Assembly: GCA_030528145.1 (NCBI GenBank)
Contig: JAUMZK010000013.1
Location: forward strand, 1-64,000
From: Actinomycetaceae bacterium
Lineage (GTDB): Bacteria > Actinomycetota > Actinomycetes > Actinomycetales > Actinomycetaceae
Length of the DNA: 64,000 nt
Direction: 5' to 3'
Part shown: one piece after another, positions 1 to 64,000 of the stretch
How the letters are laid out: the number at the start of each line of letters is the position of its first letter
How positions within the stretch are numbered: the stretch's first letter is position 1
The notes under the pieces: generated by a model
The model's database searches: none
The model's input: only the letters and a program-made list of their open reading frames with translations
Told to the model about the DNA's origin: nothing
Translations under genes and position numbers: made by a program

Positions 1-380
1 CCCATGTCAGCCCTTGCGGCGAGAACCGCGAAGGCGCCCGCAACCAGCATTAGTAGGGACAGACCAGCCAACGCCGCAGCGGGCACGCCGGTCTTTGCCA
101 GCGGATGCTTCGTTGATGACACTATTGGAGAGACCGGCTTGGGGATTTCTTGCCCACGTTCACAGTGAATTTGCCGATTTCTTTGCCGTTGCTGTCCTTG
201 ACAACAACCGCTATCTTGCTGCCGGGTTTCGCGTCCTTTCCAAGCATGACGGTAATGTTGCCGTTCTTGTCGAGGACGGCTTTGCCGGGACCGGCTATTT
301 CTACTGTGGTACCTGGCTTGACGGGACGGCCCGTGTTCGGCACGACCACTGGCTTGTCCGGCGTGGTGGTGGCGTCACCC
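1..380 (-). pseudogene. Frameshifted C-terminal part of a sortase-anchored surface protein
   Basis: The minus strand encodes a repeat-like, Lys/Gly/Val-rich segment typical of Gram-positive wall proteins (about 84 codons from 376 down to a stop at 122-124). In another frame directly downstream lies a full cell-wall sorting signal: IPKPVSP, then LAKTG (codons at 87-101), a hydrophobic stretch and Arg. The two parts fit one protein if a single base was lost near 155-165, where GGC AAA GAA ATC seems to have become GGCAAGAAATC. LAKTG is an LAxTG-type sortase substrate motif, common in actinobacteria. The upstream part is cut off by phage-like DNA near 380, and the C-terminus runs off the window. 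Hence a truncated, frameshifted remnant; the anchor itself is intact. Confidence 0.6.
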
Positions 381-389
381 CTCCCTGCC

Positions 390-497
390 CAAATGCGCGG
401 CGCGCTTGATGCAATCGCTAACCGCAACAACCTCAGACCACCATTGACAACCACCCCTCCACCCACCACCAACCACGTAGAGGAGACCAAACAATGA
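390..497 (+). pseudogene. C-terminal fragment of a phage gene preceding the endolysin
   Basis: An open + frame ends RGALDAIANRNNL..., followed by a Thr/Pro-rich tail and a TGA at 495-497. That TGA overlaps the endolysin start in an ATGA arrangement, as in translationally coupled phage genes. No upstream part of the gene survives, because the neighbouring DNA belongs to the oppositely oriented surface-protein remnant. The family cannot be recognised from about 35 residues. It is reported because the coupling supports a phage origin for this patch. Confidence 0.35.
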
Positions 498-1179
498 AGA
501 ACTGGAATTGGCTTGAAGCCGATGAAAACCGGATCCTGACCAAGCACTACACGCCAGGTAGGAGCAGTAAGCGCATCGATAAGGTAGTAACCCACCACAA
601 TGCAGGAAACCTAACAATCCCCGACATTTACAACGTGTGGCAAACGCGCCCCGCCTCCGCCCACTACCAGGTCGACTCCAACGGTCGGATTGGACAACTC
701 GTGTGGGATAAAGATACCGCCTGGCACGCAGGCAACTGGGATGCTAACACCACCAGTATCGGTATCGAACACGCCGACGCATCCTCAAACCCGTGGCACA
801 TTTCCGACGCCTGTTTGGACAACGGCGCGCACCTTGTTGCGGCGATCTGCCACTTCTACCAACTCGACCGCCCGATGGGGGGAAAGAACGTGTTCGCACA
901 CAGCCACTTCTCGACCACTGAATGCCCAGCTTCCCTCGCAAGTCACCAACGCGTGAAGTATATGGAACGCACCCAATACTGATACGCCCAGATAACTGGC
1001 ACTAAACCCGCCCCAACTCCCGCGCCCGCGAAGCTAGCCTCTGCAACGTCAAATATCGATGCGCTGGCAGACGCAGTCATCCAAGGCGAATATGGCAACG
1101 GCGAGGAGCGCAAGCGCCGACTTGGAGTCAACTACGCCGCTGGCAGCAGCACGTGAACGAAAAGCTTGGCATCGACTAA
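494..1179 (+). pseudogene. Decayed prophage endolysin: N-acetylmuramoyl-L-alanine amidase plus Cpl-7 (CW_7) repeat
   Basis: The intact part (494-982, 162 aa) is an Amidase_2 domain, which cleaves the amide bond between MurNAc and the stem peptide. Zinc-ligand candidates are H34 (THHN), H136 and C144 (TTECP), with AWHAG and IGIEHA motifs also present. It starts at ATG 494 after a GGAG box. A TGA at 980-982 ends the frame. The same frame then continues through an Ala/Pro linker into a typical CW_7 wall-binding repeat (IDALADAVIQGEYGNGEERK, about 1057-1115). The repeat breaks near 1140, apparently by loss of one base, and resumes as QQHVNEKLGID with TAA at 1177-1179. The gene therefore carries two lesions. 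The amidase domain could still be made alone, without its wall-binding domain. Confidence 0.7.
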
Positions 1180-1204
1180 ACCAGCGACATGTCGCTTACC
1201 AATC

Positions 1205-1247
1205 GGTCCTGTCATCAACCTTATTCGAGGTGGTGACAGGACCTTTT
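1205..1247 (+). terminator. Rho-independent terminator of the endolysin remnant
   Basis: A 10-bp perfect stem (GGTCCTGTCA at 1205-1214, TGACAGGACC at 1234-1243) is followed by TTTT. It lies 25 bases downstream of the endolysin TAA and has the same orientation, so it is probably the old phage terminator. Confidence 0.75.
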
Positions 1248-1313
1248 GCTGTGTTTACAAGCTAGAAGCAGCCACTTTTCGTGCTGCCAACATGATGCCG
1301 TCCTTGCGCCACA

Positions 1314-1460
1314 TGAACTGCCCCGAGTTTTGTTCCTAGGTGCTTGCCCTACTATTCATTCTCTCTGAGGTGTGCGCCTCAGTCCAATACGCGGTTTCAA
1401 CTTCTGCGGGAGTCTTGTATAGCCTAACGCGGCAATTCCACTGCGAATTTCGGCAACCCG
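1314..1460 (-). mobile_element. IS3-family insertion sequence remnant (3' end of transposase and terminal repeat)
   Basis: TGAACTGCCCCGAGTTTTG at 1314 resembles the terminal repeat of IS3-family elements. The minus strand upstream of it reads as the last residues of an IS3-type integrase: IAALGY in one frame, then KTPAEVETAYW in another, with TAG at 1336-1338. These fit the conserved C-terminal LGYxTPxEvE..Y motif, broken by a frameshift. No other part of the element is present, and 1461-1556 shows no recognisable feature apart from one GAGGRCG-type heptamer near 1536. This is a relic, not a mobile element. Confidence 0.5.
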
Positions 1461-1556
1461 ACACGTGCGCGTGATGGTGATAGGGGTTATAAACCACCAA
1501 GAGACGGGGCGGGCGCGATGCTTCCACCACACCGCGCCCTCGCCACCAAAACGTAA

Positions 1557-3392
1557 CTATTTCACTGCAGCTAGCGTTTCATCCACTGCCTTAGCTACTA
1601 GTTGCGCGTCAGAACCGACAACCGCATGCCAGGTTTGGGGGGCTATTTTCACGAGGACGATGCCTGCGTTTTCACCACCACTAACGCCCGCGTCCTCGCG
1701 AACCTGGACACGCAACCGAGTTACCGCCAACGGTTGCAAATCCACAATGTTCCCGGTTCCACCCAGCAGCGACAGCAGCTTTTCCGCCACTTCCCGATGC
1801 CCAGTAGTAACCTCGCGCTTATCTGCTTCCGCAGTGTACAAAGGCATGTCGTCGATAGAACGCACCCCCGTCCCCACGCTACCGACCACAGCGAAAGCAC
1901 CAGCTGGCGCCCCAGTAGCAACGGTAGCCTTAGCGCCAACTGCAGCGGCGTCCTCGTCGCGGTAATCCAGGAAAATTACCAGCAGCATAGCAGTGAAGAA
2001 CGCGGCAGCCACCGCCCCACCGTACAGCGGAATGTTATTGAACGCGGGAATAGTCAGCACAGACGTGAACACGAACGCCTTAGTAGTGACGCCTCCGCCC
2101 AAACCAATAATGACGCCGCCCACCAGACATCCGACCAGCATGCGCGGATAAATTTTCTTGTAACGCAAGTGGATGCCATACAGGGAAGGCTCCGAAATAC
2201 CACCCAACAGACCTGCAGCGAGGGCGCCAATAGCGGTTTGCCGCCGCGCCACCTCTTTGTCACGGATTGCCAGGTAGAGGACGCCTGCGGTAGCACCGAA
2301 ACACGCAAAGTTCCACGTTCCCATTGGACCCTGAATGTAGTCGTACCCTAACTGTTGAATGTTCAGCAACATTACCGCGTTCAGCGGCCAGTGCAACCCG
2401 AGTGGCACCATGAACGGGTAGGCCAACGGAATAAGGATGGCAAAAATAAGCGGCGACACGTTGTTTATGGCGGCCAGCCCGTTAGCCACCCACGCACCAA
2501 TGTACACGCCCAAAGGACCAATAATGAACGCGGTCAGTGGCAGCATCACCAGCAACGCAAAAAACGGCACGAAGATCAGTTGCAAGTTCTCGGGAATTAT
2601 CCGCTTCAGTCCCTTCCACAGTGGCCCCAGCACGGCGGCCATCAGCAGTGGTGGGAACACTTGCGAGGAGTAATTGAAGATAGTCAACGGTAACCCGAAA
2701 ATATCAATCACGGTCACTTCAGACCCCGCAATGTGCAGTTTGTAGGCCGCGTCGGATGCCCCCATCGCGGTAAAACCAGGCAACATCACGACCGCCATAA
2801 TAGCGAAACCAACCCACGGGTCAGCGTTCAACTTTTTGGACGCATTGTAAGCAACCATTAGCGGCAAGAACACGAACACAGACTGCCACATCAGGTTGAC
2901 AGCGCTCCAGGATGGCCCCAAATCAGTACGGGGGTCCGCCCAGTTGCCAATAATTCCCAAGGTGGACATTATCGACATGAAAGTAATAATGAGCGACGCG
3001 CCCAGCAGAGGCTGGATCACCGGGCGGAAAGAATCGGAAAGGAATTCAAAGAAATTGTCTACGAACACGAATTTCCCGCGCACGCCCCCACTGCGGGCGG
3101 CGGCTTTCACTTCCGCGTCACTGAGTTGCCGCCCTGCGCGTGCCGATTCCGCCATTTGGGGCAACGCATTAATTTCGTTAAACGCCGTCTGTACGGCTCC
3201 ACCCATTATCACCTGGTAGCGCTGCCCACTTTGGGGCACCGTGCCCATCACGCCTTTTATATTTTCGAGGGCGGCCCCGTCCACTTTAGAGGAGTCCACC
3301 AATTGGAAGCGCAGCCGAGTGGCACAGTGCGTCAGGCTTTGCACGTTTTCGGGACCACCAACAGCGGTGAGGATTTGTTCAGCTCGATTCAT
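1557..3392 (-). CDS. PTS sugar permease, EIIB-EIIC of the beta-glucoside type with an extra Cys-less EIIB-like domain
   Basis: 611 aa. It imports and phosphorylates a sugar using phosphate relayed from the upstream EIIA-HPr-EI protein. Residues 1-85 are an EIIB domain with the phosphocysteine C23 in THCATRLRF. Residues about 105-470 are a polytopic EIIC with the beta-glucoside-family signature GISEPSLYGIHLRYKK. The last about 85 residues repeat the EIIB pattern (AEKLLSLLGG..N, then AVTRLRVQV), but Cys and the preceding His are replaced, so this copy cannot carry phosphate. No EIIA domain is attached. ATG follows a GGGGAAA box and lies 9 bases after the upstream stop, so the two genes form an operon. 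Beta-glucoside, sucrose or trehalose are plausible substrates; the sequence does not decide. Confidence 0.88.
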   Translation of the reverse strand: MNRAEQILTAVGGPENVQSLTHCATRLRFQLVDSSKVDGAALENIKGVMGTVPQSGQRYQVIMGGAVQTAFNEINALPQMAESARAGRQLSDAEVKAAARSGGVRGKFVFVDNFFEFLSDSFRPVIQPLLGASLIITFMSIMSTLGIIGNWADPRTDLGPSWSAVNLMWQSVFVFLPLMVAYNASKKLNADPWVGFAIMAVVMLPGFTAMGASDAAYKLHIAGSEVTVIDIFGLPLTIFNYSSQVFPPLLMAAVLGPLWKGLKRIIPENLQLIFVPFFALLVMLPLTAFIIGPLGVYIGAWVANGLAAINNVSPLIFAILIPLAYPFMVPLGLHWPLNAVMLLNIQQLGYDYIQGPMGTWNFACFGATAGVLYLAIRDKEVARRQTAIGALAAGLLGGISEPSLYGIHLRYKKIYPRMLVGCLVGGVIIGLGGGVTTKAFVFTSVLTIPAFNNIPLYGGAVAAAFFTAMLLVIFLDYRDEDAAAVGAKATVATGAPAGAFAVVGSVGTGVRSIDDMPLYTAEADKREVTTGHREVAEKLLSLLGGTGNIVDLQPLAVTRLRVQVREDAGVSGGENAGIVLVKIAPQTWHAVVGSDAQLVAKAVDETLAAVK

Positions 3393-3401
3393 CGTTTTCC
3401 C

Positions 3402-5942
3402 CTAAATTTCTTCCGCGAGCGCGCGAACTTCAGCGCCACTGCGGGCAGTTAGTGCTTTTTCGGCCAGTTCCTGGCAGGCATCCATGTTGGTGCGGCGAAT
3501 CGCGGCTTTCACGAGGGCGATTGCGGGCGTGGAACAGGACAGTTCGTCGGCTCCTAAGCCCACTAGTAGTGGCGCTGCCAACGGGTCGGAGGCGATGCCG
3601 CCGCATACTCCCAGCCACTTCCCGTGACTGTGGAGCGCGTCTGCGGCGTTCTTGATGAGCGTGAGCACGGACGGGTGGTATGGGTCCACGTAGGGTGCCA
3701 GACCGGTGTGCCCCCGGTCCATTGCCAGTGTGTAGCTGGTCAGGTCGTTCGTGCCCACGCTAAAGAAGTCCAAACCATCCTCGGCCGCGAACTGTCGGGC
3801 TAATACTGCTACGGCGGGCACCTCTACCATGATGCCCAGCGATACGTTAGCGGGACGATTACCCCCGGCGACGCCCTCGAAAATGGTTTTTGCCGCCCGC
3901 CAGTCCGCAATGGTGGAAACCATGGGGAACATGACGTGGAAGTGGGTGCCGGGCACGTCAGTGGCTGCGCTCAAGATGGCGCGAATTTGGGTGCGCAGCA
4001 GGTCGGGCATGTGCAAGCCGACGCGAATGCCCCGCATACCCAGGAAGGGGTTTTCTTCCGGCGGCATGTTCAGATACGGCAGGGGCTTGTCCCCGCCCAC
4101 GTCCAAGGTGCGGATTACCAACGGTTTGCCTTCGAGGGCGGTGGCACACTGGGCGTAAACGCGGCGTTGGTCTTCCTCGCTGGGCAAGGAGGCGCTGTTC
4201 ATGAACACGAATTCGGTGCGCAGCAACCCCACGCCTTCACCGCCGGCAGTAACGACAGCTTTGGCGTCTTCTTCACCCGCAATATTGGCGACAACGGTGA
4301 CTTGGTGCCCGTCCGTAGTGACGGCAGGGCGGCCCTTGTGTGCTTCGGCTTCTTCACGCCTGGCTGCAAGTTCCGCTTGACGGGCACGAATGCTGGCGAT
4401 TTCGTCCTCGCTGGCGCCTACGCGGATGGTTCCGTCTTCGGCGTCCAGAATTACGGTGGTACCATCGGCTATTTCGAGGACAGCGGCGTGCGCCCCCACT
4501 ATGGCGGGCAGTGCCATCGCCTTGGCGAGGATCGCAACGTGAGAGGAAACGCCCCCTCCGGTGGTGACGATGCCGACCACTTTGGTGCGGTCCAGGGTGG
4601 CTGTTTCAGAGGGCGTGAGGTCAGTTGCTACCAGGATGGTATTGGCGAACATTTCGCGACCCGATTCGCCCTTTCCTAGCAGTTTTCCGAGGACGCGCCT
4701 GCCTACATCGCGTACATCCGTGCCGCGTTGGGTCAGCAGTTTGTTGTCTGAATCTTCCAGACCAGTAGCCATTTGTTCGATTGCCTGGTTCCACGCCCAG
4801 GCGGCGCTTTGCCCGGCATTGATGCCGTTTTCAACCGCTTCATACAGACCGGGATCTTCCAGAATTTCCCGGTGGGCTACGAAAATGTCGGCGTTCTTGG
4901 CGCCCTCGGTGCGCATTTGGGATTCCAATTGTACTAGTTGCCCATCAGCGTCTGCCATCGCGTCCTTTAGCGCCGCAAACTCTGTGGCAATGCCCGCTCC
5001 GGTGCGGGGAATATCCGTATTTTCCGCGCGCAATTGCACGACCTGACCAATGACGATGCCGCTGGAAGCCACAATGCCGGGGATGATATGCGGGTCGTCG
5101 AGGGCACGTGCGCTTTCGTCCTCGAAATTCAGCATTTCGCCGCCGCCGTGGACTATGCCGCCTACTTCTTCACCAAGACCGTCCGCCAGGACCTGCCCCA
5201 GTTTGGCTATTGCTGCTGCGGCATCTGGTCCGGTGGCACGCAAGCGCACGCTTTGCCCTAACTTCACGCCCATATTCATGATTTGAATAATGGACTTGGC
5301 GTTAGCTTCGTCCTCGTCACGCAGCAGCGAAATAGTGGCATTGAAGCCCTTCGCTAAGCCAACCAAGGTGGCGGTGGGGCGGGCGTGCAGCCCCTGCGGG
5401 TTCACGATTTCGATCGGATCGGATGTAACTGCGGGACCATCATGGGTTTCCCCGGCTTCGACGCCATCAACCAGTTTGAAAGTGAGCGCCACGTCCGCCC
5501 CCGCACGCACCATTCCGGTAGCGGGCACGAAGTCCGTGGCGCGTTCCCCGTTGGCAATTACCATTTGGGTCAGCAGACTCTTGGTGCGCAACGCCACTTT
5601 GTCCAGGTCGAAGCGAATTAGCTCCTGCCCCTGGCGCACATCGTCGCCCTGGCTCACCAGGGGCTCAAAGCCTGCGCCTCCCAGGTTCACCGTTTCCAGA
5701 CCGATATGCATGAGCACTTCCAAACCATCACTGCTGCGCAACGTAATTGCGTGCCCACCGCCCTGCAAATCAATAACGGTGCCGTCGCAAGGGGCAACCA
5801 GCGTGTTCGAGGTCGGATCAATACTGACGCCGTCTCCCACCATTTTTTGTGAAAAAACGGGGTCGGGGACGTTTTCAAGTGGGAACATTATTCCGTCGAT
5901 AGGTGCCTTTAGTTGCACCGTGTCGGCTGCATCGTCGTACAA
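3402..5942 (-). CDS. Multiphosphoryl transfer protein: EIIA(Glc)-HPr-Enzyme I fusion
   Basis: About 846 aa of soluble PTS phosphorelay in one chain. Numbered from the GTG at 5957, residues 1-150 are EIIA of the glucose family with phospho-His H84 (LMHIGLETV). Residues about 180-265 are HPr with H191 in GLHARP and a Ser46-like serine in AKSIIQIMNMG. The rest is Enzyme I with H473 in GGGVSSHVAILAKA and the C-terminal VCGGIASDP cysteine. PEP phosphate can thus pass EI to HPr to EIIA and on to the EIIB-EIIC encoded next. Such fusions are known, mostly with fructose-type EIIA. An AAAGGA box 6 bases before a TTG at 5942 favours that start over the in-frame GTG at 5957. Confidence 0.9.
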   Translation of the reverse strand: MYDDAADTVQLKAPIDGIMFPLENVPDPVFSQKMVGDGVSIDPTSNTLVAPCDGTVIDLQGGGHAITLRSSDGLEVLMHIGLETVNLGGAGFEPLVSQGDDVRQGQELIRFDLDKVALRTKSLLTQMVIANGERATDFVPATGMVRAGADVALTFKLVDGVEAGETHDGPAVTSDPIEIVNPQGLHARPTATLVGLAKGFNATISLLRDEDEANAKSIIQIMNMGVKLGQSVRLRATGPDAAAAIAKLGQVLADGLGEEVGGIVHGGGEMLNFEDESARALDDPHIIPGIVASSGIVIGQVVQLRAENTDIPRTGAGIATEFAALKDAMADADGQLVQLESQMRTEGAKNADIFVAHREILEDPGLYEAVENGINAGQSAAWAWNQAIEQMATGLEDSDNKLLTQRGTDVRDVGRRVLGKLLGKGESGREMFANTILVATDLTPSETATLDRTKVVGIVTTGGGVSSHVAILAKAMALPAIVGAHAAVLEIADGTTVILDAEDGTIRVGASEDEIASIRARQAELAARREEAEAHKGRPAVTTDGHQVTVVANIAGEEDAKAVVTAGGEGVGLLRTEFVFMNSASLPSEEDQRRVYAQCATALEGKPLVIRTLDVGGDKPLPYLNMPPEENPFLGMRGIRVGLHMPDLLRTQIRAILSAATDVPGTHFHVMFPMVSTIADWRAAKTIFEGVAGGNRPANVSLGIMVEVPAVAVLARQFAAEDGLDFFSVGTNDLTSYTLAMDRGHTGLAPYVDPYHPSVLTLIKNAADALHSHGKWLGVCGGIASDPLAAPLLVGLGADELSCSTPAIALVKAAIRRTNMDACQELAEKALTARSGAEVRALAEEI

Positions 5943-5965
5943 AGCGTTTCCTTTCACCGGAAAAT

Positions 5966-5995
5966 TATTTACGCCATTGGATATAAGAACTTTAA
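5966..5995 (-). promoter_or_regulatory. Candidate sigma-70-type promoter of the PTS operon
   Basis: On the minus strand TTAAAG (5995-5990) and TAAATA (5971-5966) are spaced by 18 bases and lie 24 bases upstream of the TTG start. The spacing and AT-rich context fit a housekeeping promoter. No operator for a sugar regulator could be recognised. Confidence 0.45.
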
Positions 5996-6046
5996 CGCAG
6001 CCTGACCTATCCCGTAAATGCTATTTTGAGCGTTCCCGCACCCCGA

Positions 6047-7261
6047 CTACAAGTACACCGGTTCGGGATGCAACGCAATACCAAACCTTTCGTGGACGCG
6101 GTTTGCCACATATTTCGCCAAAATACGAACCTCTTCGGCAGTCGCACCACCCCGATTGGTCAGTGCCAATACGTGTTTTGAAGACACGGCTGCGCCACTA
6201 TTTTCGAGGGCGAAACCACGGGTGATTTCTGCCGCAGATATCAGGTATGCCGCAGACGTTTTTACCAGATTCGGCGCCAGCGGTGACTGCCCGGTCACGG
6301 GATTAGCCAAAGCGCGCTTTTCGACGGGGAAGCGGGGGGCGCCCTCGGGAAGTGAATCTGCCCCGGAAAGTGGCAAAATCGGGTTGGTAAAGAACGACCC
6401 TGCCGAACGCGAATCCGGGTCCGCCCCGTCCACCACCATGCCTTTAGATCGGCGTAGCTGTAATACCGCTTCACGAAGCTTAATCGAGGACACGCGCTCC
6501 CCCACCTGTACACCCAACGCGTCCGCCAACTGGGTGTACCGCACGGGTTCGCTACGCGTAGCGTGCGCCATTTGGAACACTACTTCGAGGACGATGTACC
6601 GGCCTGTCGGCCCCCACGTACGCCCTCCCCCAGCAACCGGATCGGTCATGGAGTCTTTCAAAATAGAACTGCGGTACCCCAGTTTTAGCTCAGAGCGCAC
6701 CAACGTGCGCCGCCGGTTTTCCGCGCGATCCCACACAATAACTTGGGAAATAAATTCGGCAACTTCGGCCCCGTACGCCCCAATATTTTGCACCGGTGCT
6801 GCCCCCACGCAACCGGGAATACCCGACAGCGCCTCCGGACCAGCCCACCCCCGACTGATAGCCTCGCACACGAAATCGTCCCAGGGATGCCCCCCTGGCA
6901 CCACCACCGTTGCGCCCCCACACGCGGTGTCTTCGATCAAGGTTATTCCCCGGCGCATGTCGAGGACGACCACCCCAGCAAATTCCCCGTCTTGCGGTAC
7001 CAGGTTGGAACCGCCCCCGAGCATTAACACCGCAGTGTCGGCGGCATCTGCGCTGCGCACTGCCGCGATTATTTCTGTTTCACTGGTGGCCTTTACTAGT
7101 TGCGCAACCTTGCCGCCCACCCCCAGCGTGGTCAAACCTGCAAAAGTCAGTTCTATTTCCCCGCTGCGCGCCAACTTGTCGGTGCGCCCCGGAGCCGTCC
7201 ACGGAACCGGAGTAGGGCGCACAGCCGACACTTCGCTCTCGGACAAACCACAATAATTCAT
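6047..7261 (-). CDS. murB: UDP-N-acetylenolpyruvoylglucosamine reductase
   Basis: 404 aa. FAD enzyme that reduces UDP-GlcNAc-enolpyruvate to UDP-MurNAc with NADPH in cytoplasmic peptidoglycan synthesis. Seen: the N-terminal TTLGVGGKVAQLV motif, GGGSNL in the FAD-binding domain, GIPGCVGAAPVQNIGAYG, YRSSILK, and a C-terminal SAGSFFTNP with the catalytic-loop serine. The frame stays open to 7615, but that extension runs over rpmG and a tRNA. ATG 7261 (MNYCGLSE) is the sensible start and gives a type I MurB-like length. It stands alone, separated from rpmG by a terminator and followed by the divergently regulated PTS operon in the same direction. Confidence 0.93.
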   Translation of the reverse strand: MNYCGLSESEVSAVRPTPVPWTAPGRTDKLARSGEIELTFAGLTTLGVGGKVAQLVKATSETEIIAAVRSADAADTAVLMLGGGSNLVPQDGEFAGVVVLDMRRGITLIEDTACGGATVVVPGGHPWDDFVCEAISRGWAGPEALSGIPGCVGAAPVQNIGAYGAEVAEFISQVIVWDRAENRRRTLVRSELKLGYRSSILKDSMTDPVAGGGRTWGPTGRYIVLEVVFQMAHATRSEPVRYTQLADALGVQVGERVSSIKLREAVLQLRRSKGMVVDGADPDSRSAGSFFTNPILPLSGADSLPEGAPRFPVEKRALANPVTGQSPLAPNLVKTSAAYLISAAEITRGFALENSGAAVSSKHVLALTNRGGATAEEVRILAKYVANRVHERFGIALHPEPVYL

Positions 7262-7313
7262 AGTTATCACCCTACCGTCCCCGCCACCCATGCCGCGCAG
7301 GCGCCTGAAGTTA

Positions 7314-7343
7314 AACAAAAAACGCCCTACCACCAGTAGGGCG
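7314..7343 (-). terminator. Rho-independent terminator downstream of rpmG
   Basis: Stem CGCCCTAC (7323-7330) and GTAGGGCG (7336-7343) with a 5-base loop, followed on the minus strand by a T-rich run (7322-7314). It separates rpmG from murB. Confidence 0.85.
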
Positions 7344-7364
7344 CCAGCGCAGAAAGCGCAGAAC

Positions 7365-7535
7365 CTAGCGGGTCTCGCGGTGCGTAGTCGACTTGCGACA
7401 ACGCGGGCAGAACTTCGCCAGTTCCAAACGATCCGGCGTGTTGCGACGGTTCTTCTTGGTGATGTAGTTGCGTTCCTTGCATTCCGTGCAGGCCATAGTG
7501 ATCTTAGGACGCACGTCTGAAGACTTGCTAGCCAT
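7365..7535 (-). CDS. rpmG: 50S ribosomal protein bL33
   Basis: 56 aa, starting [19 protein letters not shown]. This small basic protein of the large ribosomal subunit is of the zinc-binding (C+) type, with two CxxC pairs (CTEC and CPRC). It lies directly downstream of tRNA-Met and tRNA-Thr, the usual actinobacterial arrangement. ATG 7535 follows a GGAAAGAAGGAAAC-like purine-rich stretch. It is followed by a clear terminator, so it is probably the last gene of the tRNA-Tyr/Thr/Met transcript or has its own promoter in the short spacer. Confidence 0.96.
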
Positions 7536-7582
7536 GTTTCCTTCTTTCCTTGCCCGCCGGAGCGGATGAACATTTTGTCCAG

Positions 7583-7656
7583 TAGCGAAGGAGGGACTCG
7601 AACCCTCGACCTCACGATTATGAGTCGTGCGCTCTAACCAGCTGAGCTACCCCGCC
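7583..7656 (-). tRNA. tRNA-Met (CAT)
   Basis: 74-nt cloverleaf with D-stem AGCTCAGCTGGTTAGAGC, anticodon loop CTCATAA (CAT) and T-arm GAGGGTTCGAGTCCCTC. The acceptor stem GGCGGGG/CTTCGCT includes G-U pairs; CCA is not encoded. It lacks the initiator features, so it is elongator Met; a lysidine-modified Ile tRNA cannot be excluded from sequence. Confidence 0.92.
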
Positions 7657-7678
7657 ACAGATCCCTAAAAAGGGTCTG

Positions 7679-7751
7679 AGCCCCGAACGGGAGTTGAACC
7701 CGTGACCTTACCCTTACCAAGGGTACGCTCTACCAACTGAGCTATCGGGGC
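7679..7751 (-). tRNA. tRNA-Thr (GGT)
   Basis: 73-nt cloverleaf: acceptor GCCCCGA/TCGGGGC, D-arm AGCTCAGTTGGTAGAGC, anticodon loop with GGT (CTTGGTAA) and T-arm ACGGGTTCAACTCCCGT. It precedes tRNA-Met in the same orientation. Confidence 0.95.
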
Positions 7752-7836
7752 AACAGTGATAAATGTTAGCCGCATCAGCGATTTGAAAACAAGCCCAAAC
7801 CCTGCGAAACCTATCACAGAAAACCTTTCGGTTTCG

Positions 7837-7919
7837 TGGCGGGTGAGGGATTCGAACCCCCGAAGGTGAAAACCATCTGATTTACAGTCAGGTCCATTTG
7901 GCCGCTTTGGTAACCCGCC
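7837..7919 (-). tRNA. tRNA-Tyr (GTA)
   Basis: 83-nt class II tRNA with the long variable arm typical of bacterial tRNA-Tyr. Acceptor GGCGGGT/ACCCGCC, anticodon GTA in CTGACTGTAAATCAG, T-arm GGGGGTTCGAATCCCTC. It is first in the leftward tRNA-Tyr/Thr/Met/rpmG cluster. Confidence 0.95.
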
Positions 7920-8037
7920 ATTCGCACACCCATTCCCTGGGTGCCCTAAAAGAATAGCAACACCGGCGCGAAAAACTCCAATTAATCCGTCGTGACAGTT
8001 ACCACTGTGACTCGCTAGCGCGCCACCGACACAGAAG

Positions 8038-8086
8038 CGGCGCCCTCGAAAACTGCCTTGTAATACGCATTATTACGAGGACGCCG
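8038..8086. repeat. Hairpin built from two inverted CGAGGRCG motifs
   Basis: In the 255-bp spacer between tRNA-Tyr and the ferredoxin reductase gene, CGGCGCCCTCG (8038-8048) faces CGAGGACGCCG (8076-8086), an 11-bp inverted repeat with one mismatch. A small GTAAT/ATTAC repeat sits inside the loop. Each arm contains one copy of the dispersed heptamer. There is no T-run, so it is not a classic terminator, although it could stop the upstream transcript. The rest of the spacer shows only direct copies of ACTAAGGC near 8145-8175. Confidence 0.6.
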
Positions 8087-8174
8087 CCCCAGCAATCCTT
8101 TGCCTTACTGCGTCTACTTAGTCGAGTTAGCCAAATTAGCCCAGCCTTAGTCACCCAGGTTCGCCTGGCGTGCC

Positions 8175-9611
8175 TTAGTTAGTTTCCTCCGGGCTGCCAA
8201 TGAGGTCTAGGTCTTCGCCCTCGCTAATTTCGTCCCGGCTGATACGTGTCATTGCTTCACGTGAAACAACTTTGATGCGTTCGCGCCCACCCCGTCCGCC
8301 GGGGACTTCCCCAAAAGCCTGCCCTAAAGTCTGCTCGTACTGGTTTAGCAGCTCCCAGCCCTGCCAGGTGGTAAACCGTATGCCCCGCTCGGTTAGGAGG
8401 TGTTCCATGGCAGCGTGCCCCACTTCGCGTCCGGAAGCGTGCAGTTTGCCCGCCTGGGCGTCCTCGACAAGATGCCCAATAGTTTGCTGTGCATCAGATT
8501 TAGTGGACCCGATCAAACCTACCGGACCGCGCTTTATCCACCCAGTTGCGTAAACGCCGGGCACAATTTCGCCCCGCTCTGTGGTGACGCGCCCTTCCGC
8601 GTTAGGCACAATACCGTGTTTTTCGTCAAAAGGCAGACCTTCAATTGGGCTAGAGAAGTACCCCACCGCCCGGTACACTGCCTGCACCGGCCATTCCGTG
8701 GTTTTACCCGTGCCAGACACGCTGCCATCACCGTTCAGTTGGGTGCGTTCGGTAACGAGGGCGCGCACATTGCCGTCCTCGTCCGCCAAAATTTCCACCG
8801 GTGATTCAAACAAGTGAATGTGGATGCGCCGCGAAGCCTGGTGGTCTTCTACCATCGCGTAGTTAGTGAGCGTCTTGACGACCTGACGCGCCTGGTTGGA
8901 GGCTTTCAGTGCTTTCTGGCTGCCTTCGTCAAAATCGAAGTCGGCTTGGTCAACTATCACGTCCACATCGTTTTGCTTGCCCAGTTCGCGCAGTTCCAGC
9001 GGAGAAAACTTTACTTGCGCCGGACCGCGCCGCCCGAACACATGCACGGTTTCGATGGGATTAGCTTTCAGGGCTTGGTAAACGTTGTCCGGTATTTCCG
9101 TAACCAACATGTCATCTGCGTGCTTAGCAAGCACCCGCGCTATGTCTAAAGCCACATTCCCCACGCCGAGGACGGCCACTTCCTTCGCGTCTAAAGTCCA
9201 GTCCCGACTGTGGTCAGGATGCCCGTCATACCAGTGCACAAAATCGGCAGCGCCGTACGATTGCGGCAAATCCACGCCCGGAATATTCAACGGATAATCC
9301 CTATCCGAACCCGTAGCAATGACGATAGCATCGTAACGTTCCTGAAGTTCGGCAATGCTCACATCCTTGCCCACATTAACGTTTGCGAGCAACTTAATAT
9401 CCCCGCGCTGCAAAATTTTGTAAAGCGCATCAATGATCTGCTTAATGCGGGGGTGGTCCGGGGCAACACCGTAACGAACCAACCCATAAGGGGCCGGGAG
9501 GCGCTCAAAGAGGTCGATGCTAACGTCCTCGCCAGACTTAGACAAAATATCGGAAGCATAAATTCCCGCCGGTCCGGCACCAATAACAGCAACATTTAGA
9601 CGTTCAGACAC
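8175..9611 (-). CDS. fprA: Ferredoxin-NADP+ reductase, adrenodoxin-reductase type
   Basis: 478 aa. Two-dinucleotide-binding flavoprotein that moves electrons between NADP(H) and ferredoxin. Seen: the FAD motif VAVIGAGPAGIYAS at residues 7-20, PYGLVRYGVAPDHP typical of the family, the NADP-binding region AVLGVGNVALDIARVL, FGRRGPAQVKF, and the C-terminal GWIKRGPVGLIGSTKSDA. The length fits the mycobacterial FprA family. It starts at GTG 9611 with GAGAGG 5 bases upstream. It is a single gene with no ferredoxin partner nearby. The last 40 residues are acidic and variable. Confidence 0.92.
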   Translation of the reverse strand: MSERLNVAVIGAGPAGIYASDILSKSGEDVSIDLFERLPAPYGLVRYGVAPDHPRIKQIIDALYKILQRGDIKLLANVNVGKDVSIAELQERYDAIVIATGSDRDYPLNIPGVDLPQSYGAADFVHWYDGHPDHSRDWTLDAKEVAVLGVGNVALDIARVLAKHADDMLVTEIPDNVYQALKANPIETVHVFGRRGPAQVKFSPLELRELGKQNDVDVIVDQADFDFDEGSQKALKASNQARQVVKTLTNYAMVEDHQASRRIHIHLFESPVEILADEDGNVRALVTERTQLNGDGSVSGTGKTTEWPVQAVYRAVGYFSSPIEGLPFDEKHGIVPNAEGRVTTERGEIVPGVYATGWIKRGPVGLIGSTKSDAQQTIGHLVEDAQAGKLHASGREVGHAAMEHLLTERGIRFTTWQGWELLNQYEQTLGQAFGEVPGGRGGRERIKVVSREAMTRISRDEISEGEDLDLIGSPEETN

Positions 9612-9650
9612 AATTACCTCTCTTTAGAGTTCCTAATTTGCCAGTCTAGC

Positions 9651-9715
9651 GACGCCTAACTAATAGTTCTATAAGGTCCGCATGTGGCACCTAACACGGG
9701 TGTGATATAGGCGTC
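9651..9715. repeat. Inverted repeat in the rarD-fprA spacer
   Basis: GACGCCTA (9651-9658) and TAGGCGTC (9708-9715) are perfect inverted copies 49 bases apart, in the spacer downstream of rarD in sense of fprA transcription start. They may form a long hairpin or frame a regulatory site; no T-run supports termination. Confidence 0.3.
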
Positions 9716-9727
9716 AGTAAGGCAGTG

Positions 9728-10663
9728 CTAACCGCGTGCCAATTGTCGGCGCCGGCGCGTCGCCCTCACCGAATCTGCCGCCAAAAACATGAGCGCCACC
9801 CACACAATAGCCGTTCCCACCCAGCGGGCTGTGGGCATGTACTCATGGAACACCACCACCCCAATAACTAGTTGCATAACCGGGGAAATGTACTGCAACA
9901 ACCCGATAATGCCCAGCGGCAATTCTTTCGCTGCCGCCGCGAACATCACCAACGGGAACACAGTAATAACCCCCGCCCCCGCCAAAAGCGCCAAAATAAC
10001 CCCCGGACTGCTGCCCGTAATGGCGGCACTGTGGAAGGCGTCCTCGCCCTGATAAACCAAAAATATCTGGTAGACACCCAAAGGCGGAATGATAGCCACA
10101 GTTTCGTAAAACATGCCGGTAACCGCCGGCACTCCCGCAGACACTTTCTTCTTTGCCAACGAATAAACACCGAAAGAAATCGCCAAAACCATAGACACCC
10201 ACGGCAACGTCCTCGTGCCCACAATCACCACAACAACTGCCACCACCCCTAACGCGATAGCGGTCATCTGGAAGCGATTCACTTGTTCGCGCAACACAAA
10301 AATGCCCAACGCCGCAGTGACAATGGGGTTCACAAAGTACCCCAAGGCTGCGTCTACGGTTCGCCCCGTCGTCACCGCATACACGTACGTAGTCCAGTTC
10401 AGCGCAATCAAATACCCCGCTAAAAATAGCCAGTTCCGTGAACGCCGGTCGCGCCAAACCGCCCTCAAACTGGGCAAAGACAAGGTGAGCGTCAGCCACA
10501 CCAGGCACGTGAGCAGCCCCCAGAAGGCGCGGTGAACGATAATTTCGAGGGCGCCCACCCCGGCCAACAGGGAAAAGTACAGGGGGAACAGCCCCCACAG
10601 AAGGTACGTAGTTACTGCTAAAAAGTACCCTTTGGCACTTTGTTGTTCCCCTACTGTAGCCAC
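9728..10663 (-). CDS. rarD: RarD-type EamA/DMT superfamily permease
   Basis: 311 aa with about ten hydrophobic segments. It matches the RarD subgroup of the drug/metabolite transporters: KGYFLAVTTYLLWGLFPLYF at residues 11-30, EIIVHRAFWG and NWTTYVYAVTTGRTVDAALGYFVNPI. RarD proteins are inner-membrane permeases of uncertain substrate. GTG 10663 lies two bases after the stop of the upstream MFS gene, with AGGAA in front, so the two are co-transcribed. The substrate cannot be read from the sequence. Confidence 0.88.
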   Translation of the reverse strand: MATVGEQQSAKGYFLAVTTYLLWGLFPLYFSLLAGVGALEIIVHRAFWGLLTCLVWLTLTLSLPSLRAVWRDRRSRNWLFLAGYLIALNWTTYVYAVTTGRTVDAALGYFVNPIVTAALGIFVLREQVNRFQMTAIALGVVAVVVVIVGTRTLPWVSMVLAISFGVYSLAKKKVSAGVPAVTGMFYETVAIIPPLGVYQIFLVYQGEDAFHSAAITGSSPGVILALLAGAGVITVFPLVMFAAAAKELPLGIIGLLQYISPVMQLVIGVVVFHEYMPTARWVGTAIVWVALMFLAADSVRATRRRRQLARG

Positions 10664-10665
10664 TA

Positions 10666-11862
10666 CTAGTTAAATTCCTTTCCTATTCGCCTGGCCCACA
10701 TTGTGTACAGTCCGAGGGCGACGACCGCTAGTGCTGCCGAACTTACGAAAGTGGTTCGGTACCCAAAAATGCTGATGAAACCGCCAAATATGGCCGGTGC
10801 CAAGCCGTTTACCGCGTCCACTACCAAATAGTAGCTAGATACTGCCATTCCAGCACGCAGACTGCCTGCAATACGAACCGCACTAGCCTGACCGACCGGT
10901 AAAGCAGTGCCGTAGGACGCCCCCATGATGGCTGCGCCTGCCAGCAGCACCAGTGGCGTATGCGCCACTCCAATTACTACCATTCCCAGACCTGCCGCTA
11001 CCAAAATGGGCAAGAAGATGCGGTCATCACCCAGGCGATCCTGCAATACGCCCCCAACTGGGCGGGTTATCAGCACTACCGCTGCGTACACCACGAAGAA
11101 CCAGGCGGCGGCGTTTTGCAACTCATTTTCGCGGGCAAATTCCGCTAAAAACGCCATTACTACACCCCAGCATGCCGCCAAACACGCCACCACTGTGCCG
11201 ATAGGCAGAGCGCGCGGCTCCACCCATTTAGCCAAACCGATCGTGGGTTCGGATTTGATAGAAGTGGGTTTACGAGGACGCCCAGTCAGGTAGTCCCACG
11301 CCAACAGTGATAGTAACCCGGCAATAACCGAAAATGCGCTTGCCGCAGAAAATACCCAAAAGTAGCCACCCGGCAGTGCCGCCAGGGTCAGCCCCAAAAA
11401 CGGGGCGATACCCGAGCCCAAGGAAGTACCCGTCGAAAACCACCCGGAACCTTCACCGCGCCGGGACGCGGGGACCGCCCTCATAACTGCACCTGCCACA
11501 GCGGAAGCCGCCAAACCGTAACCTATCCCGTGCAGGGTACGCAGCACGTAGAGGACGCTGATCCAGCGCACCACAAAGTACAGTAAGCTACACACTAAGT
11601 AACTGCTGAACGCGAAAGCGGCAGTGGTGCGTTCCCCGAAACTTTCTAGTGCCCATCCCGCCGTAAGGCGCCCGAGGCACGCACCTAACACGAACAAGCC
11701 CGCTAAAATGCCGGCCTGAGTGTGGTCGGCAGAAAATTCAGTCAGTGCATACCCTGCTATGGTGGCGGTTAGCAAGTACATTACCGAGGTAATGCCAAAG
11801 CCTGCCGATGTCAGCAACGTAAACGGTAAAGTCCATAATTTCGGTTTCGTGTTTTCGGACAA
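10666..11862 (-). CDS. MFS transporter
   Basis: 398 aa, about 12 membrane segments in two halves. Major facilitator signs are GACLGRLTAGWALESFGERTT after helix 2 (a motif A variant) and RTLHGIGYGLAASAVAGAVM around helix 4. A charged central loop (RPRKPTSIKSEPTIG) separates the halves. It looks like a small-molecule exporter of the drug:H+ antiporter type, but the substrate is unknown. It starts at TTG 11862 after a weak purine-rich AGAAAGAAG box. It is transcribed with rarD, and diverges from the YibE/F gene across a 205-bp spacer. Confidence 0.85.
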   Translation of the reverse strand: MSENTKPKLWTLPFTLLTSAGFGITSVMYLLTATIAGYALTEFSADHTQAGILAGLFVLGACLGRLTAGWALESFGERTTAAFAFSSYLVCSLLYFVVRWISVLYVLRTLHGIGYGLAASAVAGAVMRAVPASRRGEGSGWFSTGTSLGSGIAPFLGLTLAALPGGYFWVFSAASAFSVIAGLLSLLAWDYLTGRPRKPTSIKSEPTIGLAKWVEPRALPIGTVVACLAACWGVVMAFLAEFARENELQNAAAWFFVVYAAVVLITRPVGGVLQDRLGDDRIFLPILVAAGLGMVVIGVAHTPLVLLAGAAIMGASYGTALPVGQASAVRIAGSLRAGMAVSSYYLVVDAVNGLAPAIFGGFISIFGYRTTFVSSAALAVVALGLYTMWARRIGKEFN

Positions 11863-12067
11863 TTGTCTTCTTTCTGATGCTGTTCACGTGCGCTTTCGCG
11901 CCGACAGGGGTGCGTAGCCATGCTAAACCTTAATCGGGGCGGGCGCCCTCAAAAAATTACATTCTGAATTCGGTACCACATTTTCAGCCCGTTTTCAGTA
12001 GAATCCAGCACATATTTTTTCAGCCCGCCTCTTATAGTGATAGTTAGTCAAGTTTTCGGAGATTCGC

Positions 12068-13402
12068 ATGCACCAATTTCACGTCCCTCAGCACCGCAGT
12101 ATGCGGCGGAACACCAGCAAGTCTTTGATCGTGGCTCTCACTGCCATTGTGGTGCCCCTGATAGTTGCCACGCTGGTGGGGTTGGTGTTGTTGTGGCCGG
12201 CGAAATCCCCGGTGCGTTCCCTGCCCGCGATGGCGCCGGGGGTAAAAATGGTTACCGCGAAAGTGACTAGCACGCACGAACATTTTTGCCACCTGTCGGA
12301 CCCGGAGTTTCGCCAACAAGAAAGCGTGTGCGCGAAAGTGACTTCCGGGGCGAATAAGGGGGACGAGGTCGCCGTAGCAGTTCCGCCTGAAGTCCACCGC
12401 GCCCTCCACGTCGGCACCACGATTAAGGCGTCTTATGACAGTCGCGCTACTGGTAATTTTTATGGATATTGGGACGCCAACCGGTCTTTGCCCATGGCGT
12501 TACTGATTGGACTGTATTTGGTATTAGTGGTGGGGATTGCCCGCTGGCGGGGCATGGCGGCACTGCTGGGGTTAGTGTTTTCCAGTGCAGTTTTGCTGTT
12601 CTTCGTCATGCCCGCCCTGATGGCTGGCAAGCCCGCACTGCCCGTGACCTTGGTGGGGATTAGCGCCATGCTAGTGGCATCCGTGTACTGTGCTCATGGT
12701 ATTTCTGTGCGCACAACCACCGCACTACTGGGCACATATGGGGGGATTGTGGTGACGGCGGCGCTCAGCTACACCCTGATTCCGGCTGCCACCTTGTCCG
12801 GGGCTTCCAGCGACGATAGTTTGCTGATTTTCGGGTTGCTACCAAAAGCGAACTTGCAAGCGTTTTTGATCTGTGGGGTTATTTTGGCTGGACTGGGCGT
12901 CCTCAACGACGTCACTATCACACAAGCGTCAGCCACTTGGGAACTTTACTTGACCGACCCCCAGCAGTCCCGGTCACAGTTATTTGCGAGGTCGATGCGC
13001 ATTGGGCGCGATCATATTGCGTCCACGGTTTACACGTTAGCGTTCGCTTACGCCGGTACGGCTATGCCTACTTTGATTTTAGCGTTGATGGTGCAGCGTG
13101 GGGGTTGGGACTTGGCGACTTCCGCATCAATTGCAGAGGAAATTATTCGCACGCTCATCGCCTCAGTGGGACTGTTGCTGGCAATTCCACTGACCACGCT
13201 CGTTGCGACGCTGCTGGTGCGAGTCGGGGAACATGCGGGCAAGGTGGTTCCTGCGGTGAGCGCCTCTTACGCGCCCACCGCAATAGAACCCGAGGATGCG
13301 GCGGCGACTTCGGTAACTACGGCAAATACTGGCAAAACAGTAAATACGCTAGGCGCAGTCGATACCCCCGATTTGACCGGTCACAACCGTTTCGGCAACT
13401 AG
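12068..13402 (+). CDS. YibE/F-family integral membrane protein
   Basis: 444 aa. The N-terminal anchor (residues 20-44) is followed by an extracytoplasmic domain of about 85 residues and then seven to eight helices. YibE/F signs include FYGYWDANRSLPM, GISVRTTTALLGTYGG and the highly conserved GVLNDVTITQASATWEL. Family members are conserved membrane proteins of unknown function, sometimes linked to export. ATG 12068 has GGAG 6 bases upstream; a second ATG at 12101 is less well supported. A TATAGT at 12033-12038 is a possible -10 box. The Thr/Ala-rich C-terminal tail of about 45 residues looks disordered. Confidence 0.85.
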   Translation: MHQFHVPQHRSMRRNTSKSLIVALTAIVVPLIVATLVGLVLLWPAKSPVRSLPAMAPGVKMVTAKVTSTHEHFCHLSDPEFRQQESVCAKVTSGANKGDEVAVAVPPEVHRALHVGTTIKASYDSRATGNFYGYWDANRSLPMALLIGLYLVLVVGIARWRGMAALLGLVFSSAVLLFFVMPALMAGKPALPVTLVGISAMLVASVYCAHGISVRTTTALLGTYGGIVVTAALSYTLIPAATLSGASSDDSLLIFGLLPKANLQAFLICGVILAGLGVLNDVTITQASATWELYLTDPQQSRSQLFARSMRIGRDHIASTVYTLAFAYAGTAMPTLILALMVQRGGWDLATSASIAEEIIRTLIASVGLLLAIPLTTLVATLLVRVGEHAGKVVPAVSASYAPTAIEPEDAAATSVTTANTGKTVNTLGAVDTPDLTGHNRFGN

Positions 13403-13406
13403 AAGG

Positions 13407-13439
13407 CAAAAATGCTGCGGGACACCCCGCCCGCAGCAT
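13407..13439 (-). terminator. Terminator of the menG-nuo-prenyltransferase array
   Basis: Stem ATGCTGCGGG (13412-13421) and CCCGCAGCAT (13430-13439) with an 8-base loop; on the minus strand it is followed by TTTTT (13411-13407). It lies 31 bases past the prenyl synthase stop and also sits just after the convergent YibE/F gene. Confidence 0.85.
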
Positions 13440-13469
13440 CACTTTCACAAGACCCAGTTATTACGCCAT

Positions 13470-14480
13470 TTACGCCAGTCGGTCCACTAACAGGTCTGCA
13501 AATTCGACGAGGGCGGCGCGTCCAGGCGAATCTGGAAGGGCTTGCAATACTGCCTTGGCTTCTCCTGCCCACGCCCTCGCTAAGTCGCGGGTTTGCTCCA
13601 AAACTGGGTGTTCGCGCACGCTCTGAACAACTGCATTAAGGTTCGCATCGTCCTCTAAATCTTCGCCCAAAAGCGCCAAAATGCGCTGCCCCGCAGCGTC
13701 AATATTGCCTTCCTGACGCTGCTTTTTTAACAACAATACCGGCAGCGTATCAACGCCTTCGCGCAAGTCCGTTCCCGGCGTCTTCCCGGACATTTCCGGA
13801 TCAGACGTCAAATCCAGGACGTCGTCAGCGATCTGGAAAGCCACTCCCACTTTTTCGCCGTATTCTGCGACATACCCGGCAACTTCGGGACCCGCACCGG
13901 ATAGTTCGGCGCCGTACCGGGCTGCCTGTGCTACCAGCGAGCCAGTTTTATCCGCCAGCACCTGAATATAAAAGTCGACAGCATCCTCGCCCTGTTCTGG
14001 ACCAAAAGTTTCGTTCAATTGTCCTAAACACAGCCGCTCAAAGCAGGTGGCGTGTTGGGCAACGGCTTCTGGACCCAGCTTTGCAACGCGTTTGGAAGCC
14101 CGCGCAAACAGGACATCGCCAGCTAAAATAGCACGGTTGTTCCCCCAGAGGCGTTGTGCAGCGGGGGCACCTCTACGCGAGGGCGCCGAATCCATAACAT
14201 CGTCATGGTACAAAGTTGCCAGGTGGGTCAGTTCCACTACCACGGCGGCAGTGAGCACTTCGTTCGAGGTACGTTTAGCGGGCGAACCCAACGTGGCACA
14301 CAGCAGCGTCATGAGCGGGCGCATCCGTTTGCCCCCAGCCGCCATCAGGTGCCCAGTTAGGCTGTCCACTAGTCCACGCGCACCCACTACTGAATCTTTG
14401 AGGCGCCGCTCGACCTCCTCCAAAGCTTCTTCGAGTTCAGTTTGGAGCGATACCGAATCCAGTTCTACAGCAGTTTTCAT
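13470..14480 (-). CDS. Trans-polyprenyl diphosphate synthase (menaquinone side chain)
   Basis: 336 aa. It condenses isopentenyl diphosphate onto an allylic primer to make a long-chain all-trans prenyl diphosphate. Seen: GGKRMRP, the first Asp-rich motif HDDVMD followed by SRRG, and the second, FQIADDVLDLTSDP. The residues before the first DDxxD are small and aromatic (LATLYH), typical of long-chain synthases. It is the last gene of the nuo array, 17 bases after nuoN, which supports a role in making the menaquinone tail used by complex I and MenA. ATG 14480 with AGG 7 bases upstream is preferred over the TTG at 14486. Chain length cannot be deduced. Confidence 0.9.
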   Translation of the reverse strand: MKTAVELDSVSLQTELEEALEEVERRLKDSVVGARGLVDSLTGHLMAAGGKRMRPLMTLLCATLGSPAKRTSNEVLTAAVVVELTHLATLYHDDVMDSAPSRRGAPAAQRLWGNNRAILAGDVLFARASKRVAKLGPEAVAQHATCFERLCLGQLNETFGPEQGEDAVDFYIQVLADKTGSLVAQAARYGAELSGAGPEVAGYVAEYGEKVGVAFQIADDVLDLTSDPEMSGKTPGTDLREGVDTLPVLLLKKQRQEGNIDAAGQRILALLGEDLEDDANLNAVVQSVREHPVLEQTRDLARAWAGEAKAVLQALPDSPGRAALVEFADLLVDRLA

Positions 14481-14497
14481 TACCAACCTATGTTGCC

Positions 14498-16057
14498 CTA
14501 AGTAAATGCCACCACAATAGTAGCCAGGTCAAAGCCTTGCAATACAAATTGGGGCAATACTCCCAAGGCAATGGTTGCCAGCGCGCACACCGCAATAATG
14601 GTGGGAATAATTCCTTGAGTGTTTGCTACCTCAACTTTGCCAGAGGGCGCCTCCATGTACATGGTGCGTGCCAAACGGAAGTAGTAGTAGGCGGTTATAG
14701 CCGAAGCAATTACCGCAATTACCACGAGGACGGTGGCACCACCGCGAATACCGGAGGCAAACACTACGAACTTTCCGACGAATCCGGCGGTTAGCGGAAT
14801 ACCGGCAAAGGACAGCAGGAATACCATCATGGCTGCCGCCAACCACGGGTGAGTTTTGCCCAGACCCGCCCAGTCCGCGATTTGGTTGGCTTCCCCGCCG
14901 AGGGCGCCGTCTTCTGAAACTCTGCGCACTAACGCAATCACGGCGAAAGCGCCGACCGTGGCCACCCCGTATGCCAACATGTAGAACAAAATGGCGCTAG
15001 TGGAGTGGTCGTCCTTGGCAATTATGGCAATGAGGACGAACCCGGCGTGCGCGATAGAGGAGAAAGCAAGCATGCGCTTGACGTCCTCTTGAACAATGCC
15101 CCAGAAAGTACCCACAATCATGGTCAAAATGGCAACAATCCACAAGAAAACTGCCAAATTCCAGCTGACGGGAACACCAATCAGGAAGAAGAAGCGGGCG
15201 AGTGCCAAGAATGCCGCCGCCTTAACCCCGGCCGCCATGTACCCGGTGATTGGGGTTGGTGCGCCTTGGTATACGTCTGGGGTCCAGGCGTGGAAGGGGG
15301 CGGCACCGGTTTTGAACAAAAGTCCAATGAGGACGAGGACGACGCCCAGGCTGAGCATGGTTACCCCGCCGACACCGTGACCGCTGGCGCGGGCGATATC
15401 ACCTAAATACAGCGAACCGGAGTATCCGAACAGGATAGCGCCCCCCATCAGGAAGAACGCGGAAGAGAACGCGCCCAGCACGAAGTATTTAGCGGCTGCT
15501 TCTTGGCTGATAAGCCGACGGTGACGCGCAGTTGCAGACAACACGTAAAGTGGCAGCGAGATTACTTCGAGGGCGATAAACAACACTAGGAAGGATCCGG
15601 CGGCTGGGAATACCAGCAAACCGATGAGGCTAAATAGTGCCAGGGGGAATAATTCTGTGCGTTGGTAGCCTTTGCGCAGCGACAATTCTTCAGCGCGCGA
15701 ACCGGGAATATCTGCGGGTTGTGCCGCAAATGCGCTGTCTACTCCGGCGTCTGCCATCATGCCGACTGCCAGCAGCCCAATAATCAGGATTACCAGTTGG
15801 GACCATATCGTCAGACCATCCAGCAGGTATTCACCACCGCCGAGGACGCGCGGCTGGGCGGGGTCTACGTGCAAGAAAGTGTAAACCCAGCCAACCAGGG
15901 CGGCCATTATGGAGACCATTGACAAGACCACTTGGACGTTGCGACGCCCGGTGACGGGCACAAAGGCTTCGACGAGGACGCCCACCATCGATCCCACTAG
16001 CAGCACAATAATCGGTGAGATGAGCAGTAAGTCGGCTCCGACAATGTGTGGACTCAT
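14498..16057 (-). CDS. nuoN: NADH-quinone oxidoreductase subunit N
   Basis: 519 aa, about 14 hydrophobic segments; one of three antiporter-like proton channels in the complex I membrane arm. Key region: AAAKYFVLGAFSSAFFLMGGAILFGYSG and FKTGAAPFHAWTPDVYQGAPTPITGYMA with the conserved lysines. ATG 16057 (MSPHIVGAD) follows GGAGGT and lies one base after the nuoM stop; an upstream ATG at 16072 lies inside nuoM and is not needed. It is the last nuo gene. Confidence 0.95.
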   Translation of the reverse strand: MSPHIVGADLLLISPIIVLLVGSMVGVLVEAFVPVTGRRNVQVVLSMVSIMAALVGWVYTFLHVDPAQPRVLGGGEYLLDGLTIWSQLVILIIGLLAVGMMADAGVDSAFAAQPADIPGSRAEELSLRKGYQRTELFPLALFSLIGLLVFPAAGSFLVLFIALEVISLPLYVLSATARHRRLISQEAAAKYFVLGAFSSAFFLMGGAILFGYSGSLYLGDIARASGHGVGGVTMLSLGVVLVLIGLLFKTGAAPFHAWTPDVYQGAPTPITGYMAAGVKAAAFLALARFFFLIGVPVSWNLAVFLWIVAILTMIVGTFWGIVQEDVKRMLAFSSIAHAGFVLIAIIAKDDHSTSAILFYMLAYGVATVGAFAVIALVRRVSEDGALGGEANQIADWAGLGKTHPWLAAAMMVFLLSFAGIPLTAGFVGKFVVFASGIRGGATVLVVIAVIASAITAYYYFRLARTMYMEAPSGKVEVANTQGIIPTIIAVCALATIALGVLPQFVLQGFDLATIVVAFT

Positions 16058-16058
16058 T

Positions 16059-17579
16059 TTATTTACCTCCATTGAGCGGTGCGACTACTTTTGCCAAGGT
16101 ATCTGCAGTGGGCGCAACGATGTCCGTGAGCGGCTTCGGGAAGAAGCCCATCAGCAGCATGACCGCAATCAAAATGCCCACAACTGCACGTTCGCGTCCG
16201 TCTAGGTCCGCAGTTTCTTTCAACTGCGGGTGGGGGGGGCCTGTGAATATGCGTTGGTACGGCACCAAAATGTACAGGGCTGCCAATATTACCCCCAGTA
16301 GGGCGATAGCGGCTGCCCACGGTTTCGCGTGGAAACTGCCCATGAACACCATAAATTCGGCGGGGAACCCAGACAGACCAGGCAGTGACAGGGCTGCCAA
16401 CCCCGAAATTAGCCAGGTGCCTGCCAACACCGGTGTGATGCGTTGGAAACCACCGAAAGCAGCAATTTCTTGGGTACCGACGCGTTGGGTCAAGAAGCCC
16501 GAGATCAGGAACATGCCCGCAATGGATAGCCCGTGAGCCACCATGTACACCATGGCACCAGTCAGAGCGGTGGCATTGCCAACGAAAATTGCCATTACCA
16601 TCAGACCAAAGTGAGACACCGAGGTGAAGGACACCAGGCGCATCAGGTCTTTTTGCCCCAGTGCGGCAAATCCGCCCCACAGTACAGACACGATTGCCAA
16701 AATAATTATCCACAAGCTAGCACGCGCTGAAGCATGTGGGAACAAGGTCAGGCACAGGGTAATCATTCCGAAAGTGCCGATCTTGTCCAAAATACCAACC
16801 AACAGTGTGGAAGTACCGGGGCGGGCGACCTCGGCGGTGTCAGCCAACCAGGTGTGAACCGGAACCATCGGCGCTTTCACAGCGAAAGCGAAGAAGAAGC
16901 TGAGGAACAGCAACATTTCGATGTGCGCGGGCACGCGCATCTTGCCTGCCACGTTTTCGAGCAAGAAAGTACCGTCTGGACTGTATACGAACACGCCCAC
17001 AATACCTATCAGCATTACCAGTCCACCTGCCAACGAATACAGCAGGAATTTCAGGGCGGCGCGGGAACGACCCTCACGACCGAAACTGCCCACCATGAAA
17101 TACACAGGCACCAACATGGCTTCAAAAGCCAAGTAGAACAGCAACACGTCACGAGCAGCGAAAATCAGAATCATGAACGCTTCCAGCACCAGCACTAACG
17201 CCAGGTAGGTACCTTCGCGCGCCGGGTCCTGCCCCAGTTTTTCGGCTTCACCTTGGTTTGCCCAGATTACGAGGACGGTCAGTAGCGCCGCGAGCACAAC
17301 CATTGCCAGCCCCACGCCATTTACGCCCAATGCCCAAGACAACCCCAGGGCGGGAACCCACGAATAGGTTTCAGCAAATTGGTAGGTGGCACCGACCTGG
17401 TAGTTGAAGCTGGCAGCCAGCGCAATGGCACCCACCAACACCAGCACGGAAATTGCGAAGCTGAACGGGCGGGCTGCTTTGCGCAGTCCGGGTACTAACG
17501 CAATTGCGAGTGCCCCGACTGCTGGCAGCGCCACCATCAGTGTTAGAAGTGGGAACGTTGCGTCGATTATTTCAATCAT
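16059..17579 (-). CDS. nuoM: NADH-quinone oxidoreductase subunit M
   Basis: 506 aa polytopic antiporter-like subunit of complex I. Seen: FYLAFEAMLVPVYFMVG with the conserved glutamate of helix 5, AFAVKAPMVPVHTWLADTAEVARPGTSTLL with the conserved lysine and proline loop, and SFTSVSHFGLMV. It starts at ATG 17579 with GGAGGA 5 bases upstream and is followed immediately by nuoN. Confidence 0.95.
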   Translation of the reverse strand: MIEIIDATFPLLTLMVALPAVGALAIALVPGLRKAARPFSFAISVLVLVGAIALAASFNYQVGATYQFAETYSWVPALGLSWALGVNGVGLAMVVLAALLTVLVIWANQGEAEKLGQDPAREGTYLALVLVLEAFMILIFAARDVLLFYLAFEAMLVPVYFMVGSFGREGRSRAALKFLLYSLAGGLVMLIGIVGVFVYSPDGTFLLENVAGKMRVPAHIEMLLFLSFFFAFAVKAPMVPVHTWLADTAEVARPGTSTLLVGILDKIGTFGMITLCLTLFPHASARASLWIIILAIVSVLWGGFAALGQKDLMRLVSFTSVSHFGLMVMAIFVGNATALTGAMVYMVAHGLSIAGMFLISGFLTQRVGTQEIAAFGGFQRITPVLAGTWLISGLAALSLPGLSGFPAEFMVFMGSFHAKPWAAAIALLGVILAALYILVPYQRIFTGPPHPQLKETADLDGRERAVVGILIAVMLLMGFFPKPLTDIVAPTADTLAKVVAPLNGGK

Positions 17580-17592
17580 TATTTCCTCCGCC

Positions 17593-19536
17593 TCAAACTA
17601 GGGTCGCTAGGACGGACACGAGGGCGATTAGTGCGCCGCCAGCAATAAACCCGGCGTAGGCACGGATCTGTCCGTTTTGAATGGTGCGGATAACGCCACC
17701 CAAACCGAGCGAGCCTTTGCCCAATCCTTCCACGATGCCGTCAATACCAGACTTGTCGGCGACCGTAACACCCTTCGTGAGGGCGATACCGGGATGCATA
17801 AACAGGTTTTCGTTTACCGCGTCCTGGTACAGGTCGTTGCGCGCGGCAACTACGAGGGCGGATGCGGACGGGGCGGTAATTGGCACTTCCCGGCGACCGT
17901 ACTGCATCCATGCCATCACTGCGCCCAAAATTACCAAAGCCAAAGTGATGCCTGTTATTGCCAGTTCCGGCAGCACAGGTTCGCCGTGTTCATGCATGCC
18001 AGTAACAGGAGCCAGCCAGGTTTGGAACCAGCCAGTTGGTCCGACAGCAATACCAAAGCCAACAGCAAATACCGCCAAAATTATCATTGGTACGGTCATC
18101 AGCGGACCTGATTCGTGCGGGTGTACCGCGTGACCGTCGGCTTCCATAGTCCAGCGGGATTTGCCGTGGAAAGTCATGAAGAACAGGCGGGACATGTAGA
18201 ACGCGGTGATTCCCGCGCCAACCATGGCCACCAAACCAAATATCCACGCCCCGGTGGTGCCGAAAGAACCGGCAATGAAAGCTGACTCAATAATGGGATC
18301 CTTAGTGAAGAACCCGGTAAAAGGCGGTACCCCCAAAATGGCTAGCCACCCCATCATGAACGTCACCCACGTGACCTTCATAGCTTTAGACAAGGCACCG
18401 AAACGACGCATGTTCACCTGGTCGTTCATACCGTGCATAACCGAACCGGCACCTAGGAACATGAGCGCCTTGAAGAAGCCGTGACCCACCAAGTGCAAAA
18501 TGGCAAAAGCCCACCCGATTGGTCCCAGACCAGCACCCAACATCATGTATCCGATTTGGGACATGGTGGAGGCAGCCAGCACTTTCTTCATATCGTCCTT
18601 CGCGCACCCCACAATTGCGCCGAACATCAAGGTAATCGCACCCACAATAGCTACCAGCAGTTGCGCGGTAGGCGTTGCCACGTAAACCACACCGGAACGC
18701 ACCATCAAATACACGCCTGCCGTAACCATGGTGGCCGCGTGAATGAGTGCCGAAACCGGGGTCGGACCAGCCATCGCGTCCCCCAACCACGCTTGCAACG
18801 GGAACTGAGCAGACTTACCGCACGCACCTACCAGCAAGAAAATACCGACGATAGTGGCGGCACTGCCGGTCAGGGCGCCCTCGGCAAGCACCTTTTGGTA
18901 AGAAAACGAGCCGACGAAGAAGAACATTGCCATCATTGCCAGCAGCAAACCCATGTCGCCAACGCGGTTCATAATGAAGGCTTTCTTCGCAGCAGTTGCG
19001 TATTCCGGAACTTGGTTCCAGAAACCAATCAGCAAGTAAGACGCCAAGCCGACGCCTTCCCAACCGAAGAACAACAGTACATAAGAATCCGCCAACACTA
19101 AGGTGAGCATTGCCGCAATGAATATGTTCAAGTATGCGAAGAACCGCCGCCGGGCTTCATCATGTTCCATGTACGCCACCGCGTACACGTGGATCAAAGA
19201 TCCCACAAAAGTTACCAGCATGACAAACGTCATAGACAGCGGATCCAGCAGCATTCCCACCTGGATTGGGTCCACCCCCGCACCCAGGTTCGCCCACTGG
19301 TACAGGACGAGGTCGATTGCGCGCGCTTGCGCCGGTAGGTTCGCCAGTTGAACTATAACCGCGACACCCACCGCAAAGGACGCCCAGGAAGCAACGACTC
19401 CCAACCAGTGCCCCCACTTGTTCGTAGCCCGACCGCCGACCAGCAGCACAGCAGCACTACACAGTGGGATTGCCACCATGAGCCACGCCCAGGAGGCAGC
19501 CCCCACTGCGGGGCTAAAAGTTGCAACAGTTTGCAT
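17593..19536 (-). CDS. nuoL: NADH-quinone oxidoreductase subunit L
   Basis: 647 aa, the largest antiporter-like subunit, with about 16 membrane segments and a C-terminal lateral helix region. Conserved parts: YVLLFFGWEGVGLASYLLIGFW, SAQFPLQAWLGDAMAGPTPVSALIHAATMVTAGVYL and CAKDDMKKVLAASTMSQIGYM. It starts at ATG 19536 after AGGAGG. Length and motifs are normal for the family; no lesion seen. Confidence 0.96.
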   Translation of the reverse strand: MQTVATFSPAVGAASWAWLMVAIPLCSAAVLLVGGRATNKWGHWLGVVASWASFAVGVAVIVQLANLPAQARAIDLVLYQWANLGAGVDPIQVGMLLDPLSMTFVMLVTFVGSLIHVYAVAYMEHDEARRRFFAYLNIFIAAMLTLVLADSYVLLFFGWEGVGLASYLLIGFWNQVPEYATAAKKAFIMNRVGDMGLLLAMMAMFFFVGSFSYQKVLAEGALTGSAATIVGIFLLVGACGKSAQFPLQAWLGDAMAGPTPVSALIHAATMVTAGVYLMVRSGVVYVATPTAQLLVAIVGAITLMFGAIVGCAKDDMKKVLAASTMSQIGYMMLGAGLGPIGWAFAILHLVGHGFFKALMFLGAGSVMHGMNDQVNMRRFGALSKAMKVTWVTFMMGWLAILGVPPFTGFFTKDPIIESAFIAGSFGTTGAWIFGLVAMVGAGITAFYMSRLFFMTFHGKSRWTMEADGHAVHPHESGPLMTVPMIILAVFAVGFGIAVGPTGWFQTWLAPVTGMHEHGEPVLPELAITGITLALVILGAVMAWMQYGRREVPITAPSASALVVAARNDLYQDAVNENLFMHPGIALTKGVTVADKSGIDGIVEGLGKGSLGLGGVIRTIQNGQIRAYAGFIAGGALIALVSVLATLV

Positions 19537-19552
19537 GAAATGCCTCCTAGTT

Positions 19553-19852
19553 CTAGTTCTTCAGCAGGTTCAGCGAATCAACCGAGGTCGAACGCCGCGC
19601 CTTGAAAATCGAAACAACAATGGACAAGCCCACCACCACTTCGGCGGCTGCCACAACCATCACAAAGAACGCCAAAATCTGTCCTTCAATGTTGTTGTGC
19701 ATACGCGCGAAAGTGACCAGCATCAGGTTCACCGCGTTCAGCATCAATTCGACTCCCATGAGGGCGAACAGTGCGGAACGGCGAACCAGCACAGTTACGG
19801 CACCGATACCAAACAGGACGGCCGCCAAGATCAGGTAATTTGATAGCGTCAT
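19553..19852 (-). CDS. nuoK: NADH-quinone oxidoreductase subunit K
   Basis: 99 aa with three membrane helices. The conserved glutamates of helices 2 and 3 are visible in [15 protein letters not shown] and [14 protein letters not shown]. Its ATG overlaps the nuoJ stop by one base (TAATG), so translation is coupled. It forms part of the quinone-proximal proton path with NuoA, H and J. Confidence 0.95.
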
Positions 19853-20808
19853 TAGTTCTGCCCTTCCCCTCGGTCTGGGTCGGTAGGTGCCACTTCAGTG
19901 GACTTCTTTTGCATAAGACCAGTAGTGACCTTTTGCCCTGGCATCCCAAAGCCACCGGCGCGGGCAACAGAACGGTTTGCGGCACTGCCGTGCAAGCCCG
20001 GACCGCCGTGCCGTTGTTCGCGCAACTTTTCGGCAGTTTGTGGATGCGCAACGCCAAGGTCGCGTTCCAGACCACGCGCACGCAGCACGCGCGAAACAGA
20101 TTCGGGAATAGGCGCTCCGGTTTCACCGGAAATCGCCGGAACATCCACCGCGTTAGAAGTAGCGTACACACCAGGGGCAGGCACTTGCCCAATGTGGATG
20201 CCACGCGTACGCCAGCTCTCCCACCGGGCTTTCAACGTGTTAATCTGGGTGGCTTTGACCGTCAACCGGTCTGCGTGGTTTAGCAGCATGGACCCAACCA
20301 CGGCGGTAATCAGCAAAATGTCGGCAATAACCAGGCTGAACGTGTGATCGCGGAAAATCGACAACCCGACCGCCACCGGGTTATCTACGCCCAACGGACT
20401 CACTAGTTTGCCAGATATCGGCAGATTCGCCATCAAAATGAAACCCGAAAGCAGCGCAATAATGACGGCGCCTGCCAGCCAGGACACCGTACGCAGCGAC
20501 CTCGACGTCTTTTGGTAATTATCCGAAGCGGCCACACCGATCATCATTATTACAAAGACGATCATCATCATAATTGCGCCAGTGTAAACCACAACCTGAA
20601 CAACGCCAATGAAGATGCCACCCTCGGAAATGTAAATAAGTGCCAATCCCAGCATGATAGCCACCATGCACAAGGCACCATGTACGGCTTTACGGCACGA
20701 TGCCAAACCGATTGCCGCCACTATCATCAGGGGCGCCAGAATCCAGAACATCACCGCCTCACCAGTAGCGATAGCGGGCATGTGGGCTGCGGCAGATACC
20801 GTGTTCAC
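19852..20808 (-). CDS. nuoJ: NADH-quinone oxidoreductase subunit J, with extended C-terminus
   Basis: 318 aa. The first about 180 residues hold five membrane helices, including [28 protein letters not shown] with the pi-bulge helix region. The remaining about 130 residues are a soluble, Arg/Gly-rich tail that begins [21 protein letters not shown] and contains [17 protein letters not shown]. Longer NuoJ proteins with such a tail occur in other actinobacteria. Start is GTG 20808, overlapping the nuoI stop (GTGA). Confidence 0.94.
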
Positions 20809-21461
20809 AGCGTGTCCTCCTTGGTCGGATAGGCGCTAGATAGCGAAGGATCGTCTGGGCGGTGCGCCTGAACCCACGCGATTTGCGCCTTGGTTGGACC
20901 TTCGACCTTGCCCAAATAGTAGTCGGTGTCTGCAGCCCCTTCTACCATGGGGTGCGGTGCCGCCAACATGCCCTCGGCAAGTGGGGCCAAAATCTGGTCT
21001 TTTTCGTAAATCAGACGGTCACGGTGTTGTTCCGCCAACTCAAAATCGTTTGTCATGGTCAACGCCCTAGTGGGGCACGCCTCAATGCAAAAACCGCAGA
21101 AGATACACCGCAAATAGTTGACCTGATAGACCCGCCCGTAACGTTCACCCGGACTGTACTGGGCTTCGGGAGTGTTTACCGCTGCTTCCACCAAAATGGC
21201 GTCAGCCGGGCACGCCCACGCGCACAATTCGCAACCAATACATTTTTCCAAACCGTCAGCGTAACGGTTCAGTTGGTGCCGCCCATGGAAGCGCGGCTGT
21301 AAGTACGGTCCCTCAAATGGGTACTGTTCGGTTACTGTGGGGCGGAAGAAGGATGAAATGGTAACCCCGAAGCCTGCCCAGGGGGCAAAGAATTGCCCAA
21401 TGGGTCCCTTCGGATCCTTTTCGTATTTCATGTCTTCCCTGGTGGGATTCCGTTTGCTCAC
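20805..21461 (-). CDS. nuoI: NADH-quinone oxidoreductase subunit I
   Basis: 218 aa peripheral-arm subunit that carries clusters N6a and N6b. Two 4Fe-4S motifs are present, [16 protein letters not shown] and [16 protein letters not shown]. The N-terminal segment [22 protein letters not shown] is the membrane-contacting helix region. GTG 21461 overlaps the nuoH stop (GTGA). Confidence 0.96.
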
Positions 21462-22762
21462 TTTTGACCTTCTTTCACGACCGCCACTTCGGTACGTCCA
21501 GCGCGCGGACTTACGGGCATGACCTGACCAGGCAACGGTGGGAGGGGGTAACCGCCCGCCAACGGATCAAATTCGGACGTGTCTTCGTCCTCGGACTGGG
21601 TCTTTTCCCTGCCGGTAAAGGACACGATTACGAGGGCGATGGCGAACAATACGGCTATACCGATGAGCATTTGCATCATGGTCAAGTTTGCGTACAGGGC
21701 AATGGCGCGCATCAGCGAGACTACGATTACCCAGCCGAGGGCGATAGGCATTAACCCCTTCCAGCCCAGATCCATCAGTTGGTCGTAACGGTAACGCACC
21801 AGCGTACCGCGCACCCAAATAATAGTGAAGGCCACCACCCACAGTTTGATGACGAACCACAGCATTGGCCACCAACCAGAATTTAGTGCGCCACCCAGGA
21901 TCAGATCCCCAAAGGGAAAACGCCACCCGCCCAAGAACATGGTTACGGTGACTGCGGAAACGTTGAACATGTTGATGTATTCCGCCAGGTAGTACCAACC
22001 AAATTTCATCGAAGAGTATTCGGTGGAGTGCCCTGCCACCAGTTCGGATTCACATTCTGTGAGGTCGAAAGGCAAACGGTTGATTTCCGCAATCGAGGAA
22101 ATGTAGTAGATGCAAAATGCGGGGAATAATGCGAAGCACCACCAAATGGGACTTTGCGCGCCCACAATTTCAGAGGTCTTCATGGACCCAGTCACAATGA
22201 ACACTGCCACGAGCGACAGTCCCATAGCCAGTTCGTAGCTGATTACTTGGGCCGAGGACCGGACCGCACCCAGCAACGGCAGCGTGCCTTTAGAAGACCA
22301 ACCACCCAAAATGATCCCGTACACGCCAACCGACGCGATTGCCAGAATGTAGAGCCCCCCAATTGAAGGATCCATTAGTTGTAATGGCGTGGAGTACCCG
22401 AAGATGTTTACGTTCGGTCCGAAGGGAATTACCGCCATAACCATGAATGATGCGAAGGCAGCAACGGCGGGTCCCAGCAGGTACAAAAAGCGGTCCACAC
22501 CTTTTTTGTTGAAGTCTTCTTTAAGCAGCAGTTTCAGGGCGTCACCAAAGGACTGGAACAAGCCCAACGGACCGTGGACGTTCGGACCGGGACGGGTCTG
22601 CATGCGCCCTAATCCACGCCGTTCCACCCACAGCGCCATGATCACGGTAACGATTAAGAACACTACGATAAATGCGGCTTTGATGAGAGACAGCCACCAG
22701 GTTTCCTGGCTAAAGTCGGCTGTCTTGCCGGCTACTTGTGGTAGTAGTTGCAGAGCGTTCAT
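21458..22762 (-). CDS. nuoH: NADH-quinone oxidoreductase subunit H
   Basis: 434 aa, eight to nine helices; forms most of the quinone-binding chamber at the junction of the two arms. Seen: [62 protein letters not shown] and [20 protein letters not shown]. The frame is open further upstream, but ATG 22762 (MNALQLLPQ) overlaps the nuoG stop as ATGA and is the start. The C-terminal about 55 residues are a variable hydrophilic tail. Confidence 0.95.
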
Positions 22763-25296
22763 CGGTTCACCTCCCCTTTCGCGGCTACGCGAACCTGAGT
22801 TCCACTGGTTGCCCCCAGGCTGGCCAGCACGTGGCTGCCTGCCGAGCATTCCGGCAGCCAGACGACGCGCTCAACAATATTTGCAATGTGTGCGGGCAAA
22901 GTTATTTCGCCCGCGTCGGTTGACACGGTTACTTCGGCGCCTTCGGCAATATTCCATTCTTTGCCGAGGACGACCACCGGCTTGCGCCCAGCCCCGGTCA
23001 GTGCCGGGTTGCCAGCTTGCATTAGCCCTTCGTCAAGTAGTGGCTTGTGCGTTGCCAGCACGGCGCTACCGGCAGGTGGGGCGGTCAGTTCGCTGGCGGC
23101 AGTGGCAGGAGCAGTCACTTTTTCGCCGCTGTAATCCATTAGTTCGTTGGCTTCTGCGTGAACGTCCGCGAGAGTTTGCAAGCCCAGCGGTTTGTTCAGT
23201 TCTGCGGCAATTTCGCCCAAAACTTCCCGGTCGCTCAGTGCCCTGGTAGACAGGGCTTGCGCGAAGGGGGCGAGCCGTCCTTCCCAGTTAATGAAAGTGC
23301 CTGCTTTTTCCGCTACCGGTGCCACGGGGAAGACCACGTCTGCGACCTCGGTAATAGCAGTTTGGTTCACTTCCAAAGCCACAATGAAACCGGCTTGACG
23401 AATTTCTGTCAGATCTACCGGCAGGTCGCGCACGTCTACGCCGCCAATTACGAGGGCGTCCAGGTGGGCTTTGAGCATTTCGGTTGCACCCAGCCCTGGT
23501 TCTGTGGGGGTTTGTCCCCACTTTTCCGTCAGGTCGACCCCTTGATCTAGAGGACGACCGAAGGGCAACAGGTTTGGCAGCAAGCCCGCCTCGACGCCAG
23601 CGCGGTCACCACTGCGACGCGGCACCCACGCCAAGCGGGCGTTCGTACGAGCAGCCAGGCGGGTCACCGCACTGAGCACACCCGGTATGCGAGCAGCACG
23701 TTCACCCACCAGAACAATACCGTTTTCACCCAATTTACCGGCAAGTTCTGCCAGCATTTCGACGTCGGAGCCACCGGCAATAGAATCTAGAATTTCCACT
23801 TCTGTACCGGGGGCGGCAGGAATTAAAGTTGCCGCCATCTTTTGCGTGCCCACAGTAGCGAACGGCGCAATAGTGGCAATTTGGGTGCCAGCGCGGCTGG
23901 CTTTACGCAAACGCAAGAACAGGGTTGCGCATTCGTCCTCGGGTTCGAGGGCGACCAACAGCACCTGCCCGGCGTTTTGTAAATCGTTGTACGTGACGTT
24001 CAACCCGCTGCCAGCCACCACACTGGCGAGGAACTGGCTTTCTTCGTCGCTGTGAATGCGGGCGCGGAAGTCAACGTTATTGGTTCCCAGCGCAACGCGA
24101 GCAAATTTGGACCACGCATAGGCGTCCTCGAAAGCCAAACGCCCACCGGGCAGCAACCCCACGCTGGTGGCTTTTGCCAATCCTTTCGCAGCTACGTCCA
24201 GGGCGTCTTCCCACGAGGTCGACACTAGCTTTCCGTCCACACGCACCTGCGGCATCTTTAGTCGTTGGTCTGTGAACTGCCATTGGAAAGCGAAGCGGTC
24301 TTTGTCGGAAATCCACTCTTCATTGACTTCCATGTCGGTAGCCGCCATACGGCGGGTGATGTGACCGCGACGCACGTCGTTGCGGATCTTCGCACCGGAA
24401 GCGTCGTGTTCTGTCACGGCCCCAGTGGAAACCAAGTCGAAGGGGCGGGCGCGGAAACGGTAAGTCGCAGACGTGAGCGCACCCACAGGACAAATTTGAA
24501 TAATGTTTCCCGCGAAATACGAGCTGAAACGCCGTCCCGACAAATCCTCCATCGCCGGAGTGACCGGACCTTCGTGGAATCCCTGAGCATAACCCGCCTG
24601 CCCACTGGGACCAGACATGTCGGTGCACTGCGCGGTCTTAGCAGCTTCGTCCTCGAACCCTAAAGTTTGGGAGTCAAAACGCCCAATTTGTTCGCCCGTA
24701 AAGTGGTGGTGATCTAGTGGCGAGGAACCGCCACCCCGACCCTGCAACGCAATGAACGGGTCGCCTGCGATCTGCTGTTGGAAGCGCACGCAGCGTTGGC
24801 ACAAAATACACCGGTCGCGATCCAACAAAATGGTTGACGACAGTGACACGGGCTTGGGGAAAGTGCGCTTGGCTTCACCAAAGCGGCTTTCTTCTTGACC
24901 GTGCGATAACGCCTGATTTTGCAGTGGGCATTCCCCGCCCTTGTCACAAATCGGACAATCCAAAGGGTGGTTTATCAGCAAAAACTCCATAATGCCGTTT
25001 TGCGCCTTTTTGGCAACTGGCGAAGTGCGTTGCGTAAACACTTCCATTTGCGGCGCCACGGTCATAGTGCAAGCCGGTTGCGGCTTCGGCATTTTCGCTA
25101 CTTCGCCCGCCCGGTTGGGCATGGCTACTTCAACCAAACATTGGCGGCAGGCGCCCACTGGGTCCAACAGCGGGTGGTCGCAAAAACGCGGAATGTGAAT
25201 GCCGAGCTTTTCCGCCGCCCGAATAATCAGCGTGCCCTTAGGGACATCGATGGACTGCCCATCAATTTTTACGGACACGAGGTCTGATGTGCTCAT
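22759..25296 (-). CDS. nuoG: NADH-quinone oxidoreductase subunit G
   Basis: 845 aa, the largest peripheral-arm subunit. The N-terminal 2Fe-2S part has CDHPLLDPVGACRQCLVEV, then LDCPICDKGGECPLQNQALSHG, DRCILCQRCVRFQQQIAG and ICPVGALTSATYRF for 4Fe-4S clusters. A molybdopterin-oxidoreductase-like fold follows. Between the third and fourth motifs there is an extra stretch (SQTLGFEDEAAKTAQCTDMS..., about 40 residues) that appears longer than in typical NuoG. ATG 25296 overlaps the nuoF stop (ATGA) and has GGAGG upstream; the longer open frame to 25350 lies inside nuoF. Confidence 0.95.
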   Translation of the reverse strand: MSTSDLVSVKIDGQSIDVPKGTLIIRAAEKLGIHIPRFCDHPLLDPVGACRQCLVEVAMPNRAGEVAKMPKPQPACTMTVAPQMEVFTQRTSPVAKKAQNGIMEFLLINHPLDCPICDKGGECPLQNQALSHGQEESRFGEAKRTFPKPVSLSSTILLDRDRCILCQRCVRFQQQIAGDPFIALQGRGGGSSPLDHHHFTGEQIGRFDSQTLGFEDEAAKTAQCTDMSGPSGQAGYAQGFHEGPVTPAMEDLSGRRFSSYFAGNIIQICPVGALTSATYRFRARPFDLVSTGAVTEHDASGAKIRNDVRRGHITRRMAATDMEVNEEWISDKDRFAFQWQFTDQRLKMPQVRVDGKLVSTSWEDALDVAAKGLAKATSVGLLPGGRLAFEDAYAWSKFARVALGTNNVDFRARIHSDEESQFLASVVAGSGLNVTYNDLQNAGQVLLVALEPEDECATLFLRLRKASRAGTQIATIAPFATVGTQKMAATLIPAAPGTEVEILDSIAGGSDVEMLAELAGKLGENGIVLVGERAARIPGVLSAVTRLAARTNARLAWVPRRSGDRAGVEAGLLPNLLPFGRPLDQGVDLTEKWGQTPTEPGLGATEMLKAHLDALVIGGVDVRDLPVDLTEIRQAGFIVALEVNQTAITEVADVVFPVAPVAEKAGTFINWEGRLAPFAQALSTRALSDREVLGEIAAELNKPLGLQTLADVHAEANELMDYSGEKVTAPATAASELTAPPAGSAVLATHKPLLDEGLMQAGNPALTGAGRKPVVVLGKEWNIAEGAEVTVSTDAGEITLPAHIANIVERVVWLPECSAGSHVLASLGATSGTQVRVAAKGEVNR

Positions 25297-26591
25297 CGGG
25301 CGCCTCCTTCGTAAAACAGGTTGGACTTTTCGTACGGGAACAGTTCCCACGCGGGGGTGCGGTACCCGGCTTCAAACTCTTCGCGGAAGAATTTGAGTGC
25401 CGCCGGAATTGGGGTAGCCGCCGCATCACCCAAGGCGCAGAAGGACCTTCCGGCAATATTTGAACATATATCTTCCATCAGTTCGAGGTCGCCTGGGCGC
25501 CCCTCGCCTTTCACCAAGCGGTGCATTATTTGCTTCAGCCAGTACGTGCCTTCGCGGCACGGCGTGCATTTACCGCACGATTCGTGTTGGTAAAAGTCAA
25601 TCCATTGCGAGATGACGCGCACTACGGAAGTGGTTTCGTCGAAAACTTGGATAGCGCGGGTCGCGAGCATAGAACCGGCTGCCCTGACGTCCTCGTAAGT
25701 GAGCGGCACATCCAATTGTTCAGCCGTGAAAATGGGGGCAGAAGAACCCCCTACAGCCCAGAACTTTAGTTCGTGACCAGGGCGAATACCACCAGCCAGT
25801 GCCAACAGTGTGCGCATTGTGATGCCCAGCGGCGCTTCGTATTGCCCAGGTCGGACAACGTGCCCGGAAATGCTGAACAATCCGTGCCCTTTAGACCGAT
25901 CCGAACCCATAGAAGCATACCAGTCGATCGAGTTTTTAAACACGCCGGGCACCTGGGAAATGGTTTCCACGTTGTTAATTACGGTGGGACGGGCGTAAAG
26001 CCCTTCTACTGCGGGGAATGGTGGCTTCAGGCGGGGGTGTCCGCGCCGACCTTCCAAAGAATCCAGCAGCGCCGTTTCTTCACCACAAATGTAGGCGCCC
26101 GCTCCGCAGTGGGCAACGATCTTAAGGTCGCCCAGGATACCCGCCGCAGTGGCCTCTTTAATCGCGTTCAAAATACGGCGATAAACGTGGACGACTTCAC
26201 CACGCAAATACAAGAACGCGTGCTGGCAACCAATAGCGTGCGAAGTAATAGCCATACCTTCAATGAGGCAGTGCGGATTCGCCATAATTTGAGGGATGTC
26301 TTTGCAAGTTCCAGGTTCGGACTCGTCGCCATTTACCACCAGGTAGCGCGGTCCGCCGTCGTCTGGGGGCAGGAAGGACCATTTCAAGCCCGTGGGGAAG
26401 CCAGCACCACCACGTCCCGCCAGCCCGGAGGCTTTTACGGCGTCGACAACTGCCGCTGGTTCCATGGTCAGGGCTTTCTTCAAACCCTCGTACCCGCCCA
26501 CGGACAGGTAGTGTTCTAAAGTCCAGGACTGGTCTTCGCCCCAATGCTCACTGAGGATCGGGGTGAGCGTGTCCAATTTCAGTGCGCTCAC
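25293..26591 (-). CDS. nuoF: NADH-quinone oxidoreductase subunit F (NADH/FMN-binding)
   Basis: 432 aa catalytic subunit that oxidises NADH. Seen: GRGGAGFPTGLKWSF (FMN/NADH site), YICGEETALLDSLEGRRGHPRLKPP, and the N3 cluster ligands ESCGKCTPCREGTYWL plus the later cysteine in SFCALGDAA. GTG 26591 overlaps the nuoE stop (GTGA). No deviation from the family noticed. Confidence 0.96.
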   Translation of the reverse strand: MSALKLDTLTPILSEHWGEDQSWTLEHYLSVGGYEGLKKALTMEPAAVVDAVKASGLAGRGGAGFPTGLKWSFLPPDDGGPRYLVVNGDESEPGTCKDIPQIMANPHCLIEGMAITSHAIGCQHAFLYLRGEVVHVYRRILNAIKEATAAGILGDLKIVAHCGAGAYICGEETALLDSLEGRRGHPRLKPPFPAVEGLYARPTVINNVETISQVPGVFKNSIDWYASMGSDRSKGHGLFSISGHVVRPGQYEAPLGITMRTLLALAGGIRPGHELKFWAVGGSSAPIFTAEQLDVPLTYEDVRAAGSMLATRAIQVFDETTSVVRVISQWIDFYQHESCGKCTPCREGTYWLKQIMHRLVKGEGRPGDLELMEDICSNIAGRSFCALGDAAATPIPAALKFFREEFEAGYRTPAWELFPYEKSNLFYEGGAR

Positions 26592-27310
26592 TTTTCCTCC
26601 GTTTTCTGTTCGGCCTGGCGAGCTGCCTCGGCGGCGCGCATGGCTTCTTCGTTGTCAGGGGCTTTCCAACCCTTTTCTTTCGCGATTTTCAGCCCTGCTA
26701 AAGTAGCTTCCCCTGCCGAGGGACCTTCGTTGGCGTGCTCGTCCAAAAAGCCTGCCAGTACTCGCGAATTTTCCTTGAAAGTGGGTACTTGGTTTGGTCC
26801 GCGCGTAGGACGCACGGGACGCCCGGCGCGCAAGTCGTCTACCATGTCGAGGGCGCTTTGGGGGGTTTGGTTATCAAAGAATTCCCAGTTGACCATTACT
26901 ACCGGGGCATAGTCGCACGCCGCGTTGCATTCTAAGGCTTCGAGCGTGATTTTGCCGTCCTCGGTAGTTTCGTCGTGTCCGACACCAAGGTGATTAGAGA
27001 CGGCTTCGAAAATACTGTCCCCGCCCATCACTGCGCACAGCGCATTGGTACAAACACCCACAGTGTATTCGCCGTTAGGGTGGCGTTTGAACTGGGTGTA
27101 GAAGGTGGCTACAGCACTGACTTCGGCGCGGCTGAGTTCCAGCATTTGCGCACAAAATGCGATACCGTCCGGGCTGACGTAACCGTCCACCGATTGCACT
27201 AGGTGCAGCATTGGGATGAGGGCGCTGCGTTGGTGTCCCACCGGGTAGCGGTCCATTATTTCGCGCGCGTCGGCTTGCATGGACGCAAATTGTTCGGGTG
27301 AATACGTCAT
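26588..27310 (-). CDS. nuoE: NADH-quinone oxidoreductase subunit E
   Basis: 240 aa thioredoxin-fold 2Fe-2S subunit (cluster N1a). The four cysteines lie in GVCTNALCAVMGG and LECNAACDYAPVVMVN. The C-terminal about 70 residues are a Lys/Glu/Ala-rich tail that ends in charged repeats and is not part of the fold. Its ATG overlaps the nuoD stop (TAATG). Confidence 0.95.
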   Translation of the reverse strand: MTYSPEQFASMQADAREIMDRYPVGHQRSALIPMLHLVQSVDGYVSPDGIAFCAQMLELSRAEVSAVATFYTQFKRHPNGEYTVGVCTNALCAVMGGDSIFEAVSNHLGVGHDETTEDGKITLEALECNAACDYAPVVMVNWEFFDNQTPQSALDMVDDLRAGRPVRPTRGPNQVPTFKENSRVLAGFLDEHANEGPSAGEATLAGLKIAKEKGWKAPDNEEAMRAAEAARQAEQKTEEK

Positions 27311-28671
27311 TAGCGGTCAACACCTCCGAGCACTGGATCAATTGATGCCAGAGTCATAATTAGGTCGGAAATCATCCCACCTTCTGCCAGCAGCGAGATC
27401 GATTGCAGGTTAGAGAAGGACGGTTCGCGGAAGTGAACCCGGTAGGGGCGGGTGCCACCATTAGAGACCACGTGGCAACCCATGATGCCTTTCGCATGCT
27501 CAATAAGTTGGGTGGCTTGCCCGGCGGGCACGTGGAAACCTTCAGTTACCAACTTGAAGTGGTGAATGAGTGCTTCCATGGATTGCCCCATGATATGGCG
27601 AACGTGTTCAGTGGAATTGCCTTGCCCGTCGGTGGCAACAGACAATTGGGAAGGCCAGCCGATGGACTTGTCTTGTATCATCACCGGTTCGCCCTCGCAC
27701 GCATCCAAGCGTTCCAGTACTTGGTCAATAATTTTGAAGGACTGGTAGCATTCGTCAAAGCGCACGCGTACGCGCCCATAGCAGTCGGATTGTGTCCACG
27801 TGGGAATGTCAAAGTCGAAGGTCTGGTAGTCGCAATATGGCTGCAACTTGCGCATATCGATGGGGTAACCAGCCGCCCTCAAAGAAGGTCCGGTAAGTCC
27901 CATAGCGAACATGGCTTCAGGGGTGATTATGCCGACGTCTACGAAACGGGCTTTGAAGATGGGGTTCTGCATTGTCAGATCTTCAAGTTCGCCCAGGTCA
28001 CGTCGCACTTTTGGCATGAGGTCGCGAATGTATTCGGTGGTTCCAGCCGGTAAGTCCTGTGCCACTCCGCCCACGCGCAAATAAGCGTTGTTCATGCGCA
28101 GACCCGTGACCCGCTCGAAAATGCGCAAAATTTCTTCGCGCCCGCGGAAGCCAATGGTCATGATGGTGGTACCACCCAGTTCATTACCACCCGTACCGAT
28201 TGCCACCATGTGCGAGGCAATGCGTTGTAGTTCCATCATAAGGACGCGAATCAGCCGGGCACGCTGCGGGATTTGGTCGGTTATGCCCATGCATTTTTCG
28301 ACCGCCATAACGTAAGCAGCCTCATTATGCATAGAAGCAACGTAATCCATGCGCGTGCAGAGCGTCGAGCCTTGAGACCACGTGCGGTATTCCATGTTCT
28401 TTTCAATACCCGTGTGCAAGTAGCCCGTACCGACGTGGACGCGACGAATAACTTCACCATCAATTTCCACAATCAAACGCAACACACCGTGGGTAGCGGG
28501 GTGAACCGGTCCTAAGTTTACGATAATGCGCTCGTTTACAATTTTTTCTTGCAGCGACAGGCGCTCAATTTCTGCCGTGACATCGTCCCAGTCGCCCCCC
28601 GAAACAGTGAACTCTGGCAGGTCCTGGTCGTCTAGTAACGGCGGTGCCGCTTGGAAAGGTACTTGGGTCAT
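27310..28671 (-). CDS. nuoD: NADH-quinone oxidoreductase subunit D
   Basis: 453 aa, the 49-kDa subunit that lines the quinone cavity. Conserved: NLGPVHPATHGVLRLIVEIDGE with the quinone-site His, GTGYLHTGIEKNMEYRTW, RMDYVASMHNE and the C-terminal SIDPVLGGVDR. About 50 extra residues precede the usual N-terminus. Its ATG overlaps the nuoC stop (TAATG). Confidence 0.96.
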   Translation of the reverse strand: MTQVPFQAAPPLLDDQDLPEFTVSGGDWDDVTAEIERLSLQEKIVNERIIVNLGPVHPATHGVLRLIVEIDGEVIRRVHVGTGYLHTGIEKNMEYRTWSQGSTLCTRMDYVASMHNEAAYVMAVEKCMGITDQIPQRARLIRVLMMELQRIASHMVAIGTGGNELGGTTIMTIGFRGREEILRIFERVTGLRMNNAYLRVGGVAQDLPAGTTEYIRDLMPKVRRDLGELEDLTMQNPIFKARFVDVGIITPEAMFAMGLTGPSLRAAGYPIDMRKLQPYCDYQTFDFDIPTWTQSDCYGRVRVRFDECYQSFKIIDQVLERLDACEGEPVMIQDKSIGWPSQLSVATDGQGNSTEHVRHIMGQSMEALIHHFKLVTEGFHVPAGQATQLIEHAKGIMGCHVVSNGGTRPYRVHFREPSFSNLQSISLLAEGGMISDLIMTLASIDPVLGGVDR

Positions 28672-29384
28672 TAGTTGTACGACCTCCGAACATCAGCGGG
28701 CGGAACGGTGGCGCCCTTGTATTGAACGGGAATACCACCCAGTGGGTAATCCTTACGTTGTGGGTGTCCTACCCAGTCGTCAGGCATAGCGGTCCGCGTC
28801 AAAGACGGGTGACCGGTGAAAATAATGCCCATGAGGTCCCAAGTTTCCCGCTCGTGCCAATCGTTGCCAGGGTAAACAGAAACAATAGACGGAATGTGGG
28901 GGTCGTCCTCGGGACAAGTAACTTCAATGCGCAACTGTCGGGCGTGAGTTACCGACAGCAGCATGTAGGCGGCGTGCAATTCTGCGCCTTTTTGCATTGG
29001 GTAGTGGACACCGTTGACGCCCAGGCACAGTTCAAAACGCAAATCTTGATCGTCCCGCAACATTCTCGCGACTTCGACAATGTGGTCGCGGGCAATGAAA
29101 ATAGTCAATTCGTCATTTTCTACAACGACGCGTTCGATTACTTCGCCTACTTGCAGACCGGCGTCGCGAATGTCTTCTTCGAGGACGTCCACTACCGTAT
29201 CGAACCAACCCCCATACGGGCGGGCGGATTCACCCGGCAGGAAAACTGGCGCTTCCAGTCCCCCAAAACCTGTGGTGTCCCCCGAATCTTGGACCCCGAA
29301 CAGCCCTTTGCGCATGCCCACCAGTTCTGGCAGTGGGCGCGCCCGGTCCGCAGGTTCGGGCGTAACGAGTTCTTTATCGCTCAT
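28671..29384 (-). CDS. nuoC: NADH-quinone oxidoreductase subunit C
   Basis: 237 aa, the 30-kDa subunit, here separate from NuoD. The signature [34 protein letters not shown] carries the ERE..D.GI..GHP motif. The N-terminal about 60 residues are variable. ATG 29384 overlaps the nuoB stop (ATGA). Confidence 0.95.
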
Positions 29385-29965
29385 GCCAGCAATCCCTTCC
29401 GCATGTGAGTTGGTGTGGCTTCCAAAGCGGCTTTTTCAGCCAAACGGGCAACTTCCAGACGACGCTTTGCAGTCAGAGGCTCCTGGAAGTGAATTTGGTC
29501 GTGCAAAACCATGATGGCGTTGAGCAGTGCCTCTGGGCGCGGCGGGCACCCCGGCAAGTACACGTCTACGGGAACCACGTGGTCACACCCTTGCACCACC
29601 GCATAATTGTTAAACATGCCGCCAGTAGAGGCGCAAGCCCCCATGGAAATAACCCACTTGGGTTCGGGCATAGAATCGTAGACGTTGCGAATAATAGGCG
29701 CCATCTTGTGTGCCACCCGACCGGACACTATCATGAGGTCAGCGTGCCGGGGGGAAGCCCGGAACACTTCCATACCAAAACGCGACATGTCGTAACGCGG
29801 CGTACCGGTTGCCATCATTTCAATAGCGCAGCAGGCAAGCCCCATAGTGACCGGCCAAACCGAAGATTTACGCGCCAAACCAATGAAGCGTTCCAGTGAG
29901 GTGATTGCAAACCCGTCTGGAAGGTCCGCTTCCATCTGTTCGCGACGTGCACCAATTCCTGCCAT
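29381..29965 (-). CDS. nuoB: NADH-quinone oxidoreductase subunit B
   Basis: 194 aa. It carries cluster N2, the electron donor to quinone. The tandem-cysteine motif [17 protein letters not shown] and [14 protein letters not shown] supply the ligands. The start [10 protein letters not shown] is preceded by AAAGGGGGAAAC on the minus strand. Confidence 0.96.
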
Positions 29966-29977
29966 GTTTCCCCCTTT

Positions 29978-30358
29978 TTAATCCCAGTCCAGTCCGCCGC
30001 GGCGCCATTCGTAAACGTAGGGAATAACGAGGAGCACCAGGAAGATCATCATTGCTACCAGCGAGTAAATGCCCAGTTGTGCGCCGCCTGCCAGTCGCCC
30101 AAAGTCATCAATGCTGACAGCCCACGGGTACAAGAACACTACTTCGATGTCAAAAACAATGAAGGTCATTGCCACAAAGTAGTACTTAATGGGGAAGCGT
30201 CCTTCGTGGGCGTTTTCGTGCGCAATGGGATCAATACCGCATTCATAAGTTTGTTCCTTAACCCGCGAATACGTTTTGGTACCCAACAGTGCAGACGCAA
30301 CCAGACCGCCTGCGGCAACCAGAATAGCGGCCGCCGCCATGATTAGAAACTGTGACAT
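29978..30358 (-). CDS. nuoA: NADH-quinone oxidoreductase subunit A
   Basis: 126 aa, three membrane helices. Conserved: YECGIDPIAHENAHEGRFPIKYYFVAMTFIVFDIEVVFLYPWA, of which YECG and FDIEVVFLYPW are the family hallmarks. It is the first nuo gene, 67 bases after menJ. Its Shine-Dalgarno region lies at the foot of a small hairpin. Confidence 0.96.
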   Translation of the reverse strand: MSQFLIMAAAAILVAAGGLVASALLGTKTYSRVKEQTYECGIDPIAHENAHEGRFPIKYYFVAMTFIVFDIEVVFLYPWAVSIDDFGRLAGGAQLGIYSLVAMMIFLVLLVIPYVYEWRRGGLDWD

Positions 30359-30362
30359 ATGA

Positions 30363-30386
30363 CCTCCCAGCTTTTACCCCGCTGGG
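30363..30386 (-). promoter_or_regulatory. Hairpin overlapping the nuoA ribosome binding site
   Basis: On the minus strand CCCAGC (30386-30381), a 9-base loop and GCTGGG (30371-30366) run directly into AGG, so the GGGAGG ribosome site of nuoA (30368-30363) shares its first three G with the stem. Folding could limit nuoA initiation. The stem is short, so this is tentative. Confidence 0.35.
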
Positions 30387-30425
30387 CAAAGCTAATGTTT
30401 GCTTTAGCGAGTTGAATTATTGGTG

Positions 30426-31805
30426 TCATACTTTTGGCACCAACCTTGCAAGCGTTGCAATAATTTTATCGTCAATCTGTCCACCACTACGTTCGTAGCC
30501 GTCTGACAGAAGCTTGTGAACAGCCACCATTAAGCGGTTAATTGGCAGACCATACCGGGTACAGACCTGCATTATTTGAGGGCGCTCAATCAGTTTCACG
30601 AACCAGGTTCCGAGCCGATAATACCCGCCCCATTCGTGAGCCATGTCTTGCACAAATGCGTTCATGGCTTTGTCGAAGCCCTTTTCGCCCCGCCCAAATG
30701 CTTGCACAGCCGCTGCCGCCAAAAAGCGACCGCCCGCCATGCCGGGGGCTATACCTTCCCCATTAAAAGGGCTCACCATTCCCGCAGCGTCACCGACAAT
30801 TGCCAAACCGCCCTCGTAATGAGGCTTACGGTTAAAAGCCATTGGCAACGCCGCCGACTGCAAAGGACCGACCTGGTTTTCGGGACAAAAACCCCATTCG
30901 GTGGGGGTTGCTTTGGTCCAGGAATCGAAAATTTTGCGGTACGGCAACTTAGTTGCCGCCGAGGACGAAGACACCGACCCCAACCCGACATTTACTAATC
31001 CGTTCCCCAGTGGGAACATCCACCCGTAGCCGGGCAGCAAATTCGATTTTCCGGGGGTACCATCCCACAGTTCCAGTTGGGATTCCATGTCCATTTCGGC
31101 TCCCCGTGGCGACTTAAAGTAAGTTCGCACGGCCACCCCCAGAGGACGGTTGGTCGCTTTTGTCCTGCCTGCTCCGGTAGCGACACGGGCAGCCACCCCA
31201 CCGGCGTCCACTACCAAGCGGGCGCACACCGAAAACTCGGGAGGCATTTGCCGGACTTCCTGGCGGTCGCGGGCGGCAGCACTGCTGTGAGGAATACGCG
31301 CATCCTCAGCGGTCAGTTGCTCGTATAGTTCGAGGTCGCCTGCCTTGGGTTCGACTTCTTTGCCGCGTCGCACGCGCACGCCCACTGCCCGACCGCCCTC
31401 GAGAAGGGCTTCCGTAACCGTGCAAGCTTCCCAAACGTGGGCACCAGCGCTGCGGGCCCGTTCTGCAATATGCCAATCCAAAGCCAGGCGGGGACGCGCC
31501 GACCCGAAACCGGGCCTGGTGTTCTGTTCCGACCACGGCAAACGCACCTTGTGTCCGGCCCCGATTACTACCAACCCGGTGTTTTTCTGGTAACCGGGCG
31601 CGGTTACCGGATTAATGCCAATTGTCAGCAATTCCCGCACTGCCGCTGGGGTCAAACCGTCCCCACAGGTTTTGTTGCGCGGGAAAACGGCTTTATCTAA
31701 AACTAAAACTTCAAAACCGGCTTGGGCGAGGTGATAAGCGGTAGCCGCCCCTGCCGGCCCTGCGCCAACAACAATGACGTCCACCTGCTTGTCGCAGTTA
31801 GTCAC
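30426..31805 (-). CDS. menJ: Geranylgeranyl-reductase-family flavoprotein, probable menaquinone reductase
   Basis: 459 aa from GTG 31805. FAD enzyme related to geranylgeranyl reductases; the mycobacterial MenJ saturates one isoprene unit of menaquinone. Seen: VDVIVVGAGPAGAATAYHLA near the N-terminus, NKTCGDGLTPAAV, and GLAIVGDAAGMVSPFNGEGIAPGM in the FAD-binding C-half. It lies between menG and nuoA, all in one direction, which strongly suggests a quinone substrate. The frame is open to ATG 31835, but AAAGGGG 6 bases before GTG 31805 favours the shorter form. The degree of saturation is unknown. Confidence 0.85.
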   Translation of the reverse strand: MTNCDKQVDVIVVGAGPAGAATAYHLAQAGFEVLVLDKAVFPRNKTCGDGLTPAAVRELLTIGINPVTAPGYQKNTGLVVIGAGHKVRLPWSEQNTRPGFGSARPRLALDWHIAERARSAGAHVWEACTVTEALLEGGRAVGVRVRRGKEVEPKAGDLELYEQLTAEDARIPHSSAAARDRQEVRQMPPEFSVCARLVVDAGGVAARVATGAGRTKATNRPLGVAVRTYFKSPRGAEMDMESQLELWDGTPGKSNLLPGYGWMFPLGNGLVNVGLGSVSSSSAATKLPYRKIFDSWTKATPTEWGFCPENQVGPLQSAALPMAFNRKPHYEGGLAIVGDAAGMVSPFNGEGIAPGMAGGRFLAAAAVQAFGRGEKGFDKAMNAFVQDMAHEWGGYYRLGTWFVKLIERPQIMQVCTRYGLPINRLMVAVHKLLSDGYERSGGQIDDKIIATLARLVPKV

Positions 31806-31951
31806 CTGTACCCCTTTCGAAAAATACCAATTCAAACCTTAGCCCAGGCATAAAATGTCAGATTACATGGCGACTTTTCCGCACGAAAACCGCAAAGGTG
31901 GCATTTTTACGCGGGTCGAAAGACCTATTATTTATGCAACAGGCATCTTTC

Positions 31952-32698
31952 CTATTGTGTTTTTTCCCCAGACTTTATTGCGTAGTGCAACGCCACTATT
32001 CCCCCAGTCAAATTTTTCCAACACGGATTTTGCCACCCCGCAGAACGCATAATTTGCGCTAATTCCACTTGGTCGTGCCAATCGATAATGGAATTTGCCA
32101 GGTAACTGTAGGCCGGATCGTTCGACCCCACCACGGCGGCAATGCGGGTGAGGACGACGCGCAAGTACCATTCATAGACTGCGCGGAAAGGCCCCCAGGT
32201 AGGGGTCGAGAATTCGCACACCAAAATACGCCCACCCGGTTTAGTTACGCGCAGCATTTCGGACAAACCTTTTTCGGTATCTACAACGTTGCGCAATCCG
32301 AAAGAAATTGTTACGGCATCGAAAGTATTATCCGCAAAAGGTAAAGCCGTGGCATCGCCGGCAACAAACATTAATTCGGGGTGCCGTTTTTTGCCTTCCG
32401 CGACCATTCCGGTGGAAAAATCGCACGCCACTATTTCTGCCCCACTTTTGGCGTATTCCACCGCTGATGTTCCGGTTCCGGCTGCCAAATCCAAGATTCG
32501 TTCCCCCGGTAATGGGTTCAGTTGGCGGCGCGTCCACACCCGCCACAGTCGGTCTTGCCCCAAGGACAGGACGTCATTTGTAATATCGTACTTTGCCGCG
32601 ACTTTGTCGAACATGATCGCCACTTGGTGGGGATCTTTATGCAAATCTGCGGCGTAAATCTGTGGTTTAACGTTTGCAAATGCCCTCTTAAATGCCAT
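31952..32698 (-). CDS. menG: Demethylmenaquinone methyltransferase
   Basis: 248 aa. SAM-dependent C-methylation of demethylmenaquinone, the classical last step. Seen: the UbiE-family signature [22 protein letters not shown] motif [24 protein letters not shown] and [16 protein letters not shown] 32698 ([10 protein letters not shown]) gives the usual N-terminus; the frame is open to 32740, and no clear ribosome site decides the start. It heads the leftward array menG-menJ-nuoA-N and is divergent from menF across an 87-bp spacer. Confidence 0.93.
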
Positions 32699-32785
32699 AA
32701 ACCAAGTTTGACATTTCCGCCTCACGTTGTCATTTTCCACCTCGTGCTTCCGTCTCCGCTAGAATGTGCCTGGCGAAAGGAACCC

Positions 32786-34069
32786 ATGAATTTTCTAGTG
32801 CAAGATCTTCCCCCTTTACCTGTAGTGCCCGAGCTTTTTGGGTTGTGCCCTGCCAGTGAAAAACTTAGTGCTTTCGTCGGCCAGAATGTGGCAGTTTTAG
32901 GCATTGGGGAATGCGCCCGTTTTACCGGCACGGGGGCGGAGCAGATTTTGCGCGGAGAAAATTGGTGGGATTTATTGGATGCAGCGGTCAGTACCGTACC
33001 CCCTGCGGTGAGGGCAGATTTTCCGATTACTTTTCCGGTGGCGTTGGGGTCTTTCGCTTTTGCGCCCGAGGGCGAAGGCGCCCTCATTGTCCCCCAAGTT
33101 ACGGTTGTTACTACGGGGGTGCGGACGCTGGCTTGCGTTTCGGAGTCAACGCGCGGGCGGGAGTTGTTTCGCTTATTACAAAGCCGCGCAAACCTGTTGG
33201 AGTGGGCGCGCACAGAACTGGCGCAAGCACCCGCACCCACTGTAAGTGGGCCTTTCCCTGGCAGCCTCACAGAAGACGAGTGGGCGAAAGCGGTAGCTGA
33301 AGTTGCCGGAACACTCGGAAAAGGCGGCGCCGAAAAGGTCGTCCTCGCCCGCGACCTGCAGTTTTCTTGCGAAAATTTAGACCAACGCGTACTTGCCGCC
33401 GAACTCATGCGCGCTTACCCCACCTGTTGGACGTTTGTTGTGGATAACCTGGTGGGTGCCACCCCCGAAATGTTAGGCGAGTCAAACCGCGGGCGTTTTC
33501 GGTGCCGGGTACTGGCTGGAACTGCCGGAAAAAACGGGGGTGCCGCCCTCAAAAAATCTGCCAAAGACCAGGCGGAACACCACCTTGCAGTACAGTCAGC
33601 ACGGGTCGCCCTCACTGGCAAAGTCGCAGACCTGCACGTCGGCGACCCTTTCATACTGCAGCTGCCCAATTTAGTGCATTTAGCCACGGACATTACTGCC
33701 CGTATTGACGGCAGTGTGTTACACCCCGTGCATTTACTGCACCCCACTGCGGCTGTGTGTGGTACTCCCACACCGGTTGCCAGAAAGGTGCTCACGCGCG
33801 CCGAAAAAATGGATCGCGGACGTTACGCCGGCCCGGTTGGCTGGGTGGACGCGAGCGGGGGCGGGCAGTGGGCGATAGCCCTGCGGTGCGCCGAAATAAC
33901 CCCCCGTCCAACGCCGACAGAAAGCACCTTGCAATGCACAAAAGTGCGTGTTTTTGCGGGGGCCGGAATTATGCCCACCTCTGACCCGGACAAAGAAGTG
34001 GCAGAAACGCGCGCCAAAATGCAACCACTGCTGGCAGCGCTGACGCAAATAGCCCGACCGAAGCAATGA
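32786..34069 (+). CDS. menF: Isochorismate synthase
   Basis: 427 aa chorismate-binding enzyme that converts chorismate to isochorismate, the first committed menaquinone step. The C-terminal half has the family features VVDNLVGATPEML, LAGTAGK, HPTAAVCGTPTPVA and DRGRYAGPVGWVDASGGG, followed by RVFAGAGIMPTSDPDKE. The N-terminal half is variable. ATG 32786 is preceded by GAAAGG; the longer open frame to 32522 runs over menG. An entC-type role in siderophore synthesis is possible in principle, but the setting among men genes argues for menaquinone. Confidence 0.92.
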   Translation: MNFLVQDLPPLPVVPELFGLCPASEKLSAFVGQNVAVLGIGECARFTGTGAEQILRGENWWDLLDAAVSTVPPAVRADFPITFPVALGSFAFAPEGEGALIVPQVTVVTTGVRTLACVSESTRGRELFRLLQSRANLLEWARTELAQAPAPTVSGPFPGSLTEDEWAKAVAEVAGTLGKGGAEKVVLARDLQFSCENLDQRVLAAELMRAYPTCWTFVVDNLVGATPEMLGESNRGRFRCRVLAGTAGKNGGAALKKSAKDQAEHHLAVQSARVALTGKVADLHVGDPFILQLPNLVHLATDITARIDGSVLHPVHLLHPTAAVCGTPTPVARKVLTRAEKMDRGRYAGPVGWVDASGGGQWAIALRCAEITPRPTPTESTLQCTKVRVFAGAGIMPTSDPDKEVAETRAKMQPLLAALTQIARPKQ

Positions 34070-34082
34070 CGCGCGGTCGGGC
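34052..34082. terminator. Hairpin between convergent menF and htrA
   Basis: GCCCGACCG (34052-34060) and CGGTCGGGC (34074-34082) form a 9-bp perfect stem that spans the menF stop codon. There is no good T-run on either side, but its place between two convergent genes fits a bidirectional terminator. Confidence 0.5.
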
Positions 34083-34112
34083 GTTACCCAGTTTGCCCCC
34101 CCCCACTCTGCC

Positions 34113-35720
34113 CTAGTCTGCGGCGCCTAAAACAACTTTCACTTCTTGGGCTTTACCTTGGCGCACTATTTTCAAAGTGACTTCGTCACCAGGGTTGTAC
34201 CAGCGCGCATATCCGAGTAGTGCCACTGCGGATGCCACTTTATGTCCCTGAATTTCCAAAATCAGGTCGCCTTTTTGGATACCGGCTTTTTCGGCGGCGC
34301 TGCCAGGCAAAACTTGGACAGTGAGGGCGCCAGAAAGGTAGTTCCCTTCAGACTTTGCGTAACCGTTTTCCAAGCGAACGCCAAGCTGCGAGTGGTGTAC
34401 TTTCCCGCCTTTTAGCAACTGTTTGGCAACATTTTTAGCTAGGTCAATGGGAATGGCAAAGCCCAAACCAATCGAGCCACCACGCCCTGTCGCATTGGGG
34501 ATGGAGGCAATAGAGGAATTGATGCCGATGACTTCGCCTGAGGCATTGAACAATGGTCCCCCCGAGTTGCCCGGGTTCACGGCCGCATCTATTTGAATGG
34601 CGTTAGTTACTACTTCTTTGCCGGAGGCGCTGTCGTCTTCGGGTTGAACCGCTACGGGCCGATCGAGGGCGGATATTACGCCCGTGGTCATAGTTGCGGA
34701 ATACCCCAGGGGGTTACCGATTGCGGCCACGGGTTGCCCCACCAACAAATTGTTTGAAGATCCCAGTACTGCTGCTTTTAGTCCCGCGGGCGGGTCCTGA
34801 GGACCTACTACTGCCAGGTCAGTGGTGGGGTCGGTTCCCAACACTTTACCTTTGAAGGTTTTCCCATCCCCGGTGGTTATGAGCATTTCTCCTTGGTTTT
34901 GCGCACCCGCAATTACGTGGTGGTTTGTCAAAATGTCGCCTTTGTCATCGAAGATGACGCCGCTGCCTTCTGCTTCGCTATCAACGGTACGCACGTGAAT
35001 TGCAACTACGGCGGGGGTGACAGTTTGGGCAACACGAACCCAGTCGGGGGCCTCACCGGCTCTGACTTTAGGCAAGGGGGCCGCCGTTGTTACAGCTGTG
35101 ACACTGCCTTTATCGTCCATGAAATGGGTGTAAGCCAAAGCCCCTCCCCCACCTATCAGGGCGGCAATAATCCCGGTTATTACGAGGGCGGTCCACCCCG
35201 GTCCGCGTTTTTTCTGGCGTCGCGGTGGCATTGCGGAAGGTACGAACGGACCACCGGGCATGTCGGGAGCGGTAGGCGCATGGTTCAGCGGGGGAATCAT
35301 TGCCGGGTCGAAAAGCTGAGAGTCGCCTGGTGGCGGCACAAAAGAACGTGGGGGTTGTCCCTGCAGCGGGTCCATGTGCGGGCGCAGCGGCTGCCCCTGT
35401 GGCGGATTTTGCGGCAGTGCCGTAGATGCAGTGTATTCGCTTCCCGGTTCTTGCGGTTTTTGTGGTTCTTGCGACTGCTGTAGCGACTGGACATGCGACT
35501 CTGGTGCCCAATTTTGCGATTCTTGGGACCGCTCCCGCACTTCCTGCGGAACTTTAGGTTCACTTGAGGGCGCCGCGAAGTTTTTATTTACTGAGGGAAC
35601 CTCGCTAGTATCTCCAGGCAAAGATGGCGCCGGCTCGGAATGGGAAACATGTTGGTCAGCATGGGGACTTTGCGGGACAACCCCGTTTTCGGTGTTATTT
35701 TCAGAATCAAAATTATTCAT
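34113..35720 (-). CDS. HtrA/DegP-type membrane-anchored serine protease with PDZ domain
   Basis: 535 aa. A cytoplasmic Pro/Gln/Ser-rich tail of about 170 residues is followed by one transmembrane helix (about 177-198), a trypsin-like domain and a C-terminal PDZ domain. The catalytic triad is visible as His in ILTNHHVIAG, Asp in DPTTDLAVV and Ser in NPGNSGGPLF. The PDZ carries GSAAEKAGIQKGDLILEI. Such proteases degrade or trim misfolded envelope proteins. It lies 42 bases after menD in the same direction, which may be co-transcription rather than a functional link. The disordered N-tail is a common actinobacterial feature. Confidence 0.92.
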   Translation of the reverse strand: MNNFDSENNTENGVVPQSPHADQHVSHSEPAPSLPGDTSEVPSVNKNFAAPSSEPKVPQEVRERSQESQNWAPESHVQSLQQSQEPQKPQEPGSEYTASTALPQNPPQGQPLRPHMDPLQGQPPRSFVPPPGDSQLFDPAMIPPLNHAPTAPDMPGGPFVPSAMPPRRQKKRGPGWTALVITGIIAALIGGGGALAYTHFMDDKGSVTAVTTAAPLPKVRAGEAPDWVRVAQTVTPAVVAIHVRTVDSEAEGSGVIFDDKGDILTNHHVIAGAQNQGEMLITTGDGKTFKGKVLGTDPTTDLAVVGPQDPPAGLKAAVLGSSNNLLVGQPVAAIGNPLGYSATMTTGVISALDRPVAVQPEDDSASGKEVVTNAIQIDAAVNPGNSGGPLFNASGEVIGINSSIASIPNATGRGGSIGLGFAIPIDLAKNVAKQLLKGGKVHHSQLGVRLENGYAKSEGNYLSGALTVQVLPGSAAEKAGIQKGDLILEIQGHKVASAVALLGYARWYNPGDEVTLKIVRQGKAQEVKVVLGAAD

Positions 35721-35762
35721 AACAATCCTTTCGTCCTCGTTATATTAAAGCCTAAACAGCAA

Positions 35763-37466
35763 CTACTGAGCATTTACCGAAGACTTCCTGAACATCCACT
35801 TACTTTCCAAGGCGCGCACATTCGGCACTGCTGTGTCCACTTCAATAATAGAAAGACCCCGAACAGGCTGTGCTAACAGGAGCTCCAGTTGGGCGAAACT
35901 GGTGGGTGCATAATATTGCGCCCCCACCCCCGCTGCCACCGCCCCAATATTTAGGCGCTGCGGAGTAGCGAAGAAACGCGGAAAATCGTCTCGGTGGGAA
36001 CCGTCCCCGTGCTCCAAACCAGCAAATATGCTGCCGCCCTCGTCGTTTAACACCACCACCTGCAAATCTACTTCGTCCTCGTATTTGCCAGCCACTAAAC
36101 CACCCAAATCGTGAACGAACGCCAAGTCACCAACCAGGACCCGCACACCCATATCACTGCCCGCAGCTAGCCCCCGAGCGCTGCTGATAATCCCGTCGAT
36201 ACCAGCCAGACCCCGGTTCGCGTACACCTGGGGTTGACTAGCATATACCGGCGCATACTTGTCCAGGTTTCGCACTCCCGCGCTGGCTGCCACATACAGC
36301 AGCGGATTGTGGTCGGGCACTTCGGCAACGCTGTCCCAAACTGCAACAGCGGCGCGCGCCGGATCAAAGGCTTCGCCAGGGATTACTTCGGCAGCGAAAC
36401 GAGGGGCGAAACTAGTAGCCGCGTCCTCGTCAAATTGTTGCCACTTGGTCAGCCACTGTGGAGGCGCCGGACGCACCGGGGGCAGCTGAAAAATAACTTC
36501 CTGGGCGGTGCCCGTACTATCCACCCAATTGGGCCCCTCTGCTAGCACAATTTTGCGCACACTTGCATCCGCCAGCAACGCCGCCACCGGGCGGGACAAA
36601 GTGGGTCTGCCCACTTGAATAATCTGCCGGATCTCCCCACATAAATCCGCCAAATAATGCGGATAGTGCGCCAGAGCGGTCCCGTAACGCGCGCCCGAAC
36701 TAGGCTCCGCCAAAATGGGCAAACCACAGTCGGTCGCAAAATCAACCACCCGCCGCGCCATCTCGAAATTGGCGCTATCCCCCGCCACAACTACCGTGCC
36801 TTCGGGGTCAAAATCTTCTAAAGTACGGTGAAACGTAGGTCTGGGTAACGCGAAAGGTGGCAACTTTGCCACTTTCGCCGCTGGTGAAGCCAACGGATTT
36901 TCAAACTGTGCGTTCACATGCACCGGTCCGCTCGCTCCCGCAACTAAACGCCGCAACTGCCCTACCACCAGGGGGTCAGGCGTGACTGTGGTCTGGGTGG
37001 TGGGCGCCAAATCGACCTCGTCGCAAACCAAAGTACCAAAAATACCCGCCTGCAAAGTGGTTTGATTCGCCCCACTGCCGCGCAACGTGGCAGGACGATC
37101 TGCCGTAAGCGCCACCAAAGGAAGACCAGTAGCGCGCGCTTCACTGAGGGCGGGTGCCAAATTGGCTACCGCCGAACCGGACGTAGTTACCACCGCTACC
37201 GGCACCGGGGGGCATTTCGCGCGCGACATTCCGAGGGCGAAAAATCCGGCAGTGCGCTCGTCGACACGCACGTGCAGGCGCACCAGTCCGGCGCGCTCAT
37301 GTGCCGCGAGCGCATACGTCAGAGGGGCGTTGCGCGAACCTGGGCAGATAACGAAGTCGTGAACGCCTACGCTGATAAGGGCACTGAGGATGTCGCGGGC
37401 GCGGGTCGCGGACGAGTCCGTACCGTAGGTGGGTGAGGGCGTGGGGGTTTGCCCAAACTTAGTCAT
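35763..37466 (-). CDS. menD: 2-succinyl-5-enolpyruvyl-6-hydroxy-3-cyclohexene-1-carboxylate synthase
   Basis: 567 aa ThDP enzyme that joins 2-oxoglutarate-derived succinic semialdehyde to isochorismate. Seen: FVICPGSRNAPLTYALA, VRVDERTAGFFALG with the catalytic glutamate, VTTSGSAVANLAPAL, and the C-terminal VGDLAFVHDLGGL and VVLNDEGGSIFAGLEH (ThDP/Mg site). ATG 37466 overlaps the menC stop by 8 bases, indicating translational coupling. Length is normal. Confidence 0.95.
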   Translation of the reverse strand: MTKFGQTPTPSPTYGTDSSATRARDILSALISVGVHDFVICPGSRNAPLTYALAAHERAGLVRLHVRVDERTAGFFALGMSRAKCPPVPVAVVTTSGSAVANLAPALSEARATGLPLVALTADRPATLRGSGANQTTLQAGIFGTLVCDEVDLAPTTQTTVTPDPLVVGQLRRLVAGASGPVHVNAQFENPLASPAAKVAKLPPFALPRPTFHRTLEDFDPEGTVVVAGDSANFEMARRVVDFATDCGLPILAEPSSGARYGTALAHYPHYLADLCGEIRQIIQVGRPTLSRPVAALLADASVRKIVLAEGPNWVDSTGTAQEVIFQLPPVRPAPPQWLTKWQQFDEDAATSFAPRFAAEVIPGEAFDPARAAVAVWDSVAEVPDHNPLLYVAASAGVRNLDKYAPVYASQPQVYANRGLAGIDGIISSARGLAAGSDMGVRVLVGDLAFVHDLGGLVAGKYEDEVDLQVVVLNDEGGSIFAGLEHGDGSHRDDFPRFFATPQRLNIGAVAAGVGAQYYAPTSFAQLELLLAQPVRGLSIIEVDTAVPNVRALESKWMFRKSSVNAQ

Positions 37467-38466
37467 GAAGTTCCTTTGCCATTAATTCCAGCCGGTGGGA
37501 CCATTTTTCGGTGAGTTTCGTGGGCGCTTTAGTCAAGGGGGCGTCCACTGGGGGGCGCACGGTGGGGAGGAAACCGTTTTGGGGGATCAGTGGCCGGGTG
37601 GTAACGTCACTTGTAAACATGGTCACGGTGCCTAAACCGCAGGCGGCGTCGGTGCCGAGGGCGGCGGCAGCAGCCACGCCCGCGCTGATCCCCACCGAAG
37701 TGTCGAGGGCGCTGGAAATCACCACTTTTAGTCCGGTTTCGGCGGCTATTTCGAGGGCGCTGTCAATACCACCCAGTGGCGCTATTTTTATTATTGCTAC
37801 GTCGGCGGCGCCCAGGCGGGCTACTTTCAGGGGGTCGCTGGCTAGGCGGATGGATTCGTCGGCGGCGATGGGGACGGTAACGTGGCGGCGTACCCAGGCG
37901 AGGTCAGTAATGTCCGCGCAAGGTTGTTCACAGTATTCAAATTCGGCGCCACTGCTGGTAATACAGGTTTCGAGGGCGCAAATTGCGCGTACGGCATCTG
38001 CCCGGTCCCAGGCGGCGTTGGCGTCCACACGTACTTTTGCCGCCCGTCCGTGAAGTTCTCCGAGTTTTTCGGAAACTGCGCGGATGCGCGCCAAGTCCGC
38101 AGCTAAATCGGTGCCGGGGTCTGCCACTTTCACTTTGGCGGTGGCACATCCCAGGTTGGCGACGTGGGCGGCGGCAGCAGCGGGGTCCATTATGGGAACC
38201 GTAGCGTTGACGCGAACCCTCTGCGAACGCGGTACCGGATATTCATTAGTGGCACATTTGATGGCGCTACTTAGCCACGGCGCACTCTGACGCGGATCAT
38301 AATCCCAAAATGGGGCACATTCCCCCCACCCCGCAGACCCGTGCAACAAGACGCCCTCGCGCACCAAAATGCGACGAAACCGCCTGCGCAAGCGCACCGC
38401 GAAAATGCGTGCCTGCGTTATTCCTCTTTCGGCGAGGGCGGCGGGCACCGGAAAATCTGCGATCAT
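37459..38466 (-). CDS. menC: o-Succinylbenzoate synthase
   Basis: 335 aa enolase-superfamily enzyme that dehydrates SHCHC to o-succinylbenzoate. The acid-base and metal residues are visible in TAKVKVADPG (KxK), VRVDANAAW (Asp), FEYCEQPC (Glu), IAADESIR (Asp) and IIKIAPLGG (Lys). ATG 38466 overlaps the stop of the preceding membrane-protein gene as ATGA; the longer frame to 38547 lies inside that gene. It is followed by menD with overlap. Confidence 0.93.
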   Translation of the reverse strand: MIADFPVPAALAERGITQARIFAVRLRRRFRRILVREGVLLHGSAGWGECAPFWDYDPRQSAPWLSSAIKCATNEYPVPRSQRVRVNATVPIMDPAAAAAHVANLGCATAKVKVADPGTDLAADLARIRAVSEKLGELHGRAAKVRVDANAAWDRADAVRAICALETCITSSGAEFEYCEQPCADITDLAWVRRHVTVPIAADESIRLASDPLKVARLGAADVAIIKIAPLGGIDSALEIAAETGLKVVISSALDTSVGISAGVAAAAALGTDAACGLGTVTMFTSDVTTRPLIPQNGFLPTVRPPVDAPLTKAPTKLTEKWSHRLELMAKELHD

Positions 38467-38786
38467 TTCGCCCACTTTGGGTACAGCCACCGGGGCACCT
38501 TGAAAGGACTGGCACCCCACACCACCAAAATGGCTCCCACCAGGCATAGTAGCAGCGCGAGACCGGAAACCAGCACACCTACCGTGCCGTGAACCATTTG
38601 TCCCAAACCAACCAGGGACATGCCTACTACCAATATTCCCACCCCAGGAAACAGTAGCAATGCAAAACCGGGATCAAAGAAAGCGAGTTCGTTTGTCCAC
38701 GAACGCGCTCGCGCACTTTTCCCTAAACGGAACCAGGCGGAAACTGCAAAAGCCAGAGCTGCCAAAATCAGTCCAACAAAAATCAT
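38463..38786 (-). CDS. Small integral membrane protein, unknown function
   Basis: 107 aa with three hydrophobic segments (about 1-18, 38-56 and 65-90) and a short basic loop after the first. I do not recognise the family. It is the first gene of the leftward membrane protein-menC-menD(-htrA) unit, its stop overlaps menC, and it diverges from menB. This placement suggests a conserved accessory gene of the locus, but nothing in the sequence gives a function. Confidence 0.7.
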   Translation of the reverse strand: MIFVGLILAALAFAVSAWFRLGKSARARSWTNELAFFDPGFALLLFPGVGILVVGMSLVGLGQMVHGTVGVLVSGLALLLCLVGAILVVWGASPFKVPRWLYPKWAK

Positions 38787-38858
38787 GTCTCCATCCTACG
38801 CAATCCCCAAACGTGTGCCTTTGGCGCAGACTTGAGCCGCGCCCTCGAAAAAGCCGTA

Positions 38859-38887
38859 CTGTCCCCACTGCCCCACCCGGTTACACT
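38859..38887 (+). promoter_or_regulatory. Candidate promoter giving a leaderless menB transcript
   Basis: TACACT at 38882-38887 ends 7 bases before the menB ATG (38895), so transcription would begin at or next to the start codon. CTGTCC at 38859-38864 is a weak -35 at 17-bp spacing. No Shine-Dalgarno sequence precedes the ATG. Leaderless messages are common in actinobacteria. Confidence 0.45.
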
Positions 38888-38894
38888 AAAAAGC

Positions 38895-39872
38895 ATGAGT
38901 ATGCTTCCTTTTGTTTCAGACACTTTCGCTGCCGACCGCTGGCGGGAAGTGGAAGGGTTTGATCTGACTGACATTACCTACCACCGGGGTATTAGCCGGG
39001 GAAAAGACCTTGACGGGCGGGATGCGGGCGCGGACTTACCGGTGGTGCGCATCGCCTTTGACCGTCCCGACGTGCGCAATGCGTTTCGCCCCAAAACAGT
39101 CGATGAACTGTACTTATGTTTGGACCATGCGCGGCAAACCAGCGACGTGGCAGCCATTATTCTGACGGGGAATGGTCCCAGCCCCAAGGACGGCGGCTAC
39201 GGTTTTTGCAGTGGAGGCGACCAGCGCGTGCGCGGTAACGACGGGTACCGTTACGAAGTCGAAGGCGCGGACGCCAGTGCCGACACGGCTACCAGACGCG
39301 AACAAATTGACCCGGCGCGGGCCGGGCGCCTGCATATTTTAGAGGTGCAACGCCTGATTCGGACCATGCCCAAAGTGGTTATCGCGGCAGTGAACGGTTG
39401 GGCTGCGGGCGGGGGGCACAGTCTGAACGTGGTGTGTGATCTGTCAGTAGCCGGGTCGAATGCGCGTTTTATGCAGACCGACGCCAACGTGGGGTCTTTT
39501 GATGCGGGTTACGGTTCGGCGTTGCTCGCCCGCCAGGTAGGCGATAAGCGGGCCCGGGAAATATTCTTTTTGGCGCGCGAATATGATGCCACGGACGCCG
39601 CCAAATGGGGAGTTGTAAACGAAGCCGTACCCCACGAGCAACTGGAAGCAGTCGCCCTCGAATATGCGCGCATTATTGCCACCAAATCCCCCCAAGCAAT
39701 CCGGATGCTGAAGTTTGCGTTCAACCTCGCAGATGACGGTTTGGCCGGCCAACAAGTGTTCGCGGGAGAAGCCACCCGCTTGGCATACATGAGCGCCGAA
39801 GCGCGGGAAGGGCGCGACGCCTTCTTGCAACACCGTCCCCCTAACTGGGATCCATTCCCGTACTATTACTAG
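38895..39872 (+). CDS. menB: 1,4-Dihydroxy-2-naphthoyl-CoA synthase
   Basis: 325 aa crotonase-fold enzyme that cyclises o-succinylbenzoyl-CoA. Seen: FDRPDVRNAFRPKTVDEL, the oxyanion-hole region FCSGGDQRVRG, VNGWAAGGGHSLNVVCDLSVA, and TDANVGSFDAGYGSALLARQVGDKRAREIFFL with the conserved Asp of MenB. The C-terminal HRPPNWDPFPYYY resembles the usual RKPDF-type end. ATG 38895 is chosen because a -10 box lies just upstream; a second ATG two codons later is possible. It begins the rightward menB-menE-menA run. Confidence 0.95.
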   Translation: MSMLPFVSDTFAADRWREVEGFDLTDITYHRGISRGKDLDGRDAGADLPVVRIAFDRPDVRNAFRPKTVDELYLCLDHARQTSDVAAIILTGNGPSPKDGGYGFCSGGDQRVRGNDGYRYEVEGADASADTATRREQIDPARAGRLHILEVQRLIRTMPKVVIAAVNGWAAGGGHSLNVVCDLSVAGSNARFMQTDANVGSFDAGYGSALLARQVGDKRAREIFFLAREYDATDAAKWGVVNEAVPHEQLEAVALEYARIIATKSPQAIRMLKFAFNLADDGLAGQQVFAGEATRLAYMSAEAREGRDAFLQHRPPNWDPFPYYY

Positions 39873-39942
39873 GACTACCGTACTACTAGGATTACCAGGT
39901 TCCCGCAAGTTTTCGGGCACGCATAGTCGCGTTTGGAGTTTC

Positions 39943-41142
39943 GTGAATTATTTAGTTACCCCCGCCAATTGGCGGAATTTGACCGATCTGATTTGCCAGC
40001 GTCCCGATGGTGTCTTGGTCCCCAGCGCGAATGTGGCGACCACTAGGGAAGAGTTACGCAGCCGCGCCCAACCTTTGCCCGGAACTGACGTGGTGTTGAA
40101 AACTTCGGGTTCTACCAGCGGCAACGGGCATTTGGTGGGGTTATCTTGGCAGGCGCTCGACGCTTCTGGGCGCTCTACCGCACAGGTTTTGGGCGAGGGC
40201 GATTGGTTGCTTGCTCTTCCTTGCCACCATATTGCTGGGTTTCAGGTGTTGGCGCGGGCGGCACTGGCCGGGCGCACCCCGTACGTGTTGGATTTAGAGG
40301 GTGGGTTTTCGCCGCAGCGTTTTGCACAGCTGGCCCGGAAAATGCCCGCAGGATCTTTCGTGTCGCTGGTTCCCACGCAATTGCAGCGTTTACTTGCCGC
40401 TGGAGAAGCCGCAGTTTTATCTGATTTTGCGGCGGTTTTGGTGGGGGGTGCGCCGACCAGTTCCGCACTGTTGCAAACGGCAAAGGACGCGGGTATCAAA
40501 GTGGTCACCACGTACGGAATGACCGAAACTTGTGGCGGTCTTTTTTATAACCAGCTGCCCCTGCCGGGCGCCCAGGTCCGAATTGTTCCCGAGGACGCCC
40601 GCGCTTCTTTGACACTCCCGGGCGCAGGCGCAGATTTTCCCACCGTTTCCCCTGCCACCGGACGCATCGAACTTGCGGGACCCATGATTGCGCAAGGATA
40701 TTTGGATGCCCCCACATCGTCCTCGTTCTTTTATGAAGGCGACACCAGGTGGCACCGCACCAACGACATTGGCACCATGGAAGGTGGCAAGTTGGTGGTG
40801 CGCGGGCGTGCCGATGACACCATAATCAGTGGCGGGCTGAAAATCTCTGCCACTGAAATAACCGCCGCTTTGCGCGCCCACCCGAACGTACAAGATGCCC
40901 TGAGCGTGGGGATTCCCGACCCGGAGTGGGGGGAAGTGGTCGGCGCCCTCGTAATTGCCAAAAACTGCCATCCCGCCCACCTGCGGGACTTTGTGGCGGA
41001 CCGCCTGGGACACTCATGTGCCCCCCGTATAATTGCATTTGTGCAGTCGTTGCCGTATCTGGCGCCGGGAAAAGTCGACCGGCGGACAGGACGGGCAGTG
41101 CTGGAGCGGGCACGCCATGACGGCACAGCTTGGACGAAGTAA
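39943..41142 (+). CDS. menE: o-Succinylbenzoate-CoA ligase
   Basis: 399 aa AMP-forming acyl-CoA ligase that activates o-succinylbenzoate. Adenylate-forming motifs: LKTSGSTSGNGHLVG (P-loop), TTYGMTETCGG, and RTNDIGTMEGGKLVVRGRADDTIISGG. The C-terminal PYLAPGKVDRR holds the catalytic lysine. The protein is shorter than most ligases because its N-terminal domain is reduced, as in other actinobacterial MenE. GTG 39943 has GGAG 6 bases upstream. Confidence 0.94.
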   Translation: MNYLVTPANWRNLTDLICQRPDGVLVPSANVATTREELRSRAQPLPGTDVVLKTSGSTSGNGHLVGLSWQALDASGRSTAQVLGEGDWLLALPCHHIAGFQVLARAALAGRTPYVLDLEGGFSPQRFAQLARKMPAGSFVSLVPTQLQRLLAAGEAAVLSDFAAVLVGGAPTSSALLQTAKDAGIKVVTTYGMTETCGGLFYNQLPLPGAQVRIVPEDARASLTLPGAGADFPTVSPATGRIELAGPMIAQGYLDAPTSSSFFYEGDTRWHRTNDIGTMEGGKLVVRGRADDTIISGGLKISATEITAALRAHPNVQDALSVGIPDPEWGEVVGALVIAKNCHPAHLRDFVADRLGHSCAPRIIAFVQSLPYLAPGKVDRRTGRAVLERARHDGTAWTK

Positions 41143-41163
41143 CCCAATTTTTGAAAGGCTTTT

Positions 41164-42042
41164 ATGCTCACTTTGAATGATTGGTTGGAGGGGGCACGCC
41201 TGCGCACCCTCCCGGCCGCCGGGGCTCCGGTTATTGCGGGTACGGGTATTGCTCTTTCCGAGGGCGGCGCCCACCTTGGACGCGCTGCGTTAGCGTTAGC
41301 AGTGGCGCTGTTTTTACAAATTGGGGTGAATTTTTCCAACGATTATTCTGACGGAGTGCGCGGGACGGACGTGGGGCGCGTTGGTCCTCTGCGGTTGACT
41401 GCCAGCGGGAAGATTCCCCCCCGGCAGGTGTTAGCCTTGGCGCTTTGGTGTTTTGGTATTGCCGGGCTATTGGGGTTGGTGTTGGTGGCGGCGTGCGGAA
41501 AATGGTGGCTGCTAATACCGGGCGCGGCCGCCATTGTTGCTGCCTGGTATTACACGGGCGGCAAACACCCGTACGGCTACATGGGTATTGCCGAAATTTT
41601 CGTGTTCGCTTTTTTCGGGTTGATGGCGACCGTGGGTACCACTTACACGCAAACTTTGTCAGCGCCAGTCGCGGCGTGGTTGACAGGGAGCGCGATGGGC
41701 TTGTATTCGTGTGCTTTGCTGATGGTGAATAATATTCGCGATATTCCCACGGACACTGTCCACGGCAAAAAGACTTTGGCGGTGCGTTTGGGCGATACTG
41801 TGGCACGGCGGGTTTATGCTGCAGAAGTGGTGGTGGCGGCGTTGCTGACTGCAGCTGGCATGGTCACAAATCGCGGGCTGGTGGCTTTCGTTACGGTAGT
41901 TTTGCTGATGGTTTCTTTCTACTTAGCGAGCAGGGTGCTTTCGGGAATTAGCGGAAAAAAATTAGTAAAAGTATTGGCCCACACGGGAATTACTACTTTA
42001 ATTGCGGGTATAGCAGTTTTCGTTTGCGGAGCAGTGGGGTAA
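41164..42042 (+). CDS. menA: 1,4-Dihydroxy-2-naphthoate polyprenyltransferase
   Basis: 292 aa, about nine membrane helices of the UbiA superfamily. It attaches the prenyl chain to DHNA, giving demethylmenaquinone. The two Asp motifs are NDYSDGVRGTD (residue about 59 onward) and NNIRDIPTD (about 186), with RLRTLPAAGAPVIAG at the N-terminus. ATG follows GAAAGG. The prenyl diphosphate probably comes from the synthase at the end of the nuo array. Confidence 0.95.
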   Translation: MLTLNDWLEGARLRTLPAAGAPVIAGTGIALSEGGAHLGRAALALAVALFLQIGVNFSNDYSDGVRGTDVGRVGPLRLTASGKIPPRQVLALALWCFGIAGLLGLVLVAACGKWWLLIPGAAAIVAAWYYTGGKHPYGYMGIAEIFVFAFFGLMATVGTTYTQTLSAPVAAWLTGSAMGLYSCALLMVNNIRDIPTDTVHGKKTLAVRLGDTVARRVYAAEVVVAALLTAAGMVTNRGLVAFVTVVLLMVSFYLASRVLSGISGKKLVKVLAHTGITTLIAGIAVFVCGAVG

Positions 42043-42726
42043 ATGTTCAGGGTTCTCCTGGTAGTTTTGTCATTTGCAGTGACAGTGTATGCGTTGGCAG
42101 ATTGTGCGCGTACTAACAAGGAATCCTTGCCGGGCGGTATCCCAAAACCCCTGTGGATGCTGATTATTACGCTAATTACGCCTATCGGCGGGATTGCGTG
42201 GGTGGTCATTTCGCGGGTTAATGCTGCTGAAAACCATGGTGGTGAACTACCCAAAGGCATTTGGTCTGCGGACAATCCGATACATTTTTCGGTGGGTAAT
42301 GCGCAGTCGACTCCCCAGCGCGCCCCGGATGACGACCCGGAGTTTTTGTTCAAATTGCGCAAAGCCGCCCAGTTAAAGCGTGAAAATTCCGAGGGCGAAG
42401 CTGCAGTTTCGTCCTCAGCCCCAGGTCGCCCTCGCCCCACAGAGCAAACCCCATCTCCCCAGCCAGATTCGCAAGATAGGCAACACGGGGAAAACGCACA
42501 GCACGATATAAACGGGCAACGTAGTACCCATAAAAGTGATATTAGGGACCAAACAACAAAGGAAGAAAGTGCGGGGGAACCTCACGCCACTGGTACGCAC
42601 ACAGAACAGCACGAACGCCTGGGCGATGAAAACCCCGCCGATACCGTAAACCCCCATCATGGGGATAGTAAGGACGACGACCGGACTCACAAACCGACTC
42701 ATAACGAGGACGAAGCCCCGCGTTAA
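42043..42726 (+). CDS. PLDc_N-type small membrane protein with long disordered tail
   Basis: 227 aa. The first about 65 residues hold two membrane helices around IPKPLWMLIITLITPIGGIAWVV, the pattern of phospholipase D-nuclease N-terminal domains, which serve as membrane hairpins. The remaining about 160 residues are very hydrophilic (Asp, Glu, His, Gln, Thr) and look disordered. ATG directly follows the menA stop, as in other actinobacteria, so co-transcription is likely. Caution: the second half is covered on the minus strand by an open, strongly hydrophobic frame (42415-42804), so the true 3' end could be questioned. Function unknown. Confidence 0.72.
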   Translation: MFRVLLVVLSFAVTVYALADCARTNKESLPGGIPKPLWMLIITLITPIGGIAWVVISRVNAAENHGGELPKGIWSADNPIHFSVGNAQSTPQRAPDDDPEFLFKLRKAAQLKRENSEGEAAVSSSAPGRPRPTEQTPSPQPDSQDRQHGENAQHDINGQRSTHKSDIRDQTTKEESAGEPHATGTHTEQHERLGDENPADTVNPHHGDSKDDDRTHKPTHNEDEAPR

Positions 42727-42830
42727 AGCCAAAAAGTGAGCGGCGTCCTCGCCCCAGAAACCCCGGAAAAGGATCCGAATCGCGCGATCGCCTACCACCT
42801 GCACTCAACTGGCGCAATTACCGAGGGCGA

Positions 42831-43496
42831 CTAGGCGAGGCGCGCCTGACTGTCACCGGGAACCATGTCGGCGGCCTCACTGAGCAGGTGGCGCACCGGT
42901 TCTGTGTAGGTTATTGCCGACAAAGTGGCACCCTCGAAAGCAAAACTGGTAAGCGAGGCCAAGGAGCACTGGCGCGCCCTGGGATCGTGCCACAAGTGGC
43001 GTCCTTCGGCGAATAATCGCAACGTCCAAATTGGCAACTGGTGGCTGACAACCAATGCTTCTCCCCCAGCTGCCGCCGCCCGCGCACTGGCAATCGCTGC
43101 GACCATCCGACGGGCAATTTCCGTATAGGGTTCCCCCCAACTAGGGCGAAAAACATTGCGGTAACGCCACCAGTACTGCGGATGCGCCAGCAGTGCTCGG
43201 TTTTTATTTACTGCCACGCCCTCAAAAGTATTACCTGCCTCTACGAGGCGCTTGTTGGCGTGAACCTGCAATCCAAACGCGCGGGCCGTGGGCGTAGCAG
43301 TCTGTTGGGCACGCAGCAGCGGCGACGCGACTACGTGCGTAATATTCGCGCCCGCGTCTTTCAGAGCTGTGGCAACGCCCGCGGACATCTGCCACCCCAA
43401 ATCCGACAATCCGTAACCTGACATGCGACCGTACAACACACCTTCAGGGTTATACACTTCGCCATGCCGCATAACGTGCACAATTGTTCGCTCCAT
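42831..43496 (-). CDS. Histidine phosphatase family protein
   Basis: 221 aa. Phosphoglycerate-mutase-like phosphatase with the RHG motif VMRHGEVYNPEG at residues 8-19, GLSDLGWQ, ASPLLRAQQTA and the second catalytic His in LVVSHQLPIW. Enzymes of this branch are broad phosphatases; the substrate cannot be told. In several actinobacteria a homologue lies near men or cytochrome maturation genes. It is divergent from the HAD gene across 34 bases. Confidence 0.88.
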   Translation of the reverse strand: MERTIVHVMRHGEVYNPEGVLYGRMSGYGLSDLGWQMSAGVATALKDAGANITHVVASPLLRAQQTATPTARAFGLQVHANKRLVEAGNTFEGVAVNKNRALLAHPQYWWRYRNVFRPSWGEPYTEIARRMVAAIASARAAAAGGEALVVSHQLPIWTLRLFAEGRHLWHDPRARQCSLASLTSFAFEGATLSAITYTEPVRHLLSEAADMVPGDSQARLA

Positions 43497-43530
43497 GCGG
43501 CTATCCTACCGGTACCTATAAGGTGGAAGC

Positions 43531-44346
43531 GTGAAGAACACCGAAACTGATGCCGCCCCTGGCACTATTGGGGCGTTCTTTGATGTAGACGAAACGTTAA
43601 TTCGTGGGTCGTCCTCGTTTATTCTAGCCAGAGCGCTGTGGCGTCGTGGCATTATTACGCTGGCTGATTTGGCATACGGGGCAAACGCCACCTGGCAGTA
43701 CATTGTGTTCGGGGAAAACCGGCGGCACATTGACAAACTGGTGGCGCGGGCATTGCAATGCATGGCTGGTCACAGCGAAGAAGAACTGATTGGTATTGGC
43801 GAAGAAATTTACGAAAATTTTTTCGCTTCGCGCCTGTATCCGCAGGCGAAGAGCCTTTTGGATGAACACCGGGCGGCGGGGCACGAAGTATGGTTAATTT
43901 CGGCAACGCCCTCACAAATAACCCATCTGCTGGCCCGACGGCTGGGCGCGGACGGCGGGGTCGGCACGGAAGTTACCTTGCGGGACGGACGGTTCACTGC
44001 AGAACTCGCTTCCCCACTAATGCACGGACCTGGCAAAGTATCGGCAATGCGCGGCATTGCGCGCAAACGCGGGATTGATTTGGGGGCGTCCTACGCCTAT
44101 TCAGATTCGGTCAATGACCTGCCTATGCTGAGGGCGGTGGGTCACCCTAATGCTATAAATCCGGACCCAAAGTTGCGTTTGGTGGCTTTAGCAGCGGGGT
44201 GGCGCATTTACGATTTGCGCAAACGCAAACGCACTGACATGGAACAGAAAGCCAAAACTACTGCTAAACGCAGCGCCCACATCGGGTTAGTGTGGTGGCT
44301 GTTTCGCCTATTGCGGCGCCGATTTTCCGGACGTCACGGGCGTTAG
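43531..44346 (+). CDS. HAD-IB (SerB-like) family hydrolase
   Basis: 271 aa. Haloacid-dehalogenase phosphatase of the PSPase-like IB group: motif I AFFDVDETLIRG, motif II LISATPSQ, a conserved lysine near GPGKVSAMRGI, and motif III YSDSVNDLPML. The C-terminal 60 residues are basic and end in a hydrophobic/Arg-rich segment (LVWWLFRLLRRRF) that may touch the membrane. It starts at GTG 43531 with GGTGG 5 bases upstream. Substrate unknown; this type occurs widely as a single gene in actinobacteria. Confidence 0.88.
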   Translation: MKNTETDAAPGTIGAFFDVDETLIRGSSSFILARALWRRGIITLADLAYGANATWQYIVFGENRRHIDKLVARALQCMAGHSEEELIGIGEEIYENFFASRLYPQAKSLLDEHRAAGHEVWLISATPSQITHLLARRLGADGGVGTEVTLRDGRFTAELASPLMHGPGKVSAMRGIARKRGIDLGASYAYSDSVNDLPMLRAVGHPNAINPDPKLRLVALAAGWRIYDLRKRKRTDMEQKAKTTAKRSAHIGLVWWLFRLLRRRFSGRHGR

Positions 44347-44358
44347 GACGGCTGGCGG

Positions 44359-44377
44359 TTGGCGCCGTGGTCGCCAA
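44359..44377. terminator. Hairpin between convergent HAD and EamA genes
   Basis: TTGGCG (44359-44364) and CGCCAA (44372-44377) form a short stem between two convergent stop codons, with AT-rich DNA on one side. Probably a weak bidirectional terminator. Confidence 0.4.
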
Positions 44378-44380
44378 ATA

Positions 44381-45319
44381 TTAGTTTGCGAGTTCTTGCA
44401 ATTGTCCCACCTGGGTGGGTTTGGAAAAGTCCGTTCCTGGTGGAGGTGTTTCAAAGGATTTTTGTTTGGCGGCGTAGTATTCCGCCCCTAGCATCGCCCC
44501 CAAAATCATAGAGCCGCCAACAACCAGTCTCCAGGTCAAGAATTCGCCCCCTAACATGACCGCAAAAAGGGCACTGAAAACCGGTTCGGTGGTCATTACT
44601 ACGGCGGTACGCACTGCACTGATTTGGGCTTGCGCCCAGGTTTGCACCAGCAACGCCAGGATCGAAGCGAACACTGTCATGTAAATTATGGACGCCCACG
44701 CGCCCATGCTGGTGGGTACTTGCAACCCGTCATATCCGGCAACCGACAGGCACAGTATGCCCACTACCATCATTTGGATGGTTGCCAGGCTGGCAGCATT
44801 TTCTTTGGTTGCCCACCTTCCCATGAGGACGATGTGCAGGCTGTATCCCAAAGCCCCCAGTAACGTCAGGGTTTCACCATACCCAAAGCTGAGTCCGCGC
44901 AAACTGAGTACTGCCAAACCCAAAAATGCAATAGCGCCAGCAACAACGCTGATTTTGCCCGGCCGAATGCGAAATACTACCCACAAAATTAGGGGAGTGA
45001 GGACAACGTACATGCCGGTAATGAACCCGTTTACCGACGCGGGCGTCCAAGCTAATCCTTCGGTTTGAAAAATTTGTGCGGTTGCGAAAATTACGCCCAA
45101 TATGAAGCCCTTTTGCCAGGTCCGTTTTCCGGCAGCGCGCACTGCCGGAAAAAACACGACGACCATTACAATCCCCGCGAGCGCAAAACGGATTCCCAAA
45201 AAGTCTACCGACGAAATTTCTTGCAAAATCATTTTGGTCATAAAGAACGTCGAACCCCATACGGCGTTCGTTACTAAGAGGGCGATTATTGGCAAAATTT
45301 CTTTCTTCGACGGGCTCAC
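44381..45319 (-). CDS. EamA-family (DMT) transporter
   Basis: 312 aa with ten hydrophobic segments arranged as two EamA repeats. It begins ALLVTNAVWGSTFFMTKMIL, and the second repeat contains TTEPVFSALFAVMLGGEFLTW, a hallmark of the family. These permeases move metabolites or drugs across the cytoplasmic membrane; the substrate is unknown. It starts at GTG 45319 without a strong ribosome site. It is not a close relative of the RarD copy at 9.7-10.7 kb. It stands alone. Confidence 0.86.
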   Translation of the reverse strand: MSPSKKEILPIIALLVTNAVWGSTFFMTKMILQEISSVDFLGIRFALAGIVMVVVFFPAVRAAGKRTWQKGFILGVIFATAQIFQTEGLAWTPASVNGFITGMYVVLTPLILWVVFRIRPGKISVVAGAIAFLGLAVLSLRGLSFGYGETLTLLGALGYSLHIVLMGRWATKENAASLATIQMMVVGILCLSVAGYDGLQVPTSMGAWASIIYMTVFASILALLVQTWAQAQISAVRTAVVMTTEPVFSALFAVMLGGEFLTWRLVVGGSMILGAMLGAEYYAAKQKSFETPPPGTDFSKPTQVGQLQELAN

Positions 45320-45524
45320 ACTACTATTTCACCATGTGTGCGCTTTGTTTCAAAGTGTGGACACTCTCAAAGACTGAGACAACAACGCTTACACTAACGC
45401 AACTCCCCCCAAAGACGCTCGTCACAGGCTCTGCGAACTGGACCAGCCGCCCTCAAAAAACAGCAGCCATGACAAAAATCACACCCTAGACTGAACTGAA
45501 ACTGGAAAGAAACCCTGAAAACCA

Positions 45525-45550
45525 CAAACAAAACCCGGGCAATGCCCGGG
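45525..45550 (-). terminator. Rho-independent terminator of the bS22 gene
   Basis: Stem CCCGGGC (45534-45540) and GCCCGGG (45544-45550) with a 3-base loop, followed on the minus strand by TTTTG and further T (45533-45525). It lies 6 bases after the bS22 stop. Between here and 45320 I see no gene. Confidence 0.85.
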
Positions 45551-45556
45551 CTGACG

Positions 45557-45655
45557 CTACTTCTTGTTGCGACGTTGGTGACGAGTTTTGCGCAACAACT
45601 TGCGGTGCTTCTTCTTTGACATGCGCTTACGGCGCTTTTTGATGACGGAGCCCAT
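45557..45655 (-). CDS. Ribosomal protein bS22 (AURKAIP1/COX24-domain protein)
   Basis: 32 aa, [21 protein letters not shown]..., almost all Lys and Arg. This is the tiny actinobacterial protein found in the small ribosomal subunit of mycobacteria, near the decoding centre. ATG 45655 is preceded by AAGGAGGACGC, a strong ribosome site. It is the immediate downstream neighbour of the HTH gene, as in other actinobacteria, and has its own terminator. Confidence 0.93.
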
Positions 45656-45703
45656 GCGTCCTCCTTATTGAAATAACGAATTCGTTTTTGTGACTGTACG
45701 AGT

Positions 45704-45913
45704 CTACCCGCCGATCGCAATATCTCCACTATTGGCTATATCAACTTCCAGCAACTGCACCACGGCAGCACGCGGCACCCGGTATGATTTCCCGACACGA
45801 ACAGCAGGAATGTCGCCATTATGAATCATCCTGTAAACGGTCATTTTAGATACGCGCATAAGCTCTGCCAATTCGGCGACTGTAACAAAGCGAGGCAAAC
45901 TCTGCTGCGGCAT
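45704..45913 (-). CDS. Excisionase-type helix-turn-helix DNA-binding protein
   Basis: 69 aa. One winged-HTH of the MerR/excisionase type: TVAELAELMRVSKMTVYRMIHNGDIPAVRVGKSYRVP. The helix pair and the wing basic residues are all visible. Its closest known pattern is the conserved actinobacterial gene next to bS22 (mycobacterial Rv0500A type), related to the developmental regulator BldC. ATG 45913 has AAAGGA 6 bases upstream and is preferred over TTG 45919. Despite the family name there is no integrase nearby, so this is a chromosomal regulator. Confidence 0.9.
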   Translation of the reverse strand: MPQQSLPRFVTVAELAELMRVSKMTVYRMIHNGDIPAVRVGKSYRVPRAAVVQLLEVDIANSGDIAIGG

Positions 45914-46015
45914 GGACAATCCTTTGGTTTAACGGGTTTGAAGTAAGTCTATGCGATATTTTGATTATGCGGTTAAAACCCGCCGAATTTACCGAAAGTT
46001 GGTCAAAGGAAGAAA

Positions 46016-47461
46016 TTGAACCGGAAGTCTCCCTCCCCCGCCCCCAATGGCAAAGTGTCGTTAGATTTTCAGCGTGGCGGCGACTTCCTGCTGACTGCGG
46101 ACAGCCGGTGGGAACGTTTCAAACTGCACGTGGACCGCATTGCCAAACAGAGCCCCGCCCGCCTGGCCCTGGTAGTTTTTGCCCTGATAATCGGCTTCAT
46201 AACCGCACTTTTACTACTGCCGTGGGCGACGTCCTCGGGAAAGCGCGCACCGTTCGTAGACGCGCTGTTTACCGCCACTTCTGCAGTTTGCGTGACGGGG
46301 TTGACGGTGGTCGATTCGGCTGACTACTGGTCAGTTTTCGGCAAAATTGTTATTGCTGTCGGTATCAAAATTGGCGGCCTGGGGGTAATGACCTTGGCAT
46401 CAATTTTGGCGTTAGCGGTTTCGCGCCATATTGGACTTACGCAACGCATGTTGGCAGCTACAGAAACCAAAACGGATTCTTTGGGTGCCGTCGGGTCCTT
46501 GATAACGGCTGTAATTATTACCTCCACCACCATGGAGGGACTGATCTTCCTGACACTACTGCCGCGTTTTTTGACGTTACATTACGAGGTCGCCCCCGCA
46601 GTTGGTCATGCCCTTTTCATGGCGGTGTCTACATTTAACAACGCCGGGTTTGTGATTATGCCAGAGGGTCTTGGGGCCTACGTCAGTGACTGGTGGATGA
46701 TTATGCCGGTGGCAGTGGGAACCGCAGTGGGGGCTTTAGGGTTCCCCGTCGTCCTCGACTTGGCACGCCACTGGCGCACCCCCAGGTTGTGGACTTTGCA
46801 CACGAAGATGACGCTTGCCACCTACTTTTTGTTGATGATTTTCGCAGCCGCCGTAGTGGGCGCCTCCGAGTGGGACAACCCGGGCACTTTTGGCAAACTT
46901 CCCACCCACGCGAAAGTGCTATCTGCCATTTTGATGGGAGTAAATTCGCGGTCCTCGGGCATGTCCTCAATAAATATTGGTGAAGAAACACGCGCCACCT
47001 GGCTGCTACAAGACATTTTGATGTTCATCGGGGGCGGTTCGGCGTCAACTGCGGGGGGCATAAAAGTAACAACTTTGGCAGTAATGATCCTGGCAATCGT
47101 GGCGGAAGCGCGCGGCGACCGCGATATTGAAGCCTACGGAAGGCGCATCCCACCGCAAACCGTGCGCCTGGCAGTAGCAGTTGTTTCCATCGGTTCCCTA
47201 CTGGTGGCCGTATCCACGTTCACACTGCTAAACATCACCGACTATTCCTTGGACGTCGTCAGTTTCGATGTGATTTCTGCGTTCGCCACAGTGGGACTCT
47301 CTACCGGCATTACGCCCCACTTGCCAATAGCCGGTAAATATCTGCTGACCGCGCTGATGTTTGCCGGTAGGACAGGGACAATGACGGTGGCGGCCGCCCT
47401 CGCCCTACGCGAACGCAGGCGCGTTATCCGCATGCCCGAAGAGCGCCCGGCTATTGGCTAA
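46016..47461 (+). CDS. ktrB: KtrB/TrkH-type potassium transporter membrane subunit
   Basis: 481 aa, the K+-translocating subunit with four pore-loop repeats. Repeat signs include TSAVCVTGLTVVDSADYWS, STFNNAGFVIMPEG, VNSRSSGMSSINIG, GGGSASTAGGIKVTT and FATVGLSTGITPHL. It works with the cytosolic RCK subunit encoded next. It starts at TTG 46016 with GGAAG upstream. The N-terminal about 45 residues are hydrophilic. It diverges from the HTH gene across about 100 bases that include a CGGGTTT/AAACCCG inverted repeat. Confidence 0.93.
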   Translation: MNRKSPSPAPNGKVSLDFQRGGDFLLTADSRWERFKLHVDRIAKQSPARLALVVFALIIGFITALLLLPWATSSGKRAPFVDALFTATSAVCVTGLTVVDSADYWSVFGKIVIAVGIKIGGLGVMTLASILALAVSRHIGLTQRMLAATETKTDSLGAVGSLITAVIITSTTMEGLIFLTLLPRFLTLHYEVAPAVGHALFMAVSTFNNAGFVIMPEGLGAYVSDWWMIMPVAVGTAVGALGFPVVLDLARHWRTPRLWTLHTKMTLATYFLLMIFAAAVVGASEWDNPGTFGKLPTHAKVLSAILMGVNSRSSGMSSINIGEETRATWLLQDILMFIGGGSASTAGGIKVTTLAVMILAIVAEARGDRDIEAYGRRIPPQTVRLAVAVVSIGSLLVAVSTFTLLNITDYSLDVVSFDVISAFATVGLSTGITPHLPIAGKYLLTALMFAGRTGTMTVAAALALRERRRVIRMPEERPAIG

Positions 47462-47483
47462 CAGGCGCAGGTAGGATGAAGGT

Positions 47484-48155
47484 ATGGCAAAGAAGGACTC
47501 CCCCGAAAGCAATGCGACACTGGTTATCGGTCTGGGTCGCTTTGGGTCGGCAGTAGCAGCCACGCTCAACCGTTTAGGTCGGGAAATTTTGGCGTTGGAA
47601 AAGGACCCGGTGGTGATATCAAAATGGCAAGGCCGATTGCCGCTAATCGAAGCGGACGCATCCAACATTGAGGCATTGGAACAAGTGGGTGTGCGCGAGT
47701 TTCAAACCGCTGTGGTCGGGGTGGGCACTTCCTTGGAATCTTCTGTTTTGATTACCGCAAACCTGGTGGACGTGGGCTTGCCCTCAATCTGGGCGAAGGC
47801 TACCAGCCGCGAACACGGACGCATTTTGAAACGCATCGGCGCACACCACGTCGTTTACCCGGAATTTGATGCGGGTCAGCGCACCGCCCACCTGGTATCC
47901 GGGCGCATGTTGGACTACATCGAAATGGACCGTAAAGGGTTCTCCATTGTGAAAATGATTCCGCCGCAAGAATGCTACGGGTTTACCCTGGCAGAACTGG
48001 ACATTCGGGCGCGGTTCGGCGTGGTCGTCCTCGGCGTAATGACCCCAGGGCATCCCTTCGAATATGCCACGTCCGCAACCCGCATCGATAAGGGCGACAT
48101 AATTATTGTTTCTGGGGACACGGATTTGTTGGAAAAATTCGCCCAGCGCCCCTGA
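47484..48155 (+). CDS. ktrA: KtrA/TrkA-type potassium channel regulatory subunit
   Basis: 223 aa. An RCK_N Rossmann domain (LVIGLGRFGSAVAATLNRLG at residues 13-32, acidic residue at the end of strand 2) and an RCK_C domain from about residue 140. It binds nucleotide and gates KtrB. It lies 22 bases after ktrB and is clearly in the same operon. Confidence 0.93.
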   Translation: MAKKDSPESNATLVIGLGRFGSAVAATLNRLGREILALEKDPVVISKWQGRLPLIEADASNIEALEQVGVREFQTAVVGVGTSLESSVLITANLVDVGLPSIWAKATSREHGRILKRIGAHHVVYPEFDAGQRTAHLVSGRMLDYIEMDRKGFSIVKMIPPQECYGFTLAELDIRARFGVVVLGVMTPGHPFEYATSATRIDKGDIIIVSGDTDLLEKFAQRP

Positions 48156-48251
48156 TTGCGTTCCGATACCCACAGAAGGTCCGCAACACGGCGGCACTTC
48201 AGGGTGGCGAAGCTGCGCAGGCGTGCGGTTAGACCCCGGTAACGGCAGTTT

Positions 48252-48282
48252 TTGGGCGCGATTAGGCGGCGCCAAATACTAT
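48252..48282 (+). promoter_or_regulatory. Candidate promoter giving a leaderless radA transcript
   Basis: TACTAT at 48277-48282 ends 6 bases before the radA ATG (48289), and TTGGGC at 48252-48257 could be a -35 with 19-bp spacing. There is no ribosome binding site before the ATG, so initiation on a leaderless message is likely. Confidence 0.45.
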
Positions 48283-48288
48283 GTTGTT

Positions 48289-49683
48289 ATGGCAAAAAGC
48301 AAGGTTAGTTTTAGTTGCAGTGAATGCGGGTGGCAGACGCCAAAATGGGTGGGGCAATGTCGTCAGTGTGGGGCGTGGGGTTCTATTTCTGAGGACGCCT
48401 CCCCGACTTCGCGCTCCCAGGTGGCGGTTCCGTCTGTCCCAGCCGTGCCTATCGGGAGTGTTGACGCGCGGGCAGCAACAAGACGATCGACAGGTGTGGG
48501 GGAACTGGATCGGGTTCTGGGTGGGGGCATAGTTCCGGGCGCAGTGGTGTTACTAGCGGGCGAACCGGGGGTGGGTAAGTCCACGTTGTTGTTGGATGTT
48601 GCGGCAAAGGCGGCGAAATTTGCGCGAGATTTTGGGGCGGGACCGGTACTGTATTTGACGGGCGAAGAGTCGGCGTCCCAGGTGCGGTTGCGGGCAACGC
48701 GCATTGGTGCGTTGGATGATGCTTTGCTGTTGGCTGCAGAAAACGATTTGGGGCGGGCGCTGGGGCATATTGCGCAGCATGAACCGTCCTTGGTTGTTGC
48801 AGATTCGGTGCAAACTTTCGCAGATAGCAGTGTTGAGGGTGCGCCAGGTGGGGTGGCACAGGTCCGTCAGGTTGCTGCCAGTTTTATTGCGGTAGCAAAA
48901 ACACATAATATTCCAGTGCTGCTGGTGGGGCACGTAACCAAGGATGGGGGTATTGCCGGACCACGCGTGTTGGAACATTTGGTGGATGTGGTTTGTAATT
49001 TCGAGGGCGATAGGCATGCCCGCCTACGCCTGCTGCGGGCGGTGAAAAACCGGTACGGTCCCACCGATGAGGTGGGTTGTTTTGAGTTGAACGACCACGG
49101 CATTGTGGGGTTAGCGGATCCGTCAGGACTGTTTTTGTCCCAATCTGAGGGCGGAGTTCCGGGAACATGCATTACCGTGTCGTTGGAGGGGCGTCGTCCA
49201 ATGCCCACCGAGGTACAAGCCTTGGTGGCTACGAACAGTTTGGGTGGGAGCCCGCGCCGTACCACTTCGGGTGTGGATTATTCGCGCACAGCAATGATTT
49301 TGGCGGTGTGCGCAGCCCGTTTGGGTCTGGATTTTGGCAGTCGCGATGTTTACGTAGCCACCGTGGGGGGCGCGAAAACTTCCGAGCCTGCCGTCGATTT
49401 ACCGGTCGCCCTCGCCATTATTTCAGCGGCAGCAGACCGCAGTATCCGCCCAGGACTGGTGGCTTTTGGCGAGGTGTCCTTGACGGGGGAATTGCGCGCT
49501 ACTGTGGGGTTGGCGCGGCGGCTGTCAGAGGCTGCGCGTCTGGGTTTTGAGGTGGCGCTGGTACCCCATCAGGGTGCCGAGGACGTGCGCGCACCGCAGG
49601 GTATTACGCTGCTGCCGGTTCGGAACCTTACAGAAGCGGCACGCGCGGCTTTGGTGGCTAATACGGAAGCCGGCTCGCCTTAG
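48289..49683 (+). CDS. radA: DNA repair protein RadA/Sms
   Basis: 464 aa. RecA-like ATPase/helicase that helps branch migration in homologous recombination and natural transformation. Seen: the zinc finger C10, C13, C24, C27, Walker A GEPGVGKST, Walker B region LVVADSVQT, the RadA-specific KNRYG (usually KNRFG), and a C-terminal Lon-like domain with DYSRTAMILAV and VALAIISAAADR. The open frame extends back to 48106 over ktrA; ATG 48289 gives the canonical N-terminus. Its stop overlaps a convergent small gene by 4 bases. Confidence 0.95.
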   Translation: MAKSKVSFSCSECGWQTPKWVGQCRQCGAWGSISEDASPTSRSQVAVPSVPAVPIGSVDARAATRRSTGVGELDRVLGGGIVPGAVVLLAGEPGVGKSTLLLDVAAKAAKFARDFGAGPVLYLTGEESASQVRLRATRIGALDDALLLAAENDLGRALGHIAQHEPSLVVADSVQTFADSSVEGAPGGVAQVRQVAASFIAVAKTHNIPVLLVGHVTKDGGIAGPRVLEHLVDVVCNFEGDRHARLRLLRAVKNRYGPTDEVGCFELNDHGIVGLADPSGLFLSQSEGGVPGTCITVSLEGRRPMPTEVQALVATNSLGGSPRRTTSGVDYSRTAMILAVCAARLGLDFGSRDVYVATVGGAKTSEPAVDLPVALAIISAAADRSIRPGLVAFGEVSLTGELRATVGLARRLSEAARLGFEVALVPHQGAEDVRAPQGITLLPVRNLTEAARAALVANTEAGSP

Positions 49684-49952
49684 TCGCGAATGTATTTCGC
49701 CCACACTAAGCGTCCCTCTACCGGCACTATTTGCACCAAAGAACAATGTTGGTAATAAGGTTCCGTAAAGTCGCGGTGGATACCGTCTACCGATTGATCC
49801 TCGGAAATCTTCAGTTGCGCCAAGGCTTTTGCTATCTGCTGCGGCGCAACCGATTTTGCGTTCGTGCTGGCGCGCACGAGTGCCATAAATGCCTCGTAAC
49901 TGGACCGATCCGCCAGTTGGTGGCGTTTACTGAAATTTTCGTCCTCGCGCAA
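49680..49952 (-). CDS. Small hypothetical protein, last gene of an envelope locus
   Basis: 90 aa, soluble, slightly basic, with no signal peptide or known motif that I recognise. It begins TTG at 49952, six bases after the stop of the preceding substrate-binding-like gene. No good ribosome site is present, so translation may depend on coupling, or start at a later ATG (EAFMALV). The composition looks protein-like (SYEAFMALVRAS, EGRLVWAKYIRD). It ends convergently against radA with a 4-base overlap. Role unknown; context links it to the two upstream genes. Confidence 0.6.
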   Translation of the reverse strand: MREDENFSKRHQLADRSSYEAFMALVRASTNAKSVAPQQIAKALAQLKISEDQSVDGIHRDFTEPYYQHCSLVQIVPVEGRLVWAKYIRD

Positions 49953-49958
49953 TGACGG

Positions 49959-50921
49959 TTATTTGGAATCTGTTTGCATCAGCGTTTTGGCTTCTTCAAA
50001 TCCGATAGCGGCTGCAGTTTTAGCGGTAGCTTCTGGTGTGCCGAGGGCGTATATGTCGCGACTATCAACATTTTGGTCGACCAACATATCCCGGAAACTC
50101 GCATTTGCCGCATTGCTGGCAACCAGAATTTTCGCGTTTACGCTGCGCATTTTAATTTTGCTAATAATATTCACAGTTTGTTTGGTATCCGCAGTTATTA
50201 CTATGCAAGCGTTGCGCGAGGTTCCTATTAGCTTCCCCATTTTGTCATTGTCGGCAATTTCTTCTGGGGTGATTTTTACTTTTTCTTGCCTTTGCAATTG
50301 CGTATTTCCCACCGAAATTATGGGCGAACATTGTAAAGTTTTCAGTGCTTCTGTAATCGCTCCGACGTGTTGCTTTTTCTGCCCCATTCCGTACCACGCT
50401 TGGGTACTGTGCTCAGCGCGGCTTTGCGCATACGGCAGAATTATGGGTAAGTTTGCGTCCTGCGCTGCGTCAGTCAGCGCTTTCGTGTGGTCCCCGTTTG
50501 TTATGGCGAGGACGCCCGCCACATTTGCGTCTGCAAGTTTCGCAATTGCTTCCTGGGCTCCGCTGTCGCTGCCTTGGTCGGATACTACTATGGTCTTTAC
50601 GTTGGTGCCGGCTTGAAAAAGCCGCCATTTTGCTATGGAAATGCCTTCCGCGTTGCCGTCGTAACCGCGCCCTTCTGCAGGGTTATCAGTATAGGAAACC
50701 ACTATCCCGATTTTGAGCCCGTCCGGCACGCTACCTACTGTTTGTTCTACTTTCACGGCAGCAGTTCCGGTCCCGCCCGCTGCAGGTGAAAGATAGTGCC
50801 ACGCCGCAACCGTGCCGCCCCCCAACACAGTTGCCAGAAGAACACCGATGACTGCTATTTTTATGACGAAGTGGCAGTTTTTTGGCGCACTGTCGCCTTT
50901 GCTGTTCTTAACTTCTTGCAT
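49959..50921 (-). CDS. Membrane-anchored periplasmic-binding-protein-like protein
   Basis: 320 aa. One N-terminal transmembrane segment (about 20-44) and an extracytoplasmic domain that reads like a type I periplasmic binding fold. Strand-like starts include LKIGIVVSYTDNPAEGRGYDG, VKTIVVSDQGSDSGAQEAI, VAGVLAITNG, IISVGNTQ, CIVITAD and AKILVASNAAN. Branched-chain amino-acid receptors have this organisation, but no permease or ATPase is encoded nearby and it has no lipobox. It may thus be a sensor or scaffold. It lies 14 bases after the 913-aa gene. Assignment to the fold is by pattern only. Confidence 0.7.
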   Translation of the reverse strand: MQEVKNSKGDSAPKNCHFVIKIAVIGVLLATVLGGGTVAAWHYLSPAAGGTGTAAVKVEQTVGSVPDGLKIGIVVSYTDNPAEGRGYDGNAEGISIAKWRLFQAGTNVKTIVVSDQGSDSGAQEAIAKLADANVAGVLAITNGDHTKALTDAAQDANLPIILPYAQSRAEHSTQAWYGMGQKKQHVGAITEALKTLQCSPIISVGNTQLQRQEKVKITPEEIADNDKMGKLIGTSRNACIVITADTKQTVNIISKIKMRSVNAKILVASNAANASFRDMLVDQNVDSRDIYALGTPEATAKTAAAIGFEEAKTLMQTDSK

Positions 50922-50935
50922 ATTATTCTGATTCG

Positions 50936-53677
50936 TTATTTGTCACTGTTGTCCAGGTGGAACGAATACCATGCGGGCGGTAGCACGGCACCGGGGTCAG
51001 CAAATCTGCCGGGGGTCTCCAAACGCGCCAGGGCTGCACGAATCGCAGATTGTTCCAGTATTGTGGCGGTTTGTGCGGGGCGTTGCGCGGCTTTCGTGGC
51101 GCTGGTGTGGGCGCTGGTTGCCGCCAGTTTCACGTTAGTTACTCCCAGGTCGGCTGGTGGAACGGGCACCGCCTCTAGCAGTCCCCCACTTTTGCCCTCG
51201 TTCAACCCCATGTCTGCCAGCAGGCGGGTGATATCTGCCAGCAACAGGGATCCTACCGCATTGGTATCTTTCACAGCTCTGTCACTAACGCCGTGAATTT
51301 CTTGCCGGTTTTTCGCAAATAGTTTCGAGGTAGCAGCAGCGGTACGGTTGTTGGCGCCCTCGACGTGGGTACGCACGCCTTCTACTGCCGCTGTTCCATG
51401 GTCGTTTAGGCGCCGCGCCTCCCCGGATATCGTGCGCGCTAACCCGCCAAATGCTGTCGAATTTGAGTTCTGCACGGCATTTCGGGTGGCGTTTGTGCTC
51501 ACGAGCAAATTGGTTTTGACCCGGTTTATCTTGTTCCCGCTGGCGCGCTGGGATTCACCCAAATACGTATCGAGGTCCGCCGAAACAGTCGCAATTTCCG
51601 TAGATACAGTACCCGCATTTTTGGCAAGCTGCTCGAAAACGTTGAGACTCTGCGAGTACTTTTCTTCCAAGGCTTTTAGTCGCTCGTTTTGCAGGGCGAC
51701 GTTCTTGTTTCGCTCGGTTTTCACGCCGTCAATGGCTTTATTTATTTGGTCGAGGACGGCGCGCGCCTCTATAATTTCTTTCCGTCCGCCTGCCGCAGTG
51801 GTGTTGTCGGCTGTTGGGGCGACAATTTCACGAACGTCAGTTATCTTTTGGCGAATTTCTTGGTCCCTCTTAAACATGGTTTCTTGCGAAGTAGGAACCA
51901 GAGCTTTATCGCCCTCGTAAGTGCCTTTACCTGCTTCATCTGTGGTAGGGCAGTCGGTACCGTCCAGCAGTTTTGCCAGTTCGAGGGCGGTGGCTTCGTT
52001 CATTTGGTATTTGCCCGACAATTCTGGGTCTTCACTCTTAGTTTTCCCAGACGCAATGCAAACTATCCGTTTTGCCGCACTAATATCTTTATCTTGGTTT
52101 GCACTGAGGTCGGTAACGTTTTTCGCTTTTTCAGCAATTGCGTCGAAATCTTTTTCGAGGCCCTTTAGCGGGCTTTCAAGCTGGACTGTAGCGTCCGCCA
52201 GTGCCGCAATTTTCTGGTCTGTTGCCGGTCCGCCCAGATTTTCTTTTAACTGGTCAATATTTGTGCCCACGTCTTTCAGCTGCGCTTGCAGCATTTGCAC
52301 ATTTTTGACCGCATCGTCTTGCGTGCCCGCTTTGAGCCTTTTCACCAGTTCCGCACCCTGTTGACGTTGCGCGTCCACCAGTTGCCGCATTTCAGCATCG
52401 GCGTACCATATTTCGCATGTCAGACTGTCTGTTTGGCACGTGTGTTGGTCGGGATTTTGCGGTCCGAATAACCTATCTAGGTCTGCCAAAATCAACTTTT
52501 GACATTCGTCAGTAGTGTTTGACAATGCATCCAAACGCGCGGATAGACCTTTAATTACTTGCAAAACCGACGGCGCTGAAGTTTGCCCTGCAGTTTCTGT
52601 ACCTTCTGCCGCTTCACCTGTACTTGCGACTTCGTTTACAGTAATTTTGCAATTTTGGTTATCGACTGCGATGATGGGCGCAGGCGCATCCGGGTTTCCT
52701 AACAATTCTTTTACGACCGCCGTAGTTTGTTGCAAACGCCCGGCAACACTGGAGTAAGCCTGGCTAAACAGGTCTTTTGCACGCGAATCGATGCCCCCGA
52801 GCCTTGCCACCAGGTCACGCGTAGACATTTCCACCTGCCCGTTTGAAGCCTTCAGGTCGGCTATGGTTTTGCGTCCAATTTGGCCGCTAGCACCCATCAG
52901 CGTCTGCCGCGCTTTTGCCAGCGATTGACCAGATTCTCCCACCATATTTTGCGCGCCTTGCAGTGTCTTAATAGTGGATACCACCAGTTCGGTTTCTTGT
53001 TTTTGCACAGCCGTATTCAGATTTATACCAAAGCCTGGCTGCACAATTATGTCAAAACTTGGTACGTGAAAGTTTTTGGCATTCATTACGAGGACGAACC
53101 TGGCAGTATCGCCTTTAATTCCGGTAATTCCTGCCCACTGAATAATAGTGTTGGATTTGGAGTCAAGACCCACAACCCCATTGGTTCCCGTGCGGATCTT
53201 ACCGGTATTTGCTCCGTCCTCTTTTATTACTTGCTTTGCCTGGTTACCTGGCAATCGTACTGACGCTGCTGAACTCATAGGGGTGGATACCCACCGGGTT
53301 TGCGTTACAGTTTTGCCGTTCGCTTTAGCACTGATTTTTTCGAGTCTACCGGTTTGGTTATAGAGTGCCACTTCCACGCGCACCACCCCAGTTTTTCCTG
53401 CGATAGTTTGTGGATCGCTGGTAGTTTTACCGTTATAAGAATATGAAGTTACGACGCGCACGGGAAGGTTTTGCAAAATGGTAGGCTCCATGCTTTGCCG
53501 CCCGTCAGCTTTGACTTCGACTATTTGCCCTTTTCCATTTAAGTTTAATCGCACTATATCTGCGTTACCGATTTCGGCTAACGCCATATTTGAGGCAACA
53601 CCTACGCTGACAATTATCAAACTAACTGCTGCGACAATTGCAATAATACTGCGCTTCTTAGAACTCGAAAAACCCAC
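50936..53677 (-). CDS. Large exported coiled-coil protein, unknown
   Basis: 913 aa. N-terminal signal anchor (residues about 9-33), then a beta-rich domain to about 210, then a long Ala/Gln/Lys/Asp-rich region predicted to be helical and coiled-coil to about 800. The C-terminus is Pro/Ala-rich, without a membrane helix or sorting signal. A cysteine cluster sits near the middle (DECQKL, HTCQTDSLTCEIW). I do not recognise the family. The pattern resembles the extracellular part of YhgE/Pip-type proteins, without their membrane domain. It starts at GTG 53677 after CGGAG. It leads a three-gene unit with the binding-protein-like gene and a small gene. Confidence 0.75.
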   Translation of the reverse strand: MGFSSSKKRSIIAIVAAVSLIIVSVGVASNMALAEIGNADIVRLNLNGKGQIVEVKADGRQSMEPTILQNLPVRVVTSYSYNGKTTSDPQTIAGKTGVVRVEVALYNQTGRLEKISAKANGKTVTQTRWVSTPMSSAASVRLPGNQAKQVIKEDGANTGKIRTGTNGVVGLDSKSNTIIQWAGITGIKGDTARFVLVMNAKNFHVPSFDIIVQPGFGINLNTAVQKQETELVVSTIKTLQGAQNMVGESGQSLAKARQTLMGASGQIGRKTIADLKASNGQVEMSTRDLVARLGGIDSRAKDLFSQAYSSVAGRLQQTTAVVKELLGNPDAPAPIIAVDNQNCKITVNEVASTGEAAEGTETAGQTSAPSVLQVIKGLSARLDALSNTTDECQKLILADLDRLFGPQNPDQHTCQTDSLTCEIWYADAEMRQLVDAQRQQGAELVKRLKAGTQDDAVKNVQMLQAQLKDVGTNIDQLKENLGGPATDQKIAALADATVQLESPLKGLEKDFDAIAEKAKNVTDLSANQDKDISAAKRIVCIASGKTKSEDPELSGKYQMNEATALELAKLLDGTDCPTTDEAGKGTYEGDKALVPTSQETMFKRDQEIRQKITDVREIVAPTADNTTAAGGRKEIIEARAVLDQINKAIDGVKTERNKNVALQNERLKALEEKYSQSLNVFEQLAKNAGTVSTEIATVSADLDTYLGESQRASGNKINRVKTNLLVSTNATRNAVQNSNSTAFGGLARTISGEARRLNDHGTAAVEGVRTHVEGANNRTAAATSKLFAKNRQEIHGVSDRAVKDTNAVGSLLLADITRLLADMGLNEGKSGGLLEAVPVPPADLGVTNVKLAATSAHTSATKAAQRPAQTATILEQSAIRAALARLETPGRFADPGAVLPPAWYSFHLDNSDK

Positions 53678-54019
53678 TGAACAATACTCCGCACTGGGAA
53701 AATTCTTAGGACTAACCCAGTTTACACGGAAGTTTTACCCACACTTCCTCTGAGCATCCCAAACGTGCAGAAAACAACCATTATTTGTTGAGAATTTAAT
53801 CACCCATTTTGTGGCGACATTAAAGAAAAATTCACAGCTTTGCATTTTTCTACACTTCGCAGCAGTATAAGGCATCTTAGTGGATTGGTTTATTTTTATT
53901 TGTCGGCTTTTCAGAGCCAAATTTTGTGTACCGAAACGACCCCACACTAAAGCGGGCACGCCCTGCCTCGAAGAACTAAACCAACAGTTAGCCAAAGTAG
54001 CCCGCAAGCTTCGTCCTCG
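53678..54019. other. AT-rich intergenic spacer upstream of the envelope locus
   Basis: 342 bases without a convincing gene. The stretch 53760-53940 is clearly richer in A and T than its surroundings. It should hold the promoter of the 913-aa gene (a TAAACT on the minus strand near 53720 is a weak -10 candidate) and the end of the next gene. The open frames here have no family resemblance or ribosome site. Confidence 0.5.
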
Positions 54020-54685
54020 TCACCCCCCAGATGGCAAGATTTGGAAAACCCGTTCCCCATTTTTGTCGATTTTCCCATCCAAAACCGGGTAGACGCGATA
54101 CGTGCCGTTCGTAGCCGCATCCGCGTAACTGCATTTCGCGTCCGCCCGCCGACCATTCCAAGTCAACTGCTTCGTCCACGTCTGTCCCTTATCCAACAAC
54201 AATTTTCGGCTGGGATAGTCGGCAAAACACGGCGCAGACCCAAAAATCTGTTCATCCCCGCTCTTTACCAACACCCCCAAGTGGGCAAAACTACCTTCCG
54301 TCACGCATGGTACGACCCCCCGGTTCTTCAAAGACACCGTGAACTCCACACTGCTGCCGGTAACGGAAGCTTTCGCAGGGGGATCCACACGGAAATCCAG
54401 GTCCGCACTCTTGCATGTTGCAGGCTTTGGCAGCTGCTTCTCTGCTTGCGCTTTATCTGCCTGCTTTTGTAAATGTGCCATAAAATCCCGGTACTTCAGC
54501 GACCCCAAATACAGACCGCCCCCCACCACGGCTAATAGCCCCAGCACTACCAGCACGCCCAGACTGCGACGCGCCCAAATCTCGGCTTTTCCGCGGCGCC
54601 TTCTGCGCACCCCCGCTACTGCAGGACGCCGCCTCTTTGACGCCTTTGGGGCGGCATTTTTACGAGGACGACGCGCACTACTCAC
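54020..54685 (-). CDS. Membrane-anchored protein with basic cytoplasmic head, unknown
   Basis: 221 aa from GTG 54685. An Arg/Lys-rich cytoplasmic segment (about 40 residues) leads into one transmembrane helix (RSLGVLVVLGLLAVVGGGLYLG) and a mostly beta extracytoplasmic domain. That domain has four cysteines (ATCKSAD, VPCVTEG, APCFADY, AKCSYAD) that could form two disulfides. No recognised family; the exported domain could be an immunoglobulin-like fold. GTG has an AGGTGG box; the frame extends to TTG 54703. It follows DUF3180 by 26 bases in the same direction. Confidence 0.7.
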   Translation of the reverse strand: MSSARRPRKNAAPKASKRRRPAVAGVRRRRRGKAEIWARRSLGVLVVLGLLAVVGGGLYLGSLKYRDFMAHLQKQADKAQAEKQLPKPATCKSADLDFRVDPPAKASVTGSSVEFTVSLKNRGVVPCVTEGSFAHLGVLVKSGDEQIFGSAPCFADYPSRKLLLDKGQTWTKQLTWNGRRADAKCSYADAATNGTYRVYPVLDGKIDKNGERVFQILPSGG

Positions 54686-54711
54686 CCCACCTACTTTACC
54701 CAAAAATCGCG

Positions 54712-55179
54712 TTAACTGGCGGAAGCAAAGTTCCCTTCGCCCTCGTCATCTTCGTCAATATGACACCAATACTGGACTACGCCGCCCACTATGGCGAACA
54801 CCAAAGAACTGAGCGCGTTCGCGCCCAACGCCCAATTCTGCCACTGCCACGACCCTTCCGGGTGGGTTAAGGAAAACCCCAACATTACCACCAAGTATGC
54901 GAAAGTGAATACCCCGAATATGGTTGCTGTTTGCGCCCCAAGCGCCACTTGCGCCGCCCGCAAAGCATGCATTTTGGCAGATTTGCCTGCCCGCAGCGCC
55001 CGCACTTGCCAACCCAAATACCCCAACGCCACCGACAGCAACGCCAATAACACCGCAATTGCCGGGTGGGCGTACGGGAAGCGCATACCGACCGCTAAAC
55101 ACACGCCCGCCACCAGCAGCCCGGCCCCCACGCCCGCCACCAGCAGAGCGATGACTGTGCGCACCCCAATCTTAAACAT
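54712..55179 (-). CDS. DUF3180-family membrane protein
   Basis: 155 aa with four hydrophobic segments. It belongs by pattern and place to DUF3180, the membrane protein that follows folK in many actinobacteria. Seen: RTVIALLVAGVGAGLLVAG, AHPAIAVLLALLSVALGYLGWQVRALRAGK and DPF-like linker replaced by LRAAQVALGAQTA. ATG 55179 overlaps the folBK stop by 8 bases; an upstream ATG at 55197 is also possible. The C-terminus is acidic. Function unknown. Confidence 0.8.
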   Translation of the reverse strand: MFKIGVRTVIALLVAGVGAGLLVAGVCLAVGMRFPYAHPAIAVLLALLSVALGYLGWQVRALRAGKSAKMHALRAAQVALGAQTATIFGVFTFAYLVVMLGFSLTHPEGSWQWQNWALGANALSSLVFAIVGGVVQYWCHIDEDDEGEGNFASAS

Positions 55180-57016
55180 CGTGCCCCGTGTTTCCATCCA
55201 GAGGTATCGCCTCCGTGTCCACAGGCAGCCAGAGCGGGTGCAGCTTTTCTGCCACATCACTCGCTTCTGTGTCATTTTCTGCATCGCCGGCGGCGTCACT
55301 CGCCGCTTCCGCTGCGTTCGTCGGTACTGCGTTCGTTGGCGTTGTGGTCGAGGACGTTGGCGCGGGTAACGGCGCAGCTGCCGGTCTGGTCACCGGAGAA
55401 GACCCCGGCGTTTCGGTGCCAATTTTGGTAACGGTCGGAAAATGCCCCATATTCTCCGCGTTCGGGTTACTAGACGGCAACTGTGTTTTGTCTGGCGGGG
55501 TCGATTCCTGGCGCAGACGCTGCCGTAGCGCCTCCCAGTTGGCGTCCCCCGTTTTTCGGGGTAAAGCTGGGCTACCGTCCTCAGAATTAGGAGTGGCGAC
55601 TCCGCAAGCACCACAATCCCATGCGTCCGCGAATTGGTAATATTCCGAGGACGACAGCGCAGCATCCGCCGCATTCTTGCGTTTGCGCCACCACATCCAC
55701 CTTTGCCACCAGGGCAATTCCTGCGTACGGGCGTGGACGAATGCGGGGCGTTCTAAGGTGAAGTCCTCATCTGCTATCTCGCGAGGAGAAAACGCGTTTT
55801 CCGCCGTTCTCACATTTTCCGCAGTTCCCGCCGCTGCCATCTGCGCATTTTCCAACTGTCGTTCAACCCCTGCGGGCGCTTGGAGGATTGCCGCATTTTC
55901 GTCCTCGACGGGATTTTTCGCCATGCGTGTCGAGGACGTCTGCACCACCGCCTCCCAGGAAGGCAACGGCATGTGGTTGGTCACGGAAGGATCTTCAGCC
56001 TTGATGGTGGCGTCCACCACGTCAATCCAGTTGTGCCATTGCGCCCGTATACCACCACGGTCTGGAGCCGCCTCCGCGAGCGTTGCCACAGCCCCAAATC
56101 CTGGCAACTGCGCGTCCGGTTCTAGGTGTCGCCAGGGTTCAAGCACGAAGGCCCGTTCGTGCGCGCGCGGGTGCGGCAGAGTTAAAATTGGATCTTCAGA
56201 GTAAAATCCTTCGACGCAAATAATGTCGATATCCAGGGTGCGGGGGGCGTGCCGGTAGGGGCGTTCGCGTCCGAATTGCTGTTCGATGTCTTGACAGGCA
56301 GCCAACAGTTCGTAGGGCGATAATTTGCTAGTCAATTTCACTACCGTGTCGAAATAGTCCGGTTGGGCGGGCGCGTTCCCAGATAGAACCGGGGCGGTGC
56401 GTACCAGCGGCGCTACTGCCACCAGGGATATGCCGGGTACCTGTGCCAGTGCGTGGATTGCACGGCGCAAAGTCAATACGGGCTCCCCCAGGTTGCTGCC
56501 AAATGCCACTATCACGTTGACCGGACGCCCAGGTTCGTGTTCGAGGGCGGTGGCTTGCGCTCGTGTTTTCGCGTGAAGTACCCGTTTGGTAGGCATTCCG
56601 TCTACGGGTTCGCCAGCAAAAGCTGCCGCAATGTCGCTCTCGGTTTGGCGCGGCTCTTCCCCGCGCCAAATTGTCACCGCAATATCGTCAGAGGCTGGTT
56701 CGATTGGGGCATCGGGTTTGTGTACGGTTACGCGCACGCACTGTACCACCTGGTGACCAAGTGCCACTCCTGCTATTTCTTCCGCCACGTGTTCGATCAG
56801 GTTGTGAGGCGCACCCACCAAAATCTCTTGCACTTGTTTTGCCAACACCGAATAGTCCAAGGTGTCCGTCAAATTGTCGCTACCGCGCGCGAAATACCCG
56901 AATACGTCAACGTCAGCACGAAATTCTTGACCTTCTTCGCGTTCAAAATCGTATACTCCGTGCCGTCCGTAGGCACGCACTCCGGTTAAGGAAATGCAGT
57001 CGAGGGGCGCGCTCAC
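55172..57016 (-). CDS. folBK: Bifunctional dihydroneopterin aldolase / HPPK (FolB-FolK) with a long C-terminal extension
   Basis: 614 aa. Residues 1-120 are FolB (LTGVRAYGRHGVYDFEREEGQEF; conserved Glu and Lys region), which converts dihydroneopterin to 6-hydroxymethyl-dihydropterin. Residues about 165-330 are FolK (FGSNLGEPVLTLRRAI, RPYRHAPRTLDIDII, LPHPRAHERAFVLEPW), which pyrophosphorylates that product. The last about 280 residues are not needed for either enzyme. They include a Trp/Arg patch (PWWQRWMWWRKRK), a DCGACG pair and Pro/Thr/Ala-rich low complexity. Start overlaps folP. In mycobacteria folB and folK are separate genes here. Confidence 0.9.
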   Translation of the reverse strand: MSAPLDCISLTGVRAYGRHGVYDFEREEGQEFRADVDVFGYFARGSDNLTDTLDYSVLAKQVQEILVGAPHNLIEHVAEEIAGVALGHQVVQCVRVTVHKPDAPIEPASDDIAVTIWRGEEPRQTESDIAAAFAGEPVDGMPTKRVLHAKTRAQATALEHEPGRPVNVIVAFGSNLGEPVLTLRRAIHALAQVPGISLVAVAPLVRTAPVLSGNAPAQPDYFDTVVKLTSKLSPYELLAACQDIEQQFGRERPYRHAPRTLDIDIICVEGFYSEDPILTLPHPRAHERAFVLEPWRHLEPDAQLPGFGAVATLAEAAPDRGGIRAQWHNWIDVVDATIKAEDPSVTNHMPLPSWEAVVQTSSTRMAKNPVEDENAAILQAPAGVERQLENAQMAAAGTAENVRTAENAFSPREIADEDFTLERPAFVHARTQELPWWQRWMWWRKRKNAADAALSSSEYYQFADAWDCGACGVATPNSEDGSPALPRKTGDANWEALRQRLRQESTPPDKTQLPSSNPNAENMGHFPTVTKIGTETPGSSPVTRPAAAPLPAPTSSTTTPTNAVPTNAAEAASDAAGDAENDTEASDVAEKLHPLWLPVDTEAIPLDGNTGHDV

Positions 57017-57912
57017 CGTTGCCTCCGCTGAATTTGACCCACCTGTAGTTTACTATCCGCTTGCATCCCGTTTCCCATCTGTTGTCCCGCATTTGTGCGC
57101 CCGCAACGCAGCGCCGCCGCGTTTGTCAGAATGTTGTGTACACGCACTGCCCACGCACCTCCTGCGACCGCCACCACCGTGGTTGCCGCTGTAGCCAAGT
57201 CGCGTTCGTGAGCCGCACCCGGAACTTGCGCTCCACCCTCAGAAATAGAAGTCAGAAAGCGTTTCCGCGATGCCCCTACCAGCACCCGCCCACTCGGACT
57301 TTCGCGCACTAGCGTGCCGGTTGCGCCCAATAGTGCCCAACTGCCAGCAGCGGTCTTGGCAAACCCCAAGCCGGGGTCCCAAATGATGCGTTCCGCATTT
57401 ACTCCGGCGGTCAGCAGGGCGTCGGTGCGTTGGCGTAACTCCGCTATTACGCCCCCTACAACGTCACCGTCATAGTCGGTCAGTTGGTCCATGGTCGCTG
57501 GGTCCCCCCGCCAGTGCTGACAAACGTAGTCGCAACCATTTGCCGCTACTACCTGGTACATACGCGGGTCAGCCAGCCCACCGGACACATCGTTAATAAT
57601 ATGCGCCCCTATTTCCGCAACTACCTGCGCCGTTTGCGCGTGCATGGTATCGACACTAACGGTAATACCGTCTTTCACCAGGGCGACCACCACGTCCCGG
57701 ATTCGTTGCAGTTCCGCCTCCGCAGTCAACCTGACGGAACCGGGGCGCGTAGATTCCCCGCCGACATCGATTATGTGGGCGCCCTCGGAAACCATTTGGT
57801 GGGCACGTGCGATGGCGGCGTCAGTGTGGAAGTATTTTCCCCCATCGCTGAAGGAATCTGGAGTGACATTGCATATGCCCATTAGCAGCGTGCGGTTTTT
57901 TGTAGATTCCAC
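57013..57912 (-). CDS. folP: Dihydropteroate synthase
   Basis: 299 aa TIM-barrel enzyme that joins p-aminobenzoate to hydroxymethyl-dihydropterin pyrophosphate; the sulfonamide target. Seen: MGICNVTPDSFSDGGKY, IIDVGGESTRPGS, INDVSGG, DPGLGFAKTAA and GASRKRFL. It starts at GTG 57912 with AAGGAG 7 bases upstream, and its end overlaps folBK (GTGA). The C-terminal Gln/Arg-rich tail of about 25 residues is unusual but short. Confidence 0.95.
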   Translation of the reverse strand: MESTKNRTLLMGICNVTPDSFSDGGKYFHTDAAIARAHQMVSEGAHIIDVGGESTRPGSVRLTAEAELQRIRDVVVALVKDGITVSVDTMHAQTAQVVAEIGAHIINDVSGGLADPRMYQVVAANGCDYVCQHWRGDPATMDQLTDYDGDVVGGVIAELRQRTDALLTAGVNAERIIWDPGLGFAKTAAGSWALLGATGTLVRESPSGRVLVGASRKRFLTSISEGGAQVPGAAHERDLATAATTVVAVAGGAWAVRVHNILTNAAALRCGRTNAGQQMGNGMQADSKLQVGQIQRRQR

Positions 57913-57968
57913 TTGTGCGCTCCTTTTGCGGGTTACCTGTCTAGGATTTTATGTAATTGTTGTATTAA

Positions 57969-58547
57969 TCATGCACTGTGCCCCTGAATAAGAGCCAGTA
58001 CTTCGGCACGACTAGCCTGATCTTGTCTGAAAATACCGCGCAAAGCGGAAGTTACTGTGGTAGCTCCCGGTTTTTGTATTCCCCGCATAGTCATGCATAA
58101 ATGTTCTGCTTCTATTATTACTGCGACACCATGCGCTTGCAGTTTTTCGGCTACGGCATCAGCTATTTGTGCGGTAAGGCGTTCCTGAACCTGAGGACGA
58201 CGGGCGAATCCTTCCACGCACCGCGCTAATTTAGACAGACCAGTTACTTTACCTCCTTGCGGCAGGTATGCCACATGGGCTTTCCCGAAAAAAGGCAACA
58301 GGTGGTGTTCACACACGGAATAAAAACTGATGTCACGGACCAGCACTATTTCGTCGGTGCCAATGTCAAAGACGCGTTCTAGATGCGCAGTGGGATCTTC
58401 GCGCAGCCCACTGACTATTTCTTGCCATGCTCGCGCCATGCGGGAAGGCGTTTCTTGCAAGCCTTCCCGTGTCGGGTCTTCGCCGATAGCCACTAACAAT
58501 TCGTGGATAGCAGTGGCTACCGCTTCCGCGTCGTATCTGTTATCCAC
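57969..58547 (-). CDS. folE: GTP cyclohydrolase I
   Basis: 192 aa. It forms dihydroneopterin triphosphate from GTP, the first folate step. Zinc and active-site motifs: [20 protein letters not shown], and [26 protein letters not shown] 58547 overlaps the ftsH stop by 8 bases, so the two are coupled; 56 bases separate it from folP. Confidence 0.96.
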
Positions 58548-60570
58548 CTAGTTCACCTTTGGCGAGGGCGTCACCTGACTGGGTTGGTGTAGCCGCCGGG
58601 TCTGCCTCGGTTTCTTTGGCGGTCGGATCGCTGACGGGGTTACCGAAACTTCCTTCCTTGGCAGCGTCGGCGTTGTAAGCCCAGATTTCGCGCACTGGTT
58701 GTTTTACGATATCGGCAAAAATTTCCTCTAGCTCGCGTTCGAGGACGGTTTCTTCCGCCAGTAATCTGGAGGCAAGCCGGTCCAAAACGTGCCGGTTGTT
58801 GGAAAGGATCTGCCAGGCTTCCCGGTTGGCCGTGTCCAAAAGACCGTGTACTTCGCGGTCAATTAATGCCGCGCTTTCACCCGAAACGCTGGCACCTTGG
58901 GTCATTTCGCGCCCCAGGAAGGGTTCAGTGTTTTCGCTGCCGAGTTTGACCGTACCGACCTTACTGCTCATGCCGTAGTCGGTCACCATTTTCCGGGCAG
59001 TGCGCGTGGCTTTTTCGATGTCGTTAGACGCGCCGGTGGAAGGATCTTGGAAGATCAGTTCTTCGGCAACGCGCCCACCCATTGCATATACTAATTCGTC
59101 CAACAACTGGTTGCGCGTAACCGAATAGCGGTCTTCGGTGGGCATAACCATGGTGTAGCCCAGCGCACGTCCGCGCGGCAAGATAGTAACTTTCGTGACC
59201 GGATCAGTGTAATGCAGGGCCGCCGCCGCTACTGCGTGTCCGCCCTCGTGATATGCCGTAACCAGTTTGTCGTGGTCGTTCATAACGCGGGTGCGTTTTT
59301 GCGGTCCGGCAATAACCCGGTCGATGGCTTCGTCGAGGGCGCGCTCGTCAATTAGGTCCGCATTGGACCGTGCTGTCAACAGTGCGGCTTCGTTCAGCAC
59401 GTTCGCCAAGTCTGCCCCCGCAAAGCCTGGGGTGCGTTTCGCAATTTGGCGCAGGTCCACATCGTCTGTCAGCGGCTTGTTCTTGGCGTGAACTTTCAAT
59501 ATTTCAAAGCGCCCGTTCAAGTCGGGGGCTTCCACTGCTATTTGCCGGTCGAAACGTCCGGGGCGCAGCAAAGCTGGGTCGAGGACGTCTGGGCGGTTCG
59601 TGGCGGCTATCATAATGACGTTGGTGTTTTCGTCGAAGCCGTCCATTTCCACCAGCAGCTGGTTCAGTGTTTGTTCGCGTTCGTCGTTGCCTCCGCCCAT
59701 GCCGGTACCCCGGTGGCGCCCAACGGCATCGATTTCGTCTACGAAAATGATGGCGGGCGCTGCGGTCTTGGCTTGTTCGAACAGGTCGCGGACGCGGCTG
59801 GCGCCAACACCTACGAACATTTCCACAAATTCAGAACCGGACATGGAGTAGAATGGTACGCCTGCTTCCCCCGCAACGGCTTTAGCCAGCAGGGTTTTGC
59901 CAGTTCCCGGAGGACCATACAGCAGTACACCTTTGGGAATTTTGGCACCAAGACGGTGGAATTTTTCGGGGGTGGACAGGAATTCGCGTATTTCTTCCAG
60001 TTCTTCCACGGCTTCATCTACGCCCGCAACGTCACCAAATGTAACTTTGGGTGCGTCCCCATCTTGGGATTTGACTTTGGATTTGCCAATTCCCATTATC
60101 TTCCCAGCCCCACCTTGCATGCGGTTGGTCAAGAAAACGAAGATGCCCACCATGATTACCATCATGACAACCAGCTGCAGTATAGATTCCCACCACGATG
60201 GCGTGGGATACAGCGAGTTGTAGCCCTTCTTGGGAGCGGCTTTTTCTACCAGGTCGGTGATGCGCTCGCTTTGCCCAGTGGTGTAAACGAACTGCACCTT
60301 TTTGGTAGGTTGCGGATTTTTCCACACGCCCCGCACTTCATTTGCCTGGGGTTTGTAGCCTTTTGTCAGGTCGAGGGCGACCACGTGCGTACCGTCATTT
60401 ACTACTGCCCGCGCTACCGTACCATTTTTCAAAAGGGCGATGCCTTCGGAGGTGTCTATGACTGTGGGTGCAAATACGCGGGAAATTCCCCATAACAGCA
60501 AACCAATAATAAATATTGGCACTAGTATGGCGGCGATGGATTTTTTGGGCGGCTTTTTTGCAGTTGCCAT
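58540..60570 (-). CDS. ftsH: ATP-dependent zinc metalloprotease FtsH
   Basis: 676 aa membrane AAA+ protease for quality control of membrane and cytosolic proteins. Two N-terminal helices (about 11-30 and 126-147) flank an extracytoplasmic domain. The AAA domain has Walker A GPPGTGKT, Walker [10 protein letters not shown] and the second region of homology [20 protein letters not shown]. The protease motif is YHEGGHAV, where the third residue is Gly in place of the commoner Ala; His and Glu are intact. The C-terminal about 60 residues are acidic and disordered. It opens the ftsH-fol unit downstream of hpt. Confidence 0.96.
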
Positions 60571-60578
60571 TTACTTCC

Positions 60579-61145
60579 TTAGTTCTCGTAAACGTGTGGC
60601 GCTAGCGTGGCCACGAATGGAAGATTGCGGTATTTTTCGTTATAGTCCAGTCCGTAGCCGACCACAAATTCGTTGGGAATGTCAAACCCGACGTATTTCA
60701 CGTGTACGTCTGCTACTTGGGCTTCTGGTTTGCGCAGGGCGGTGAAGACTTCAACGGAGGCAGCCCCGCGTGCCTTCAAATTGGAAACCAGCCATGACAG
60801 GGTCAGCCCGCTGTCAATAATGTCTTCAATTACGAGGACGTGGCGTCCGGTGACACTGTTGTCCAGGTCTTTCAGGATACGCACCACACCACTAGATTTC
60901 GTACCAGAACCGTAGCTGGATACTGCCATCCAATCCATGGTGGTGTCGATGTGTAGTTTTCGCAGCAAGTCTGCCACTACCATTACGGCACCTTTGAGCA
61001 CACCGATCACTACCACGTTCTTGTCCCGGTAGTCCCGGTCAATTTCGGCGGCTATTTCACCGAGGCGCGCTTGCATTTGCGCTTCGCTGATAAGCATTTC
61101 TTTAAAGGCGGTGCCCACATCTTTTGCGTCCACCCAAATAATCAT
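60579..61145 (-). CDS. hpt: Hypoxanthine phosphoribosyltransferase
   Basis: 188 aa purine salvage enzyme making IMP or GMP with PRPP. Seen: VIGVLKGAVMVVADLLR, SSYGSGTKSSG, the PRPP loop VLVIEDIIDSGLT and FDIPNEFVVGYGLDYNEKYRNLP. ATG 61145 overlaps the tilS stop (ATGA). The tilS-hpt-ftsH order is conserved in many bacteria. Confidence 0.96.
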   Translation of the reverse strand: MIIWVDAKDVGTAFKEMLISEAQMQARLGEIAAEIDRDYRDKNVVVIGVLKGAVMVVADLLRKLHIDTTMDWMAVSSYGSGTKSSGVVRILKDLDNSVTGRHVLVIEDIIDSGLTLSWLVSNLKARGAASVEVFTALRKPEAQVADVHVKYVGFDIPNEFVVGYGLDYNEKYRNLPFVATLAPHVYEN

Positions 61146-62200
61146 AGTTGTTTTCTAAAAATTAGTTGATTCCTGGCGGACTTTCGTCTCACGCTCACAC
61201 CTGGTAGATTCAGGGTCCCCTGCCCCCGCCAATTAGTTACCAGTTGGTCGATGCGTTGCAAGTGCTCGAATGTGAGCGCACGCCCCCCTAATTTCCCCGC
61301 CGCATTGCGGTACACGCGCCGCCGGGTAGCAGGCGGATGACCAGCCAAAACTTCTGTATTAAAGCGGGTTTCGTCCTCGTCTGTTGCCACCGTCGCCTGC
61401 CTTGCGACCAGGTGCGCGTAATATTCCAAAGCATCGTCGTCAGCGCGCGTCAATGCCGCCGTTTTCGCGAGGGCGGCAGTCGGGTCCATTCCCAAAGCCA
61501 TAGTGAGCGCGGGCAACGCAATTTCGCGAATAGCGGAGCGGCGCAATGGTGTACCGTCGGCGGCTTTCCACGGACCGTCTACTTTGTTGGTGGGGTCTTT
61601 GACGTATTCCAGGTCGAGGGCGGTGCAGCAGGCTTCAGTTTGGGCGCGCCGGATTCCCAGGAGTGGCCGCATTATTGGTCCGCATTCGCGCATACCTGCC
61701 AGGGTGCGGGTGCCGGATCCACGTCCTAACGCTAGCAGTGTCCCCTCGGCTTGGTCGTCCATAGTGTGCCCCAACCAGATGGGCTTGTCATCCAGTCCCA
61801 GTTGTTTTAGGGCGAGGGCGAAGGCGCGGTATCTTCCTTCGCGGGCGTCTCCTTCCGGACCACTGTTGCCGCTCAGCTCCCCAGGATCAACAGTGGCAAC
61901 CGTGGCGTGTGCGCCCAGTTCTTGTAATAAGGCTGCGACTTGTTCGGCTTCTGCCGCCGAGTGGGGGCGAATCTGGTGGTCTACTGTGATGGTGTGGACG
62001 GGCAGCCCCGCCCGCGTTGCCAAATCAATGGCGCAGACCGCGAGTGCCAGCGAATCCGCGCCTCCGGAGCACCCAACTATTACGGGGTTAGTGTATCCGA
62101 CGAGGGCGCGGCGCACCGCCAATGATACCGGGCGGACATCGGGGTGGGGTTTAGGGCCGATCAGTCGGGAGGCTAATACCAACGTATTGTTCCTGTTCAC
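61142..62200 (-). CDS. tilS: tRNA(Ile)-lysidine synthase
   Basis: 352 aa N-type ATP pyrophosphatase that converts C34 of tRNA-Ile(CAU) to lysidine, allowing AUA decoding. Seen: the PP-loop VGCSGGADSLALA at residues about 42-54, ITVDHQIRPHS, GHTMDDQAEG, and RPLLGIRRAQT. The C-terminal domain is short, as in other actinobacteria. GTG 62200 overlaps the dacB stop (GTGA). Confidence 0.94.
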   Translation of the reverse strand: MNRNNTLVLASRLIGPKPHPDVRPVSLAVRRALVGYTNPVIVGCSGGADSLALAVCAIDLATRAGLPVHTITVDHQIRPHSAAEAEQVAALLQELGAHATVATVDPGELSGNSGPEGDAREGRYRAFALALKQLGLDDKPIWLGHTMDDQAEGTLLALGRGSGTRTLAGMRECGPIMRPLLGIRRAQTEACCTALDLEYVKDPTNKVDGPWKAADGTPLRRSAIREIALPALTMALGMDPTAALAKTAALTRADDDALEYYAHLVARQATVATDEDETRFNTEVLAGHPPATRRRVYRNAAGKLGGRALTFEHLQRIDQLVTNWRGQGTLNLPGVSVRRKSARNQLIFRKQL

Positions 62201-63657
62201 GGCAGGGCTGCCAGGGCGGTGGCGGCTTTGTCGACGGCCTCAATTACACCGCCGGCAGCTCCAGAGGCGTAGCCGTCGACAATTATTGCGAACGTCAAAC
62301 GCTTGCCCGAGCGGGTAGTGATATAACCGGAAAGGGAGCGACTGTGCGACAAAGTACCGGTTTTGGCGCGAACTACCCCGGCGCCCTCGGTATCGAAAAA
62401 CCGGTCGTGTAAGGTGCCGTCCAGGCTAGCAACTGGCAGTGCGGACGGAATTGAATGCATTTCGGGTCCGCTGCTTTCCAGGATTTTTACGAAGGCGTCT
62501 GCGGATATGCGTCCTTTTTCTGACAACCCGGAACAGTCGCGGTTAGCTACTTCGGCGCGGGGGATTTTCAGGTTTGCAATGACGCTTTGAACGACTTTGT
62601 CCGCACCGGCAAAAGTGGCAGGTTGTCCGGCTTTGGCGGCGGCGGCGTGGCAAATGCCTTCTGCCAAGGTGTTGTCAGAGTCTTTCAGCGTCTCGTGGAT
62701 TACTGCTGCTAAAGGTGCAGATTGGACGCTCGCCAGGCGTTCGCCTTCTTTGGCTTTGCTTTGGGTGGTTTCGCTGACGGTAATGCCGGCTTCTGTAAGG
62801 CGGTGAGCAAATTCCGTGGCGACCACCTGCACGGGGTCATCATAGTAGCGGTATTGCGTGCCATCTATGCGTCCTGTGTCGATTGCCAAGGGCACTATTT
62901 TGCCTACAAACTCGGTGTTCCCTTCCTCTGTCCAGTCCGGGTGCGTATCGGGTTTACCGTAGTATGTGGTGTCAATGTTCAGCCGCACTGACCCCACTTT
63001 TTCCTTCTTCAGTTTGGCGGCAGTGGCGGCAGCGAGGTCGCCCAAACCAGCGTGCCCGTTAGTCAGGCGGGCCTGTCCTTTGCCACTGCTTAGCAGCATG
63101 TCGCCCTCGCCAATTAGGTTCAATGTGCCGTCACTGTACGTGGTGTACGTGGGAAAACGGTAGTTCGGTCCCAGAATTTTCAGGGCGGTAGCGGCAGCTA
63201 CCAGTTTTGTCGAGGACGCTGGCACCAGTGTTTCTTTCGGGTTGATTGCCCCCAGGTCTTTACCGTCTGCCCGCACTAGGGCGGATATTTTGGCGGGCGT
63301 GGCGGCGGGATTTGGCGAGGGCGGTGGGGGGAGCGCGCCTTCGCCTTCCTTCTTTTCTGGCGGCTTTGTCCCGTTGTTGCCGCTGGCGGCTGTGGCGTTC
63401 ACTGTGTCCACATCTGTTTTCAAAGTATTCAGGATTGCCGCCACTTTTTGGGCATCAACTGGGGTTTCCTGGGGTTTAGAGAAGGTCACTTTTGCGAGTC
63501 TTAACGGTTTGAATGCAGGGAGGCGTTGCGGGTCAGATACGGGTGGCTTAGTTGTCAGTATGCCTGGTACTTTGTCGAAAGTATCGGCCGTACCATAAGC
63601 ACCCACAGCCACCAGAAAGGTCGAAACTAAAACGGTAACAACTGCTTTCCGACCCAC
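62197..63657 (-). CDS. dacB: D-alanyl-D-alanine carboxypeptidase/endopeptidase (PBP4, peptidase family S13)
   Basis: 486 aa from GTG 63657. Exported low-molecular-mass penicillin-binding protein that trims or cleaves peptidoglycan cross-links. An N-terminal hydrophobic segment (KAVVTVLVSTFLVAVGAYG) serves as signal or anchor, followed by a Pro/Lys/Gly-rich linker to about residue 125. The penicillin-binding motifs are SSTK (SxxK), SDN (SxN, in LKDSDNTLAEG) and KTG (AKTGTLSHS). A GGGGGG stretch 5 bases before GTG 63657 favours this start over TTG 63669. It leads the dacB-tilS-hpt-ftsH unit and diverges from ppa across 79 bases. Confidence 0.92.
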   Translation of the reverse strand: MGRKAVVTVLVSTFLVAVGAYGTADTFDKVPGILTTKPPVSDPQRLPAFKPLRLAKVTFSKPQETPVDAQKVAAILNTLKTDVDTVNATAASGNNGTKPPEKKEGEGALPPPPSPNPAATPAKISALVRADGKDLGAINPKETLVPASSTKLVAAATALKILGPNYRFPTYTTYSDGTLNLIGEGDMLLSSGKGQARLTNGHAGLGDLAAATAAKLKKEKVGSVRLNIDTTYYGKPDTHPDWTEEGNTEFVGKIVPLAIDTGRIDGTQYRYYDDPVQVVATEFAHRLTEAGITVSETTQSKAKEGERLASVQSAPLAAVIHETLKDSDNTLAEGICHAAAAKAGQPATFAGADKVVQSVIANLKIPRAEVANRDCSGLSEKGRISADAFVKILESSGPEMHSIPSALPVASLDGTLHDRFFDTEGAGVVRAKTGTLSHSRSLSGYITTRSGKRLTFAIIVDGYASGAAGGVIEAVDKAATALAALP

Positions 63658-63736
63658 GAAACCCCCCAAAATCTAGTAACTATTTGTCCAGTCTACCTGT
63701 AGCATTGAAAGCAATTACAACGCGAAAGAGGAGACT

Positions 63737-64000
63737 ATGGAATTCGACGTCACCATCGAAATCCCTAAGGGCAACCGAAACAAGTACGAAATTGACCACG
63801 AAACTGGGCGCATACGTTTGGACCGCATGTTGTTCACGTCTACACGTTACCCTGACGATTATGGTTTTATTGATAACACTTTAGGCGAGGACGGCGACCC
63901 ACTGGACGTCCTCGTGCTGCTTGAAGAACCCACGTTCCCTGGATGCGTGATCCGGTGTCGAGCGTTGGGCATGTTCCGTATGCGTGACGAAAAGGGCGGT
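63737..64000 (+). CDS. ppa: Inorganic pyrophosphatase (start only)
   Basis: The first 88 residues of a family I soluble pyrophosphatase, cut by the window end. Seen: [26 protein letters not shown] and [24 protein letters not shown] with the metal-binding aspartates. ATG 63737 has AGAGGAG 5 bases upstream. It removes pyrophosphate from biosynthetic reactions. Its place opposite dacB is the same as in mycobacteria. Confidence 0.95.

Follow-up and report, generated by a model that had tools for sequence, protein, structure and literature searches.

To our knowledge, the only two families with established uptake sequences are the Neisseriaceae and the Pasteurellaceae, both Gram-negative. The DUS of the Neisseriaceae numbers about 1900 copies in N. 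meningitidis and nearly 6000 in K. oralis, in genomes of about 2 Mb, its dialects track phylogeny, and its copies occupy coding as well as intergenic places (PMC3630211); its distribution is atypical in mobile elements (PMC7371117). For the USS of the Pasteurellaceae, preferential uptake is reported (PMC7811141) and ComN/PpdA has been proposed as receptor (PMC12616744). The actinobacterium Micrococcus luteus is transformed by means of a Flp pilus, as described in PMC4322843, where two tad clusters are required, comEA/comEC are present, and tad-2 has fused TadB/TadC and Flp. The term "uptake sequence" is found nowhere in that article or in PMC8467076, and no uptake sequence in actinobacteria is reported in the titles and abstract openings of the open-access papers that searches on actinobacterial and Gram-positive uptake listed, PMC6370729 among them.

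In the genome studied here (1.85 Mb) the octamer CGAGGRCG occurs 1652 times on the forward and 1648 times on the reverse strand, about 3,300 copies in total, while the reversed word used as control gave 66 and 52. We regard it as probably a DNA-uptake sequence by which an actinobacterium with Tad pili, capable of natural transformation, recognizes DNA of its own kind. Like DUS, it is present thousands of times in a genome of roughly 2 Mb, has dialects, and occupies both coding and non-coding places; like USS, it combines a short core with flanking information, family dialects and genome-wide enrichment. It differs from DUS in sequence, phylum and envelope, and in having Tad/Flp-type instead of type IVa pili beside it, and from USS in sequence, lineage and machinery; preferential uptake has been reported for USS, whereas for our motif it is a prediction. 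The likeness to M. luteus lies in the host, also an actinobacterium with two tad clusters plus comEA/comEC, whose gene layout looks alike.

The window, meaning the whole stretch of 64 kb from which the analysis started, contains GAGGACG 41 times on the plus and 39 times on the minus strand and GAGGGCG 57 and 39 times, 176 copies in sum (98 versus 78 by strand). Base composition predicts 10.7 + 13.6 = 24.3, so the excess is about 7-fold. The earlier note had counted about 165 copies (95 versus 70) and estimated an eightfold excess over some 20 expected; its enrichment stands, also genome-wide, with these exact figures replacing the estimates. The true unit is longer than the heptamer. Over positions 1..64000, both strands, CGAGGRCG has 133 copies (75 on plus, 58 on minus), about one per 481 bases, compared with 6.8 expected from composition and 3.1 from an order-2 Markov model. 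An order-5 Markov model of the window gives 62.7 + 70.3 = 133.0 for the two heptamers and comes closer to the observed 176, since the shorter words contained in the motif are elevated too. High-order models inside the window thus absorb the motif, and therefore codon shuffles and non-coding DNA served as the null.

Codon shuffles, flanks, spacing and strand polarity were evaluated on 404,853 bases of the own genome with no double counting; the copies are spaced nearly at random (CV 0.96). An enlarged sample of 464,853 bases, in which the overlap of L013 and L065 makes 5,000 bases of contig 7 appear twice, was used for strict non-coding DNA, inverted pairs, motif-poor regions and the fold values and flanks of dialects. 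Coding DNA holds 678 copies of CGAGGRCG versus 54 (sd 7) when synonymous codons are shuffled within each gene, a 12.5-fold excess, and in the 405-kb sample both forms of the octamer are the top-ranked 8-mers against such shuffles. Could the motif merely result from codon, codon-pair or mutation-context bias? In favour of this explanation, 561 of the 678 coding copies share one start phase, codon position 3, several GC-rich relatives are 1.2 to 1.5 fold enriched in coding DNA, and loosely defined non-coding DNA is also in excess in G004 (31 vs 12.0) and G036 (11 vs 2.6). However, both orientations are represented and raised, all but one of the 12 phase-by-base classes are enriched at least 3-fold, and relatives of similar GC content, such as G017 and G022, stay near 1-fold. 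T too is over-represented at the variable base (86/16.2), whereas C is depleted there (5/19.9). In 35.2 kb of strict non-coding DNA there are 55 copies versus 1.8 expected, a 30-fold excess; this count was redone since the first non-coding set turned out to include genes that had not been called, such as the frame 21458-22849. Such bias is refuted as the main cause of the motif, and a pure by-product is extremely improbable. The codon-pair preference offered as a rival in the earlier note is excluded as the main cause, and its statement that copies occur in several codon phases is correct, with one codon position strongly dominating.

The bases around the octamer give the asymmetric extended consensus WTKNCGAGGRCGNC, in which the flanks are loosely conserved as WTKN upstream and NC downstream. 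This consensus is present in well-populated coding phases and in non-coding copies, the flanks of the latter coming from the first, looser set. Four non-coding examples can be located in the window. On the minus strand, the strict non-coding site 8041..8048 (CGCCCTCG on the plus strand) forms the first half of an inverted pair, whose second half is the non-coding copy CGAGGACG at 8076..8083 (+), with ATTA directly upstream as fits the extended consensus. Two other strict non-coding sites lie at 42822..42829 (+) and 54012..54019 (-).

Inverted pairs also occur within called genes: close ones at 8756..8781 (gene 8175-9611, minus), 23934..23953 (gene 22759-25350, minus) and 63886..63914 (gene 63737-64000, plus), and one with its halves 39 bases apart at 1652..1698 (gene 1557-3392, minus). 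Among close motif pairs of the enlarged sample, 27 of 32 are inverted. Inverted pairs at terminators are common for Neisseria DUS, though not a requirement. In this actinobacterial genome, unlike with DUS, they are rare: only 3 of the 27 close inverted pairs are non-coding and the other 24 touch genes, which leaves an association with terminators unsupported.

The strand distribution bears on the idea of a recombination signal. With GC skew as a replichore proxy, 168 copies are leading and 173 lagging, and within genes 335 lie on the coding and 343 on the template strand. A strong polarity of KOPS type is absent (1652/1648 genome-wide; 168/173 by replichore). The comparatively even split reported in the earlier note holds for the genome, and the imbalance in the window is only local. 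A Chi-like signal would be read by an AdnAB-type helicase-nuclease encoded beside a Tad cluster. At L066:2292-8497 there is indeed a UvrD/RecB-type helicase-nuclease pair, which we read as putatively AdnAB-like, every NCBIfam match being below cut-off, and Chi sequences are short, frequent and variable between species. The Chi of E. coli is, like our motif, an over-represented 8-base word, and it is tied to recombination. We know of no Chi recognition by AdnAB. Our E. coli control was skewed, with 42 leading and 11 lagging copies (53 in 250 kb), and there the coding enrichment of Chi is 2.8-fold and 47 kb of non-coding DNA contain 2 copies, compared with 12.5-fold and 30-fold here. The flanks of our motif carry information, its skew is inconsistent among relatives (22/18, 22/26, 61/50, 15/28), and a RecC match is absent in G000, G001, G002, G007 and G013, the genomes searched. 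A Chi-like site, also listed among the earlier rivals, is disfavoured because polarity is missing here as against the skewed control, and we judge it quite unlikely.

Another explanation gives the site no part in uptake: DNA methylation or a nucleoid-binding protein would maintain it. The model for this is HIP1 of cyanobacteria, a palindromic, methylation-linked octamer that is spread very densely over the genome and whose function is unclear. The density of the two octamers is comparable, and the genome has matches to DNA methyltransferases (two PF01555, two PF00145 and four PF07669). However, unlike the palindromic HIP1, CGAGGRCG differs from its reverse complement. PF01555 and PF00145 are missing from the motif-positive G021 and found in the motif-negative G022, and PF07669 is present in 11 of 12 genomes and therefore does not discriminate motif-positive from motif-negative ones. 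No clean co-occurrence with the motif was seen for the three families across the 12 genomes, at the level of family matches. At three of the seven methyltransferase matches examined there are at most 3 motifs within 2.5 kb. Taken together, we hold this explanation to be unlikely.

If the motif is an uptake sequence, how far has it been preserved among relatives? At places with unchanged amino acids, one congener retains 12 of 23 copies in the same codons (2.3 expected) and another 15 of 31 (3.4 expected), which is 4.5 to 5.2 times expectation, while other 8-mers give 1.08 and 1.15. The expectation was computed per codon; a control with the same amino-acid tuple was dropped, there being too few comparison windows. 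Conservation at synonymous positions is thus above background within the genus only. When all aligned places are counted, regardless of the amino acids, the congeners share only 13 of 81 and 19 of 123 copies, and conservation beyond the genus was not seen (1 of 8 and 1 of 9 copies kept).

Under codon shuffles, related dialects are enriched 3.2 to 13.4 fold in 6 of 37 genomes tested; that of G007, for example, is ATTKCCGAGGGCGR. G029 had appeared about 9-fold positive against the reversed word and gave only 1.5-fold under codon shuffles; the reversed-word control is misleading for GC-rich genomes. In an FtsH tree of 17 rows all six motif-positive genomes fall in one clade of nine rows (99/97), together with the motif-negative sisters G011, G017 and G022, and motif presence needs three changes on this tree, not one. 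In 5 kb samples of strict non-coding DNA, enrichment is absent in G021 (0 vs 0.15 expected) and slight in G001 (1 vs 0.4 expected).

A competence and pilus apparatus was found, as the uptake reading would predict. The genome encodes ComEA, ComEC and DprA and has two Tad-type pilus clusters, each with a TadA-type ATPase. ComEC is short (494 aa), its match being confined to the N-terminal part, and the best ComEC frame in the congener G002 has just 315 aa. These genes are not peculiar to motif-positive genomes: ComEC is present in 58 of 59 genomes searched, and DprA and T2SSE ATPases each in 29 of 29, among them genomes that lack the motif. Being equally present in motif-negative relatives, the gene set is no predictor of the motif. 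Of the ideas in the earlier note, its likening of the motif to uptake sequences fits best. It is supported in part: it came through the checks that the note named, namely a codon-aware null, conservation at synonymous positions within the genus, skew by replichore proxy and a search for competence genes, although the last do not discriminate among relatives.

Eight chosen restriction and recombinase regions have 191 copies in 150,250 bases (1.27 per kb), compared with 907 in 464,853 (1.95 per kb), and 4 of the 8 matches are not clearly poorer, having 7 to 10 copies no farther than 2.5 kb away. Motif-free gaps reach 8.3 kb, and the three longer than 5 kb are confined to two of the eight regions. 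The integrase search gave two integrase-family genes, which we read as XerC/D-like.

For an uptake sequence we propose the following scheme. A surface DNA receptor, probably a minor pilin of either Tad/Flp-type cluster, would bind the duplex motif in either orientation; candidate minor pilins are the frames L066:13124-14531 and L065:7432-8087. The pilus with ComEA/ComEC would import motif-bearing DNA from close relatives, and DprA and RecA would recombine it. Over evolutionary time such biased uptake may enrich and preserve the motif; newly arrived foreign DNA would be without it. Related genera carry altered dialects. On balance we lean slightly towards the view that this actinobacterial clade independently evolved sequence-specific uptake, with genus-level dialects around the core CGAGGGCG that would be read by a pilus of Tad/Flp and not of IVa type. 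Uptake sequences would then have arisen a third time, and in a Gram-positive lineage.

If experiments bear it out, uptake tagging would be unexpected for this Gram-positive branch. A third independent case, associated with Tad-type pili, would make self-specific transformation a more general phenomenon and would help to explain why uptake sequences arise. It would also suggest that a novel type of DNA receptor exists, and the motif may serve as an easy tag when members of this clade are to be transformed.

The excess of GAGGACG/GAGGGCG described in the earlier note was borne out in the window, where we counted 176 copies (98 on the plus and 78 on the minus strand) against 24.3 expected from base composition. 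The repeated unit is better written as CGAGGRCG, with 133 copies there (75 plus, 58 minus). Across the whole genome (1,854,458 bases, 17 contigs) it occurs 1652 times forward and 1648 times reverse, or once per 562 bases, versus 66 and 52 copies of a control, the same word read backwards.

Can codon usage explain this abundance, the earlier note having listed codon-pair bias as a rival idea? It was ruled out as the main cause by shuffling synonymous codons within each gene. The first sample, 404,853 bases comprising the window and 18 further stretches of the source genome, has 678 coding copies versus 54 (sd 7) in 50 shuffles. Eleven of the 12 classes of orientation, phase and R base are raised 3 to 28 fold, the twelfth having 1 copy versus 0.9; 561 of the 678 copies lie at one codon position, the commonest in both orientations. 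The first non-coding set, which included genes dropped by the simple caller, held 106 copies in 69.5 kb versus 3.7 expected. A strict set with all plausible frames masked (35.2 kb from an enlarged 464,853-base sample, which counts 5,000 bases twice) held 55 versus 1.8. When motif-positive relatives were put through this strict test, on 5 to 13 kb each, there were 6 copies in G002 (0.4 expected), G007 (0.2) and G013 (0.5), 1 in G001 (0.4) and 0 in G021 (0.15).

The flanks of the core are also not neutral: A/T is preferred at -4, T at -3, G/T at -2, and C/T at +9, where G is disfavoured. This preference is seen both in non-coding DNA (the first set) and in those coding phases that have many copies, and the extended consensus from 907 sites of the source genome is WTKNCGAGGRCGNC. 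A and G are equally strong at base 6 of the core (observed/expected 392/30.1 and 393/28.5), where there is also an excess of T (86/16.2) and a deficit of C (5/19.9). Other single-base variants stand at 0.4 to 1.5 times expectation, except for some changes at the first two bases (1.9 to 2.7 times). Copies are spaced almost at random (mean 494, CV 0.96; 3.9 copies per 2-kb bin, variance 4.0), with too few distances under 50 bases (6.8% versus 9.6% expected). In the enlarged sample 27 of the 32 pairs less than 30 bases apart are inverted. Since 24 of these 27 touch genes, the arrangement differs from that of Neisseriaceae DUS, the DNA-uptake sequences which PMC3630211 places at terminators.

Strand polarity was compared with Chi in 250 kb of E. 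coli K-12 by the same approach, using the Chi sequence and ori/ter positions of that species. E. coli Chi is biased to the leading strand (42 versus 11), whereas CGAGGRCG is balanced between the G-rich strand and its opposite (168 and 173 copies in source-genome stretches with clear GC skew). Chi numbers 51 in coding DNA (17.9 expected) and 2 in 47 kb of non-coding DNA. Our motif has 335 copies on the coding and 343 on the template strand of the source genome. Among other motif-positive genomes, leading/lagging counts were 22/18, 22/26, 61/50 and 15/28, G021 giving no usable stretch, and coding/template counts were 61/55, 97/72, 78/58, 26/26 and 22/24, with a mild coding-strand excess in G002 and G007.

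Conservation was evaluated on reciprocal-best gene pairs between the source genome and stretches of two congeners (39 and 63 pairs, median identity 71% and 66%); where the amino acid is unchanged, only 41-42% of their codons are identical. In windows of unchanged amino acids, 12 of 23 and 15 of 31 motif octamers were identical (2.3 and 3.4 expected), versus 1.08 and 1.15 times expectation for non-motif octamers. The more distant G007 and G013 kept 1 of 8 (0.6 expected) and 1 of 9 (0.4 expected), numbers too small to be read. With amino-acid changes disregarded, the source genome shares only 13 of 81 and 19 of 123 copies at aligned places with the two congeners, and therefore most copies turn over between these species.

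We applied a codon-aware test to stretches from 37 genomes, with between 7 and 465 kb per genome. Enrichment was 13.4 fold in the source genome, 5.0 and 5.8 fold in the congeners, chiefly as CGAGGGCG, and 5.2, 5.1 and 3.2 fold in G007, G013 and G021; the sharpest long form, ATTKCCGAGGGCGR, is that of G007. Enrichment was marginal in G025 (1.9), G023 (1.6) and G029 (1.5), and G033 had 3 copies versus 0.8 expected. The remaining 27 genomes, many with at most 20 kb of DNA, gave 0 to 1.4 fold, the highest z belonging to GC-rich G004 (1.32 fold, z 3.5) and G011 (1.35 fold, z 2.9). The FtsH tree, built on the 17 genomes with this gene in their stretches, places the six motif-positives and three negatives in one nine-row clade (99/97), and the motif label takes 3 changes, as low in 14 of 500 shuffles. 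Within this sample the motif is therefore confined to one clade, in which it was lost or was sharpened independently.

Other words were over-represented elsewhere. Words like CGAGGCCTCG exceed expectation about 2- to 5-fold in G011 (stretches L049-L051, L092; CGAGGCC 191/100.8, CGAGGCCTC 23/4.4) and may be an overlapping-dyad relative of the motif. Octamer GCGATCGC stands at 28/9.8 in G028 (L076-L078), and CGACGTCG at 54/22.6 in G006 (L047, L048) and 8/0.4 in G026 (L082).

Some long stretches that carry restriction and recombinase genes lack CGAGGRCG. The 465-kb sample has 19 gaps over 2 kb (18.8 expected) and 1 over 5 kb (0.05 expected); the first sample's longest gap (6.1 kb) lies at the beginning of contig 9 and contains a large serine recombinase. 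We then added eight regions, chosen for a second recombinase and for methyltransferase matches (seven of the eight, omitting the weakest one, which fell below cut-off). Together they have 191 copies over 150,250 bases, or 1.27 per kb versus 1.95 in the other sample. Gaps in them measure at least 8.3 kb (over AAA_13 and DUF2800 genes, adjoining an N6 methylase), 8.0 kb (where an Eco57I-type methylase and a ResIII-like gene lie), 6.6 kb (over genes outside the domain search) and 4.9 kb (adjoining a 5-cytosine methylase and resolvase). The motif-poor islands span L134:7754-17454 (N6 methylase, HSDR_N, AAA_13 and DUF2800 genes) and L135:7540-11435 (the Eco57I-type methylase adjoining the ResIII-like gene). 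Four of the eight recombinase/methyltransferase matches showed no clear depletion, each having between 7 and 10 copies no more than 2.5 kb away. Motif-poor regions may have arrived recently; atypical DUS distributions have revealed mobile elements in Neisseria (PMC7371117). A gene with RamC_N and protein-kinase domains (L017:17651-19999), its product a putative lanthipeptide synthetase on our reading, lies mostly inside a motif-free stretch.

The source genome codes for ComEA (207 aa, SLBB and helix-hairpin-helix), whose gene overlaps that of ComEC (494 aa, Competence domain N-terminal; L064:7760-9244), and for DprA on contig 5. The ComEC frame is short (476-540 aa) here, as it is in 11 relatives both with and without the motif, whereas most other genomes have one of about 670 aa or more; in the congener G002 the best frame is just 315 aa, and a gap follows comEA. 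Two TadA-type ATPases match PF00437 above cut-off and TIGR03819 just or well below it, and their neighbours read as probable TadB/TadC and pilins. TadB/TadC-like frames are separate in the L066 cluster, and the L065 cluster has a single TadB/C-like frame and a Flp-like pilin; NCBIfam gave no match for the two TadB/C-like frames that were compared with it. The layout resembles that of the tad genes of Micrococcus luteus, where transformation requires both clusters (PMC4322843). A UvrD/RecB-type helicase-nuclease pair without a match above cut-off, which we read as a putative AdnAB, lies close to the L066 Tad-type cluster (L066:2292-14531); RecC had no match in the five genomes searched (G000, G001, G002, G007, G013). 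Among the genomes searched, ComEC was found in 58 of 59, DprA in 29 of 29 and T2SSE ATPases in 29 of 29, whether or not the genome had the motif, which limits the evidence from machinery.

CGAGGRCG is a maintained, duplex-level, orientation-free and clade-specific DNA word. Among the systems known to us, uptake sequences fit its profile best. The motif behaves like DUS/USS and is a candidate member of that class. From this profile we consider it fairly probable that the bacterium takes up DNA sequence-specifically via the motif.

What the first reader, a model, noticed from the sequence alone, without database searches (positions are those of the whole stretch)
49680..53677. Unrecognised three-gene cell-envelope locus
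A 913-residue exported coiled-coil protein, a membrane-anchored protein with a periplasmic-binding fold pattern and a small soluble protein are arranged as one operon behind an AT-rich spacer. There is no ABC permease, ATPase, kinase or sortase partner, so this is not a normal transporter. A long extracellular rod with a ligand-binding partner could be a surface sensor, adhesion or wall-remodelling device. This is the best gene-based candidate for an undescribed system in the window.
Basis: partly seen in the sequence, partly recalled or inferred. Interest (0 to 1): 0.62.

Follow-up and report, generated by a model that had tools for sequence, protein, structure and literature searches.

The report
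Orphan pieces of undescribed secretion system
Two of the three supposed genes are real and in relatives belong to an apparently undescribed kind of bacterial type VII protein secretion machine, but in this genome they are an inserted, motor-less remnant and the third 'gene' is only the broken-off end of the second.

Summary
The 913-aa exported protein ('BIG', 50936-53677, -) and the binding-fold protein ('PBP') are real. The third 'gene' is not separate: it lies in the same frame as the PBP, behind a single TAA (49959-49961), and in every relative examined it is the PBP's C-terminus. In 27 other loci, from Actinomycetaceae, Micrococcaceae, Microbacteriaceae, Propionibacteriaceae, Nocardioidaceae and Geodermatophilaceae, BIG and PBP are adjacent in the same order. 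There they lie with an FHA-FtsK/SpoIIIE ATPase of EssC type (27/27) and usually a one-TM Ser/Thr kinase (25/27). WXG100-like and RHS-repeat proteins are often nearby. The relatives therefore form a type VII secretion (T7SS) locus. It differs from T7SSd, which coexists with it in Winkia neuii, and matches none of T7SSa-j in the one survey I could read. BIG has no Pfam, NCBIfam or PDB relative; its N-domain belongs to a wider unnamed exported family. In the window genome (a Winkia-genus species) the pair is a ~4.3-kb insert between radA and a DUF4232-like gene, an empty site in two congeners. No cognate ATPase, kinase or WXG100 gene lies at the locus. So the locus is a remnant of an apparently undescribed T7SS variant. 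Roles of BIG (envelope rod) and PBP (ligand sensor) are inferred.

The parts
50936..53677 (-). BIG: 913-aa Sec-exported protein, N-terminal beta domain plus long helical (coiled-coil-like) region; T7SS-linked family
   Evidence: ORF; one N-terminal hydrophobic segment only; AF2; family alignment A3; five Cys conserved 14/14
53030..53572 (-). Conserved N-terminal domain of BIG (about 190 aa, motif LPVRVxTxY...G..G..)
   Evidence: Profile A6 from 25 loci; no Pfam or PDB match; wider family in 41/396 Actinomycetota genomes
51017..53014 (-). Helical region of BIG (residues 222-887), including a helix predicted over residues 660-824
   Evidence: AF2 model of modest confidence; Foldseek finds only generic coiled coils
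49680..50921 (-). PBP: type-I periplasmic-binding-fold protein with N-terminal TM anchor, one gene split by an in-frame stop
   Evidence: Read-through translation; alignment A4; AF2 and Foldseek; intact 419-aa homologue in Winkia neuii
49959..49961 (-). In-frame TAA that interrupts the PBP gene after codon 320
   Evidence: Sequence; intact copies in the other 11 aligned loci
49680..49952 (-).
   Evidence: Same frame; aligned to PBP C-termini, invariant W407 kept; this part carries the last helices and strands of the fold
49684..54019 (.). Inserted segment between radA and the DUF4232-like gene; absent at the same site in two other Winkia-genus genomes
   Evidence: lower GC3 (0.51-0.52) than neighbouring genes (0.58-0.64)
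53678..54019 (.). AT-rich spacer upstream of BIG; no significant trace of a WXG100, kinase or EssC gene
   Evidence: GC 0.43; tblastn of relatives' locus proteins finds nothing significant there

Best explanation
BIG and PBP are envelope components of an apparently undescribed variant of the type VII secretion system found across Actinomycetota. In intact loci the machine is built from an FHA-bearing FtsK/SpoIIIE ATPase (EssC type, the motor), a one-TM Ser/Thr kinase, a WXG100-like protein, BIG, PBP, and probably RHS-repeat proteins as cargo. Proposed working (inferred): BIG is exported by Sec and its helical rod spans the cell wall, filling the place of EsaA in T7SSb or TsdI in T7SSd. The anchored PBP reads an extracellular ligand and acts on BIG and/or the kinase. 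Kinase phosphorylation is read by the FHA domain of the ATPase and turns secretion on. In the window genome the BIG-PBP pair sits alone: it was inserted between radA and its old neighbour, the motor, kinase and WXG100 genes are not there, and the PBP carries a premature stop. It is therefore most likely a decaying remnant that does not secrete.
For: Shown: 27/27 other BIG loci have PBP adjacent on the same strand (gap or overlap under about 80 nt), EssC in 27/27, kinase in 25/27, WXG100-like in 16/27, RHS-type family in 17/25 loci clustered. The 14 other family genomes were found with the BIG profile, without reference to EssC, and all have the EssC at the locus. ATPase has FHA and FtsK_SpoIIIE domains with core FHA residues invariant (A5). 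Kinases have one TM at about residue 390 where full length. BIG/PBP occur with at least three separate EssC branches, so the link is not one frozen neighbourhood. Winkia neuii also has a separate T7SSd-like locus. Window: EssC not found at E<=1e-90, only generic FtsK-like proteins, no significant trace of partner genes near the insert; empty site in G001/G002; window BIG and PBP group with G111/G116, not with Winkia neuii. PBP fold.
Against: BIG is still intact over 913 codons and the reading frame after the PBP stop is open to its natural end, so decay, if real, is recent, or the pair has a use without the motor. The TAA is seen in one assembly only and could be a sequencing error. BIG has no C-terminal TM, unlike EsaA or TsdI, so the conduit analogy is weak. 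No direct evidence ties PBP to a ligand, or BIG to PBP, or either to secretion. The 13 named non-family loci were found through EssC and are therefore biased towards it.
Confidence: 0.7

Rival explanations
1. The pair works on its own in the window species as a surface sensor or wall-binding rod, independent of secretion; the nearby EssC in relatives is a frequent but not obligate companion, and the TAA is a sequencing error or is read through.
For: BIG intact; frame after the TAA open and conserved in kind; the genome is 99.97% complete yet lacks the cognate EssC. Other proteins with the same N-domain occur without EssC, two directly beside MMPL-like transporters.
Against: All 27 other loci carry EssC, nearly all a kinase; the lone pair is the single exception. 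The AF2 model puts the last helices and strands of the binding fold after the TAA.
Confidence: 0.17
2. The pair serves a different secretion ATPase in trans, for example the 902-aa FHA-FtsK protein on contig C8 together with the solitary WXG100 beside groEL on C3.
For: Both exist in the same genome; 44% identity over the first ATPase domain.
Against: The 902-aa protein has orthologues in G002, which lacks BIG and PBP, so it has its own job; it is much shorter than the BIG-linked EssC. The PBP is broken.
Confidence: 0.08
3. The pair is simply T7SSd with an unrecognised TsdI.
For: Similar parts list: FHA-EssC, kinase, WXG100, one large exported protein.
Against: Winkia neuii (G001) has both: a kinase - small TM protein - 1537-aa Ig-like protein - 1503-aa EssC cluster on C15, and the BIG locus on C3. 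hhalign of BIG against the TsdI-like protein gives probability 1%. The main BIG-linked EssC clade is separate from the T7SSd-like EssC.
Confidence: 0.04

Closest known systems
T7SSd (Garrett, Higginson and Palmer 2024, PMC11217815)
   Same: Actinomycetota; FHA-bearing EssC-type ATPase, TM Ser/Thr kinase, WXG100 protein, one large Sec-exported protein, RHS cargo; no ubiquitin-like gene noticed at the loci
   Different: BIG (about 950 aa, beta domain plus helical rod, no C-terminal TM) instead of TsdI (1,500-1,650 aa, Ig-like, C-terminal TM); an extra periplasmic-binding-fold protein; no TsdH-like gene recognised; both systems coexist in Winkia neuii
T7SSb EsaA / YueB
   Same: Large, mostly extracellular protein of a T7SS locus, proposed to span the envelope
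   Different: BIG has one N-terminal hydrophobic segment only; no family-library match to YhgE/Pip or EsaA models; EsaA not among the 50 best Foldseek hits
Type-I periplasmic/solute-binding proteins (HAAT/LivK family, Peripla_BP_6)
   Same: Fold (Foldseek E 4.6e-11), weak Pfam matches in half of the members, membrane-anchored
   Different: Encoded with a secretion ATPase; no ABC permease or ATPase seen at the loci; very divergent (12-16% identity to solved structures)
MMPL-linked exported proteins with the same N-domain (L168, L170)
   Same: Homologous N-terminal exported domain
   Different: About 630 aa, next to an MMPL/RND-like transporter and a TetR-like regulator, no PBP or EssC match in those loci

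Membership tests
Type VII secretion system (related loci) | FtsK/SpoIIIE-type EccC/EssC ATPase encoded at the locus | tested here: met
   27/27 related loci
Type VII secretion system (related loci) | WXG100 (EsxA-like) protein | tested here: met
   WXG100-like in 16/27 loci within the stretch read; Pfam E 4e-4 and 5e-5 for two members, below the curated cut-off
Type VII secretion system (window locus) | EssC ATPase, WXG100 | tested here: not met
   None at the locus; cognate EssC absent from the genome; one solitary WXG100 elsewhere
T7SSd | TsdI-type large Ig-like protein with C-terminal TM | tested here: not met
   BIG has no C-terminal TM; hhalign probability 1%
T7SSd | TsdC clade of the ATPase | tested here: not met
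   FastTree of 104 EssC: the main BIG clade is separate from the Winkia T7SSd-like EssC; no published TsdC reference sequences were included
T7SSa (ESX) | EccB, EccD, EccE, MycP at the locus | tested here: inconclusive
   No recurrent family of that kind among the clustered neighbours of 25 loci; ESX profiles were not searched one by one
YhgE/Pip, EsaA | Match to the family models; multi-TM C-terminus | tested here: not met
   No match in Pfam or NCBIfam for 14 members; one TM
Type-I periplasmic-binding fold | Two-lobed Rossmann-like fold | tested here: met
   AF2 pLDDT 77.8, Foldseek probability 1.00 to LivK/LivJ; Peripla_BP_6 in 6/12 members
ABC importer | ABC permease and ATPase beside the binding protein | tested here: not met
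   None recognised in the window neighbourhood or recurring in the clustered loci

The most novel reading that the evidence does not exclude
An undescribed T7SS subtype of Actinomycetota whose export is gated by a ligand: a periplasmic-binding-fold receptor and a wall-spanning rod report an outside signal through a kinase to the FHA domain of the ATPase. To my knowledge it would be the first T7SS with a dedicated small-molecule-type receptor.
Probability: 0.33. Interest if true: 0.82.

Novelty: new variant of a known kind. Interest (0 to 1): 0.58.

Why it matters
The published subtype survey lists ten T7SS types, two of them in Actinomycetota. These loci point to a further Actinomycetota type with two envelope parts not described there, in common soil, plant and mucosal genera. 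A binding-fold receptor wired to a secretion ATPase would make a testable answer to the open question of how T7SS firing is triggered, and an EsaA-like role without EsaA homology would bear on how T7SS cargo crosses the wall. For the window itself it corrects the annotation: two genes, not three, in an inserted remnant.

Tried and rejected
Pfam, NCBIfam and PDB sequence searches of the single proteins: nothing. BIG member scans: only chance coiled-coil matches. A G124 match to the BIG profile (E 0.008) has no BIG-like protein at the place and was discarded. Search for traces of kinase, EssC or WXG100 in the insert: nothing significant. BIG = TsdI: hhalign probability 1%. Foldseek of BIG: generic coiled coils only. 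EssC-like 902-aa protein on C8 as the cognate motor: it has orthologues in a BIG-less congener. Literature: Zhang et al. 2012 (PMC3482391) and the Actinotignum schaalii genome paper (PMC5720513) mention T7SS but not this pair in the passages searched; five further searches gave nothing closer. Supplements of Garrett et al. could not be read, and no preprints are held.

Full report
What is there. On the minus strand the window has a 913-codon ORF (BIG, 50936-53677), a 320-codon ORF (49959-50921) and a 90-codon ORF (49680-49952). The last two are in one frame: the 320-codon ORF ends in TAA at 49961-49959 and the frame continues CCG TCA TTG into the 90-codon ORF. In the alignment of 12 homologues the 90 codons fall on the conserved C-terminus. 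An AlphaFold2 model of the read-through (stop codon read as Gln for modelling) puts the last helices and strands of a type-I periplasmic-binding fold in that part, and Foldseek's best match is LivK. So the third gene of the finding is the tail of the second, cut off by a stop codon. Whether that stop is real cannot be told from one assembly.

What the proteins are. BIG has one N-terminal hydrophobic segment and none elsewhere, a conserved N-terminal domain of about 190 aa and a long helical remainder (AF2 pLDDT 64, pTM 0.36, so only the broad architecture is usable). Five cysteines are kept in all 14 aligned members. It has no match in Pfam, NCBIfam or the PDB by sequence, and Foldseek returns only generic coiled coils. 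The PBP is anchored by an N-terminal TM helix in the window and several relatives, and carries a lipobox in others.

The surroundings in relatives. A two-sequence BIG profile found the protein in 14 other genomes of the family besides the window's (16 of 213 matched, one being spurious). In all 14 it is next to the PBP and to an FHA-FtsK/SpoIIIE ATPase of about 1,400-1,460 aa. A search with that ATPase in named genomes gave 13 further BIG-PBP loci, in Arthrobacter, Paeniglutamicibacter, Rothia, Curtobacterium, Frigoribacterium, another Microbacteriaceae strain, Microlunatus, Nocardioides and Blastococcus; these are biased towards the ATPase by construction. Over 27 loci: PBP adjacent on the same strand 27, ATPase 27, kinase 25, WXG100-like 16. 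RHS-repeat proteins recur. These are the usual marks of a type VII secretion locus with cargo. BIG-PBP go with at least three separate branches of the ATPase tree, which strengthens the functional link.

Relation to named T7SS types. Garrett, Higginson and Palmer 2024 (PMC11217815) define T7SSa-j; in Actinomycetota only T7SSa and T7SSd. T7SSd has TsdA, TsdC, TsdD (kinase), TsdH and TsdI (large, Ig-like, C-terminal TM). Winkia neuii and another genome of its genus carry a cluster of just that make-up (kinase 578 aa, 126-aa protein, 1537-1544-aa Ig-like protein with C-terminal TM, about 1,500-aa ATPase), while the BIG locus of W. neuii is a second, separate cluster. BIG and the TsdI-like protein do not align (hhalign probability 1%), and the main BIG-linked ATPase clade is separate from the T7SSd-like one (FastTree, no published TsdC references included). 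The core FHA residues are invariant in the BIG-linked ATPase and the kinase is a one-TM protein, so phosphorylation control, proposed by those authors for T7SSd, is plausible here too; it is untested.

The window copy. Between radA and the DUF4232-like gene, G001 and G002 have nothing: in G002 the two genes' stop codons overlap by four bases. In the window genome about 4.3 kb (49684-54019) lies there, with lower GC3 than its neighbours, and the window BIG and PBP group with G111 and G116 of other genera rather than with W. neuii (long branches, short search). The cognate ATPase is not in the genome at E<=1e-90; what remains is a 902-aa FHA-FtsK protein with orthologues in BIG-less G002, the ordinary FtsK, and a lone WXG100 beside groEL. 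No significant trace of ATPase, kinase or WXG100 lies in the insert. The most economical reading is acquisition of the pair, or of a larger locus since trimmed, followed by decay of the PBP.

Mechanism and confidence. Shown by sequence: the third ORF is part of the PBP in relatives, co-occurrence, domain make-up, insertion. Inferred: BIG as wall-spanning rod, PBP as ligand reader, kinase-FHA switch on the ATPase, RHS and WXG100-like proteins as cargo. That BIG and PBP are T7SS components I hold at about 0.8; that the window copy is a non-secreting remnant at about 0.75; the ligand-gating step at about 0.33. That the variant is undescribed rests on the held open-access library only; supplements and preprints were out of reach.

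Noticed in passing
L168:7391-9289, L170:7539-9449 (also L162-L167, L169, L171-L176): The N-terminal domain of BIG belongs to a wider unnamed family of exported proteins in Actinomycetota; one type sits directly downstream of an MMPL/RND-like transporter and a TetR-like regulator, others end in a TM helix.
   Followed up: partly
L177:934-12196 (G002) and L178:655-11903 (G001): Winkia-genus genomes carry a T7SSd-like cluster (kinase, small TM protein, 1.5-kaa Ig-like protein, EssC) in a genus not named in the text of the T7SS survey that I read; the window genome has no matching ATPase.
   Followed up: partly
L041:8644-11352 (G000 C8): 902-aa FHA-TM-FtsK protein beside ligA and a WhiB-like gene, with orthologues in other Winkia-genus genomes; role unknown, possibly another small T7SS-type ATPase.
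   Followed up: partly
L044:9608-9946 (G000 C3): Solitary WXG100 protein next to groEL, without any secretion gene nearby.
   Followed up: no
L033, L034, L035, L036: In one group of genomes the BIG-PBP-kinase unit is divergent from a more distant EssC type, suggesting that the envelope pair has been swapped between ATPase lineages.
   Followed up: partly
window 494-982 (+): Short protein at the contig edge that looks like an N-acetylmuramoyl-L-alanine amidase of phage or endolysin type (judged by eye).
   Followed up: no
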